Shown here in pieces: positions 1 to 39,996 of a stretch of 39,996 nt of DNA. A program made the translations under genes and the position numbers. This DNA is from Candidatus Pacearchaeota archaeon (GTDB lineage Archaea > Nanobdellota > Nanobdellia > Pacearchaeales > GW2011-AR1). The DNA lies in the NCBI GenBank assembly GCA_023144035.1, contig JAGLGM010000006.1, forward strand, positions 1-39,996, written 5' to 3'. Every line of letters begins with the position of its first letter. Within the stretch, counting starts at the first letter, position 1. The notes under the pieces are model-generated. The model saw nothing but the letters and a program-made list of their open reading frames with translations, did not search any database and had not been told where the DNA came from.

Positions 1-56
1 TGATTACATATTCATGTCCAAATGGATGTCAAGATGGTGCATGTATAAGTGGTTAA
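1..56 (+). CDS. C-terminal end of a Cys-rich secreted protein (partial)
   Basis: Only the last 17 codons are in the window, read from base 3 and closed by TAA at 54-56. The peptide ends in CPNGCQDGACISG. This C-x3-C-x4-C spacing resembles the Cys-rich segments of archaeal secreted proteins, and the end of the Cys-rich segment of the gene at 788-2350 is similar (GECISEG). The body lies upstream and its function cannot be told. The call rests on reading frame and cysteine spacing alone. Confidence 0.6.
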   Translation, partial: ITYSCPNGCQDGACISG

Positions 57-70
57 AAATATAATCCTCT

Positions 71-92
71 ACTCCCTCGGCGTGGAAAATTT
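71..92 (+). repeat. Dispersed intergenic element, copy 1
   Basis: Holds the core CCCTCGGCGTGG (74-85) followed by AT-rich sequence. It lies between the Cys-rich protein tail and the AbrB-like gene. The left half seen in other copies is reduced here. A TATA-like box (tttaaaag, about 110-117) for the next gene follows some 25 bases downstream. Confidence 0.55.
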
Positions 93-138
93 TAAATAAA
101 TCAAAACATTTAAAAGTAGGAAATTCTTACTTTCTTAC

Positions 139-348
139 ATGGAAATAACAAAAATAAGTTCAAAAGGACAAATAGTAATTCCTAGCAAAATAAGAACAGA
201 ACTAAAAATAAATGATCATTCTTTACTTGCACTTGAAAAAGTAGATAATGTTGTTATAATTAAGAAAATAGAAGATGAATTATTTAATAAGATAAAAAAA
301 AGTTTAGAAGATGTGAAATACGGAAGATTAAAAGAGTGGAAAAAGTGA
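139..348 (+). CDS. AbrB/MazE/SpoVT-family antitoxin-like DNA-binding protein
   Basis: A 69-residue protein with the swapped-hairpin AbrB signature near the N-terminus (ISSKGQIVIPSKIRTEL, residues 6-22), then a short beta segment and a charged helical tail (residues 45-69). Proteins like this bind their own promoter as dimers and neutralise a partner toxin through the C-terminal tail. A TATA-like box centred near 114 is 25 bases before the ATG, which fits a leaderless message. The TGA stop at 346-348 abuts, with no gap, the stop of a RelE-like gene on the other strand. That toxin is the likely partner, but tail-to-tail order is unusual for type II pairs. The family call is strong; the pairing is inference. 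Confidence 0.85.
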   Translation: MEITKISSKGQIVIPSKIRTELKINDHSLLALEKVDNVVIIKKIEDELFNKIKKSLEDVKYGRLKEWKK

Positions 349-654
349 TTACAATTTTTTAATGTATTCTTCATAATTATTTAATTCCAAAAGAATTTTG
401 TTTATTGTATTTTGTTGCATTTTTTTATTGCTTATTCCAACAGCTAAAACAATTAATTGAGTTTTATAAATAAGGAAATATAATCTTTTGTTTCCAAATT
501 TCTTCTCTCTAAAATATTTTCTTCCTAAAGGTTTTCCAACAACCTCTCCTTTCTTTTTTAATTTGTGCATTATTTTTTCTATTCTTTTTTTATCTGAATT
601 ATCAAGCTTTAGAAAATCATTATCAAACTCTTTTGTTGTGAATAATCTAAACAT
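349..654 (-). CDS. RelE/ParE-family toxin-like protein
   Basis: A 101-residue basic protein. It opens with FTTKEFDNDFLKL and a Lys-rich helix pair (KKRIEKIMHKLKKKGE), then G-rich strands (GKPLGRKYFREKKFGNKRLYF) and LIVLAVGISNKK, the usual RelE/ParE order of two helices followed by a sheet. Length matches the family. RelE toxins cut mRNA on the ribosome and ParE toxins block gyrase; the sequence does not decide between them. It converges with the AbrB-like gene, with the two stop codons directly adjacent. The two genes therefore cannot share a promoter, so any co-regulation would need antisense or trans control. Confidence 0.75.
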   Translation of the reverse strand: MFRLFTTKEFDNDFLKLDNSDKKRIEKIMHKLKKKGEVVGKPLGRKYFREKKFGNKRLYFLIYKTQLIVLAVGISNKKMQQNTINKILLELNNYEEYIKKL

Positions 655-711
655 ATAATAAAAAATCTTTAAGCTCTTAAATAATTTTGTTTCTCTAATA
701 AATTTCTAACT

Positions 712-766
712 GAGACACTTTTATACCTTGCTCGGCGTTTGGGCGTTGAAAAGATAATTTTATATA
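712..766 (+). repeat. Dispersed intergenic element, copy 2, with TATA box
   Basis: The left module agacacttttatacctt is followed by the core CTCGGCGTTTGGGCG (731-745) and then an AT tail ending in a TATA box (ttttatata, 758-766). Bases 713-738 match 7950-7975 at 24 of 26 positions. The TATA box sits about 26 bases before the ATG at 788, so the element and that promoter are contiguous. Confidence 0.7.
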
Positions 767-787
767 CAATTGTGTTTTAATATAAAT

Positions 788-2350
788 ATGAAAAAGTGGG
801 TGGTAATTGGGATATTATTAGTCTTTATTCTTTCTATTAATTTTGTAAGTGCTGAATCTAATGAAATTAACGAAACAGAAACTACTAACGAGGTAGAGGT
901 TGAAGAGTGCGCAACAAGTATAAGTATAAACTTTAATCAAGATGCTTATCGTGAAGGAGATTTTTTTGAAGTAACAATTGAGATTTTTGATTCATCTGGA
1001 AATCATCTTCCTAATTATAATTTTTATACTCAAACATATGATAATATGTGGCATTCTGTTGATTCACAAAGCACAGATGTAGACGGGTATTTTAAATATA
1101 CTGGGATAGCAGAAAAGCCAGCTGGAGGAGTTACAAAAACTATATTTAAGGTTTATACAACAGAATTTGGTTCTTGTGATATTATTGAAGAAGTTGAAGA
1201 GGTTGGATTTATACCTGAAGAAGAAGCAGAGTCTGAACCAGAATCAACTCCAGTAACAGAAGAGTCTGAGGCAGTTCCTACAGTATGCGCAGCTAAAATA
1301 GATGTAAATTTTAATAAGGCTGTTTATGCTATTGGAGATGATGTAAAAATTACAATAGAGATTTTTGATTCAGCAGGAAATCATATTCCTAATTATGCTT
1401 TTTATGGTCAGATGTATGATGATAGATGGCATACTCCTGACTTGCAGAAAACAGATAATAAAGGATATTTTATTCATACTGGGATAGCAGAAAAGCCAGC
1501 TGGAGGAGTTACAGAAGTTAAGTTTAAAGTTTACACAAAAGAAATTGGTTCTTGTAAATCTATTGAAGATACAGCAGAAATTACTCTTGAGATATCAGAA
1601 CCAGTACCTTGTGGGATAGGAAATTGCGTTCCTGAAGAAGAGGAAAAAGAGCCAGAAGAAATTCCAGATGAAAAAGTTTTCTATATTTGTACTGGCTGTG
1701 AATTAGAAGATAAATGTTATCCAATGGGATATAGAAAAAAAGGAAGATATTGCTCAGAAAATAATGAATTTATAGATCAATTACAAGCAGAAGCTTGTGA
1801 TAATAATTTTGAATGTAAAAGTAATTTTTGTGTTTCTGGAGAATGTATAAGTGAAGGTTTAATGAAGAAAATTATTAATTGGTTTAAGAAATTATTTGGT
1901 GCTGAACCAAAACCCCCTGAACTTAAGCAATGTTCTGAATTACTTATAGAAAAAAATATAGGGGATTATAAATATAATCAAACTTTATATGGTTTTAAAG
2001 AAGCACAAGTTCCAGTTTATTCAGAAGATGGTGAACAAAAAGAAATAGTAAAGTGCTGTGCAGTACAATATTTATATCAAGATGGGAAAGAAAACATGGG
2101 AATGGTTTGCGAATTTGATAGTAAGGAAGATGTAGAAAATTCAATGAGTTGGATTTTGATTAAAAATACTCGTCTAACTTTAGGTGAATATAAAGGAGAA
2201 AACGTGTTAAACGACCAAGATAAAGTAGTGGCTTGGACAAGTAATAATTATATTATTGCAACTGGGGCTAAGGGAGAAGGTATTGTGTTAGTAGAAGAAG
2301 ATATAGCTGGTGCTTATCTTGAAAAATATCCTAATGACTTAGAAATATAG
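788..2350 (+). CDS. Secreted protein with two Ig-like repeats, Cys-rich segment and WFKKLFG motif
   Basis: I chose the ATG at 788 because it begins a clear signal peptide (MKKWVVIGILLVFILSINFVSA) and lies 26 bases after a TATA box; an upstream in-frame TTG is less likely. The mature protein has two homologous beta-sandwich-like repeats of about 95 residues, each with Cys at both ends and the motif TGIAEKPAGGVT. Acidic Glu/Pro linkers separate them. A Cys-rich segment follows (CTGCELEDKC to CVSGEC), then INWFKKLFG (about residues 363-371), then a C-terminal domain of about 150 residues that I do not recognise. It probably acts outside the membrane. A 36-base stretch is identical in the two repeats (1100-1135 and 1478-1513), so they have duplicated or converted recently. 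Confidence 0.8.
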   Translation: MKKWVVIGILLVFILSINFVSAESNEINETETTNEVEVEECATSISINFNQDAYREGDFFEVTIEIFDSSGNHLPNYNFYTQTYDNMWHSVDSQSTDVDGYFKYTGIAEKPAGGVTKTIFKVYTTEFGSCDIIEEVEEVGFIPEEEAESEPESTPVTEESEAVPTVCAAKIDVNFNKAVYAIGDDVKITIEIFDSAGNHIPNYAFYGQMYDDRWHTPDLQKTDNKGYFIHTGIAEKPAGGVTEVKFKVYTKEIGSCKSIEDTAEITLEISEPVPCGIGNCVPEEEEKEPEEIPDEKVFYICTGCELEDKCYPMGYRKKGRYCSENNEFIDQLQAEACDNNFECKSNFCVSGECISEGLMKKIINWFKKLFGAEPKPPELKQCSELLIEKNIGDYKYNQTLYGFKEAQVPVYSEDGEQKEIVKCCAVQYLYQDGKENMGMVCEFDSKEDVENSMSWILIKNTRLTLGEYKGENVLNDQDKVVAWTSNNYIIATGAKGEGIVLVEEDIAGAYLEKYPNDLEI

Positions 2351-2364
2351 TTCTTGGCGTGTAA
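2351..2364 (+). repeat. Possible truncated dispersed element, copy 3
   Basis: TTCTTGGCGTGT directly after the stop codon matches the first half of the element core (CTYGGYGTG). The right half and flanking modules are missing, so this is a weak member. Confidence 0.3.
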
Positions 2365-2434
2365 TAATTATGGATGTAAGATGTACATTTTTGTTTCTTC
2401 TTGTTTATAAAGATTATTTTTATTTAAAATTAGT

Positions 2435-2779
2435 ATGAAAAAAATAATAATTTTTAGTTTGATAGCAATTTCAGTTATTTTGATTGGGACTTTAGGATAT
2501 TTATCTTATTCAGATTTTGAAGAACATGAACATGGTGATGAACATTCAGTTGAAATTGAGGGAAAAGAAGTGAAGGATTTGACTGTGCAACAAGTTGCAG
2601 ATTTATGGGAAATTAACTCTGAAATACTTTTATTTAAAATAGTAAATGAATTTGAATTGGAAGTAAGTTATACTACAAATACTGTTTTAGATGTTATACG
2701 AGATGAATATGCATTTTCACCAGCATTAATAAAAGATATGGCAGAAGAAATAAAACAAGAGAATTTACAAAATGAATAA
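2435..2779 (+). CDS. Membrane-anchored small protein, partner of DUF4405-like protein
   Basis: 114 residues with an N-terminal membrane anchor or signal (KKIIIFSLIAISVILIGTLGYLSY), a His/acid patch (EEHEHGDEH, residues 29-37) that could bind metal, and a predicted helical domain (VQQVADLWEINSEILLFKIV). A TATA box (tttataaa, about 2404-2411) lies 27 bases before the ATG. The last bases overlap the next gene by 8, so the two are probably translated together. I do not recognise a named family. Its neighbour suggests a role in membrane redox or metal handling, which is inference only. Confidence 0.7.
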   Translation: MKKIIIFSLIAISVILIGTLGYLSYSDFEEHEHGDEHSVEIEGKEVKDLTVQQVADLWEINSEILLFKIVNEFELEVSYTTNTVLDVIRDEYAFSPALIKDMAEEIKQENLQNE

Positions 2780-3032
2780 TTTAAAATTAAATTATTGGAT
2801 AAATCTTGGATTGATAATTTCTTTTTTTACTTGCTTTTTTACAGGTTTAATTAAATGGCCTGGGATAATAAAAATAATAGGAATTTCTACATATAAAGTA
2901 TTATCTTTTAGAAATATTTCATTATGGCATGATTGGAGTGGTCTTATTATGGGATTACTTGTTTTGATTCATTTAGTTTTGAATTGGAACTGGATGGTTG
3001 CTGTTACAAAGAAATTTTTTAGAAAAACTTAA
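2772..3032 (+). CDS. DUF4405-like membrane protein (candidate b-type heme protein)
   Basis: 86 residues with two long hydrophobic helices. The second region carries SLWHDWSGLIMGLLVLIHLV: two His in a helix context with the order W-H-x-W-S-G then I-H. This is the pattern of DUF4405 (flavinylation-associated cytochrome) proteins, where such His ligate heme. It overlaps the membrane-anchored gene before it by 8 bases, which makes a two-gene unit. The protein is short and may need a partner to complete a four-helix bundle. No flavin transferase gene is near. Confidence 0.65.
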   Translation: MNNLKLNYWINLGLIISFFTCFFTGLIKWPGIIKIIGISTYKVLSFRNISLWHDWSGLIMGLLVLIHLVLNWNWMVAVTKKFFRKT

Positions 3033-3265
3033 AAAATTTATAAGCTATCTTTGGATTAATTTTTTACTAGTTTTATGGTGTTAGGTGTTGTTTCTTGTGA
3101 GAATATTTTAAAAAATTAAAAACCAAAAACAATGTTCTTAGTCAAAGAATTTATGAGAGAGGAATGTAAAGAATTGTTTAATCTTTATCCAGATAAGAAA
3201 TAAACTCCCCAGTCATCTCAGTGTGAACATATTCTTTTTTGTCTATTTAATGACAATACATACTC

Positions 3266-3362
3266 TTATAAACCTTCAATCTCCTTTAATCTTCTAACAT
3301 ATTGTTTAAGTCTTGGGGTTTAGCTCATAAAGGCTTGCTTCAAGAATTTCTTCTTGATTAAA
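3266..3362 (-). pseudogene. Vestige of a gene end with a one-base frameshift
   Basis: On the - strand one frame reads EEILEASLYELNP and the next frame continues RLKQYVRRLKEIEGL to a TAA stop. The two join if one C is removed from a run of four (3315-3318), giving ELNP-RLKQYVRRLKEIEGL, which looks like a normal helical protein C-terminus. No start or body is present, because the upstream part would run into the helicase gene. I do not recognise the family. Confidence 0.35.
3340..3357 (+). promoter_or_regulatory. Perfect 7-bp hairpin upstream of the RNA helicase gene
   Basis: TCAAGAA-TTTC-TTCTTGA is a perfect inverted repeat with a 4-base loop, ending 25 bases before the helicase ATG. It sits at or just upstream of the likely TATA region (ttaaatatag). 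It could be an operator or the end of an upstream transcript. It also lies within the - strand vestige, so it may be chance. Confidence 0.35.
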
Positions 3363-3381
3363 TATAGTAGGATAAATTAAA

Positions 3382-4812
3382 ATGAAAACATTTGAAGAAT
3401 TAGGATTAAATGAAAAAATATTGGGAACTTTGTTGAATCTTGGAATTAAAATTCCTTCTGAGATTCAGGAAAAAGCAATCCCTTTAGTATTAGCTGGACG
3501 TGATGTTATTGGAGGTTCTGCAACTGGTTCTGGAAAAACTTTAGCTTTTGCTTCGGTAATAATAGAGAAAGTTCAAAAAAATAAAGGAGTACAAGCACTG
3601 GTTTTAACTCCTACAAGAGAGTTAGCAGATCAAGTAGCAAATTCAATTTGGAAACTTTCTGAACATAAGGACCTAAATATTCTTCCTATTTATGGGGGAA
3701 CTAATATGGGCACTCAGATTAGAGAAATTCCTCGTACAGATATTATTGTTGGTACACCTGGGAGAATTTTGGATCATTTACAAGGAGGAACTTTAGATTT
3801 AAGAGGAATTAAGTTTCTTGTTTTAGATGAAGTTGATAGAATGTTTGATATGGGTTTTCAAAAAGATGTTGAGAAAATTATTAATGTATGTCCGAAAAAA
3901 AGACAGACTATGCTTTTTTCAGCTACAGTATCTTCAGAGATAGATTATCTTGCTGAAAAACATACTCAAGATGCAATAAATGTCTCTGTTAAGTCTCATA
4001 TAGATCATTCTCAACTTAAACAAGTTTATTACAATGTTCTAGATGGTTTAAAATTTTCCTTGTTAGCACATTTATTGAGGAAAGAAGAAAGTGATTTAGT
4101 TATGGTGTTTTGTGGAACAAGACGTAATGTTGATTTTGTTGCAGATAATTTAAATTCTCTTGGAATTAAAGTTAAAGCTATTCATGGGGGGATGGTTCAA
4201 AATAAGAGAAATAGAGTTCTGAAGGAGTTTAATTCAACTAAAGGAGTAAATGTTTTAGTGTGTACAGACGTTGCTGCTAGAGGACTTGATATTCCTGGAG
4301 TTAGCCATGTTTATAATTATGATTTACCTAAAACGAGTGTTGATTATATTCATAGAATTGGTAGAACTGCTAGAGCTGGAAGAGATGGTATTGCAATAAA
4401 TGTTTTATGTAGTAAAGATTATGAAAATTTTGGGAATATCTTAAAAGATGAAAACTTAAAAATTGTAGAAGTCCCAACTCCGTGGTTTGAAAAGGTTAAA
4501 ATGAATCTTCCTACTAAAAGAGATTATAGGGGACGTGGAAATAGAGGAGGAAATAATTTTAGTAGACTTAGAAGAAATGATAGTTTTAGAAGAAGTGATG
4601 GTCCTAGAAATAATTCTGATAGAAAGCCTAGAAATAATGATGGCCCTAGAAGGAATGATAGTCCTAGAAGAGAAAATAATTCTGAAAAAAGTTATGGAAA
4701 CAGAAGAGGTAGGCAAGATAATCCTAGAAGAAGTGATGGTCCTAGAAGAGATATCAAAAAAAGAGGGAGAAACTTTAGTAGAGGAAATAATCAGCGAAGT
4801 AGAAGAAGATAA
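3382..4812 (+). CDS. DEAD-box ATP-dependent RNA helicase with basic Arg/Asn/Gly tail
   Basis: 476 residues with the full DEAD-box order: Q motif (FEELGLNEKIL to PSEIQ), SATGSGKT (46-53), PTREL (77-81), VLDEVD (motif II, 147-152), SAT (180-182), then ARGLDIPGV and HRIGRTARAGR in the second RecA domain. It should unwind short RNA duplexes, for example in ribosome assembly or at low temperature. Motif II reads DEVD rather than DEAD; the catalytic Asp and Glu remain. From about residue 385 the protein is a low-complexity basic tail of repeated RRNDGPRR-like units, likely a nonspecific RNA-binding arm. Very Arg-rich coding here creates false reading frames on both strands. Family confidence is high; the specific substrate is unknown. 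Confidence 0.95.
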   Translation: MKTFEELGLNEKILGTLLNLGIKIPSEIQEKAIPLVLAGRDVIGGSATGSGKTLAFASVIIEKVQKNKGVQALVLTPTRELADQVANSIWKLSEHKDLNILPIYGGTNMGTQIREIPRTDIIVGTPGRILDHLQGGTLDLRGIKFLVLDEVDRMFDMGFQKDVEKIINVCPKKRQTMLFSATVSSEIDYLAEKHTQDAINVSVKSHIDHSQLKQVYYNVLDGLKFSLLAHLLRKEESDLVMVFCGTRRNVDFVADNLNSLGIKVKAIHGGMVQNKRNRVLKEFNSTKGVNVLVCTDVAARGLDIPGVSHVYNYDLPKTSVDYIHRIGRTARAGRDGIAINVLCSKDYENFGNILKDENLKIVEVPTPWFEKVKMNLPTKRDYRGRGNRGGNNFSRLRRNDSFRRSDGPRNNSDRKPRNNDGPRRNDSPRRENNSEKSYGNRRGRQDNPRRSDGPRRDIKKRGRNFSRGNNQRSRRR

Positions 4813-4841
4813 TTTAAGTTAATTTCTTGATGTGTATAACT

Positions 4842-4888
4842 CTTGATAAAGTCCTGGTGTGGGCGCCTTGAATTTTATAAATTCTTTT
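4842..4888 (+). repeat. Dispersed intergenic element, copy 4 (long form with palindrome)
   Basis: The module tcttgataaagtc leads into the core CTGGTGTGGGCGCC and the palindrome GAATTT-TAT-AAATTC (4870-4884). Bases 4856-4888 are identical over 33 bases to 7971-8003. The left part matches 7293-7315 at 22 of 23 positions. It lies between two convergent genes and provides the stop codon of the MFS gene (TAA at 4875-4877, - strand). Confidence 0.8.
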
Positions 4889-6068
4889 CAATTATTCTTT
4901 TAGTTTTAGATGAAAGGAAGAACATAATTAGCATGAATAAAGCAAATAATAAAAATATGTATTTAAAAGGTAAAATAATTAAAAGTGAGGATGCTAAAAT
5001 TTTCCCAAGAAAGTTATTCACATCTTCTTTAGTCTTATAAGGCCCATAATATCTAAGCTCTTCTTTTTTCTTCAAAATATCAAAGAAATAAGCTTCTGTT
5101 GTGGGCTCTAACATAGCCATTCCAATACTTGCTAAAGTTAATAGTATCATAATAATGTAAATATTTCCAATAAAAAAACATAAGAATGAAAAAACAGCGA
5201 CAATCAAAAAACCCATTTGAAATATTTTTTTAAATCCTTTTTTACCAACTAGTTTTGAAAATTTATATTCAAATAATACTAAAGGAACTGCTACTGCAAA
5301 TAAGAAATAACCTATCCAAGATACGCTAAGTCCTTGTCTAATAATAAAAAGGGGCACAAAAAGATATATTAAAACCCACCATAAATTGACTCCTCCACCA
5401 ATAAAATAAGCAAGTCTTTTTTCTTTATCTTTGAAAAAACCAAAAAGATTCTTAATCAAATTTTTATCTATCTTTTTCTTAATATTCTTATCTTTTATTT
5501 TAAAAAATCTAAACAATAAGAAAGCTATAATCACGAATATTGCTGATAATACAAATACTAATCTTATTCCAAATTGACTTGCAATATATCCTGCAATTAA
5601 TGGTCCTAAAACCCAAGCTAAATTTAAGAAAGTAAAAATAACCCCTTCATTTTTTGAAAGTTGTGTTTTTGAAGATTTATCTTTAATTATAATTCCAAAA
5701 CTTGTTACTCTGAAAGTTGTTATAATTGTGATAAGAGATGCTAAAATTACAAAAATATAGAATTTAGTGTTTATTGCAAATAAAATATAACCTAATGCTA
5801 AAGTTAGTAAAGACCAATAATATATTTTAGACTTATCTTGTTTTTCTATTATTGGAATAAAGAAAAAATAAGAAAGAAATGAGATAAGGGTAAGAAAAGC
5901 AGATATAAACCCTACCAAAACTATACTATTTACAAAACTATCCATATAGACTGCCCAAATAGTATTAATATATGCAAAAGCTAAAGATGCAATAAATCCT
6001 ACAATAGCAAGTTTTGTTATTTTTGTTAAATCCCCTTTTTGTTTTTGTCCTATAATTTCTCCAGTCAT
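4875..6068 (-). CDS. MFS (major facilitator superfamily) transporter
   Basis: 397 residues, almost entirely hydrophobic, with about 12 membrane segments. A long charged loop in the middle (DKNIKKKIDKNLIKNLFGFFKDKEKR, around residues 194-219) divides two six-helix halves, as in the MFS fold. FGIRLVFVLSAIFVIIAFLLF shows the usual mid-protein pattern. Substrate cannot be read from the sequence. The last residues (KNL then stop) lie inside a dispersed element, which also ends the unrelated gene at 7990. A TATA-like tract (ttaaatttaaatat) lies upstream on the - strand in the region shared with the Fic gene. Confidence 0.85.
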   Translation of the reverse strand: MTGEIIGQKQKGDLTKITKLAIVGFIASLAFAYINTIWAVYMDSFVNSIVLVGFISAFLTLISFLSYFFFIPIIEKQDKSKIYYWSLLTLALGYILFAINTKFYIFVILASLITIITTFRVTSFGIIIKDKSSKTQLSKNEGVIFTFLNLAWVLGPLIAGYIASQFGIRLVFVLSAIFVIIAFLLFRFFKIKDKNIKKKIDKNLIKNLFGFFKDKEKRLAYFIGGGVNLWWVLIYLFVPLFIIRQGLSVSWIGYFLFAVAVPLVLFEYKFSKLVGKKGFKKIFQMGFLIVAVFSFLCFFIGNIYIIMILLTLASIGMAMLEPTTEAYFFDILKKKEELRYYGPYKTKEDVNNFLGKILASSLLIILPFKYIFLLFALFMLIMFFLSSKTKRIIEKNL

Positions 6069-6103
6069 GTGATTAATAGAGAAAAAACATATTTAAATTT
6101 AAG

Positions 6104-6131
6104 TACTCGGCGTAGGTGTTTACCCCTTAAA
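6104..6131 (+). repeat. Dispersed intergenic element, copy 5
   Basis: Core CTCGGCGTAGGTGTT followed by taccccttaaag, in the region between the divergent MFS and Fic genes. No palindrome follows. It shows that the element is not tied to gene ends only. Confidence 0.6.
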
Positions 6132-6188
6132 GATTATTATTGTAAAGTAAAGGGTAAGACTTATAAAGTATTCTTTCTTGGAATGATT

Positions 6189-7190
6189 ATGGTTTATATA
6201 TACAAAAAGATAATCGGAAAGAAGCTTTATTATTACTTAAGAGCATCTATGAAAAAAGATAAAAAAGTAGTTGTAAAAGATTTAGCATATTTAGGTAGTT
6301 CTCTAAAAGATGTTAGAAAAAATTTAGATAAACTCACTAAATATAAAAAAGAAATAAGAAATACTTACAAAACAATTAAGACTTTTCTTGAATCAAATTA
6401 TTATTTAGAAAAAGCTAGCAAATTAAAATTAAAAAAAGATGAATATTTAGATGAGAAACTTGTTGAAACAGAAGCTTGTAAAGAGCATTATATAAAAAAA
6501 TTTAGTAAAGAACATGAATTAACAAAAAAAGATTTTTTTAAATATTTCTTAATAGAATTTGCATATAATACAACATCTATTGAAGGAAACACAATTACTT
6601 TAAAAGAAGCTAGAAATTTACTTGAAGAAGGATTGACTCCTAAGAATAGAACTTTAAGGGAAATTTTTGATTTACAAAACACAGAAAAAGTCTTTTTTGA
6701 GATTTTAAACTCAAAAAAAGATATTGATAAAGATTTTATTGTAAATCTTCATAAAAAATTAATAGAAAATATTGATGATAGAATAGGATTTAGAAGAACA
6801 GATGTTAGAGTTTTAAAGTCTAGATTTAAAGCTAGTCCTGCTAAGTATGTAATAACAGATATTAATTTATTATTAAAATGGTACAATGATAATAAAAAGA
6901 AGCTTCATCCATTAGTTTTAGCAGCTTTATTTCATCATAAGTTTGAGAAAATCCATCCTTTTTATGATGGAAATGGGAGAACAGGACGAATGTTATTAAA
7001 TTATATTTTAATTAGAAATAATTATCCTCCTTTAATAATCAGGAAAAAGTTTAGAAAAGAATATTTAAATTCATTAGGAAAAGCAGATGAAAGTCCTCTC
7101 AAAGAAACAAAAAAAGAAGATTATTTTGAGTTAGTTCAATATGTAGCTAATGAATTGATTACTAATTATTGGAATCTCTTTTTAGTGTAA
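6189..7190 (+). CDS. Fic-family protein (probable AMPylase) with inhibitory motif
   Basis: I chose the ATG at 6189 (333 residues): a TATA box (ttataaa, about 6163-6169) lies some 24 bases upstream, and MVYIYKKIIGKKLYYYL matches the start of the second Fic gene (MRVIKREKGKKEYYYL). The catalytic motif HPFYDGNGRTGR (about 256-267) is intact. An upstream TTSIEGN carries the (S/T)xxxE(G/N) inhibitory motif, so the enzyme is expected to be self-inhibited. Fic enzymes usually transfer AMP or another nucleotide part to a protein Ser, Thr or Tyr. No obvious antitoxin gene is adjacent. The substrate is unknown. Confidence 0.9.
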   Translation: MVYIYKKIIGKKLYYYLRASMKKDKKVVVKDLAYLGSSLKDVRKNLDKLTKYKKEIRNTYKTIKTFLESNYYLEKASKLKLKKDEYLDEKLVETEACKEHYIKKFSKEHELTKKDFFKYFLIEFAYNTTSIEGNTITLKEARNLLEEGLTPKNRTLREIFDLQNTEKVFFEILNSKKDIDKDFIVNLHKKLIENIDDRIGFRRTDVRVLKSRFKASPAKYVITDINLLLKWYNDNKKKLHPLVLAALFHHKFEKIHPFYDGNGRTGRMLLNYILIRNNYPPLIIRKKFRKEYLNSLGKADESPLKETKKEDYFELVQYVANELITNYWNLFLV

Positions 7191-7231
7191 TATCCTCTAT
7201 AAGTTAACGATTCCTATACTGATGAGGCGAA

Positions 7232-7279
7232 ATGAAGCTGAAAGAAATAATAAATCAATCAGAATATATTGATGATTGA
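7232..7279 (+). CDS. Possible 15-residue small ORF or gene remnant
   Basis: MKLKEIINQSEYIDD with a GAGG just upstream (7224-7227) and a TATA-like ctataag at about 7197-7203. After its TGA the same frame continues open for some codons, so it may be a decayed gene start. The reading frame also holds a weak hairpin (7248-7276). Nothing ties it to a function. Confidence 0.25.
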   Translation: MKLKEIINQSEYIDD

Positions 7280-7290
7280 GGAAATGTATT

Positions 7291-7342
7291 ATTCTTGATA
7301 AAGTCCCGGTGTGGGGTGTTAAGGGAGATAATTTTATATAAT
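7291..7342 (+). repeat. Dispersed intergenic element, copy 6, with TATA box
   Basis: Module attcttgataaagtc, core CCGGTGTGGGGTGTT, then an AT tail with the TATA box tttatataata (about 7332-7342), 25 bases before the HD-domain gene. The left module is shared with copy 4, while the tail resembles copy 2 (agataattttatata), so the copies look mosaic. Confidence 0.75.
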
Positions 7343-7361
7343 ATATTCAATCATTTATGTT

Positions 7362-7940
7362 ATGAATTTAACAAAAAAACAAAAAGAAATAATTTCTAAA
7401 GTTCATGATTATGTTAAAGAAAAATGTGAAGGATTTAGTGAATTGGATAATGTCTTTGAAAAACATGTGAGTAATGTGGTAAGATTTTCTCAGAAATTGT
7501 CTAGTATTTATGGTGCAAATACTTTTGTGGTTGTTTTGGCTGCATATCTACATGATTTATACTATATTCAAACAAAAAACCATAATATTCATGAAATTGA
7601 GGGAAGTAAATTTGCAAAAAAATATCTTATTCAATTTGAGATATCTGAAAAAGAAATAAATTTGATTTCTTTATGTATCTTAAATCATCGTGGAAGTAAG
7701 AAAAATAAAAGGGAATCAATTGAAGAAAAAATTGTATCTTGTGCGGATGCAATGGATCACATAAATCGTTCAATAGAAATGTTCTTTAGAACAATTCACG
7801 GAAGAGAAACCTATGAAGAAGCTTTTTCATGGATTAGAAAAAAACTTAAACGTAGTTGGGAGAAAATTGAACTTGAAAAAGCAAGAGAAATTGTAAGAAA
7901 AAAATATGAAGCTGCAAAGATTTTATTTGAGATTGATTAG
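7362..7940 (+). CDS. HD-domain metal-dependent phosphohydrolase
   Basis: 192 residues with the HD order: H35 in FEKHVSNVV, H64-D65 in AAYLHDLYY, H77, H109 in LNHRG, and D129 in SCADAMDHI. These would hold one or two metal ions that hydrolyse a phosphate ester of a nucleotide or related compound. The C-terminal 50 residues are helical and basic. A TATA box 25 bases before the ATG predicts a leaderless message. It stands alone: the gene on the far side of the next element is convergent. The exact substrate cannot be told. Confidence 0.88.
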   Translation: MNLTKKQKEIISKVHDYVKEKCEGFSELDNVFEKHVSNVVRFSQKLSSIYGANTFVVVLAAYLHDLYYIQTKNHNIHEIEGSKFAKKYLIQFEISEKEINLISLCILNHRGSKKNKRESIEEKIVSCADAMDHINRSIEMFFRTIHGRETYEEAFSWIRKKLKRSWEKIELEKAREIVRKKYEAAKILFEID

Positions 7941-7949
7941 TGCTAAATT

Positions 7950-8003
7950 AGACACTTTTATACCTTCCTCGGTGTGGGCGCCTTGAATTTTATAAATTCT
8001 TTT
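7950..8003 (+). repeat. Dispersed intergenic element, copy 7 (most complete form)
   Basis: Left module agacacttttatacctt, core CTCGGTGTGGGCGCC (7969-7983) and palindrome GAATTT-TAT-AAATTC (7985-7999). Its left half matches copy 2 and its right 33 bases are identical to copy 4. It lies between convergent genes and contains the stop codon of the - strand gene (7990-7992). Confidence 0.8.
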
Positions 8004-8367
8004 TTAATAAATTAGGTAATTCTGCTTCTTCTTTTTTCATTTTTTCAGCTTCTGCTTTTTCATTGCAACTTGCCCAATATTCATTTTTCTCCAAACTTGC
8101 CTTAAAATGATTTTCACCTTTTACTCTAAGTTTCCAATAGATTATTTGGCCTTGAACTGTATCTATTCTTCTTTTAATTTTTTTAAGGGCTCTCTTAACT
8201 GCTCCTTTTTTTTGAGGAGATAATTTATCGTCTTTGAGTTTTGCTTCTTCTTCCTCTTTCCATTTTAAAACTTCTTGAAGTTCTTCTTGAATATCTTTAT
8301 ATCTTTCTTTAATTTCTTCTTTAGTTAAAGGAGGCTTTTTATGTGGAGTATAATATTTTTGTGCCAT
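7990..8367 (-). CDS. Hypothetical charged coiled-coil protein
   Basis: 125 residues, rich in Lys and Glu, with long predicted helices (EEIKERYKDIQEELQEVLKWKEEEEAKL and KKGAVKRALKKIKRRIDTVQGQII regions) and no membrane segment. I do not recognise a family. It could be a small nucleic-acid- or ribosome-associated protein, but that is a guess. Its last residues KKNL and stop come from the dispersed element, so its natural C-terminus may have been replaced or trimmed when the element arrived. Confidence 0.7.
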   Translation of the reverse strand: MAQKYYTPHKKPPLTKEEIKERYKDIQEELQEVLKWKEEEEAKLKDDKLSPQKKGAVKRALKKIKRRIDTVQGQIIYWKLRVKGENHFKASLEKNEYWASCNEKAEAEKMKKEEAELPNLLKKNL

Positions 8368-8413
8368 TTCTATTTTAAGTTTATTTGATTTAAATAATTT
8401 TTATTTCTTCTTT

Positions 8414-8437
8414 AACTCACAGCGTGCGGCGTTCATC
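8414..8437 (+). repeat. Dispersed intergenic element, copy 8 (diverged)
   Basis: AACTCACAGCGTGCGGCGTTC resembles CTCGGCGTGGGCGTT with several changes. It sits between two - strand genes, just after the stop of the helicase gene at 8439. It is a weak member kept for its position and GC-rich block. Confidence 0.4.
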
Positions 8438-8438
8438 T

Positions 8439-10463
8439 TTAATCTGAATTATTCTGCAATTTTTGAACAGCCTGTAAAACTCTTAAATCAGGTGATAAGA
8501 TTAAAACATGGTCGTCTTTACTTCTAAGAGCCCTATAAATTCTTTGAAGGAATTCTCTCCAAGCTTTATCACGATAAAATTCCCAATAATAATTTGAATG
8601 TGTTTGTTGAAGAACTTTCCAAAAAATATCTTTTACATTAGGATTAGGATATTTTGTGAAGACTATTGAATTACAAACTTCTTTAGGAAAGTCAACTCCA
8701 CGACTGCATTTTGTACTAAATAAGGAATTTGTTAAACCAGCTTTAAAATTAGATATAGCTTTTCCTGTTCTATCTTCTATTTGTAAATCTTTTAATTTTT
8801 CAGAGCTCATTAGATTTTCTATTTTAAGTTCTTTTTTTTCTTTTTCTGCAGGTAAATCTTTGAAAGCATGAACATGAATTAAAGCAGGCATTTTAGCTTT
8901 TTCAATACATTTGGACAAAGCAATTAAATAATCTTTTCTAGAATATTTTTCAGAGGTAAAGTTTGAATACTTACAATCAAATTCTTTTCCAGTCATTATT
9001 ATTTCTGTTGAACCAAAATTAACTTCTTCTGCATTTACAATTACATAATCTTTAATTCCAAAAATATTTTTTATAACAGCTTCTGAATGTAAAGTTCCAG
9101 ACATGAAAACCAAAGTTTTAGTTTTATTTAATAAATCTTTGAATTTTCCAGAAATATCTGTACTTACTAATTTAATGAAAAGATTATCATCCTCGTCTTT
9201 TCTATAATTAAGATGAATACTATCTAAAGAGTCTTTGAACTCTTGTGCTGTTTCAAGAGCACGATTTAAATAATTTAATTCATCTAAAGTAATCTCTGCA
9301 TCTAAATCTAAATTTGAAATTAATTCTTGTAAAAAAGGTTTTATTTTTGTGTCAGATATTTTAAAAATTTGATTTTCATCAATTCCTAATGCTTTTTTAT
9401 TTTTTTCTTCAGCTTCAATAAATTGAATCATTTTTTCTAATGAATCTTTAACTTTTTGAGATTCTGTATGGAAATTTTTTAAAGAAAATAATATTCTTGA
9501 TAAATTTAATTCATCTTGTTGGAAAAAACTATCTAAAAATTGATCTGCTTCATCAATTATATCTACTTCTGTTAAAGGTTTTCGACCTATTGACATTTCA
9601 GCACGATATTTTGCAGAATTAAAAATAACAACATCTGAATTAATATAAGAAAGATATTGATCATAATAAGAGCAACCTCTTTTTCTGTGGTAAAAAATAT
9701 AATCTTCGCCATTGCAACCTTTGTATTTTTTCTTTTGAGAGTCAGTTAAACTTTTTAGTTCAAAATTTGAGGGAATTATTGGTGACCAATAAGGATTTGC
9801 TGCTGCAATAGTAATTCTTCTTACATTTTCAATATTAAGGTTTCTTGAATTTTCTATAAAGGGATTTTCTTCAACATATTCTAAAATCTTTTGACGATTT
9901 CTATCAACAATTTTAATATTTTCAGGTAATAGAGGGTCTGCGCAAGAAATTCCTGGTTGAATAATTGAGTCATGATTAGATTTTCCAGTTATCATAGCTA
10001 TTTTCATTTTTTTTCCATTTGATTTAAAAAGATGTTTTTTTGTTATGTAATCTTCTTCATATTGTGTTTGTAAAGCTTTTACTGGAACAACTATTGAAGC
10101 TTTTCCTAAAACTCTAGCAACATTTAATGCTATAGCACTTTTACCAGAACCACAAGTTCCATGAAGAAAAATAACTTTATGATTTTTAGATAAATCAACT
10201 ATTTCACGAACAACATCTTCCTGTGTTTTTTTGTTTTTAAATTTTAAAGGTTCAAGTTTTTTTTCATCTTGATATAAACTCCAGTAATCTGAAGAAAAAA
10301 TATTTCCTACTGTTTTATCCTCTTTTAAAAATTCTAGGGAAGAAGAAGTTTTTAATTCTTTTTTTGAAGTTTTATTTTCTTTTTCAAAATCCCAAATTTT
10401 CAAGTTTTTAGTTTTAACTAAAGGTATAGGTTTTCCATTTGAATCAAATTTTAGTTGGGACAT
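8439..10463 (-). CDS. DinG/XPD-like superfamily 2 helicase
   Basis: 674 residues. Walker A is HGTCGSGKSA (101-110), motif II is DIIDEADQF with DEAD at 304-307, and the C-terminal helicase motif is LQRIYRALR (about 639-647) followed by SKDDHVLILSPDLR, the layout of Rad3/XPD/DinG proteins. These unwind DNA in repair or replication. XPD and DinG normally have four Cys holding a 4Fe-4S cluster between motifs I and II. Here only C174, C250 and C264 are visible in that stretch, with unusual spacing. Motif VI has Tyr where Gly is usual (Q-x-x-G-R). It may be a divergent, possibly cluster-less branch. The first 70 residues are an extra N-terminal segment. Confidence 0.8.
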   Translation of the reverse strand: MSQLKFDSNGKPIPLVKTKNLKIWDFEKENKTSKKELKTSSSLEFLKEDKTVGNIFSSDYWSLYQDEKKLEPLKFKNKKTQEDVVREIVDLSKNHKVIFLHGTCGSGKSAIALNVARVLGKASIVVPVKALQTQYEEDYITKKHLFKSNGKKMKIAMITGKSNHDSIIQPGISCADPLLPENIKIVDRNRQKILEYVEENPFIENSRNLNIENVRRITIAAANPYWSPIIPSNFELKSLTDSQKKKYKGCNGEDYIFYHRKRGCSYYDQYLSYINSDVVIFNSAKYRAEMSIGRKPLTEVDIIDEADQFLDSFFQQDELNLSRILFSLKNFHTESQKVKDSLEKMIQFIEAEEKNKKALGIDENQIFKISDTKIKPFLQELISNLDLDAEITLDELNYLNRALETAQEFKDSLDSIHLNYRKDEDDNLFIKLVSTDISGKFKDLLNKTKTLVFMSGTLHSEAVIKNIFGIKDYVIVNAEEVNFGSTEIIMTGKEFDCKYSNFTSEKYSRKDYLIALSKCIEKAKMPALIHVHAFKDLPAEKEKKELKIENLMSSEKLKDLQIEDRTGKAISNFKAGLTNSLFSTKCSRGVDFPKEVCNSIVFTKYPNPNVKDIFWKVLQQTHSNYYWEFYRDKAWREFLQRIYRALRSKDDHVLILSPDLRVLQAVQKLQNNSD

Positions 10464-10576
10464 TTTTATTTTAAATCTTAAAAACCTTTTAATAAAATAT
10501 AAAGCTTTTAATTAGTTTTTTGTATTGTACTTCTTTTTTATAAAGAAATATAAATTTATGATAGATTTTTGATTTA

Positions 10577-11953
10577 TTAAGTACTTTTAACAACTTTATC
10601 TATAAATACACTAGCAGTTAAATCTCCTGTAACATTAACAGTAGTTCTGCTCATATCAAGAATTCTATCCACACCTAAAATAAGAGCAATTCCTGCTAAA
10701 GGTATTCCTAATCCTGTTAAAATCATTGCTAAAATAGCAATTCCTGCTCCAGGAGTTGAAGGAGTTCCAATAGATGCTCCGACAACAGTAACAATTAATA
10801 GTAATAAAGCAGTTATTCCAAGAGAAACTCCAAATACTTGTGCTAAGAACATTGTTGCAATTACTTGATATAATGCGGTTCCATCCATATTAATAACAGC
10901 ACCTGTTGGAATAACAAATTGTGCAACAGCAGGTTTTACTTTTAGTTTTTCTTCAGCAACTTTCATAGATAAAGGCATTACTGCTGCAGAACTTGAAGTT
11001 GAAAAAGCTAATAATTGAGCATCTCTTATTTGTTTAATGAATTCGCGAGGAGTTTTTTTCGCGAAAATATAAACTATAATAAAATAAAAGATAATTAAAA
11101 TTAATAAACCAATTAAAACAGTTAAAACATATGCTCCTAATCCTAATAATGTAGAGATTCCGAATTCAGTAGTAAGTTTTATCATCATTCCAAAAACAGC
11201 AATAGGAGCTAGGAACATTGCCCATTTTATTATAGTCATACAAAGACTTTGAACAGCACTTAACAAAGAAATTAAAGGTCTTGCTTTTCTTGGATTAATA
11301 GCTATTAAAGCAATTCCAAAAATTATTGCAAAAAAGACTATTGCAAGTAATTCTCCATAGACCATTGAGCCAACTAAATTAGTCGGAAAAACTCTGTCTA
11401 TAAAAGAAGGGATTTCATTAAAACTTGGCATTGAAAAAGAAACATCAGAAAGAGGTAAATTAGCTGTATCAGTTAAATTAATAGAATCTTGCGAAATATA
11501 TTTTCCTGGTTGAATTGTTGAAGCAAGTAAGATTGCAATTGTTACAGCAACAATAGTTGTAAATATAAAGTAACCTGCTAAAGTCAGGCCCATTTGTTTA
11601 AGTTGCCTTAGATTTTTTGCACCTGTTATTCCAATAATTATAGATACAAAGATTAAAGGAATAACTACTATCTGTATTATTTTTAAAAATAAAATTCCAG
11701 GTAATGAAGCCCATTCTCCAATTAATTTAGAAATTTCAAAATCTATAAGACCAATATCAGGCCCTATTAAAAGACCAATACCAATACCAAAAAACAAAGC
11801 AAAAATAACTTGTAACCAAAGTTTGTGTTCTACTAAAGCATGAATTCTTCCATAAAGGTGTTTTGGATGTGTTGGAGAAATAGGTTCTTTTGAATGTTCT
11901 TCTTTTGAATAGTTACCACTTTTAATTTTCTTTACCTCTCTCTTTTTATTCAT
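10577..11953 (-). CDS. Dicarboxylate/amino acid:cation symporter (Glt family, SDF)
   Basis: 458 residues with about eight membrane helices and the two re-entrant hairpins of the Glt fold. The Ser-rich hairpin reads AFSTSSSAAVMPLS, followed by VINMDGTALYQ (the NMDGT sodium site), GTPSTPGAGI for the second hairpin, and DRILDMSRTTVNVTGD for helix 8. The Asp and Arg of that last motif correspond to the residues that bind the amino and side-chain acid groups of aspartate in archaeal homologues, so uptake of aspartate, glutamate or a dicarboxylate is expected. A hydrophilic N-terminal extension of about 40 residues is longer than usual. It diverges from the secreted-protein gene at 12045. Confidence 0.93.
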   Translation of the reverse strand: MNKKREVKKIKSGNYSKEEHSKEPISPTHPKHLYGRIHALVEHKLWLQVIFALFFGIGIGLLIGPDIGLIDFEISKLIGEWASLPGILFLKIIQIVVIPLIFVSIIIGITGAKNLRQLKQMGLTLAGYFIFTTIVAVTIAILLASTIQPGKYISQDSINLTDTANLPLSDVSFSMPSFNEIPSFIDRVFPTNLVGSMVYGELLAIVFFAIIFGIALIAINPRKARPLISLLSAVQSLCMTIIKWAMFLAPIAVFGMMIKLTTEFGISTLLGLGAYVLTVLIGLLILIIFYFIIVYIFAKKTPREFIKQIRDAQLLAFSTSSSAAVMPLSMKVAEEKLKVKPAVAQFVIPTGAVINMDGTALYQVIATMFLAQVFGVSLGITALLLLIVTVVGASIGTPSTPGAGIAILAMILTGLGIPLAGIALILGVDRILDMSRTTVNVTGDLTASVFIDKVVKST

Positions 11954-12044
11954 ATTTAAGATTGGAATTATATGTATAAAAACATTTTGATAAGGGTTAA
12001 TTAAGCATAAGTAACCTTAAAAACAATGATTTAATCTTTAAATT

Positions 12045-12707
12045 ATGAAAAAAAAATCTCTTTTAAAGAATATTTTACTTGCAGGAGCAATAACTGTATT
12101 TAGTTTATCAAATAATATTGTTAATGCTCAACCAAGAATGATGGGGCCTTTACCAAGAGAGTTAGCTCAAATTAAATTTTCTGATGAAGAAATTACTAAG
12201 TATAATTATTTATTAAGAAATAGTCCTGAAACTTTGGAAAGAGAAATAAACCGGTATTTTTTAAAAGAACAGCATGAAACTGCTTTAAATTTAACAAAAA
12301 AAGCAATGGTTTATTATTATCATGCTGGAGATAGAAACAAATTTTCAAAGCTTCAATCAACTTTAAATAAAATAAAAAAAGAAGATAATTTTGCAAAATC
12401 TATGGATTTAGGAATTTCTAAAGATTTATTGAATAGAGTTTGTGTTGATTATTATTTATATGGTGCTATAGAAGATTCATTATCTCTAAAAGGAGAGGGA
12501 ATCTTAAGTTCTAGAGGAAAAATTGTGGATTTTGTAAGGATGAGTTTAAAAGAATCAGCTAAATATAAATTTGAAAATGAAAAAATAGAATTTTTCCCTA
12601 TAGAAAATTCTGATTATGAAAATAGAGTTCTCTTAAAATATTCTGGTTCATTTAAACCTAAAAAAATAGAAAAAAGATTATTAGGAATTTTAAAAGAAAA
12701 ATCATAA
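12045..12707 (+). CDS. Secreted hypothetical protein
   Basis: 220 residues. The N-terminus (KKKSLLKNILLAGAITVFSLSNNIVNAQ) is a signal peptide with a likely cut after VNA. The rest is mostly helical and charged, with one Cys (VCVDYYLYGAIED) and no motif I recognise. A TATA-like ccttaaaaa lies about 27 bases before the ATG. The next gene begins 31 bases downstream with a good Shine-Dalgarno site, so the two may be one transcript. Confidence 0.7.
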   Translation: MKKKSLLKNILLAGAITVFSLSNNIVNAQPRMMGPLPRELAQIKFSDEEITKYNYLLRNSPETLEREINRYFLKEQHETALNLTKKAMVYYYHAGDRNKFSKLQSTLNKIKKEDNFAKSMDLGISKDLLNRVCVDYYLYGAIEDSLSLKGEGILSSRGKIVDFVRMSLKESAKYKFENEKIEFFPIENSDYENRVLLKYSGSFKPKKIEKRLLGILKEKS

Positions 12708-12738
12708 TCCTTATATAACCTTATTCATAGGAGATATC

Positions 12739-13914
12739 ATGAGAATATTTAGTTTTCTTAAGAAATTAGGGAAGGAAAAAGAAATTCAGGAGACAGTCTC
12801 AGAAAAGCTGGCTTTTTCTGAAATTGAAAGTTGGTTAGAAAAAAAAGTAAAAGAAAATGAATTTAAGGAAAAGGAAATTTTAGTTATTGTTAAAGATAAA
12901 ATTAGAGAATTTAATGAAGATTTAAAGATAAAGATAGTGTTTCTTAAGAATTTTGATGTTGAATCAAAAAAAGCTGAAGATAGAATTAAAGGAATTGTTA
13001 GTGATAGTAGAATACAATATATAGGGGCAGTTGATAATCTTATGGATAATTTGGAAAACTTTAAAGAAACAAAATTTTCTGAACTTACTAAAAGAATAGA
13101 TAAAATATTTTCTAGTTTTAACAAAGCGTCGTTTAAAAATTATGAGCGAGCAACTATTTTAATTGGAAAGGAAATGGCAAATATAAAAGAAGGATTTAAA
13201 ACTTTTTCTAAAGATTTGCTTAAAATATTTAATCATAATAAAGAAATTGGTGAATTATTCCAAAACATTGAATTTATTAAATCAAAATTAAATTCATTAA
13301 ATTTTGTTGAAAAGGATTTGGTTGAAATTAATGAATCAATTGTATTTCTTAATGAAAAAATTAAGCAAGAAGAAAAAGATAATCAAGAACTTTTAAGAGA
13401 AATAAAAGAAATTAAACAAAGTGAAGATTATAAAAATATGTTAGAAAAAAAGGAAAAAATAAATGTATTTAAAGAAGAATCTAAAAACAACATTCTTAAT
13501 TTAAAACAACTTATTGATTTTAAAGCATTAGCAAATTTTTTCCATATAAATAAAGAACAAATGAAAATTTTAAAAGAATATAAAGAAAATTTCCAAACAA
13601 ACTTTGAAAAAGATAATGGTAAACAAATAATTAGTTTCTTAGATGAATCTAAATTAAATAATGAAGAAATACTTGAAAAAATAAGAAAAGCAAATTTTAA
13701 ATTAGAAGAAATAAATAATTATGAGCAAAGTATAAATGATTATGGGCTTTCAAAATTAAATTATAAAATAAAAGAAAGAAGTATAGAAATAGATAACTTA
13801 AAAATTGAAAAATTTAAAAAAGAAAAAAGAGATGAAAGATTGAAAGAAAATAAAGAAGACTTGATTGATTTATTAAAACAAAAGCTTAGCAAAATGAATG
13901 TTGAGGTTGTTTGA
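12739..13914 (+). CDS. Long coiled-coil protein of unknown function
   Basis: 391 residues, very rich in Lys, Glu, Ile and Asn, with heptad-like helices from about residue 180 to the end (ESIVFLNEKIKQEEKDNQELL region). It has no signal peptide and no ATPase motif, so it is not a full SMC or Rad50 protein. The Shine-Dalgarno AGGAG (12729-12733) five bases before the ATG supports the start. It may be a cytoplasmic scaffold. Similar long coiled-coil proteins of unknown role are familiar in DPANN-type genomes, but I cannot name the family. Confidence 0.75.
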   Translation: MRIFSFLKKLGKEKEIQETVSEKLAFSEIESWLEKKVKENEFKEKEILVIVKDKIREFNEDLKIKIVFLKNFDVESKKAEDRIKGIVSDSRIQYIGAVDNLMDNLENFKETKFSELTKRIDKIFSSFNKASFKNYERATILIGKEMANIKEGFKTFSKDLLKIFNHNKEIGELFQNIEFIKSKLNSLNFVEKDLVEINESIVFLNEKIKQEEKDNQELLREIKEIKQSEDYKNMLEKKEKINVFKEESKNNILNLKQLIDFKALANFFHINKEQMKILKEYKENFQTNFEKDNGKQIISFLDESKLNNEEILEKIRKANFKLEEINNYEQSINDYGLSKLNYKIKERSIEIDNLKIEKFKKEKRDERLKENKEDLIDLLKQKLSKMNVEVV

Positions 13915-13998
13915 TTTTGGGTTCAGATAGGTATCTTAAAAAGATTATAATCACTTTTAAAGAGTAACATTTAAATATCTGTTTTTATTATAAGAAAT

Positions 13999-14514
13999 AT
14001 GTTCTTTTCACCAAAAGATAAGGAAATTATGAGTCTTGCTTTAAAAGAGGCGGAAGAAGCAGGAAAACAAGGAAACTTTCCTATAGGGGCTGCTTTAACA
14101 ATAAATGAAAACCTTATTGATGTTGGAAGAAATCAACTTTATACTAAAGGAGATTGGTATTCTCATGCAGAAAATAGATTAATTGAGAAATATTCCAAGT
14201 TAATTCTTGAAGAAATAAAGAAAGGTTCTTCTATTGAGATATATTCTACACTTGAGCCTTGTTTTATGTGTTTTGGAACTTCTCTCTTACATAGAATTCC
14301 AAAGATAACTTTTGGTTGTCCTGATCCTTATGGAGGAGTTGCTAATTTAAATAAGGATAATTTTCCAATTTTTTATAGGGATAGGTGGCCAGAAATAAAA
14401 AGCGGTTTATTTGCAAAAGAAGCTTATAATTTGTTAGTGGATTTTTTTGCTAGTAAAAATACTCCTGAATTTAGAGAAATGTTTAATACCTATAAAAACT
14501 TAAAGATAGAATGA
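13999..14514 (+). CDS. Zinc-dependent nucleoside/base deaminase (CDA fold)
   Basis: 171 residues with the cytidine deaminase fold: FPIGAALTI (27-35), catalytic H56-A57-E58 in SHAENR, and zinc Cys C88 and C91 in EPCFMC. HAE with PCxxC groups it with TadA, guanine deaminase and deoxycytidylate-type enzymes. Glu58 would act as proton shuttle. The tail after residue 110 (PDPYGGVANL) differs from tRNA-editing TadA, so a free base or nucleoside is a likelier substrate. It is the first gene of a four-gene overlapping operon; a TATA box (catttaaatatc) is 26 bases before the ATG. The stop overlaps the next start by 4 bases (ATGA). Confidence 0.85.
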   Translation: MFFSPKDKEIMSLALKEAEEAGKQGNFPIGAALTINENLIDVGRNQLYTKGDWYSHAENRLIEKYSKLILEEIKKGSSIEIYSTLEPCFMCFGTSLLHRIPKITFGCPDPYGGVANLNKDNFPIFYRDRWPEIKSGLFAKEAYNLLVDFFASKNTPEFREMFNTYKNLKIE

Positions 14515-15368
14515 TAAAAATAGATTTACATATGCATTCAAATCATTCGGATGGAGATTTTTCTCCTAAAGAATTAGTAGAGCTTGTTTCTAAGAAAAGT
14601 ATTTCTGCTATGGCAATAACAGATCACGATAAAGCAACAGCAAATAAAGAGGCTGAAGAATATGCAAAAGAAAAAGGAATTGAATATGTTCATGGGATAG
14701 AAATTACCGCAACGCCTCCAGAAGGGGTAAAAGAACTTCACATTATAGGCCTATTCATAGATTCCAAAAATGAAGAGATAAAAAATATTTCAGATAGGCA
14801 TAAAAAATATGCAATTGATACTGCAAAGAAAATAATTGAAAAATTAAACAAATTGGGCTATGAAATTTCTTTTGAAGAATTAGTTGATGAAACCAAAGGA
14901 GATCATTTTGGAAGGCCTTTTATTGCAAATATTTTAATGAAAAAATATCCTGAAAAATTTCAAGAGAGAAACCAGGTATTTGATGCGCTTTTAGGAAAAC
15001 AAGGAAAAGCTTTTGTTTTGCCAAGAGGAACAGAATTAGAAGAAGTTATAAAGATTATTCATGGTGCTGGAGGAATTGCAATTGTTGCTCATCCCTGGTA
15101 TTTAGGAGAAAACATGGAAAAAATATTGGAAGAATTTGTTTCGTTGGGAGGAGATGGCATAGAACTGGATTATTCTCCTAAAGATGCAATTCTAGAAAAT
15201 ACAAAAGATATTCTGAAAGGTTTTGCAAAGAAAAATAATTTAATAATTTCTGGTGGAACAGATTTTCATAAGTTAGAAAAAGAAAAAAAAGAAATTGGTG
15301 ATGAGGGAATTTCTGAGGAAGAATTTCTTAAACTAAAAGAATATCATCAAAAAAATGAAAAAATATGA
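14511..15368 (+). CDS. PHP-domain phosphoesterase (YciV/TrpH-like)
   Basis: 285 residues with all PHP motifs: DLHMHSNHSDG (H7, H9, D14), TDHD (D38, H39), GIEIT (E64), HIIG (H77), AHPWY (H194) and GGTDFH (D251, H253). These bind three metals, and known members hydrolyse phosphates from 3',5'-bisphosphonucleotides or RNA 5' ends. The start overlaps the deaminase gene by 4 bases and its end overlaps the kinase gene by 14, so it should be translated together with both. Another PHP gene lies at 22589, but standing alone. The operon setting suggests a phosphate is removed from a small nucleotide-like compound here. Confidence 0.9.
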   Translation: MIKIDLHMHSNHSDGDFSPKELVELVSKKSISAMAITDHDKATANKEAEEYAKEKGIEYVHGIEITATPPEGVKELHIIGLFIDSKNEEIKNISDRHKKYAIDTAKKIIEKLNKLGYEISFEELVDETKGDHFGRPFIANILMKKYPEKFQERNQVFDALLGKQGKAFVLPRGTELEEVIKIIHGAGGIAIVAHPWYLGENMEKILEEFVSLGGDGIELDYSPKDAILENTKDILKGFAKKNNLIISGGTDFHKLEKEKKEIGDEGISEEEFLKLKEYHQKNEKI

Positions 15369-16572
15369 GTGGATAGGATTAAGAGAAAAAGATAACTTTT
15401 CTTACATCAAAGGAGAAAATCCTATTTATGATACAAATTGCCATAATAGTTTAATCATTTCTAATTTAGAAGAAGGCGTTATAAAAGGGGTAAGCAATCA
15501 TGCTTTAATTAAAAATTCGGGAAAGAATTATTTAATTCCAATAACTAAAATTAATGAAATTATAGACCTTTCAAAAGAAATTTTAAATGAAAGTAAAGTT
15601 TTTTATAAAAAACCAAAATCTATTTTTGAAATGCAAAATCTAAAAGATTTAAGTGAAGACTATATAAAACAAAAACTTGTTGAAAATTATAATTTGGAAA
15701 TTAAAAATTTATTGGAAATAAAAACTAAAAAAGGAAAGAATAGAACTTACAAAATTATTTCTAAAAAAAATAAAGAATTTATGTTAAAGTATCAGGGAAA
15801 AAATTCTGAATTATTTGAATATCAATCTTCTTTTTTGGAAGGGATTTCTTTCTTTCCAAAGATTATTTCAACAATTAATTCCCTCAGGTATATTTCTATC
15901 AATAATTCTATTTATGCTCTTGAAGAATTTGTAGAAGGTAATAAATTTCCTCTTGATATGGAAAATTATTTCAATCTTGTTGGAAAACATTTGGCTTTAA
16001 TGCATAATGAATTTAATCAAAAAAATATTTTAAAAAATAATCTTGAGATTGTTTTAGCTCAAGAAGGGAATTCTTTAAGTGAAAGTAATTTGAATTCAAT
16101 GCAAATTGATTTAAAAATTAATTCCAACAATGAATTTTTCTTAAAAGAAATTGATTCTTTTCCAAAATCTTTGGGTCAAATAGTAAATTCTTTTCCTAAT
16201 CAAATAATTCATGGGGATTTAAACAAATCAAATTTAATCTGGAATGAGAATAATGCAACAATAATTGACTCTGAAACAATTAGATTTTCTCAAAGAATTA
16301 AAGATTTTATTCCGGCGTCTTTATTTGAAGGAAATTTGAATATTCCAAGTTATACTCCAAATTCCCTAAAGAAATTGATAGAATCTTATGATTTTTATTC
16401 AAATCAAAAATTAAGTGAAGCTGAAAAAACTATTCTTCCAAATCTTTTAAAATTTTCTTTAATTAAGTCTTATGTAATTTATGTGCTTAGAAGAAACTTG
16501 AAAGATGAAAAATTCAAAAATAAAATTATACATAATTTAAAACTTATTGGAGGAGAAATAAATGTTCACTAA
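15355..16572 (+). CDS. APH-like (choline/aminoglycoside/homoserine) small-molecule kinase
   Basis: 405 residues. The C-terminal 260 have the APH kinase order: YALEEFVEG hinge, LALMHNEF, catalytic loop IIHGDLNKSNLIW (H286, D288, N293) and metal-binding IIDSE (D305). An N-terminal domain of about 130 residues (EWIGLREKDNFSYIKG ... VSNHALIKNSG) is extra and unrecognised. It may bring the substrate or cover the active site. APH-fold kinases phosphorylate small molecules such as sugars, choline, homoserine or aminoglycosides. It overlaps the PHP gene by 14 bases and the nucleotidyltransferase gene by 11. Resistance is only one option; an operon with deaminase and PHP proteins suggests metabolism. 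Confidence 0.82.
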   Translation: MKKYEWIGLREKDNFSYIKGENPIYDTNCHNSLIISNLEEGVIKGVSNHALIKNSGKNYLIPITKINEIIDLSKEILNESKVFYKKPKSIFEMQNLKDLSEDYIKQKLVENYNLEIKNLLEIKTKKGKNRTYKIISKKNKEFMLKYQGKNSELFEYQSSFLEGISFFPKIISTINSLRYISINNSIYALEEFVEGNKFPLDMENYFNLVGKHLALMHNEFNQKNILKNNLEIVLAQEGNSLSESNLNSMQIDLKINSNNEFFLKEIDSFPKSLGQIVNSFPNQIIHGDLNKSNLIWNENNATIIDSETIRFSQRIKDFIPASLFEGNLNIPSYTPNSLKKLIESYDFYSNQKLSEAEKTILPNLLKFSLIKSYVIYVLRRNLKDEKFKNKIIHNLKLIGGEINVH

Positions 16573-17389
16573 AATTCCTTTTAAGATTAATCATCCTTTG
16601 CAAATTTTTCACTCTATAAAAGAAATAAATTTTAGAGATAAAAGTGAGAGAACTGAATTATTTAAGAGAAACATTTATTATTATTTATTTGGAGAACAAA
16701 AAAATAAAATTCTTGAGAAAAAACATCAACTTTTTTTGGATTTGAGTCAAAAAGCTTTAGACTATATGAAAACAAAATATTCTGATTTAGAAGTATCAAA
16801 TCTCTCCTTATTTGGATCTTCTTCTGTATTGGAGAATCCTGGAGATTATGATTTTTTAGCAATTACAAACGGAGATATCTTTTTACTTGATGAATTTACT
16901 TTAAATTTAAATGGAAATCCTTTTCAAATAGGAATTTCCATAAAGGGTGTCGATAATTATATTGATGGTTTTAAAAAGAAAGATAATAGTATTCAAAGCA
17001 AAAAATTAGAACAAATAGTTGATAGAACTGCAATATCTTTGTTTAGAAGACACATACCTCTTTTTGGAAAAGATTTTATAAATAATGAACAAGAATTTTT
17101 GAATAATGCTTATGCACAGGTTTCAGATTTATTAAATAATTCATATGAATTATTCTATTTGAAACAAGATAATTTTTTTATTTCAGAAGAAAAAAGGGCA
17201 AAAAAAATGTTAACAAGATGCTATGAAGCTACTTCTTATTTTGAAGCAGTTGATTCAGATAAAAGAATACAAGAAATTAGAGAGGAAATATATTTTACAT
17301 TGAAAAATAAAATTGATCTTGAAAAAAGCAAGAATATATTTGAAAGGTTTGGAGAACTATATGAGAAAAAGATTTCAAAATTAATATAA
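16562..17389 (+). CDS. Polymerase beta-fold nucleotidyltransferase
   Basis: 275 residues. The signature is LSLFGSSSVLENPGDYDFLA: G85-S86 followed by D95 and D97, the GS...DxD of this fold. These would bind metal and transfer a nucleotide to a small molecule or protein. The rest is mostly helical. A strong Shine-Dalgarno (ggaggag, 16549-16555) lies inside the preceding kinase gene, and the genes overlap by 11 bases, so the start is well placed. It closes the four-gene operon. A kinase next to an NTase is a common logic for making an activated nucleotide-linked compound, but the product here is unknown. Confidence 0.78.
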   Translation: MFTKIPFKINHPLQIFHSIKEINFRDKSERTELFKRNIYYYLFGEQKNKILEKKHQLFLDLSQKALDYMKTKYSDLEVSNLSLFGSSSVLENPGDYDFLAITNGDIFLLDEFTLNLNGNPFQIGISIKGVDNYIDGFKKKDNSIQSKKLEQIVDRTAISLFRRHIPLFGKDFINNEQEFLNNAYAQVSDLLNNSYELFYLKQDNFFISEEKRAKKMLTRCYEATSYFEAVDSDKRIQEIREEIYFTLKNKIDLEKSKNIFERFGELYEKKISKLI

Positions 17390-17489
17390 CTAAAATTACT
17401 TAAACACCAAGATAGAATGTTGCTGTGCTTATTTATTAGTTAAGTTTATAAATTATTTTTAATATAGTATAGTTATAAAAGAGGTAAGA

Positions 17490-18476
17490 ATGAATTTCAA
17501 ATTAATATTTACAATTATGTTTTCTGTATTTTTAATTGGGGGAGTGAATGCTATTTTTTGTGTAACAGCAGAGATTTCAGATATTACTCCAAGTTCAATT
17601 GGAATTGGAGAGGAATTTACAGTAGGTATACAAATTGAAAATTGTGGGACTGAAACTCCTGCGAATATTTATTTTGAATTATTAAATCCTCCAACAGATA
17701 TTACAATTAAAGAACCTTTAATTTTAGAAATTCCTGAATTAAATTATGGAAATAGCGAGAGATTTCTTACATATCATATGAGAACTAATAATGATGCTCT
17801 TCCTGGAACACATGTAATTAAAACAAGACTTTCTTATGGAGATGTTGTAAGAGATTATAATATAACTTTTGATGTTATAGGTGATGGAGCAGAATTAAGT
17901 ATTGCTTCTCTTAAAACTAATCCTATATTACCAAGAGAAGGGGAAACAGTTGAATTAACTTTGAGAATTGAAAATACTGGTGACGGCACTGCAAAATCAG
18001 TAGAAGTATTTGTTGACCATCCTTTTCAAGGATTAAAACAATCTTTTATTGGTGCACTTGATGCAGATGAAGATGGTCCAGCAGTTTTAACTTTTATTGT
18101 AGATGATGATGGAGAATTTGAATTTCCAATTACTGTTTCATATTATGATGATTTTGGTAAAGATGAAATAAAAACAAATGTGAATCTTAATGTATTAAAA
18201 AAAGAATATAATATCGGAGCAATTATTTTTACAATTTTAATAATTGCTATTTTTGCATGGGGAATTTATTATTTTAGAAAAACAAAAAAAGCAAAAGACA
18301 GAACAATTCATCAATTGTTGCAAGGAGAAAATTTTGATAGTGAATTAAAAGAAACTCCTAAAAAACCTCTTAAGAAATCTCTTAGAAAATTTTCTGAAAC
18401 AAAAACAGAAAGAGAAAAAAAAGAAAGAAGAAGGGAAGAATTCAAAAGAGAAATATTAGAGAAGTATAAGAAATAA
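17490..18476 (+). CDS. Membrane-anchored extracellular Ig-like (CARDB/COG1361-type) protein
   Basis: 328 residues: signal peptide (NFKLIFTIMFSVFLIGGVNA), two beta-sandwich domains with ITPSSIGIGEEFTVGIQIENCG and LPREGETVELTLRIENTGDG (the usual CARDB-like 'tells more about paired strands' pattern), a membrane helix near residues 243-262, and a basic cytoplasmic tail. A Shine-Dalgarno (gaggt) precedes the ATG. The stop is one base before the FtsX-like permease start, so this is the first gene of a three-gene transporter operon. It is the likely outside subunit, meeting substrate or the cell envelope before the permease. Confidence 0.82.
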   Translation: MNFKLIFTIMFSVFLIGGVNAIFCVTAEISDITPSSIGIGEEFTVGIQIENCGTETPANIYFELLNPPTDITIKEPLILEIPELNYGNSERFLTYHMRTNNDALPGTHVIKTRLSYGDVVRDYNITFDVIGDGAELSIASLKTNPILPREGETVELTLRIENTGDGTAKSVEVFVDHPFQGLKQSFIGALDADEDGPAVLTFIVDDDGEFEFPITVSYYDDFGKDEIKTNVNLNVLKKEYNIGAIIFTILIIAIFAWGIYYFRKTKKAKDRTIHQLLQGENFDSELKETPKKPLKKSLRKFSETKTEREKKERRREEFKREILEKYKK

Positions 18477-18477
18477 C

Positions 18478-19683
18478 ATGCTTAAAGATATTAATGTTGG
18501 ATTTGTTAGTGCACTAAGTTCTATAAAAAGGGGAAATAAAAAAACTTCGTTTTTTATTATAGTTGTTCTTGGACTTATTTTTATGAATCTTGTATTTTTA
18601 CCTGCTTTAATAAGTGGTATGATGAATCTTTTTGTAGGACTTGTTCAAGAATATCAGTATGGAAATATTGTTATTGAACCTTTAGAAGACAATAGTTATA
18701 TTAATAATGCAGATCATGTTTTGAAAAAAGTTAGAAGTCTTAGTGAAGTTACAGGGGTGGCAAAAAGATTAGAAGCAGGAGCTTCCTTAAAACACAATCA
18801 AAAGATGGTCGGAGCCACGATCAAAGGGCTTGTCCCCAGAGACGAGGAAGATGTTTCTTCATATCCTTATATTGTAAGTGAGGGTGAATTTTTAGGAGAA
18901 CTTTCACGAGATGAAATAATGATTGGAGCTATGTTAGTTGAAGGAAATTTTGGTTCTGAAATATATGATAATTTAGGAGATGTTAAAGTAGGGTCATTAG
19001 TTAATGTGACATATGTTAATGGGGTTGAAAAAACATACAAAGTTAAAGGAATTCATTCAGGTACTTTTGAGTTAACTGATTTAGGTGCATTAGTCCACTA
19101 TAAAGAATTAGAAGATGTTCTTGGTTTAGATGGAGAAGCGTCAAGCATAGTTGTAAGAATAGAAAATGAAGGTGAAGAGGCAGAAGTTAAGAAAAAAATT
19201 ATAGATTTAGGTGTAAAAGAAGAAATTTCTACTTGGCAGGAAAAATCAGAATCTCTAATAAAACAAGCACTGCAAACAATGGGTATGATGGATATTATGT
19301 CAAAGATAGTAAGTTTAATTGTTGGGGCTGCCCTTATATTTATTATTATTTATATTAATACTTTAAATAGAAAAAGAGAAATAGGTATTCTTAAAGCAGT
19401 AGGGATTACTCCTAATTCAATTAGGATTTCATATGTTTTTATTAGTTTATTTTATGTTGTTTTAGGTATTTTCCTTGGATTAATAATGTTTATTTCATTA
19501 GCATTGTATTTACAGGCTAACCCAATTATGTTTTATGAAACAATGGAAATTTCCCCAGCAATAGATGCAGGAATGTTAATTAAGAGTATTTTAACTATGG
19601 CTGGTATGTCTATTATTGCAGGTTTTATACCTGCATGGTTTGTAACAAGAAAAAATATCTTGGAGGCAATTTGGGGGAGATGA
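18478..19683 (+). CDS. FtsX/MacB-like ABC transporter permease
   Basis: 401 residues. An N-terminal membrane helix (KKTSFFIIVVLGLIFMNLVFL) is followed by a large outside domain (about residues 40-265), then three C-terminal helices. The last part has INTLNRKREIGILKAVGI, the conserved FtsX-family coupling segment. MacB-type proteins do not carry substrate across by a classic pore; they pull or push on the outside domain using ATP from the partner. The gene sits between the Ig-like membrane protein and the ATPase gene, overlapping the latter by 4 bases. Confidence 0.92.
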   Translation: MLKDINVGFVSALSSIKRGNKKTSFFIIVVLGLIFMNLVFLPALISGMMNLFVGLVQEYQYGNIVIEPLEDNSYINNADHVLKKVRSLSEVTGVAKRLEAGASLKHNQKMVGATIKGLVPRDEEDVSSYPYIVSEGEFLGELSRDEIMIGAMLVEGNFGSEIYDNLGDVKVGSLVNVTYVNGVEKTYKVKGIHSGTFELTDLGALVHYKELEDVLGLDGEASSIVVRIENEGEEAEVKKKIIDLGVKEEISTWQEKSESLIKQALQTMGMMDIMSKIVSLIVGAALIFIIIYINTLNRKREIGILKAVGITPNSIRISYVFISLFYVVLGIFLGLIMFISLALYLQANPIMFYETMEISPAIDAGMLIKSILTMAGMSIIAGFIPAWFVTRKNILEAIWGR

Positions 19684-20381
19684 TGGAAAAAGAAAAAACA
19701 ATAATAAAAGTAAAAGATATGACAAGACATTATAATACAAATGGAATTGTTGTAAAAGCTCTAAATAATGCTTCGTTTGAAATTAAAAAAGGAGAGTTTA
19801 TTGCAATTATGGGAGCAAGTGGAAGTGGAAAAACAACTATGTTAAGAATTCTTGGATTACTTGATAAACCAACTAAAGGACAATATACAATTAATAATCT
19901 TGATGTAGTTAATTTACCAGAAGAAGAAAGAAATTATTATAGATTAACACAATTAGGATATGTTTTCCAAGATTATGCATTAATTAATGAAATGACTGCT
20001 TCAGAAAATGTTCATATTTTATCACTTATGGAAGGAAAATCAAAAAAAGAATCTCTTCTTAATGCTAAGGAAGCTTTAGAAAATGTAGGGCTTGGAGATA
20101 AGTTGGAGAGAGTTCCAAATCAACTTTCTGGAGGAGAAAAACAAAGAGTTGCTATTGCTAGAGCTATTGCAAAAAAGCCAAGAATATTATTTGCAGATGA
20201 ACCTTGTGCAAATCTTGATACTCATACTTCTGGACAAGTTTTAGAAGTTTTAAAAAATCTTAATAAAAAATTTAACCAAACAATTGTAATGGTTACTCAT
20301 GAATTATGGCACACTAAATATGCTTCAAGAGTTATTCAACTAAAAGATGGTTTTATTGTTAGTGATAAAAGAAGGAGATGA
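19680..20381 (+). CDS. ABC transporter ATP-binding protein (LolD/MacB type)
   Basis: 233 residues with Walker A GASGSGKTT, Q-loop in GYVFQDYAL, signature LSGGEKQRVAIARA, Walker B ILFADEPCANLD and the switch His in VTHE. It powers the FtsX-like permease before it. Two ATGs at 19680 and 19683 are possible; the second shares its A with the permease TGA stop (ATGATGG), and either gives translational coupling. A longer frame from 19635 overlaps the permease gene more and starts with unrelated residues. The three-gene set matches archaeal MacB-like export or envelope-tension machines. Confidence 0.95.
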   Translation: MMEKEKTIIKVKDMTRHYNTNGIVVKALNNASFEIKKGEFIAIMGASGSGKTTMLRILGLLDKPTKGQYTINNLDVVNLPEEERNYYRLTQLGYVFQDYALINEMTASENVHILSLMEGKSKKESLLNAKEALENVGLGDKLERVPNQLSGGEKQRVAIARAIAKKPRILFADEPCANLDTHTSGQVLEVLKNLNKKFNQTIVMVTHELWHTKYASRVIQLKDGFIVSDKRRR

Positions 20382-20412
20382 TGCTCGGAGCGGGCGCATT
20401 GTTCTTTAAAAG
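20381..20412 (+). repeat. Dispersed intergenic element, copy 9
   Basis: Core CTCGGAGCGGGCGCA with tail ttgttctttaaaag, directly after the ABC operon. It is followed within 20 bases by the TATA box of the repeat-protein gene (tttataaat, about 20430-20438). The left module is missing. Confidence 0.55.
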
Positions 20413-20460
20413 TAGTAACATAATGGAAAAGTTTATAAATAGAGTAATTCTTTGTTTTTT

Positions 20461-21582
20461 ATGAGATTAAAAACTATTGATGAAAAAATAATTACTGAAA
20501 GATTATCAAAATTTGAAGGAAGACATCTTAGGCTTTTAAATAGGTTAGCAACTAAAAGTTTAAAGGAGAAAATTAGTTCTAAAAATGCTTTAAAGAATGT
20601 TAATAATGAACTTAAAAAATATTTTGAATCTGAGAATAGATTAATAAAAGGTGTAGCTTCTTCTATTTATTCAAAATTAAATGGAACTATAAAATACACT
20701 AGATTTAATGGAGCTAATTTGGGGCTAGTTGTGGAAAAAGATGATGTTAACACAAATTATAGAATAAAAGATCTAAATTCATTTATGGAAAATTCTGGAA
20801 TTTACAATTCAGTTATCTTCAGAAATCAAAAAATAAATAATTCAATTGTGGCATATGAGGCTACAATAAATAATTCAATGGTTGCGCATAATTCTGCAAT
20901 AAAGAATAATTCAATGGTTGCAAATAATGCTATAATAGATAATTCAATGGTTGCAAATAATGCTATAATAGATAATTCAATGGTTGCAAATAATGCTATA
21001 ATAGATAATTCAATGGTTGCAAATAATGCTACAATGAAGAATAATTCAATGGTTGCAAATAATTCTGCAATAAAGAATAATTCAATGGTTGCAAATGATT
21101 CTGCAATAAAGAATAATTCAAAGGTTGCATATGAGGCTACAATAAATAATTCAATGGTTGCAAATGAGGCTACAATAGATAGTTCAAAGGTTGCAAATAA
21201 TTCTACAATAGATAGTTCAAAGGTTGCAAATAATTCTACAATAGATAGTTCAAAGGTTGCATATAATGCTACAATAAATAATTCAATGGTTGCAAATGAG
21301 GCTACAATAAATAATTCAGAGGTTGCAAATAATTCTACAATAGATAGTTCAAATGTTGCACATAGTTCTACAATAAATAATTCAGAGGTTGCAAAGGATG
21401 CTACAATAAAGGATTCAAATGTTGCATATGAGGCTACAATAGATAATTCAATGGTTGCATATAATACTACAATAGATGATTCAAATGTTGCAGAGGGTGC
21501 TAAGGTTAGAAATTCTTATATTGGAGAAGGTGCAACAAAAGATTCTAAATCAAGAATTGCAAGAAACATAACTTATTTTTAG
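20461..21582 (+). CDS. Protein with twenty tandem 11-12-residue repeats (possible beta-solenoid)
   Basis: 373 residues. A TATA box 27 bases upstream supports the ATG at 20461. The first 70 residues are helical and basic (EKIITERLSKFEGRHLRLLNR). Residues 126-349 are twenty tandem repeats with consensus NNSxVAxNATI (16 of 11 and 4 of 12 residues), then RNSYIGEGA and a short end. The regular S-x-V-A and T-I positions suggest one beta strand pair per coil, as in narrow beta-solenoids. No signal peptide or membrane segment is visible, so it may be cytoplasmic. I do not recognise the family. Units vary at fixed positions (M, K, E or N after S), which may form a binding face. Confidence 0.8.
   Translation: MRLKTIDEKIITERLSKFEGRHLRLLNRLATKSLKEKISSKNALKNVNNELKKYFESENRLIKGVASSIYSKLNGTIKYTRFNGANLGLVVEKDDVNTNYRIKDLNSFMENSGIYNSVIFRNQKINNSIVAYEATINNSMVAHNSAIKNNSMVANNAIIDNSMVANNAIIDNSMVANNAIIDNSMVANNATMKNNSMVANNSAIKNNSMVANDSAIKNNSKVAYEATINNSMVANEATIDSSKVANNSTIDSSKVANNSTIDSSKVAYNATINNSMVANEATINNSEVANNSTIDSSNVAHSSTINNSEVAKDATIKDSNVAYEATIDNSMVAYNTTIDDSNVAEGAKVRNSYIGEGATKDSKSRIARNITYF
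20836..21507 (+). repeat. 33-36 bp tandem DNA repeat inside a coding gene
   Basis: Twenty units fill exactly 672 bases. Three successive units around 20938-21036 are identical 33-mers (aattcaatggttgcaaataa...). The 36-base units differ by an added AAG codon. Such near-identity should let the array expand or shrink by slippage or recombination in steps that keep the frame. Confidence 0.9.
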
Positions 21583-21611
21583 ATTTAATATTAAAAAAGA
21601 AATTCCTAACT

Positions 21612-21656
21612 AAAACATTTTTATACCTCTCTTGGCGTGGATGTTCTCCCATTACA
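21612..21656 (+). repeat. Dispersed intergenic element, copy 10
   Basis: Left module aaaacatttttatacctct, core CTTGGCGTGGATGTT, tail ctcccattac. It lies between the repeat-protein gene and the second Fic gene, whose TATA box (atatttaaata, about 21674-21684) follows. Confidence 0.7.
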
Positions 21657-21705
21657 TTTTGCTCTAAAACATAATATTTAAATACTTTGTAATGGTAATC
21701 TTTTT

Positions 21706-22557
21706 ATGAGAGTTATTAAAAGGGAAAAAGGAAAAAAAGAGTATTACTATTTACAACATTCATTTAGAAAAGGAGAAAAAGTAATTACAAGAGAAAAATA
21801 TCTTGGATTAAAGATTCCTAAAAATATTGATGAAATAAAAGGAGAGTTTAGTAGAAAGTTAAAAAAAGATCTTTATAAAAAGTTAGAAAGAATAAAAACA
21901 CATTTTCAGAAAGAATGGAAAAAACTCCCAAAATCAATTCAAGAAAAAGAAAAAGAAGAGATTTCTATAGCTTTTACATATAATTCAAATGCTCTTGAAG
22001 GTTCAACAATTACTCTGCATGAAGTAAGAGAAATAATTCAAGACAAAATTGCTCCAAATAAGCCTATTAGAGATATAAAAGAAACAGAAATGCATAATAA
22101 AGTTCTTTTAGAAATTTTAAAAGAAAAAGAAAAAATTAGTAATAAGTTAATATTAGGGTGGCATAATGAAATTTTTGGAGAAACTAAATCAGACATGGCA
22201 GGAAAATATAGAAATTATCTTGTAAGAGTTGGACAATATGTTGCTCCTCATTGGAATACAATTAGATTAACTATGAACCAAATCATAAATTTTACTAATA
22301 AATCAAATTTAAATCCTGTTGAATTAGCTGCAAGAGTTCATTATAGGTTTGAGATTATCCATCCTTTTGGAGATGGCAATGGCAGAATTGGAAGATTATT
22401 AATGAATCATATTCTTTGGCATGCAGGTTATCCAATGCTTATTATTGAATACAAAAAAAGAAAGTCATATTATGCTGCATTCCCAAAAGGTCAGGAAGCT
22501 TTTGTGGATTATTTTTTAAGAAGATATCTTGCTGTTCATAAAAAAAGGTTGAAATAA
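21706..22557 (+). CDS. Fic-family protein (probable AMPylase) with inhibitory motif
   Basis: 283 residues. The catalytic motif HPFGDGNGRIGR (219-230) is complete and an upstream YNSNALEGSTITL carries the SxxxEG inhibitory motif. The N-terminus (MRVIKREKGKKEYYYLQHS) matches the Fic gene at 6189, so the two are paralogues of one subfamily with a short N-terminal domain. A TATA box about 27 bases upstream predicts a leaderless message. No DNA-binding domain is fused, unlike the third Fic gene at 31070. The target is unknown. Confidence 0.92.
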   Translation: MRVIKREKGKKEYYYLQHSFRKGEKVITREKYLGLKIPKNIDEIKGEFSRKLKKDLYKKLERIKTHFQKEWKKLPKSIQEKEKEEISIAFTYNSNALEGSTITLHEVREIIQDKIAPNKPIRDIKETEMHNKVLLEILKEKEKISNKLILGWHNEIFGETKSDMAGKYRNYLVRVGQYVAPHWNTIRLTMNQIINFTNKSNLNPVELAARVHYRFEIIHPFGDGNGRIGRLLMNHILWHAGYPMLIIEYKKRKSYYAAFPKGQEAFVDYFLRRYLAVHKKRLK

Positions 22558-22568
22558 TTAAATTTCAC

Positions 22569-22610
22569 CAATCATCTCGGCGTGGGAGTTAATTCTTAAA
22601 GACTCTTTTA
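22569..22610 (+). repeat. Dispersed intergenic element, copy 11
   Basis: Core CTCGGCGTGGGAGTT then aattcttaaagactctttta, between the convergent Fic and PHP genes. Its right half overlaps the end of the - strand PHP gene, including that stop codon (22589-22591), as copies 4 and 7 do for their neighbours. Confidence 0.65.
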
Positions 22611-23464
22611 ATCTCTTCTAATTCTTTTTGAGTTATCCCAAAGTCTCCGGGCATGATTGATTTAAGATTGGCGTATGTTTTTAAGGGAAAGTGGCTATCA
22701 GATCCTCCAGAAATAGGAATTTGCATTTTTTTTAGTTTCTTTCTAATTCCTTTTTCTAATTCTTTATTTGATTCAGTTCCACCATAACCATTTTCATGAT
22801 ATGCATAAGACGCTTCTATTGCATCAATTCCGTGTTTATGAAACAACTTAAAATATTCTTCTCTTGTTGATTCTGGAGTCATAAACGGATGTGCCCAAAT
22901 AGCAAAGCCTCCAGCATCATGAATTAATTTGATTATTTTTATTGGCGAAAGTTTAGAAATTCCTTGTCCATCTTTAACATAGTATGTTTTATTTTGATAA
23001 TGTTTTCTTGCCTCTGCCCAGGAAGGAAATAGTTTGAGTTTTTCTGCAAGATATTTTAATACAAATAACTTTTGAGGATTTTTTTTATTATAAAATTTTT
23101 CGATTTTATTATAACTTATATCAATTCCTTCTTTTTTTAATCCATCAACTAATCTTTTTGATGCAGAAATATAATCTTTTTTCATCTTATTGCGTCTCTT
23201 TTCAATAAATTCTCGATCTTTCTTTTTTATTTTCATGTTATATCCAATAATGTGTGCTTTATCACAAGAAAATTCAATTCCCAAAGCAAGCTGCAAACCT
23301 TTTTTCTTAGCATATTTATATAAACTTTCATCAGGAAAGGTATCATGGTCACAAATACCAAGTCCCTTAACTCCATTTTTTATAGCGAGATCTATTAATT
23401 TTTTCCCGCTTATTGCTCCATCTGGTGAAAGAGAAGTATGATTGTGTAAATCATAAGGTTTCAT
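22589..23464 (-). CDS. PHP-domain phosphoesterase (second copy, standalone)
   Basis: 291 residues with PHP motifs DLHNHTSLSPDG (H7, H9), GICDHDTF, GIEFSCD, HIIGYN, IWAHPFM and SGGSDSHF. The same metal-binding set as the gene at 14511 is present, with differences such as CDHD for TDHD and GGSDSH for GGTDFH. Substrates of this group include nucleotides and RNA ends. It is transcribed alone from the region shared with the membrane protein gene at 23570. Its C-terminus falls in a dispersed element. Confidence 0.9.
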   Translation of the reverse strand: MKPYDLHNHTSLSPDGAISGKKLIDLAIKNGVKGLGICDHDTFPDESLYKYAKKKGLQLALGIEFSCDKAHIIGYNMKIKKKDREFIEKRRNKMKKDYISASKRLVDGLKKEGIDISYNKIEKFYNKKNPQKLFVLKYLAEKLKLFPSWAEARKHYQNKTYYVKDGQGISKLSPIKIIKLIHDAGGFAIWAHPFMTPESTREEYFKLFHKHGIDAIEASYAYHENGYGGTESNKELEKGIRKKLKKMQIPISGGSDSHFPLKTYANLKSIMPGDFGITQKELEEIKRVFKN

Positions 23465-23503
23465 AAAAAAATAACATTTAAATTCTTTATAAAATTATTT
23501 AAA

Positions 23504-23550
23504 TTCTTTTATACCTCCCTTGGCGTGGACGTTTATTTAATAAACTCTTA
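23504..23550 (+). repeat. Dispersed intergenic element, copy 12, with palindrome
   Basis: Left module ttcttttatacctcc, core CTTGGCGTGGACGTT and the palindrome GTTTATT-T-AATAAAC (23531-23545), which is also the likely TATA box of the next gene. The same palindrome occurs at 24950-24964 in copy 13. Confidence 0.72.
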
Positions 23551-23569
23551 TTCTCTATAATTATAAAAG

Positions 23570-24145
23570 ATGGTCAAAAAGAATTATAAAAAAATTATTT
23601 TATTTTCAGCATTAATTATATTTTTAATTGCTTTAATTACTCTTCTTTTTTTTGTAAGTCCTGAAGAAATAGTAAATAAACTTGGAGTAAGAAATGCATA
23701 TTTTCTTGTATTTCTTGTTTCATTTTTTGGAGGGTTTTCTGCTGGAGGGTCTTTAACTTTTATTAGTCTTTTAATTACTCTTGCTATTGGAGGTATGAAC
23801 CCATTATATTTAGGGTTAGTGTCAGGAACAAGTTTGGCAATAGGAGATATGATTATGTTTTATGTTTTTTCTAAAGGACGAGAATTAGTTAAAAATAAAT
23901 GGGACAAAAGAATAAATAAAGTTGCTAATGTATTTAAGAAAAGAAAATGGTTGCAAAAAATGATTCCTTTTTTTGCTTATATTTATATTGGTTTTATTCC
24001 TTTACCAAATGATATTTTAATTCTTTTTCTTGCAGCAATAGAATATCCTGCTAAAAAAGTAAATGCATCAATAATATTAGGTGATTTAACTTTTGCTTTA
24101 ATGGTTGCTATTTTAGCATCTAAAGGTATTATGTTCTTTGTGTAG
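23570..24145 (+). CDS. VTT/DedA-like membrane protein (tentative)
   Basis: 191 residues with about five membrane segments. GGFSAGGSLTFISLLITLAIGG and IPLPNDILILFLAA recall the VTT (SNARE-associated, DedA) fold, in which a Pro-rich re-entrant loop enters the membrane; some members move lipids across the bilayer. The usual charged residues of DedA motifs are not all visible, so the call is tentative. The gene diverges from the PHP gene and is read from a promoter inside a dispersed element. Confidence 0.6.
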   Translation: MVKKNYKKIILFSALIIFLIALITLLFFVSPEEIVNKLGVRNAYFLVFLVSFFGGFSAGGSLTFISLLITLAIGGMNPLYLGLVSGTSLAIGDMIMFYVFSKGRELVKNKWDKRINKVANVFKKRKWLQKMIPFFAYIYIGFIPLPNDILILFLAAIEYPAKKVNASIILGDLTFALMVAILASKGIMFFV

Positions 24146-24200
24146 ATTTTAATCAAACTTCTATAATAAAGTTAATTTTATAAATATTGATAAACATTGA

Positions 24201-24260
24201 TTTATATATAAAAATTAATGATATAATCATTTAATATATTAAAAATAAATTAAAAGGAGG
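24201..24260 (+). promoter_or_regulatory. Strong leadered promoter and Shine-Dalgarno site for the gene at 24270
   Basis: A TATA box (tttatatataaa, 24201-24212), a perfect palindrome AATGAT-ATA-ATCATT (24217-24231) near the expected start of transcription, and AAGGAGG (24254-24260) nine bases before the ATG. A leader of roughly 40 bases with a full Shine-Dalgarno contrasts with the leaderless promoters around it and suggests high expression. The palindrome could be an operator. Confidence 0.6.
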
Positions 24261-24269
24261 TATAAAAAT

Positions 24270-24863
24270 ATGAATAACAAAATATTAATTACACTTATGT
24301 TTGTATTACTTGCTTCTATGACTTTTGTTTTAGCTGCAAATGGTGAACAAGATGTAATTCCTCTTGGAACTGAAGATCAAGTTCAAGAAAGAGTTCAAGT
24401 TCAAGATGGATCACACTTAGGTGAAAATGGACAAATGTTTCAAGTACAAATGCAAACAAATAATAGATTTCAACTTGAATCTGAAGGTGTTTCTGTTGAA
24501 TGTGAATGTGAAATGACTCAGGAAAAAACTGAAAGTAAAACACAACTTTTTACTAAAATGTCTAATGGAGTTGAAGCAGAAATTAAAGTAATGCCAAATA
24601 CTGCATCAGAAACAGCTTTAGAAAGACTTAAGTTACAAACTTGTTCAGAAGAAAACGAATGTCAAATTGAACTTAAGGAAGTTGGTGCAGGTGATAAAGC
24701 TCAAATGGCTTATGAACTTCAAACTCAGAGAGAAGCAAAAGTATTAGGATTATTTAAAACTCAATTAAGAGTAACTGCTCAAATAGATGCTGAAACTGGT
24801 GAAGTTATAAAAGTTAGAAAGCAATGGTGGGCGTTTCTAGCTTCAGAACCAGCAGAAGAATAA
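24270..24863 (+). CDS. Abundant-type secreted hypothetical protein
   Basis: 197 residues: signal peptide (NNKILITLMFVLLASMTFVLA), a Gln/Val-rich region (EDQVQERVQVQ), a Cys pair in VECECEM and another in CSEENEC, and a C-terminal part with KVLGLFKTQLRVTAQID and KVRKQWWAFLA. The start is fixed by a full Shine-Dalgarno (AAGGAGG) and signal peptide. I do not recognise a named family. The strong initiation signals suggest an abundant envelope protein. T-rich sequence after the stop (24866-24895) would end transcription. Confidence 0.75.
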   Translation: MNNKILITLMFVLLASMTFVLAANGEQDVIPLGTEDQVQERVQVQDGSHLGENGQMFQVQMQTNNRFQLESEGVSVECECEMTQEKTESKTQLFTKMSNGVEAEIKVMPNTASETALERLKLQTCSEENECQIELKEVGAGDKAQMAYELQTQREAKVLGLFKTQLRVTAQIDAETGEVIKVRKQWWAFLASEPAEE

Positions 24864-24865
24864 AT

Positions 24866-24895
24866 CTTTATTTTTATTTTATTTATTTTTATTCT
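24866..24895 (+). terminator. T-rich terminator after the secreted protein gene
   Basis: Several runs of T interrupted by single A (ctttatttttattttattt...) directly follow the TAA stop. Archaeal transcription ends at such T-runs without needing a hairpin. Confidence 0.55.
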
Positions 24896-24926
24896 AATTA
24901 TTCCACCTTATTTATTCTTTAATTAA

Positions 24927-24977
24927 AAGGTAAGGGAGATTGTGTGAGGGTTTATTTAATAAACTATTAATTCTTTA
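24927..24977 (+). repeat. Dispersed intergenic element, copy 13 (diverged core)
   Basis: aaggtaagggagattgTGTGAGGG followed by the palindrome GTTTATT-T-AATAAAC (24950-24964) and ctattaattcttt. Sixteen bases (gtttatttaataaact) equal those of copy 12. The core keeps only GTGTG-like sequence. The palindrome is the likely TATA box of the GTPase gene, 28 bases upstream of its ATG. Confidence 0.5.
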
Positions 24978-24984
24978 ACATTTT

Positions 24985-25827
24985 ATGCCAACAAAAAAAC
25001 AAGCACGTTCATCAAAGATGTTAAGAAATGCTAGAAAGCAGAAAAATAAATATCCTTTATTATTACTAAAAGTAATTGATGTTTCAGATATTGTTTTAGA
25101 AGTTCTTGATGCACGATTTGCTAAAGAAATGCAAAATAAAGAAATAGAAAAATTAATTGAGAAAAAAGGTAAAAAAATAATTTATGTTTTAAATAAATCA
25201 GATCTTACTCGTAAAGATGAAAAGAGGTTAAACCCAAGAGTTTTAGTTTCATGTAGAAATAGAAGAGGTATTAATGAATTAAGAGATAAAATTAAAATTG
25301 AAGCAGCGAAAATTGCACCTAAAGGTGTACCCTCAAATGTAAAAGTAGAGGGCAGAAACTATAATCGTGTTCAAGTAGGAGTTATTGGATATCCAAATAC
25401 AGGAAAAAGTTCTTTGATTAATCTTTTAATTGGAAAAAGTTCTGCAAAAATAGGTGCAGAAGCAGGTTTTACAAAAGGGATTCAAAAATTAAGATTAACT
25501 GAAAATATTCAATTATTAGATTCTCCAGGAGTTATTCCTACAGAAGAATATTCTATGACAAGTGAAGAAAAAATTGCAAAGCATGTTAAAGTTGGCGGAA
25601 GATCTCATAATCAAGTTAAAGATCCTGAACTTGCAGTTAATGCAATTGTAAAAAGTAATAGAAAAAATTTAGAGAAATTTTATAAAATTAAATTTAAAGA
25701 TTCAGAAGATTTAATTGAAAAAATAGGTAATAAAAAAGGTCTTTTAAAAAAAGGTGGAGAAGTTAATTCTGATAGGGCTGCAAGAATAGTTTTGAGAGAT
25801 TGGCAGTTAGGAATTATTGAAGTATAA
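24985..25827 (+). CDS. Circularly permuted GTPase (YlqF/YawG family)
   Basis: 280 residues with GTPase motifs in permuted order: G4 NKSD (70-73) first, then G1 GYPNTGKSS (135-143), then G3 DSPG (179-182). This order is the mark of the HSR1/MMR1 family, which help to assemble ribosomal subunits. The basic start (MPTKKQARSSKMLRNARKQK) would bind rRNA. The C-terminal helical region (VNSDRAARIVLRDWQLG) matches family ends. The GIY-YIG gene follows after 5 bases, likely in the same transcript. Confidence 0.92.
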   Translation: MPTKKQARSSKMLRNARKQKNKYPLLLLKVIDVSDIVLEVLDARFAKEMQNKEIEKLIEKKGKKIIYVLNKSDLTRKDEKRLNPRVLVSCRNRRGINELRDKIKIEAAKIAPKGVPSNVKVEGRNYNRVQVGVIGYPNTGKSSLINLLIGKSSAKIGAEAGFTKGIQKLRLTENIQLLDSPGVIPTEEYSMTSEEKIAKHVKVGGRSHNQVKDPELAVNAIVKSNRKNLEKFYKIKFKDSEDLIEKIGNKKGLLKKGGEVNSDRAARIVLRDWQLGIIEV

Positions 25828-25832
25828 TTACA

Positions 25833-26084
25833 ATGGAAAAACAATGGTGTGTGTATCTTCTTGAATGCCAAGATAATTCATTTTATACTGGTGTAACAAA
25901 TAATGTTGATGCGAGAATAAAAGCACATGCTGAAGGAAAAGGAAGTAAATATGTTTATAATAAAGGTTTTAAAAAACTTCTTCGAGTAAAATTATGTAAA
26001 GATAAATCTGAGGCATGTAAATATGAATATGCTATAAAGCAATTGTCTAAAAACAAAAAACTAGATTGGTTTGATGATTGTTAG
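25833..26084 (+). CDS. GIY-YIG domain protein (UPF0213/YhbQ-like)
   Basis: 83 residues covering only the GIY-YIG fold: VYLLECQDNSFYTGVTNNVDARIKAH, with VYLLE in place of GIY and YTG in place of YIG, the form seen in UPF0213 proteins. The Arg of DARIKAH and the Glu of KYEYAIKQL are the catalytic-type residues. It would be a small nuclease acting on DNA. It lies five bases after the GTPase gene, so the two share a transcript, though a functional link is not evident. Confidence 0.85.
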   Translation: MEKQWCVYLLECQDNSFYTGVTNNVDARIKAHAEGKGSKYVYNKGFKKLLRVKLCKDKSEACKYEYAIKQLSKNKKLDWFDDC

Positions 26085-26087
26085 TTA

Positions 26088-26288
26088 TTATTTCTTCCAC
26101 TTCTTAAACTTCACATTATTTAAAAGAGAAATTGCTAAAGCTAAAACAGCTGTTAATAATGCTAAGATAACAGTTGCATTTGCAATCATCCAATTAAATA
26201 CTAAGTAAATAAAATAAACAGCTAAACCTACTGCTAGAAAAACAAAAATAGAACCCCAAATAAGTTTCACCTTTTCTTTTAATACCAT
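26088..26288 (-). CDS. Small two-helix membrane protein
   Basis: 66 residues with two hydrophobic segments (WGSIFVFLAVGLAVYFIYLVF and ATVILALLTAVLALAISLL) and basic ends, which place both ends inside the cell. No family is recognised. It converges with the GIY-YIG gene, with the stops 3 bases apart. A TATA-like ttaaaaata lies upstream on the - strand. Confidence 0.65.
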   Translation of the reverse strand: MVLKEKVKLIWGSIFVFLAVGLAVYFIYLVFNWMIANATVILALLTAVLALAISLLNNVKFKKWKK

Positions 26289-26370
26289 AATTTAATTAAT
26301 TGAATCTTATTTTTAAATATATTGATAGAGCATAGTAAAACTTAAAAGTTAATTTTTCCTTTTCTTTTTT

Positions 26371-27501
26371 ATGGGATTAAATTCAACTTATGCTGATTCA
26401 GGAGTTAATATTGAACTTGGAGATGATGTTTCTAAGATTCTTTATAATGCTGCTAAACAAACTTGGAATAATAGAAAAGGAAGGTTGGGAGAATTAATTG
26501 TTCCGGTTGATGATTTTTCTGGGGTTAGGGCTATTGATGTTTCAGGTTTACCTCCTGGTACATTAATGAATATAGGATTTGATGGTGTTGGAACTAAAAT
26601 GGAATTAGCTGAAAGAGTTAATGACCACAGCACTATTGCATATGATTTATTTGCCATGGTTTGCGATGATGCTATTGTTAGAGGCGCAGAACCAGTTTTA
26701 ATTGGTTCAATTTTAGATGTAAATTCTTTAAGTAAAGGGAGTGAAACATATATTGAGCAAGTAAAACAATTAGCTGAAGGATATATTGGCGCTGCAAAAG
26801 ATGCAAATGTTGCAATAGTAAATGGAGAAGTTGCAGAATTAGGAAATAGAGTTGGAGGGTATGGATCTTTTAATTATAATTGGGGTGCGGCTGTTGTATG
26901 GTTTGCTAATAAAGATAGAATGTTTACAGGAAAAGAAATTAAAGAAGGAGACTCGCTTGTTGGATTAAGAGAAACTGGTTTTAGAGCTAATGGCTTATCT
27001 CTTGTTAGAAAAATTATGGAAAAAAATTATGGAGAATATTGGCATCTTAGGAATATAGAAAAAAATATGATAAAAGAAATTCTTACACCTTCTAAAATAT
27101 ATACTGGTGCTGTAGTAGAAATGTTTGGAGGTTATGACGGAGAACCAAAAACTGAAATTCATGGAGTTGCCCATATTACAGGGGGAGGAATTCCAGGAAA
27201 ACTTGGAAGAATATTAAAACCTTCAGGATTAGGTGCGGTGATTGATGAACCATTTAAACCTTCAGAAATTATGTCTTATACTCAAAAATTAGGAAATGTT
27301 GAAGATAAAGAAGCATATAAAACTTGGAATATGGGTCAAGGGATGGTGATTATAACTCCAGACCCTGATAAAGTAATGGAAATTGCTGCAATGCATAATA
27401 TTGAACAACAAAGAATTGGATATGTTACTAAAGATTCTTCAATAAAAATAAGGAATAAGGGTGTAATGCAACAAAAAGGCTCTGAAGAACTTGTTTTCTA
27501 A
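26371..27501 (+). CDS. PurM-family (AIR synthase-like) ATP-dependent enzyme
   Basis: 376 residues. The start YADSGVNIELG, the glycine loop NIGFDGVGTKMELA, AYDLFAMVCDDAIVRGAEP, and IHGVAHITGGGIPGKL with the end MGQGMVIITPDP match phosphoribosylformylglycinamidine cyclo-ligase (PurM), the fifth step of purine synthesis. PurM-fold enzymes also include SelD, HypE and ThiL, but the AHITGGG and FxxDGVGTK forms are PurM-like. No other purine gene is near, so it may be an orphan or serve another reaction. I leave the symbol blank for that reason. Confidence 0.82.
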   Translation: MGLNSTYADSGVNIELGDDVSKILYNAAKQTWNNRKGRLGELIVPVDDFSGVRAIDVSGLPPGTLMNIGFDGVGTKMELAERVNDHSTIAYDLFAMVCDDAIVRGAEPVLIGSILDVNSLSKGSETYIEQVKQLAEGYIGAAKDANVAIVNGEVAELGNRVGGYGSFNYNWGAAVVWFANKDRMFTGKEIKEGDSLVGLRETGFRANGLSLVRKIMEKNYGEYWHLRNIEKNMIKEILTPSKIYTGAVVEMFGGYDGEPKTEIHGVAHITGGGIPGKLGRILKPSGLGAVIDEPFKPSEIMSYTQKLGNVEDKEAYKTWNMGQGMVIITPDPDKVMEIAAMHNIEQQRIGYVTKDSSIKIRNKGVMQQKGSEELVF

Positions 27502-27554
27502 TATTATAATTTAATTATAACAATGTTTAAAAGTTGCTCAAAGACTTTTATAAT

Positions 27555-27953
27555 ATGATTAAATATTTTAATAATCTAATTAAATGGTTTGAAAAACATA
27601 ATAAATTATCTTGGATAATTACAATTCTTATTGCTGTATTTATTTTTTATTTTTCATCATTAAGTTTTGAAGGTGTTTCTAGTGCAGGAATTAAAAGTAA
27701 TGTATCTGTTATATATCATATTGGTATTTTCTTTTTTCTTTCTTTATTTTTATTTATTTCATTAATTAAAGGAAAGAAAAACTCTAAATTATTTTTATTT
27801 AGTTTTTTTGTTGTGTTAGCTTATGGAATTATCGACGAGATTCATCAATTTTTTATTCCAGGAAGACTTTGTACTGGTGTTGACGTATTTTTTGATTTAA
27901 TAGGTATCTTACTTGCTCTAATGGTTTATTTAATATCTTTAAAATTAAGATAA
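27555..27953 (+). CDS. VanZ-like membrane protein
   Basis: 132 residues with four membrane segments and the VanZ motif YGIIDEIHQFFIPGR ... TGVDVFFDLIGILLAL. I chose the ATG at 27555 because a TATA box (tttaaaag, about 27524-27531) is some 27 bases upstream; the in-frame TTG at 27534 would overlap the promoter. VanZ proteins are named for teicoplanin resistance, but their role in archaea, which lack peptidoglycan, is unknown. Confidence 0.82.
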   Translation: MIKYFNNLIKWFEKHNKLSWIITILIAVFIFYFSSLSFEGVSSAGIKSNVSVIYHIGIFFFLSLFLFISLIKGKKNSKLFLFSFFVVLAYGIIDEIHQFFIPGRLCTGVDVFFDLIGILLALMVYLISLKLR

Positions 27954-28027
27954 GGTTGTAATTAATCAACCAAATCTTTAAAAGAGTCTTTTGTGTATTT
28001 AGAATAATTAAAATTGGTGAAAATATA

Positions 28028-28414
28028 ATGGAAGAAGAACAAAAGGAAACTCAAGAAGTACAGCAAGTTCCTGAAACTACTGAACAAACTCCAGCAACAC
28101 CTCAAACTCCAGCTGAACCAGTTGCAGAGGGAGAACCTCAAGCACCTGTTGAACCAGCTGCTACAGAGGAAGTTCCAAAATTACCAGATCAACCAGAAGG
28201 AACAGGAGCAGAAGTTCAATCAGAAGAGCCTCCAGCACCGCTTCCGACAGAATTACAAAAAGCGGAACAAGCAAAGCCTGAAGCTCAAGTGCCTGTAGAA
28301 AAGCCAGCAGAACAAGCTGTAGAAGCTCCTGCAACGCCACAAACAGAGCAACCAGAACAAGCTGAAGAAAAACCTGCAGAACCTCAAGAGCAACCTACAG
28401 AACAAGCTCAATAA
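28028..28414 (+). CDS. Intrinsically disordered Pro/Glu/Gln/Ala-rich protein
   Basis: 128 residues made almost only of Pro, Glu, Gln, Ala, Thr and Val (EEEQKETQEVQQVPETTEQ and similar). It is strongly acidic and has no hydrophobic core, signal or membrane segment. The coding DNA is visibly richer in G and C than its neighbours because of the Pro and Ala codons. It may be a linker or tail of a larger complex, or a free disordered protein. A T-rich tract follows the stop. I recognise no family. Confidence 0.65.
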   Translation: MEEEQKETQEVQQVPETTEQTPATPQTPAEPVAEGEPQAPVEPAATEEVPKLPDQPEGTGAEVQSEEPPAPLPTELQKAEQAKPEAQVPVEKPAEQAVEAPATPQTEQPEQAEEKPAEPQEQPTEQAQ

Positions 28415-28478
28415 TCAAATACATTTTTATTTATTTTATTTTAATAAGATTTATATATTTCTTTAATAACTTATAATA

Positions 28479-29384
28479 ATGAATTGGAAATCTATTTTTG
28501 GTTTTATTTTTCTTTTAGTAGTTGTGGGTTTATTATCTGTTTATTGGTTTATTCCTTCAGATAGCACAGAATTTCTTATGAAGACAAGAGAAACTAATTT
28601 TAGTTTAGATAATAATAGTGATATGCAATTTTATAAAAATATGAGATTTCCAGAACCAAATATATCTTATAAGATTGATGATTGTACTTTACAAAAACAA
28701 GAGGATATGAAAAATGCTTTTGAGATTGTGGAAGGCTTAACTATTTTAGATTTTTATCCTGTAAGTTTTAATGAAGAAATATCTATTACATGTTCAAGTG
28801 AAAATAAACTTGAAGATGGCATGTTTATTGCAGGAGAGGGAGGACCTACAAATATAACTCAAGGAGATAAATTTAATGTTATATTTGGTGGAACAATTCT
28901 TTTAATAAAAGATTCATCATGTGCTACTCCAAATATTGCTTTACATGAGTTGTTTCATGTTCTTGGATTTAATCATTCTGAAAATTCAAATAATTTAATG
29001 TATTATATTAGTAAATGTAGACAAGAAATTAGCGAGGACATGCTTGAATTAATAAATGAATTGTATATTATTCCAAGTTATGCTGATTTATCCCTTGAAA
29101 ATGTTTCTGCTACTATGGATGGAAGATATCTTAATACAAAATTTACAATTAGAAATTATGGTCTTAAAGATGCACCTTCAAGTAAAATATTAATTTATGC
29201 AGATGGTAAAGAAATAAAATCAATAGATATGGATTCTGTGGAAATAGGTTATGGTAGGTCTCTTTCTTTGAGCAATCTTTTTATTGCACAATTAAATGTA
29301 GATGAATTGGAATTTCAGATTGAAACAAATTTTCCAGAATTAGACAAAGAAAACAATAAAGTTATTCTGGAAATTAAAACATGA
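28479..29384 (+). CDS. Membrane-anchored metzincin-type zinc protease with CARDB-like domain
   Basis: 301 residues. A single N-terminal membrane helix (IFGFIFLLVVVGLLSVYWFI) anchors the protein outside the cell. The zinc site is HELFHVLGFNH (H156, E157, H160, H166), the full HExxHxxGxxH of metzincins, followed by SNNLMYY with the Met-turn (M174). The C-terminal 100 residues (YADLSLENVSATMDGRYLNTKF) form a CARDB-like beta domain. It should cleave envelope or foreign proteins. The start follows a TATA box by about 25 bases. Confidence 0.88.
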   Translation: MNWKSIFGFIFLLVVVGLLSVYWFIPSDSTEFLMKTRETNFSLDNNSDMQFYKNMRFPEPNISYKIDDCTLQKQEDMKNAFEIVEGLTILDFYPVSFNEEISITCSSENKLEDGMFIAGEGGPTNITQGDKFNVIFGGTILLIKDSSCATPNIALHELFHVLGFNHSENSNNLMYYISKCRQEISEDMLELINELYIIPSYADLSLENVSATMDGRYLNTKFTIRNYGLKDAPSSKILIYADGKEIKSIDMDSVEIGYGRSLSLSNLFIAQLNVDELEFQIETNFPELDKENNKVILEIKT

Positions 29385-29386
29385 AT

Positions 29387-29470
29387 TTATTCATCAAGAT
29401 CTAGAGAGTCTAAATCCTTTAGAAATTCGTCGTCGTCTTCCTTTGGAATTGTGTCAAACTCTTTATCCAT
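29387..29470 (-). CDS. Small acidic protein, 27 residues
   Basis: Reads MDKEFDTIPKEDDDEFLKDL then DSLDLDE and stop. Acidic with evenly spaced Leu/Phe, like a short helical interaction peptide. A G-rich stretch (aaggggtt) and a TATA-like aaatatttaaaaa lie upstream on the - strand, so it has its own promoter signals. It is too short for routine gene calling. Function unknown. Confidence 0.5.
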   Translation of the reverse strand: MDKEFDTIPKEDDDEFLKDLDSLDLDE

Positions 29471-29592
29471 TTTTTTTAACCCCTTTTTTTTGTTGATTCT
29501 TTAAGAAAGAATTAGTTTTTAAATATTTCTGTAGATGAATGATTATTTAGTGAAAGTTACTTTGAGGGGAGGGGTTTTATTGTGGGATAGAG

Positions 29593-29889
29593 TTATTTTT
29601 TAGAAGCATCAATAACTTCTGCAATTGCTGGGCCAGCGTCGCCTACAAGTCCAGATAATTCTTTTCTCTTTATATCAAGATCAAACTCTTGAATCTGTTC
29701 AAGAACTTTTTCCCCTTCTTCTTTTGCAATTTCTTTAGATTCAAAAACTGGTTGTGAAGTTAAATGAGGCCTATACTTTTCCCTAATCATGCTATAAATT
29801 TCAAAACCATATTTTTTATCCTCTGGGCCATATGTTGTCACCTCTGCTTCGTTTGCTTGAATTATTAAAGCGGTAAGTAGTGAAACCAT
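29593..29889 (-). CDS. Hypothetical protein, 98 residues
   Basis: An amphipathic N-terminus (MVSLLTALIIQANEAEVTTYG), a central KYGFEIYSMIREKYRPHL and a Gly/Ala-rich end (GLVGDAGPAIAEVIDAS). No known family is visible. Its stop falls in gggatagagttatttttta, a 19-base string that recurs just downstream of the next - strand gene. The small size and isolation leave its role open. Confidence 0.6.
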   Translation of the reverse strand: MVSLLTALIIQANEAEVTTYGPEDKKYGFEIYSMIREKYRPHLTSQPVFESKEIAKEEGEKVLEQIQEFDLDIKRKELSGLVGDAGPAIAEVIDASKK

Positions 29890-29977
29890 AACTTCTTAAT
29901 CTTTTCATAGTTTATAATAATTATTGTAATTAAAAATAACTTTTGCTTCGGAAGAGTAGGGGGGATAGAGTTATTTT

Positions 29978-30604
29978 TTAACGCCTTCCAAAAGTTCCAA
30001 AATGTCCTTCATTTGCTTGACTCACTCCACTTTTCCAAGCTTGATGTTCTCTATTAGACTGTTTAATTTCTTCTTCACTTTCCATTTGCTCATATCCTCT
30101 TAAAATAGCTTTAATTCTTTCTACTTTTCCTTCTTCTGTTAATTCATTACCTAAAATTAAATTGTGAAGTCCTTTATCACTTTTTAAAATATCTGTGGGA
30201 GTTGTTGCTAACCAAATTCTTCCTGTGTTTTCTAAATCAAAACCTTTTAGTTTTGTTCCTGGAATCTCCCCTGCCAAATAAATTGCAATGTTTCCATTAA
30301 AAAGAATTAGATCTTCAGGAGTTCCTTTTATTTCATCAGAAGGATCTCTATATTTATCTTTCCCTAAACGAATTACTTTAGCAAGATATTTTGCTGCAGT
30401 TGCTTGTATATTATAACCCTTAATATTTTCATTGACAATATCCATTCCAAGAGATTCAAGTAATTCTGTCTTTGCATTATAAGCCATACCGCTCCTCATA
30501 TATCCTGGTTTTAATGGTTTTTCCCAGTTAAACAAATTATTCTCAACAAGAAATATTTTTGGTTCTTCGGCTTTTTCTTCCTTAGTTTTTTTACCCATCT
30601 TCAT
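29978..30604 (-). CDS. Hypothetical protein, 208 residues
   Basis: Starts basic (KMGKKTKEEKAEEPK), then a mixed alpha/beta body (GYMRSGMAYNAKTELLESLG, EDLILFNGNIAIYLAGEIPG) and a polar, Gly-rich tail (QANEGHFGTFGRR). Starts at 30604 or 30598 are both possible. No signal peptide or known motif. It is transcribed toward the 98-residue gene and the two share 3' sequence. tRNA-Tyr lies 50 bases upstream. Confidence 0.6.
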   Translation of the reverse strand: MKMGKKTKEEKAEEPKIFLVENNLFNWEKPLKPGYMRSGMAYNAKTELLESLGMDIVNENIKGYNIQATAAKYLAKVIRLGKDKYRDPSDEIKGTPEDLILFNGNIAIYLAGEIPGTKLKGFDLENTGRIWLATTPTDILKSDKGLHNLILGNELTEEGKVERIKAILRGYEQMESEEEIKQSNREHQAWKSGVSQANEGHFGTFGRR

Positions 30605-30653
30605 AATAGAAAAATACTCTTTTTAAGAATTGTTGTGGTATAAAATAAAAACA

Positions 30654-30813
30654 TCCCTGCGCCCAGATTCGAACTGGGGATCTCCCGGGTTCTATTGAAC
30701 ATTTTGGCTTTTCAGGTTTCACAGTTATCCTTTGTGGAATCTCCACCCTAGTTTTGGTTGTTATACCATATATTTAACTACAGCCAGGCGCTCTACCACT
30801 GAGCCACGCAGGG
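30654..30813 (-). tRNA. tRNA-Tyr (GUA) with an 88-base intron
   Basis: On the - strand the acceptor CCCTGCG pairs fully with CGCAGGG. The D arm is GCTC/GAGC, the T arm CCCAG-TTCGAAT-CTGGG, and the anticodon stem CCTGG/CCGGG. Exon 1 (30778-30813) ends CTGTAG, giving anticodon GUA; exon 2 is 30654-30689. The intron 30690-30777 sits between positions 37 and 38, the usual archaeal place. C1-G72 is the archaeal tRNA-Tyr identity pair, and the discriminator base is A. CCA is not encoded. Confidence 0.93.
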
Positions 30814-30824
30814 TTGAATAACCC
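30811..30824 (-). promoter_or_regulatory. Inverted repeat at the tRNA-Tyr 5' end
   Basis: GGGTT-GAAT-AACCC is a perfect 5-bp inverted repeat that overlaps the first bases of tRNA-Tyr. Its half-site CAGGGTT recurs at about 30852-30858. It could mark 5' processing or be chance. Confidence 0.3.
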
Positions 30825-30970
30825 AATGCTTGTGAGAATACACTTCGCATACAGGGTTAAAATTAATAGAATTATCTCACTTTTAAAAGTTCTTATTTTG
30901 TTTTTTGAAATGTCCTTAATTTTAAAAGAATTTCTATTTAAGCTTACAGAGAATTCCTAAATAATGATGC

Positions 30971-31070
30971 ATACTAATACATACTAATGCATACTAAATT
31001 AGTAGGTAAGTTTATAAAGGTTCAATACTAATACATACTAATGCATACTAAATTAGTAGGTAAGTTTATA
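30971..31070 (+). repeat. Duplicated promoter block with six phased ATACTAA repeats
   Basis: Bases 30971-31016 and 31025-31070 are identical over 46 bases. Each copy has ATACTAA at 10-base intervals (30971, 30981, 30991; 31025, 31035, 31045), the inverted motif ACTAAATTAGT, and a TATA-like gtttata. The last A of the second copy is the A of the Fic start codon. The 10-base spacing puts all sites on one face of the helix, like iterons or a cooperative operator. The first TATA (about 31009-31016) would start transcription near 31040. Confidence 0.8.
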
Positions 31071-32356
31071 TGAAATTACCAGATAAACCGTTTGATGTAA
31101 AAAAACTTCTAGATAAAAATTTAGGAGGATTTAGCAAATTTATCCGAAATGATAAATTTAGGCAGTTGGTTTCAGAATATAATAAAAGATATCTTTATTG
31201 GTCTGAATTAAAATACCGTATAAAAGATAAAACTAAAAGAGAGTATGCATGGGCATTAATGATGCTTTTACGATCAGATAATTATGAAAAATTTAATCTC
31301 AATGGAATTAAAATGAAATATTCTCTACTTCCTGATTTCAATAAAAAATTACATTTATTTGATAAAAATCTTGCAGGAAACATTCAAATAAAAGGAGAGT
31401 CTTTAAACTTAAAAGAAAGTTATATAATCAGTTCTTTAATGGAAGAAGCAATTGCTTCAAGCCAGTTAGAAGGAGCAGCTACTACAAGAAAAGTGGCTAA
31501 AGCCATGTTAAGAGAAAAAAGAAAACCAAGAAATAATTCTGAAAAGATGATTTTTAACAATTATGAAACTATGCGTTATATTCTTGAGAATAAAAATGAA
31601 AAGTTGACTCCAGAATTTATAATTAAAGTGCAAAATCTTGTTACAAAAGATACTCTTGACAATTCTAAAGATGAAGGTAGATTTAGAGATAATGATGAAA
31701 CAATTGTTAGTTATGATGAAATTATTGCATATGTGCCTCCACCATATAAAGAGGTAGAACTTTTAATAAATGAATTTTGTGATTTTGCTAACGATTCTTC
31801 AAAAGAATTTATTCATCCAATAATTAAAGGAATTATTTTACACTTTTTAATTGGCTATATTCATCCTTTTAATGATGGAAATGGAAGAACTGCAAGAAGT
31901 ATTTTTTATTGGTACATGCTTTCTCAAGGATACTGGTTATTTGAATATATGGCTATCTCGAAAAGAATTCTACGTTCTAGAAAAAAATATGGTTTAGCTT
32001 ATTTACATACAGAATATGATAATCTAGATTTAACATATTTTATAAAATATAATCTTTACGCTATTGAAGATTCTCTAAAAGATATGGTAGAATATATTAG
32101 GCAACAACAAAAAGAGCAAAGAAAAACAAAAGAGATAATAGATAAAAATCCTTATTTAAATTTAAGACAGGCGTTAATTTTAGAAGAATTTATGAAAAAT
32201 CCCCTCAAAACATTCACTATAAAAGAGATTATGGAGACATATGGCATAGCTTATCAAACAGCAAGGACAGACTTATTATTATTAAATAAAAAAGAATTTA
32301 TTATAAAAAAAATTTCTGGCCAAACTTTTGTTTATATACATCAAACTATAAAATAA
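31070..32356 (+). CDS. Fic-family protein with C-terminal winged helix (candidate self-regulator)
   Basis: 428 residues: N-terminal Fic_N-like region, inhibitory motif in ASSQLEGAATT (SxxxEG), catalytic HPFNDGNGRTAR (265-276), and a C-terminal winged HTH (TFTIKEIMETYGIAYQTARTD, about 382-402). Proteins of this layout are common in bacteria and archaea. The ATG shares its A with the second operator-like repeat copy, and no other in-frame ATG occurs before residue 63. The HTH probably binds the ATACTAA sites and controls its own gene. The protein differs in family from the Fic genes at 6189 and 21706. Confidence 0.92.
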   Translation: MKLPDKPFDVKKLLDKNLGGFSKFIRNDKFRQLVSEYNKRYLYWSELKYRIKDKTKREYAWALMMLLRSDNYEKFNLNGIKMKYSLLPDFNKKLHLFDKNLAGNIQIKGESLNLKESYIISSLMEEAIASSQLEGAATTRKVAKAMLREKRKPRNNSEKMIFNNYETMRYILENKNEKLTPEFIIKVQNLVTKDTLDNSKDEGRFRDNDETIVSYDEIIAYVPPPYKEVELLINEFCDFANDSSKEFIHPIIKGIILHFLIGYIHPFNDGNGRTARSIFYWYMLSQGYWLFEYMAISKRILRSRKKYGLAYLHTEYDNLDLTYFIKYNLYAIEDSLKDMVEYIRQQQKEQRKTKEIIDKNPYLNLRQALILEEFMKNPLKTFTIKEIMETYGIAYQTARTDLLLLNKKEFIIKKISGQTFVYIHQTIK

Positions 32357-32379
32357 TTGGTTATTGTTCTCAAGAATAA

Positions 32380-33756
32380 TTATTCTTCTTCGTCCTTTGT
32401 TCTTTGCTCTGCTACAAAAAATGCACGATTTGATTCTTCGTCTTTAATCACACCTTCTCTCTGGAATATTGCTGTTGCAGAAGGTAAAGCAAACTTTCCT
32501 AAAACTCCGACCTTAGAATAAATTATATAAGATATAACTCTTATTTCTCCTGCTTCTAATTTTTCAAATTCCCATTCAATTCTTCTATTAGCTTCATTTA
32601 TTTTAGTTGGAATTTCTCCTCCGAACTTTTCATAAATTTTTACTAATGCAGGAAGCCTATCAATAATTTGAACTTTTTCAACATATTTTTTAGCATGTAC
32701 AAAAAGAGAAACTTTTAATGCAAATTCTCCACCTTTAGCTTTAACAAAAGTTACTTTTTTTCTTAAACTAATATTTGTTTTTGAAAACTTTTTAGCTAAA
32801 ACAACTATTGCTACAATTAAGAAAATTATTAAGAAAGGTATTAACCAATTAGTTCTTACAACTATGTTTAAACTTTCTCCTGGTTTTATTTCTCTTATCC
32901 AAGAATAATAATATTTCAAACCTTCTCTTTCTACAATATCTGGTTCTGGACTAAAGCTAGTAAATAATCTTGAAAAAACATTTTTTGTAATAATTGTTTC
33001 TGAAGAATAAATTGTATTTCCTTCATTAACTTTGCTTACAATTTTTCTACTAATTATAAATCCTGAATCTTTCTTCACAGTTGTTACAATATCTTTTTCT
33101 ATAAATTTTATAGTTCCTTCAATTTCTGATGTTGTTCCTTTTGAAGTTACTTCAACATTTAATGTATAAAATCCAGCAACAACTTTATTAAAATCTTCTT
33201 TATCAAGATTTACATAAAAATTCTTTCTTTGATTTGGACCTAAAGCAAAACTTTCTTCAAATTCAAAAAAAGGAGAAGAAAATTTAGATTCAATAAGTTC
33301 AAAATTAAAATTCATTTTATTATGAATATAAACTTCTAGAGTATTTGTATCAGGGTCTAAATCTCCAGAACCAACTTCAAATGCATCTTCTAAATTTATA
33401 ATTCTCATAGTTAATTGTTCTTTTACTTCTGTTTCATCTTTTGCTCGAATAAATAAATCAAAAGTTGAGAATCCTGTCTTTAAACTATAAGTAGGTAATA
33501 ACTTAATTTGTATTTCTTTTGTTTCTCCAGCATTAATTAAAATATGTTCTTTAGGTTCTTCTAAAAATGCAAAAAAAGTATAAAACTCAAATTCATCAGA
33601 AACACCTTTATTTTCTATTGTTAAATCAAAGATTGCAGGTTCATTTGTATCTAAGATCATAATCTCATTTTCACTTGTTTTATTAATTTCTAAATTAATT
33701 GCACAGAGTGTAGGCAACATTAAACTTATTATTAATAATATAGCTATCTTCTTCAT
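32380..33756 (-). CDS. Membrane-anchored extracellular Ig-like protein
   Basis: 458 residues: signal peptide (KKIAILLIISLMLPTLCA), beta-rich outside region with NEPAIFDLTIENKGVSDEFEF and later beta-sandwich-like stretches, one membrane helix (about 309-325, WLIPFLIIFLIVAIVVLA), and an inside part of about 130 residues that again looks like a beta-sandwich (VEKVQIIDRLPALVKIYEKFGG). The Ig-like domains suggest contact with the envelope. No enzyme motif. It resembles the membrane protein at 17490 in plan, but without a transporter beside it. Confidence 0.72.
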   Translation of the reverse strand: MKKIAILLIISLMLPTLCAINLEINKTSENEIMILDTNEPAIFDLTIENKGVSDEFEFYTFFAFLEEPKEHILINAGETKEIQIKLLPTYSLKTGFSTFDLFIRAKDETEVKEQLTMRIINLEDAFEVGSGDLDPDTNTLEVYIHNKMNFNFELIESKFSSPFFEFEESFALGPNQRKNFYVNLDKEDFNKVVAGFYTLNVEVTSKGTTSEIEGTIKFIEKDIVTTVKKDSGFIISRKIVSKVNEGNTIYSSETIITKNVFSRLFTSFSPEPDIVEREGLKYYYSWIREIKPGESLNIVVRTNWLIPFLIIFLIVAIVVLAKKFSKTNISLRKKVTFVKAKGGEFALKVSLFVHAKKYVEKVQIIDRLPALVKIYEKFGGEIPTKINEANRRIEWEFEKLEAGEIRVISYIIYSKVGVLGKFALPSATAIFQREGVIKDEESNRAFFVAEQRTKDEEE

Positions 33757-33804
33757 CTTAAAAATAATTGAGATTTCTATTTAAAGATTTCTGTGATAGA
33801 AATT

Positions 33805-34308
33805 CTATCTTTTACCCTCTAAATCAAGGTACGCTTTTGCTTGAGAAAGGAATTCGTCACAATCAGAGATTAATTTATCTTCAAATTGTTGTATTCTTGA
33901 AGGAATTACCCATTTTTCATAAATACTTCTCATAAATTTTCTATTTGAATTAACCTCGAATTTCCCATCATAATCTCTTATTAAGGTTCCTGAAATCTTT
34001 ACTTCTACAGATCCTTGGTTTGTTTTTAACTTAACTCCATTTTGAGTTGTTTCTACATTTTCTAATCCTAAAATTCTAAATGTTGCTTTAATTTGGAATT
34101 TAAAATAATCTGTTACTTTTCTTGTTCCAATCCATTCAATATCAATATCTTTTTTAGGTCCTGCTATTTTTTCAGTATATTTTGTTTCTGCAACATCTAA
34201 TTCTGTTTCATCTTTTAACCATTCATAACAAAATTTATAGAAATCTTTGAAAAGCACAACTCCATCATATTTTATTTTACTAGAAAATACATTTTCTTTT
34301 TCTGCCAT
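33805..34308 (-). CDS. Hypothetical protein, 167 residues
   Basis: Begins MAEKENVFSSKIKYDGVVLF, then IDIEWIGTRKVTDYFKFQIK and ATFRILGLENVETT, a mixed alpha/beta pattern without signal or membrane segment. I recall similar proteins of unknown function in DPANN-type archaea but cannot name a family. It lies between the Ig-like membrane protein and the CBS gene, each with its own promoter region. Confidence 0.65.
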   Translation of the reverse strand: MAEKENVFSSKIKYDGVVLFKDFYKFCYEWLKDETELDVAETKYTEKIAGPKKDIDIEWIGTRKVTDYFKFQIKATFRILGLENVETTQNGVKLKTNQGSVEVKISGTLIRDYDGKFEVNSNRKFMRSIYEKWVIPSRIQQFEDKLISDCDEFLSQAKAYLDLEGKR

Positions 34309-34346
34309 GAGATAAAGAATAAAATCTGATTTAAATATTTAACTAA

Positions 34347-34907
34347 TTACATTGTTTCTGCACAAGAAGGGCAAATCAACATGCCGTTTTCTCTAAATAA
34401 AATATCATGGTTCCCACATTCTGAACATACTCCTTCATTTATAATTCTTTTTTTTGATTTATTTACTCTCTTTAACTTTTGAGTTTCTTCTCTTATTTGT
34501 GCAAATTCATCTAATTCAGGATAATACCCTGGATTAAAATTTAAAATATCTTTTATAGTTAGCATTCCAACAAGTTCTTTTTCTTGAATAACAGGAAGTC
34601 TATCAAACTTTAGTTTTTTCATTTTACTTAAAACTTCGTTAATTGAAGCAGAAGGCTTTATTGTTGCTATTTTTTTAGGAGATATATCAATTGCTTTTAT
34701 AGATGAAAGGTCTTCTTTTGATTTTTTAACTAATGCCCATAAAACATCTTGTCTAGAAATAAACCCTACTAGTTTTTTCCCATCTACAATCAAAAGGCTT
34801 CCTACCTTTTTTTTAACCATTTTTTTAGCACATTCTAAAAGATTTGTGTCTGGTTTAATTGTTTCAGGTTCTCTTGTCATAATATCTGCAACAACTATAC
34901 TTTTCAT
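34347..34907 (-). CDS. CBS-domain pair protein with C-terminal zinc ribbon
   Basis: 186 residues: two CBS motifs (IMTREPETIKPDTNLLECAKKM and ISPKKIATIKPSASINEVLS), then a basic linker and a zinc ribbon with CSECGNHD and CPSC (about 158-180). CBS pairs bind adenine nucleotides such as AMP, ATP or SAM and act as energy sensors; the ribbon suggests nucleic acid or protein binding. It diverges from the thermosome gene; a TATA box (ttataaat, 34930-34937) is 27 bases before the ATG. Confidence 0.88.
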   Translation of the reverse strand: MKSIVVADIMTREPETIKPDTNLLECAKKMVKKKVGSLLIVDGKKLVGFISRQDVLWALVKKSKEDLSSIKAIDISPKKIATIKPSASINEVLSKMKKLKFDRLPVIQEKELVGMLTIKDILNFNPGYYPELDEFAQIREETQKLKRVNKSKKRIINEGVCSECGNHDILFRENGMLICPSCAETM

Positions 34908-34927
34908 GCTTTTAATAGGGTCTTTTT

Positions 34928-34990
34928 ACTTATAAATCTTATTTACCACTTGAAGATATATTGTAAATCATAATAATCCTTAAATAAAAG
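34928..34990. promoter_or_regulatory. Divergent promoter between the CBS protein and the thermosome
   Basis: Two TATA boxes point apart: aagatttataagt on the - strand (34928-34940) for the CBS gene and cttaaataaaa on the + strand (34979-34989) for the chaperonin gene. Each is about 25-27 bases from its ATG, so both messages should be leaderless. Confidence 0.65.
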
Positions 34991-35008
34991 CTTTGTAAAT
35001 GAATTAAT

Positions 35009-36619
35009 ATGTCAGACAAACCAGTTGTTCTTATGCCTGAAGATATTCAAAGAATTATGGGTAAAGATGCTCAAAGAAATAATATATTGGCAGCTAAAAT
35101 GGTTGCAGAGGTTGTGAAGACTACTTTAGGTCCAAGAGGTATGGATAAAATGCTTGTTTCTCCAACAAATGAAATTATTGTTACAAATGATGGAGTTACT
35201 ATACTTAATGAAATGCAAATTGAACATCCTGCTGCTCAAATGATGGTAGAAATTGCTAGAACTCAAGAAAGTGAAGTAGGTGATGGAACAACAACTGCTG
35301 TTATGATTGCTGGTAAATTACTTGAAAATGCAGAAAAATTATTAGATATGAAAATCCATCCAACTGTTATTACTAAAGGTTATAAGATGGCAGCTGAAAA
35401 AGCTCAAGAAATTTTAAAAGAGCTTGCCTTTAAAATAAATTCTTCTGATGAAGATATTTTAAAACAAATTGCAATGACTGCTATGACAGGTAAAGGTGCT
35501 GAAAGTTATAAAGAAAAATTTGCAGAAATTATTGTTAAAGCTTCTAAACAAATTGAAAATAATGGAAAAATAGATATTAAAGATATTAAAATTGAAAAAT
35601 CAAAAGGAAATGGAATAAAAGATACTGAACTTATTTCTGGAGTTGTTATAGATAAAGAAAAAGTTTCACATGATATGCCTAAAATTGTTAGAGATGCTAA
35701 AATTGCTTTAATTGATTGTTCATTAGAATTAAAAAATCCAGAAATTGATACAAAGATTTCTATTTCTTCTCCTGAACAATTACAAAATTTTATTAATCAA
35801 GAAGAAAGGGAAATAAAAGAAATAGTTAGAAAAGTTAAAGATTCTGGAGCAAGTGTTATTTTTTGTCAAAAAGGAATTGATGATTTTGCTCAGTATTTAT
35901 TATCTAAAGAAGGAATTTATGCCTGTAGAAGAGTTTCTAAAAGTGATATGGAAAAGATTTCAAAAGCAACAAGAGGAAAAATTGTTAGTAATTTAAATGA
36001 ATTAACTCCTTTTGAATTAGGCGATGCTCAAACTGTTGAAGAAGTTAAAAATGGAGAAGATGTTTTTACATATGTTAAAGGATGTCAAAATCCAAAAGCT
36101 TTGACAATTTTAATTCATGGAAGTACAGACCATGTTCTTGATGAAATTGAAAGAGCATTAGTTGATGGATTAGGAGATGTTATTTGTTCTTTACAATCTG
36201 GTTTAGTTGTTCCTGGGGGAGGGGCAATTGAAATTGAACTTGCGAGAAGATTAAGAGAATTTGGACAATCTTTAAGTGGAAGAGAACAATTAGCAGTTGA
36301 AGAATTTGCATCTGCTCTAGAGTTTATTCCTACAACTTTAGCAGAAAATGCAGGTATTGATCCAATTGATGTTTTAACAGAACTAAAATCAAGACATGAT
36401 TCTGGTGAAAGAAATGCAGGTTTAAATTTATTTGAAAATAAAGTTGATAATGTTTTAGAAGCTAAAATAATTGAACCTTATAAAATAAAAAACCAAGCAA
36501 TTAATTCTGCAAGCGAAGTTGCTGTTATGATTTTAAGAATTGATGATGTAATTGCATCTTCTGGTCAAAAAGATGGTAAAGTAAATTCTATGAAAAATTA
36601 TGTAGAAGGATTAGAATAA
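35009..36619 (+). CDS. thsA: Thermosome subunit (group II chaperonin)
   Basis: 536 residues with the archaeal chaperonin blocks: [34 protein letters not shown] (ATP site), [13 protein letters not shown] and [13 protein letters not shown]. Group II chaperonins form two stacked rings with a built-in lid and fold proteins using ATP. The C-terminus ends KNYVEGLE and lacks the GGM repeats of many family members. Start by leaderless promoter. The next gene on the other strand ends one base after this stop. The symbol is by family; the subunit type cannot be known from one gene. Confidence 0.97.
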
Positions 36620-36620
36620 A

Positions 36621-36941
36621 TTATAATTTATCTCTTCTATCCTTTGGTGTTCTTTGGTATTTTTTATAATTTTTATTTATACTTTCTATCATTCTTATAC
36701 TAGTATTTTCCATGCTATTAATTATTCCTAAAAGCATATCGTCTAAATCTGCACCTACAGGCATATGTTGGTCATTAGAAAAACTATAAACTATTTTTCT
36801 TAAATTTTGTTCATGATATAATATATCTTTTATTTCAGGTTTAAGAAGTTTGTTTTTTGTAAATATTCCACAAGCTTTTACAATATCTTTAGTTTCAGCA
36901 GGTTTTTCACTTTTATAATAAACTGTTATTTGTTGTGACAT
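36621..36941 (-). CDS. Hypothetical protein, 106 residues
   Basis: I chose the ATG at 36941 (MSQQITVYYKSEKPAE); the longer frame begins with a TTG at 36962. The protein is basic and mixed alpha/beta, with ETKDIVKACGIFTKNKLL and NDQHMPVGADLDDMLLGI, and no signal or membrane segment. No known family. Its stop is one base from the thermosome stop, convergent. Confidence 0.6.
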   Translation of the reverse strand: MSQQITVYYKSEKPAETKDIVKACGIFTKNKLLKPEIKDILYHEQNLRKIVYSFSNDQHMPVGADLDDMLLGIINSMENTSIRMIESINKNYKKYQRTPKDRRDKL

Positions 36942-36981
36942 TTTATCTTTTAAAACAATCAATAATTAAAAACTTAAAAAT

Positions 36982-38109
36982 TTAATTAAAACCAAAAACC
37001 TTTTTTAACCAAGCTATGAATTTTTGCCATATTGTTAATTCATCTATTGGTTGCACATCTTCTTCTAAATGAACTATTTTCTTTTGATTGAATTGGTCTA
37101 AATATAATTCTTCATCATAATTACTTTGGTAATAGTTAGTAAGTTTGTTATCTTTATCTTCAGGAGTTATTACAGGTGCAGTAACATCGTTAGGGTCAAA
37201 AACATTAACAGTTCTTGTAACTTCAGTAGCATTATTTCCTGCATTGTCTTGAACATTATATGTAACTGTATAAACTCCAACAACCTCTGTATCGACACTT
37301 GAAGAATCTATATTTTCTGAAATTAAGTCCCAAGTTCCATCTATATCATCTACTGCATACGCACCTAATTCTGAATATGACTCTCCAATTTCAAGAGTTA
37401 TTTGTGAATTCCCCCTTAAATGAATTACAGGTGCAGTAACATCGTTAGGGTCAAAAACATTAACAGTTCTTGTAACTTCAGTAGCATTATTTCCTACATT
37501 GTCTTGAACATTATATGTAACTGTATAAACTCCAACAACCTCTGTATCGACACTTGAAGAATCTATATTTTCTGAAATTAAGTCCCAAGTTCCATCTATA
37601 TCATCTACTGCATACGCACCTAATTCTGAATATGACTCTCCAATTTCAAGAGTTATTTGTGAATATCCTTTTAAATAAATAATAGGTGCAGTTATATCTG
37701 GGATTGCATTAATTGTTAAATATAATGTCTTTGAATCTCCAATATTATCGGCAAACATTATTAATTCATAATTTCCAGGATTTATATTAGAAGGAATAAT
37801 TTCTTGTCCTGTATAACATACCCATGATGGCAAACCTGAACAAGGGGTAGTTACAGGTTGATTCGTTACAAAAGGAATAACTATTTCTCCTGTTGATGAA
37901 TCGTGGAGATTTATATTTATAGTCATAGGTGAACTATCTGATATAAAATCATAATTAAAATTTATAGAATCTCCTTCAGTAATTGTTATAGATTGGCTTC
38001 CATCCATACTTCCATCATCAAATGCTCCTTCAATATATCCAAAAGCACTCACAGTACTTACTAAAAATATTGCAAATACAAAAATTGATAGAATTTTTAA
38101 TGTTTTCAT
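36982..38109 (-). CDS. Secreted protein with two DUF5011 (Ig-like) domains and WLKKVFG tail
   Basis: 375 residues: signal peptide (KTLKILSIFVFAIFLVSTVSA), an N-terminal beta domain, then two DUF5011 domains of 85 residues that are almost identical (each has ELGAYAVDDIDGTWDL and VGVYTVTYNVQDN) and a C-terminal IWQKFIAWLKKVFGFN. DUF5011 domains are surface or adhesion modules. The ATG is one base after the stop of the preceding gene (TAA-A-ATG), so the two are translated together. The closing amphipathic W-L-K-K-V-F-G resembles the motif in the protein at 788. Confidence 0.85.
   Translation of the reverse strand: MKTLKILSIFVFAIFLVSTVSAFGYIEGAFDDGSMDGSQSITITEGDSINFNYDFISDSSPMTININLHDSSTGEIVIPFVTNQPVTTPCSGLPSWVCYTGQEIIPSNINPGNYELIMFADNIGDSKTLYLTINAIPDITAPIIYLKGYSQITLEIGESYSELGAYAVDDIDGTWDLISENIDSSSVDTEVVGVYTVTYNVQDNVGNNATEVTRTVNVFDPNDVTAPVIHLRGNSQITLEIGESYSELGAYAVDDIDGTWDLISENIDSSSVDTEVVGVYTVTYNVQDNAGNNATEVTRTVNVFDPNDVTAPVITPEDKDNKLTNYYQSNYDEELYLDQFNQKKIVHLEEDVQPIDELTIWQKFIAWLKKVFGFN
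37171..37680. repeat. 255-bp tandem duplication of a DUF5011 domain
   Basis: Bases 37171-37425 and 37426-37680 are near identical over most of their length; clear differences cluster near the unit ends. The period of 255 is exactly 85 codons, one domain. The low divergence shows a recent duplication or continuing gene conversion. Confidence 0.9.
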
Positions 38110-38110
38110 T

Positions 38111-39577
38111 TTAAAATTTTCTAGAATATCTTACTCCGCCACTAAGTTTAGCTTTACTATCATAATTTACTTGAACACCTAATTTAGAATTTTTTCCTGC
38201 TTTAATATTTACTCCAGCATTTGCTTTATATGAATTTTCAGAATTTGTTTTTGATTCTGAATCAGAGCCCAGTTGTTGACCACTTCTTCCAAACATTTTT
38301 ATTGATTTATTTTTTGTATAATCCCATTTATTTAATCCAACACCTACAAAAGGTGAAATATTACTTTTATGAAATGGATGAATCTCTGCTGCAATTCCTT
38401 TAACATTAACATCTGTATTTTCTTCATTCATTAAAGCATATCTTCCTGTAATAGTTGAAGGATCTGTTTGAACATTTGTAACAATTTCATTAACTCCTTT
38501 ACCAGCATTTGCTACTAATGCCAAACCACCATATTGAATTCCTGCTTGACCTTCTACAAATTTATCATTAGCATTTGCTCCGAAAATTAAATATAAATCT
38601 TTCTTTGCTTTAGGAGTTGAAGCTTCTTTTTCTTCTTGTGTTCCTGTTTGAATAGATTCTGCATATGCACCATCAGCTGTTCCTGAAACAGAAGAAATTG
38701 GTACATTACCTATAATTACTTCTCCATCAGTTTTTACTTTTTCATAAACACCAAGTGGAGAAACTATTGCAACTTGTCTTATTCTAGAAGTTGTCCCATC
38801 TTCATTTTTTGTTGCAGGTAAGATTCTAAGTTTTGTATTTCCTTGTACATTTGGAATTAAATATTCAGTTGATTCAGTAGCTGCAGGAAAATAAAAATTT
38901 GAAGTTATTAATTGTCCGTTAATTGTTCTGTTTAAATTCATTGTACTTAAATTATCAGTAAGTTGTTTAAGAATTTCTTCAAGAGGTTCTCTTGAAATAT
39001 AGCTTTCATTTTTATTAGTACCCTTTTTTTTCATATCTTGTTCATTACAAAGTATTTCAGCGAAAATTTTTGGTTTTCCTGTTTTTGAATTTATTTCTAG
39101 AGATAAAGGAATAACATTAATATCATTTCCTTCTGCGTCTTTTGCTCTTACCCATTGATAACTTTCATCTGAGCTTACTTCTAAAAATTGTTTTGAATAT
39201 GCATCAAGATCATATTGAGCAGTTTCTTTGTAAAATGAAACTAATTGTAAAGTGTCTCCAAAAGTTAGTGCCATATCTTCATCTGAAATCTTTTTTGAGT
39301 TTTTTGGGAAACCTTCGATTGTTGAAGGAATATTTTGAAAATATTCTCCTCTTCCATTAATCATTTTTACTTCAAGATATTGTCCATCTTCAACCCTTAT
39401 TTTGTCTTTTTCTATTGTTGCTCCTTTATTATGATTTTCATAAGAATAAATATTTTCTTGAGCATCAACATTTTGAATTGCTGCTGCAGGTAAAATTGCA
39501 GTTGTTGCTAAAGGAAGAATTGCTTTCTTTCCAACTTGTCTTACACCTTCTTTGAATTTATTAACTAAATTTTTCAT
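38111..39577 (-). CDS. Secreted protein with beta-barrel-like C-terminal half
   Basis: I chose the ATG at 39577: a TATA box (tttataaa, about 39599-39606) lies 26 bases upstream; the ATG at 39589 adds four residues. Signal peptide with cut after VDAQ. The N-terminal half is mixed. From about residue 330 the chain alternates polar and hydrophobic residues in short strands: LYLIFGANAN, GLALVANAGKG, ISPFVGVGLNKWDY, SYKANAGVNIKAG, KLGVQVNYDS, LSGGVRYSRKF. The end in aromatic Phe is the classic outer-membrane barrel pattern. Function unknown. It is the first gene of a two-gene unit. Confidence 0.7.
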   Translation of the reverse strand: MKNLVNKFKEGVRQVGKKAILPLATTAILPAAAIQNVDAQENIYSYENHNKGATIEKDKIRVEDGQYLEVKMINGRGEYFQNIPSTIEGFPKNSKKISDEDMALTFGDTLQLVSFYKETAQYDLDAYSKQFLEVSSDESYQWVRAKDAEGNDINVIPLSLEINSKTGKPKIFAEILCNEQDMKKKGTNKNESYISREPLEEILKQLTDNLSTMNLNRTINGQLITSNFYFPAATESTEYLIPNVQGNTKLRILPATKNEDGTTSRIRQVAIVSPLGVYEKVKTDGEVIIGNVPISSVSGTADGAYAESIQTGTQEEKEASTPKAKKDLYLIFGANANDKFVEGQAGIQYGGLALVANAGKGVNEIVTNVQTDPSTITGRYALMNEENTDVNVKGIAAEIHPFHKSNISPFVGVGLNKWDYTKNKSIKMFGRSGQQLGSDSESKTNSENSYKANAGVNIKAGKNSKLGVQVNYDSKAKLSGGVRYSRKF

Positions 39578-39690
39578 GTAATTTCTCATGAATAATACTT
39601 TATAAATCTTTCCTTGTGTTGTTATTCTAAAGTTACAAGCATATTATGTTATTGTAGAATTACATTACTTCTATTAATATATGTGTTTAA

Positions 39691-39835
39691 ATGCACGGAC
39701 AAGTAAAACTAGGGTCTCGCACAAGGAATGCGCGGACAAGTAAACTAGGGTCTCGCACAAGGAATGCGCGGACAAGTAAACTAGGGTCTCGCACAAGGAA
39801 TGCGCGGACAAGTAAACTAGGGTCTCGCACAAGGA
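39691..39835 (+). repeat. Four tandem units of 36-37 bp built on the tRNA-Gly 3' end
   Basis: Units begin at 39691 (37 bp), 39728, 39764 and 39800 (36 bp each), and the tRNA-Gly end itself at 39836 is the start of a fifth. Each unit opens with ATGCGCGGAC (ATGCACGGAC in the outermost), which is the complement of the tRNA 3' end TCCGCGCA, then has a shared remainder with aagtaaactagggtctcgc. Units are identical apart from the outermost. There are no unique spacers, so this is not CRISPR. Confidence 0.9.
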
Positions 39836-39836
39836 A

Positions 39837-39967
39837 TGCGCGGACCGGGAGTTGAACCCGGGTCACAACGTTTTTGCTCCTTCTTATTTCTAGGAAGGTA
39901 GTGCGGTAGGAAAAATAGGTTTCCTTCGCTTGGCAACGTCGTATACTGGCCACTATACTACCCACGC
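39837..39967 (-). tRNA. tRNA-Gly (GCC) with a 59-base intron
   Basis: On the - strand acceptor GCGTGGG pairs with TCCGCGC, the D arm is GTAT/GTAT, the T arm CCGGG-TTCAACT-CCCGG and the anticodon stem CGACG/CGTTG. The loop TTGCCAA gives anticodon GCC. Exon 1 is 39931-39967, exon 2 is 39837-39871, and the intron 39872-39930 sits after position 37. The discriminator is A. The reading frames through it are not genes. Confidence 0.92.
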
Positions 39968-39996
39968 ATAAAGACAACCCATGGTTTTCTTTATCA

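Follow-up and report, generated by a model that had tools for sequence, protein, structure and literature searches.

Copies of a tRNA-Asp 3′ end mark a probable integron-like cassette array in a DPANN-type archaeon

Introduction

Additive flexible genomic islands (fGIs) have been described from bacteria with small, streamlined genomes. In Ca. Methylopumilus, the additive island fGI-2 at tRNA-Lys carries recurring tRNA 3′ ends, with a reported island size of 330 bp to 42 kb (PMC10872708), and tRNA cassettes have been reported in Ca. Actinomarinales (PMC7771536). Tycheposons, named from Prochlorococcus, are outlined as cargo elements of 4–200 kb with an XerD-type recombinase (PMC10872708). In tandem tRNA-integrated islands, the island restores the tRNA gene and the displaced 3′ fragment remains co-oriented with it; a tyrosine recombinase is involved, and tandem arrays are known (PMC4383910, PMC8371274). 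The Islander survey, in which each island had to include an integrase and measure at least 2 kb, recorded tandems of three or more as 4 among 3919 islands (PMC4383910).

Here, we describe a locus in a 39,996-nucleotide stretch of a Candidatus Pacearchaeota archaeon genome, referred to as the window. As in additive fGIs, a variable island lies behind a tRNA gene of a small, streamlined genome, and each cassette added at the tRNA is ended by a direct repeat of a part of it. Those islands are bacterial, whereas this one belongs to a DPANN-type archaeon; its cores number at least a dozen, mostly with a single gene per unit, and their sequence was shown to vary with the host tRNA allele across genera. 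The units resemble tycheposons, as outlined in the cited source, in being tRNA-bordered cargo linked to a tyrosine recombinase; unlike the elements outlined there, they are mostly 0.3–1.7 kb long, most carry no recombinase, and the recombinase is of a divergent family, not XerD-type. With tandem tRNA-targeted islands, the locus shares co-oriented 3′ fragments downstream, an empty site in relatives, and a tyrosine recombinase, and its one-gene units would be filtered out by Islander because of the two demands named above. Arrays of this kind are known from bacteria, and we found no DPANN-type archaeal case in the published literature.

Results

The core copies are nonrandom and confined to one island

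About ten clear and four weak core copies were present in the window, all 14 on the + strand and at positions that overlap no gene, although the window is 91% genic. With up to three mismatches, the 15-mer core gave 12 matches versus 2.8 expected, a number reached in 0 of 100 shuffles; eight of the 12 were copies listed in the original prediction, and those at 24136, 26416, 28347 (−), and 30437 (−) were at chance level. The 13-mer query CTCGGCGTGGGCG, taken from tRNA-Asp genes of relatives and independent of the window letters, found nine copies on the + strand before 24985 at the same tolerance, and none in the window on the − strand or beyond 24985. Order-3 Markov simulations gave a mean of 0.18 and a maximum of 2. 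The original prediction had described the copies as nonrandom, intergenic, and in one orientation, all of which was borne out. Its ten strong copies are real (76, 731 with a 2-bp insertion, 4853, 6106, 7305, 7968, 20384, 21631, 22576, and 23519), whereas those at 2352, 3218, 8420, and 24943 had insufficient scores of their own; at 24943, the right-hand module of 23519 is present and the core is absent. The element had also been called dispersed, which does not hold genome-wide: core matches concentrate in this stretch and where contig C1 begins. They cluster at the starts of C1 (minus) and C12 (plus), both contig ends, in the orientation of the tRNA.

The core is the 3′ end of tRNA-Asp

The core CTYGGYGTGGRYG equals the 3′ end of tRNA-Asp(GTC), namely the 3′ strands of the T-stem and acceptor plus the discriminator, and shares with it the last 13 letters of the gene. 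Strict 16-base tRNA ends as a query missed the copies, because the shared part begins only at the T-stem 3′ strand. An intact tRNA-Asp gene lies at C1:12242-12313 in the same orientation as the copies. The array of the window would be continuous with it through a C1–C12 join across the contig gap; in the relatives G091, G140, G156, and G089, copies of the tRNA 3′ end lie downstream of tRNA-Asp on the same strand inside single contigs. On this sequence evidence, the copies mark an island bounded by tRNA-Asp and the GTPase gene at 24985 (Table 1) and are very probably attachment-site copies that repeated rounds of site-specific integration left behind.

An element with a regulatory, RNA, or replication/segregation role, scattered among the genes, would also be intergenic and strand-biased in the window, but the copies are confined to one island and to the orientation of its tRNA, and their sequence follows tRNA-Asp alleles, making such an element extremely improbable. 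The strand bias, for which a replication or segregation role had been raised as a possibility, exists because the tRNA-Asp gene has that orientation, and the doubt expressed about a simple promoter or terminator role was justified. An RNA element was rejected, since Rfam matched tRNAs only and single-copy folds had no common structure.

Table 1. Features of the island and its right border in window coordinates
Position	Strand	Feature	Sequence or remark
76..88	+	tRNA-Asp core, left part only	CTCGGCGTGG
139..348	+	Cargo: MazE-like antitoxin	PF04014
349..654	−	Cargo: 101-aa ORF	Convergent to MazE-like antitoxin gene
715..729	+	Left module, end of preceding cassette	ACACTTTTATACCTT; also at 7952
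731..747	+	tRNA-Asp core, 2-bp insertion	CTCGGCGTTTGGGCGTT
788..2350	+	Cargo: 520-aa putative secreted protein	TATA-like box 29 bp upstream of ATG
2354..2362	+	Weak core	CTTGGCGTG only
2435..3032	+	Cargo: two small ORFs, 114 and 86 aa	Same pair between tRNA-Asp and GTPase in G068
3217..3225	+	Very weak core-like site	CTCAGTGTG; alone not significant
3382..4812	+	Cargo: DEAD-box helicase	
4843..4853	+	Left module	TTGATAAAGTC; also at 7295
4853..4867	+	tRNA-Asp core	CCTGGTGTGGGCG(CC)
4875..6068	−	Cargo: MFS transporter	
6106..6120	+	tRNA-Asp core	CTCGGCGTAGGTG(TT); adjoins Fic operator TTTACCCC...AGGGTAA
6119..6157	+	Inverted-repeat operator, Fic cassette start	Conserved across genera
6189..7190	+	Cargo: Fic family protein (Fic1)	
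7305..7321	+	tRNA-Asp core, 1-bp insertion	CCCGGTGTGGGGTGTT
7362..7940	+	Cargo: HD-domain protein	
7968..7982	+	tRNA-Asp core	CTCGGTGTGGGCG(CC); identical over 13 bp to tRNA-Asp 3′ end of G013
7990..8367	−	Cargo: 125-aa protein	
8420..8434	+	Weak core-like site	CAGCGTGCGGCGTT
8439..20381		12-kb block, no recognizable cores	
20384..20398	+	tRNA-Asp core	CTCGGAGCGGGCG
20461..21582	+	Cargo: hexapeptide-repeat protein	
21631..21645	+	tRNA-Asp core	CTTGGCGTGGATG(TT)
21706..22557	+	Cargo: second Fic protein (Fic2)	40% homologue flanked by two cores in G108
22576..22590	+	tRNA-Asp core	CTCGGCGTGGGAG(TT)
22589..23464	−	Cargo: PHP-domain protein	
23519..23533	+	tRNA-Asp core	CTTGGCGTGGACG(TT)
23570..24863	+	Last island genes: 191-aa and 197-aa ORFs	Without Pfam match
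24950..24969	+	Right module, no core	GTTTATTTAATAAACT; common to 23519; probable worn distal end of island
24985..25827	+	Chromosomal backbone: MMR_HSR1 GTPase	

Cassette architecture

Mostly one or two genes occupy each unit, and cargo lies on both strands between cores of a single orientation. The left modules of the original prediction proved real and rare genome-wide: in 445 kb of genome, ACACTTTTATACC occurs twice, both times at cores, and TTGATAAAGTC three times, twice at cores. The TATA box noted on the right is likewise present, but belongs to the cassette gene as its promoter; in several + cassettes, a TATA-like box lies about 29 bp upstream of the ATG. We also considered whether every cassette has terminal inverted repeats and rejected this, as none were found in the one-gene segments; inverted-repeat arms are present in an apparently intact element of G108.

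All four combinations of left and right modules were seen at 731, 4853, 7305, and 7968, as crossing-over in the cores would give. RecA-type homologous recombination between tRNA-end repeats could thus have added or shuffled segments independently of a site-specific recombinase. Cores of 13 bp, often mismatched, are short for homologous recombination, however, and a tRNA-adjoining recombinase is at hand, so that we consider this explanation very unlikely.

Empty sites, allele matching, and exact boundaries in relatives

The empty site was found in G085 and G130, in which tRNA-Asp is followed directly by the GTPase gene, and other relatives carry inserts of about 1.3, 3, 5, 10, 11, and 27 kb in this gap. 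Copies of each genome's own tRNA-Asp allele were then counted within 10 kb up- and downstream on both strands in 82 relatives. With up to one mismatch, there were 10 downstream on the + strand, 0 downstream on the − strand, and 0/0 upstream, compared with 0 for alleles of other species. With up to two mismatches, the counts were 19 downstream + versus 1 downstream −, and 2/1 upstream, compared with 1.9/0.5 for foreign alleles. Judged from these matches, the core sequence tracks the host tRNA-Asp allele across genera; the 82 relatives yielded no more than 19 own-allele copies, so long arrays are uncommon.

The cassette boundary falls exactly at the core. In 7 of 21 Fic1 orthologues, a tRNA-Asp 3′ end (up to three mismatches) lies 0–3 bp before the conserved operator, versus 0.3% at random places, and these boundaries come from several genera with different tRNA-Asp alleles (CTCGGTCAGGGCG, CCCGGCACGGGCG, CTCGGCGTGGGCG, and TTCGGCGCGGGCG). 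A Fic gene in G156 and a GIY-YIG gene in G016 are each flanked by two cores. Moreover, GAGACACTTTTAT, a part of the left module at 715..729, was found again at two cassette ends in G156, where it terminates unrelated cargo in a second genus. The 125-aa protein has homologues encoded downstream of tRNA-Asp in the relatives G031 and G103 and, in G111, immediately after tRNA-Glu; this gene is weaker evidence than Fic1, because its homologues mostly lack nearby cores. None of the island genes were matched in the island of the congener G002, with one genome per species compared.

A divergent tyrosine recombinase adjoins tRNA genes

A gene for a 405-aa divergent tyrosine recombinase lies 57 bp behind tRNA-Asp on C1, and homologues adjoin tRNA-Asp, tRNA-Glu, and tRNA-Gln-like genes. 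The protein has only a weak Pfam match; the first catalytic arginine usual in such enzymes is missing, and a GEN motif is invariant; its predicted model matches the structures of Cre, XerA, and IntI. These features define a divergent recombinase family associated with tRNA genes. No relatives were found in plasmids and viral contigs, and no IntI-specific family match was found for P0001 in Pfam or NCBIfam. The whole genome encodes this protein and two Pfam-detected recombinases, none of them inside one-gene cassettes.

Larger recombinase-bearing elements are inserted behind tRNA-Asp on C1 and in G031. Full-size plasmid- or virus-like elements with their own integrases may therefore have inserted serially and later lost most genes by deletion until each att copy retained a single cargo gene, so that no single-gene unit ever moved. 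The many degraded cores and the inverted-repeat arms retained in G108 agree with such a history, and integrase-less integrated elements of archaea are usually read as cases of integrase loss after integration (PMC8371274). Nevertheless, the spaces between cores are filled by intact genes, and truncated ones are few; the left edge of the Fic1 segment falls at exactly the same point in several genera whose tRNA-Asp alleles differ; and two genera have GAGACACTTTTAT at the end of unrelated cargo. Gene loss from full-size elements is therefore unlikely, in our estimation, to explain the array.

The layout is that of an integron, with a recombinase at one end, a row of one-gene cassettes, and a shared site in one orientation, and integrons have been reported in archaea including Nanoarchaeota (PMC9668308). 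The spacing of one gene per unit, together with a terminal GTT in cores, led us to suspect attC sites, which IntI recombines as folded single strands. RYYYAAC and GTTRRRY were both present in 0 of 16 sites, however, the cores vary with the host tRNA-Asp allele, and the cargo faces both ways. In contrast to integrons, the site is a tRNA end, no IntI was identified, and several cassettes have their own promoters. A true integron is scarcely credible here.

Discussion

Our best reading is that serial site-specific integration at tRNA-Asp built up an integron-like array whose cassettes hold mostly one gene and have their own promoters. Integration at tRNA-Asp is well supported by its products. The incoming unit would be a circle bearing the tRNA end as a 13-bp copy, and a tyrosine recombinase would join this circle to tRNA-Asp; the incoming 13 bp would restore the tRNA 3′ end and displace the previous end downstream. 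Repeated rounds would yield an array with cores in tRNA orientation and cargo facing either way, and cores distant from the tRNA, freed from selection, would decay. Because most units carry no recombinase, single genes moving as units would have to be mobilized in trans, plausibly by the 405-aa recombinase or a relative of it.

Whether this extends to DPANN-type archaea at large, as an integron-like system in which the tRNA-Asp 3′ end is the shared site and a divergent tyrosine recombinase takes up single-gene cassettes and moves them in trans, maintaining a tradable array behind an essential tRNA of these streamlined genomes, seems to us evenly balanced. The locus offers a readable record of gene acquisition in tiny, probably host-dependent archaea, in an integron-like layout built on a different recombination site. 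Its cores delimit acquired genes (Fic, toxin–antitoxin-like, HD, PHP, transporters, and helicases), and DPANN-type genomes could be scanned for cassettes via their own tRNA 3′ ends.

Some observations speak against serial integration: the one-gene segments lack terminal inverted repeats, the recombinase lacks the first catalytic arginine and matches Pfam only weakly, long arrays are uncommon among the relatives, and a 12-kb block (8.4–20.4 kb) is without cores. This block encodes a helicase, an SDF symporter, a deaminase, PHP, kinase-like, and CARDB proteins, and FtsX/ABC, and relatives carry homologues of several of its genes downstream of tRNA-Asp.

Core copies in the window

A window search with the pattern CTYGGYGTGGRYGYY, allowing up to 3 mismatches, returned 12 matches against 2.8 expected, a count reached by none of 100 shuffles. 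As the original prediction had it, the strong copies were all on the + strand between genes; genes make up 91% of the window, yet none of the 14 copy positions overlapped one. The weaker predicted copies (the first given as 2353) kept their strand and intergenic placement, but matched the core poorly, and the one at 24943 had only the right-hand module in common with 23519. To avoid circularity, a 13-mer from the tRNA-Asp of relatives was chosen as a second query. At up to 3 mismatches, it found nine copies on the + strand before 24985 and none on the - strand or past 24985, bearing out the predicted absence from the last 15 kb, while Markov simulations gave a mean of 0.18 copies and a maximum of 2.

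Positions of core copies and other features in the window
Feature	Position	Strand	Remark
Strong cores (n = 10)	76, 731, 4853, 6106, 7305, 7968, 20384, 21631, 22576, 23519	+	intergenic
Weak copies	2352, 3218, 8420, 24943	+	low match to core
Hexapeptide-repeat gene	20900-21500		many near-identical tandem repeats (AATAAxxATTCAATGGTTGCA)
MMR_HSR1 GTPase gene	24985		
tRNA genes with long introns	30654-30813, 39837-39967	-	Rfam match over 131-160 bp

The core as the 3′ end of tRNA-Asp

The genome (776,525 bases in 15 contigs) probably belongs to a DPANN archaeon, judging by its small size and AT richness, its tRNA introns, a thermosome gene and a related MAG catalogued simply as 'archaeon'; the window is the entire contig C12. 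The element had been described as dispersed, but the genome-wide search placed its copies in two clusters, at the start of C12 (+) and the start of contig C1 (-). The copy at C1:12254 ends a full tRNA gene (...CCCGGGTTCGATTCCCGGCGTGGGCG, anticodon GTC), so the core consists of the 3′ strands of the T-stem and acceptor stem plus the discriminator of tRNA-Asp. A 13-bp copy of the 5′ end of this tRNA (GCCTACGTGGTCT) lies 68 bp upstream of it (C1:12382-12314, locus L025), a duplication on the opposite side of the gene.

The 3′ ends of tRNA-Asp vary by species, with 28 alleles among 82 loci. Within 10 kb of the tRNA at these loci, copies of each genome's own 13-mer with at most 1 mismatch totalled 10 on the tRNA strand downstream, with 0 on the opposite strand there, 0 on either strand upstream and 0 for alleles of other species; the core therefore follows the host tRNA. 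At up to 2 mismatches, the counts were 19 versus 1 downstream and 2 and 1 upstream, against 1.9/0.5 for other species' alleles. The tRNA-Asp of this genome itself has CCCGG at a point where many of its cores have CTCGG or CTTGG, and the 7968 core equals the tRNA-Asp end of another genome (G013), as would be expected if units came from elsewhere, although decay could mimic part of this pattern.

The island and its empty sites

The MMR_HSR1 GTPase gene comes after tRNA-Asp in relatives, and window 1-24.9 kb is for this reason taken to be the distal part of an island of about 37 kb or more beginning at tRNA-Asp. The two genes are directly adjacent in G085 and G130, representing the empty site, and are separated by about 1.3 kb in G119, about 3 kb in G068 and G091, about 5 kb in G069, 10-11 kb in G003 and G160, and 27 kb in G158. 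G108 and G016 each have an array of cores, all on the same strand, ahead of the GTPase. This layout supports a putative C1-C12 join. Both contigs terminate within the array, as expected where assembly breaks at repeats, the gene at the C1 end resembles the tail at the window start, and every copy on the path from tRNA-Asp through the C1 start to the C12 start is in tRNA orientation. Since the island ends at the GTPase, the last 15 kb, which hold this gene, an AIR-synthase-like gene and a thermosome gene, contain no copies.

Cassettes and flanking modules

Between successive cores there are mostly one or two intact genes. No core lies in a 12-kb block at 8.4-20.4 kb. The cargo comprises a MazE-like pair, a 520-aa protein, two small ORFs, a DEAD helicase, MFS, Fic, HD, a 125-aa protein, a hexapeptide-repeat protein, a second Fic and PHP. 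Eleven island genes have homologues behind tRNA-Asp in other genera, where order and orientation differ. The clearest cassette is Fic1, the Fic gene after the 6106 core. Its promoter contains an inverted repeat that is conserved (TTTACCCT...AGGGTAA), and 7 of 21 orthologues have a tRNA-Asp 3′ end (up to 3 mismatches) terminating 0-3 bp ahead of this repeat, compared with 0.3% at random places; the alleles at these boundaries differ among genomes. Fic1 immediately follows an intact tRNA-Asp in G140 and G141 and lies between two cores in G156; two cores likewise enclose a GIY-YIG gene in G016 and a Fic gene in G108.

The left modules ACACTTTTATACC (two copies) and TTGATAAAGTC (three) in 445 kb of this genome are all but one at cores. 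Of 17 cores, 6 have [TA]ATACCT in the 40 bp before them versus a 0.7% background, some copies sharing ancestry, and GAGACACTTTTAT terminates unrelated cargo here and in G156. Every pairing of the two left with the two right modules is represented among 731, 4853, 7305 and 7968. The right-hand module is often the promoter of the cassette: of nine + strand cassettes examined, six have a TATA-like box 29-31 bp ahead of the ATG.

Site-specific integration at tRNA-Asp, with att copies left behind, has good support from its products. We lean slightly towards single genes moving as units, in trans; the main rival is that larger elements integrate repeatedly and then undergo deletion.

The candidate recombinase

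A gene for a 405-aa protein begins 57 bp behind tRNA-Asp on C1. Its Pfam Phage_integrase match is weak (E 0.004), and its AlphaFold model (mean pLDDT 81.5, pTM 0.52) matches Cre, XerA and integron integrase structures with E down to 2e-6. HxxR takes the form KDLR, and both RLGH and the tyrosine are retained; in all nine members examined, namely this protein (P0001) and eight homologues, asparagine replaces the first catalytic arginine (GEN motif). Of 200 genomes of the order, 16 encode homologues. A tRNA gene (Asp, Glu or Gln-like) adjoins the start of most well-preserved homologues, and in some cases this tRNA is interrupted. We consider this recombinase the best candidate for the integrating enzyme. 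At L112 and L113, its relatives lie beside tRNA genes that seem to be broken in the anticodon loop, marking another point of integration. A contig filed under a Zixiibacteriota MAG (L062), probably archaeal and misbinned, carries a 78% identical recombinase and two CCCGGTCAGGGCG cores 80 bp apart.

Known systems and other tRNA sites

Tandem tRNA islands (PMC4383910) and archaeal tandem integration (PMC8371274) are known, as are, in Methylopumilus (PMC10872708) and Actinomarinales (PMC7771536), additive islands anchored at a tRNA in which tRNA ends recur. The array is a variant of this kind, and we found no published account of a DPANN-archaeal version among the open-access papers searched. A second small array lies at C1:93763-95856 (L026), where an intron-bearing tRNA is followed after 1.2 kb by a bare 13-bp 3′-end copy and after 2 kb by a longer 3′-half copy; its left flank is similar to that of the C1:1026 copy. 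At C1:261382, C1:127119 and C9:45047, and at L126 and L141 in relatives, tRNA 3′ ends are duplicated just 44-130 bp downstream, possibly as cargo-less integration scars.

Follow-up and report, generated by a model that had tools for sequence, protein, structure and literature searches.

An APH-fold kinase and a nucleotidyltransferase (NTase) of a new family form the invariant core of a gene cassette in Nanoarchaeota; the two were found only together, and the cassette moves horizontally. A phosphatase adjoined all eight kinase-NTase pairs (8/8), belonging to the PHP family at four loci, the histidine phosphatases at three, and the HAD family at one. Because unrelated folds swap in this position, it is the phosphate-removing chemistry that is kept and not the protein, an unusually clear clue to function that marks a chemical step that cannot be lost. 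We tentatively propose, with a probability of about 0.4, that the cassette encodes a mobile phosphatase-kinase-NTase pathway whose substrate would be a small molecule resembling a nucleoside or a sugar, with a deaminase added in the variant analyzed here. The superfamilies themselves are already known. No description of the NTase family, its pairing with the kinase, or the interchangeable phosphatase appeared in the papers and family libraries covered by our limited search. The first-pass annotation had likewise named no described system with this gene set, and none was found in a limited targeted search of the open-access literature. With the phosphatase slot, the new NTase family can be approached as a reaction of two or three enzymes that is open to test.

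Gene arrangement of the cassette

The window, a stretch of 39,996 nt from a Nanoarchaeota genome of 776 kb, contained four intact, ATG-initiated ORFs on the forward strand. This gene set and order (type A: deaminase-PHP-kinase-NTase) also occurred in the genomes G167, G170, and G097, so that the arrangement spans four genera with unrelated flanks. The features of the window cassette were as follows:

13967..13978 (+), archaeal BRE/TATA-like promoter element, ACATTTAAATAT; the deaminase genes of G170 and G097 are preceded by this motif at an equivalent position
13999..14514 (+), TadA-like zinc deaminase, 171 aa (Pfam PF00383, 1.2e-14)
14511..15368 (+), PHP phosphoesterase, 285 aa, RNase AM / nucleoside-3',5'-bisphosphate phosphatase-like (PF02811, 7e-13)
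15355..16572 (+), APH/CotS-like kinase, 405 aa (PF01636, 2e-4; CotS-like, 2.9e-12)
16562..17389 (+), new-family pol-beta-type NTase, 275 aa, with a C-terminal helical domain (AlphaFold model, Foldseek, alignment of eight sequences)

Successive ORFs overlapped by 4, 14, and 11 nt, at exactly the coordinates given by the first-pass annotation, which had read them as one translated unit under one promoter. Comparison with the relatives bore this out: the overlaps were 4/14/11 in G170, 4/14/26 in G097, and -36/-31/17 in G167, the first two overlaps of the window being exact in G170 and G097, and the promoter element conserved in these two genomes was weaker or degenerate in G167. In the stretch GTAAC..TTTAAATA, TTTAAATA begins 29 nt upstream of the first (deaminase) ATG, a spacing from which a single, probably leaderless transcript is predicted. 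The cassette is not a chance arrangement, since other genera share its gene order and overlaps and dN/dS values of 0.11-0.42 indicate purifying selection on all four genes, weakest on the kinase. Scattered orthologues with no shared neighborhood were also looked for and were not found. A link to transport or defense genes, raised in the same annotation, did not emerge: no conserved transport, regulator, or defense gene was present in the flanks, which differed at every locus. In G170, a C5 DNA methylase gene lies about 2.6 kb from the cassette and is not common to the other loci.

Distribution of the core and the phosphatase slot

All 200 genomes of the order and 371 genomes sampled across the phylum were searched. 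The order contained nine credible members of the NTase family, one of them truncated at the end of a contig, and the phylum sample yielded only generic NTases and no further members. Weak matches in G240, G352, and G427 were rejected as generic NTases without a kinase, and a match in G080 as spurious (57 residues). Strong kinase orthologues occurred in exactly those genomes that carry an intact NTase (8/8; P about 4e-13 when genomes are treated as independent). The truncated NTase is that of G096 (L021, G096:C18, 1-725), where it is overlapped by a DUF7768 gene at the contig end; the kinase was not found in this genome, which is 76% complete. Deaminase and PHP were missing from half of the loci and, unlike the kinase and NTase, have relatives outside the cassette. 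The gene set that the first-pass annotation had read as a short pathway was thus supported as a kinase-NTase core with a phosphatase, but not as an indivisible four-gene pathway.

At three loci (G028, G112, and G187), the NTase comes first and the kinase last, and between them lies a histidine phosphatase gene in the opposite orientation. The histidine phosphatase of the cassette was the only one detected in the G028 and G187 genomes, and its placement there is therefore not due to abundance. In G111, the genes after a HAD phosphatase-kinase pair encode, in order, a TIM barrel of the AP_endonuc_2 type, a GT4 glycosyltransferase, and an NTase-methyltransferase fusion; both the HAD link and the APH kinase of G111 come from this single locus, which is split over two contig ends. 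The NTase-methyltransferase fusion is co-directional with the genes of the GT4 glycosyltransferase and the AP_endonuc_2-type isomerase, and these partners point to a glycoside-like substrate. The three phosphatase families are typical of small-molecule phosphatases (alpha-ribazole-phosphatase-like, glucose-1-phosphatase/nucleotidase-like).

The TIM-barrel isomerase, which is also found beside a deaminase in G166, was considered as a further cassette partner and rejected, as no consistent link was seen in four more loci. The G111 barrel (L019, 84-788) is without about 29 mid-barrel residues that are present in the G166 relative and may therefore be inactive.

Horizontal transfer

Copies in G028 and G112 were 89% (NTase), 86% (kinase), and 92% (phosphatase) identical, with dS of about 0.1-0.2, whereas ribosomal protein L1 of these two genomes, which belong to different genera, was 49% identical. 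The NTase gene was AT-rich at all loci, with a GC content of 24-27% within regions of 28-42%. The high identity of the copies against that of L1, together with the AT-rich NTase, shows that the cassette moves horizontally in Nanoarchaeota. No copy was detected in viral contigs searched with the NTase and kinase profiles or in plasmids searched with the NTase. The genomes of DPANN archaea are very small, and these organisms are thought to live at the expense of hosts. Since such tiny genomes keep the cassette under selection and pass it between genera, this accessory 3.4-kb element must confer some benefit on its carriers.

Predicted enzymes of the cassette

The NTase of the window gave no Pfam match on its own, and its relatives matched PF18765 (Polbeta) weakly. 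Its AlphaFold model (pLDDT 89) was closest in Foldseek to the aminoglycoside NTase ANT(4')-IIb (4ebj; E 3.8e-4, probability 1.00, TM-score 0.28), followed by HalB and AadA. The TM-scores were low (0.22-0.37), and the fold therefore gives no reading of the substrate class. With ANT(4')-IIb and AadA/ANT(3'') the protein shares a pol-beta domain, a C-terminal helical domain, and the GS..DxD motif, present as FGS(84-86)...D95xD97 and invariant in the eight aligned sequences. In contrast to these enzymes, it is archaeal, is always paired with a kinase, and showed no profile similarity to AadA past the motif. In the eight sequences and the model, no conserved acid was found on strand 119-129, which follows the hairpin and is the expected site of the third catalytic carboxylate; the invariant residues of this strand are G124, S126, and K128. 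The earlier statement that all four active sites are intact could therefore not be established. In the absence of this acid, the NTase would either work non-canonically, with a base supplied by its C-terminal domain, or not act as a catalyst of the usual kind.

The kinase combines an N-terminal region of about 110 aa, with no counterpart elsewhere in this analysis, and an APH/CotS-like catalytic half that scored just below the PF01636 gathering threshold (21.7 vs 23.2 bits). The catalytic [HN]GDxNxxN motif and the downstream Asp are present, with K145, G-D288-x-N-x-x-N293, and D305 invariant in the alignment; the G167 protein (L003) has NGD for HGD and retains the catalytic Asp. Its structure model was poor (pLDDT 54).

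The PHP protein best matched the NCBIfam families NF041577 (5.5e-45) and NF047791 (3.9e-42) of 3',5'-nucleoside-bisphosphate phosphatase / RNase RNM, and its relatives in the PDB are 9etk, 7ug9, and 2yb1. It resembles RNase AM / 3',5'-nucleoside-bisphosphate phosphatase (YciV/CV1693) over its full length and has all metal ligand motifs, which were invariant in the alignment; it differs in scoring well under the equivalog cut-offs (153.7 vs 400 and 144.4 vs 375 bits) and in lying in an operon with a kinase and an NTase. A PHP 74% identical to the cassette copy stands alone in G180. In the window, a second, distant PHP (22589-23464) lies 5 kb from the cassette and is the only other match in the genome to the cassette PHP profile at E <= 1e-20.

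The deaminase has the full-length fold of the TadA / tRNA adenosine deaminase family and intact zinc and proton-shuttle motifs, HAE (56-58) and PCxxC (87-91), but did not reach the TadA equivalog cut-off (57 vs 150 bits). Its nearest solved structures were tRNA adenosine deaminases, followed by guanosine/cytosine deaminases. It forms a cassette-specific branch within a wider Nanoarchaeota deaminase family, its orthologues being confined to the four type-A loci and paralogues occurring elsewhere. In many Nanoarchaeota, a TadA-like paralogue adjoins a LemA gene and/or a phosphoenolpyruvate-synthase-like gene (L104, L108-L115). A row of NTase-like, B12-radical SAM, nucleotide-kinase-like, and GHMP-kinase-like genes, named from their sequence starts only, lies close to a cassette-deaminase relative in G166 (L102, G166:C52, 3-3522).

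Functional interpretation

In the pathway that we propose, the phosphatase, with the deaminase where present, would turn an available phosphorylated nucleoside- or sugar-like metabolite into a free hydroxylated acceptor. The kinase would then phosphorylate one hydroxyl of this acceptor and the NTase would place a nucleotidyl group on another, so that the product would be a small molecule with two tags. We infer the order of these steps, the small-molecule target, the substrate class, and the activity of the NTase. This reading is favored because metabolic phosphatases interchange in the slot, the nearest folds of the NTase are small-molecule enzymes, and the G111 partners are a glycosyltransferase, an isomerase, and a methyltransferase. 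Against it count the low TM-scores and absent third carboxylate of the NTase, the lack of a conserved transporter or regulator in the flanks, and the resemblance of PHP and deaminase to enzymes that also act on RNA. Synthesis of a nucleotide-linked small molecule, as first suggested for this locus, is thus plausible, but RNA modification or a kinase-controlled toxic NTase fits some of the facts equally.

Archaeal kinases that phosphorylate RNA exist, and the cassette could be a set for RNA or tRNA modification or repair in which editing would fall to the deaminase, trimming of 5' ends or removal of pNp to PHP, RNA phosphorylation to a Bud32/ArkI-like kinase, and nucleotide addition to the NTase. 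The structural neighbors of the deaminase and the similarity of PHP to RNase AM, a 5'-3' exonuclease (PMC9410882), agree with this, as does a distant PHP-NUDIX-histidine phosphatase cluster in G106 (L105, G106:C7, 2266-5578) that adjoins a gene for RlaP, of an RNA-repair pol-beta family. Like RlaP and other RNA-repair pol-beta NTases, the cassette NTase lies near phosphatases and kinases; it belongs to a different family, however, and the cassette encodes neither an RNA ligase nor an RNA-binding domain. Half of the loci have a small-molecule-type phosphatase in place of deaminase and PHP, and the glycosyltransferase and isomerase of G111 would be left unexplained. An apparent A34 tRNA 144 nt upstream of the G167 cassette, called as tRNA-Ile(AAU) and taken up as a possible TadA substrate, proved to be an intron-bearing tRNA-Arg(UCU) mis-called by ARAGORN. 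We consider an RNA function unlikely.

A toxin-antitoxin-like switch, in which a growth-arresting NTase is silenced when the kinase phosphorylates it and is reset by the phosphatase, would also suit several features of the cassette: the kinase and NTase are strictly paired, its distribution is sporadic, its GC content is low, it is transferred horizontally, and the kinase evolves fastest. An NTase without the classic third carboxylate is also reminiscent of DUF1814/AbiEii-type toxins. A precedent is the type VII system TakA-TglT (MenA3-MenT3), where a kinase antitoxin phosphorylates the adjacent NTase toxin and for which the authors postulate a missing phosphatase (PMC7205606); its mobile pattern is also similar. 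The cassette differs in several respects: TakA is a COG5340/AbiEi-type protein and not an APH-fold kinase, the cassette NTase has P or N at position 93, two residues ahead of the first catalytic Asp, where TglT has the serine S78, and further metabolic enzymes are present. PHP, alpha-ribazole-type, and HAD enzymes are atypical as protein phosphatases, and the deaminase would have no role. PADLOC defense models matched neither deaminase, kinase, nor NTase, and PHP gave weak matches only. Such a switch seems unlikely to us. We are slightly more doubtful still of a mobile three-part switch, an archaeal conflict system in which the APH-fold kinase and the exchangeable phosphatase gate a growth-controlling NTase or its product; if true, its folds and its own phosphatase would set it apart from the type VII pairs known so far.

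Detoxification or self-protection, with APH- and ANT-like enzymes inactivating an aminoglycoside-like compound by phosphorylation and nucleotidylation, would suit a mobile, accessory cassette whose two core folds are those of aminoglycoside-modifying enzymes, but it is very unlikely, as resistance enzymes usually occur singly, neither the obligatory kinase-NTase pairing nor the constant phosphatase would be explained, and the NTase has neither AadA profile similarity outside GS..DxD nor a plasmid relative.

Other features of the window

Downstream of the cassette, an ORF of 376 aa (20452-21582) consists mostly of near-identical short repeats (NNSMVANNATID...) and likely forms a beta-solenoid. 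It is followed by a gene for a protein with a Fic/DOC domain (21706-22557; PF02661, 3.6e-21). Two tRNA genes on the reverse strand (30654-30813 and 39837-39967) carry long anticodon-loop insertions (introns) and were found by Rfam and missed by ARAGORN.
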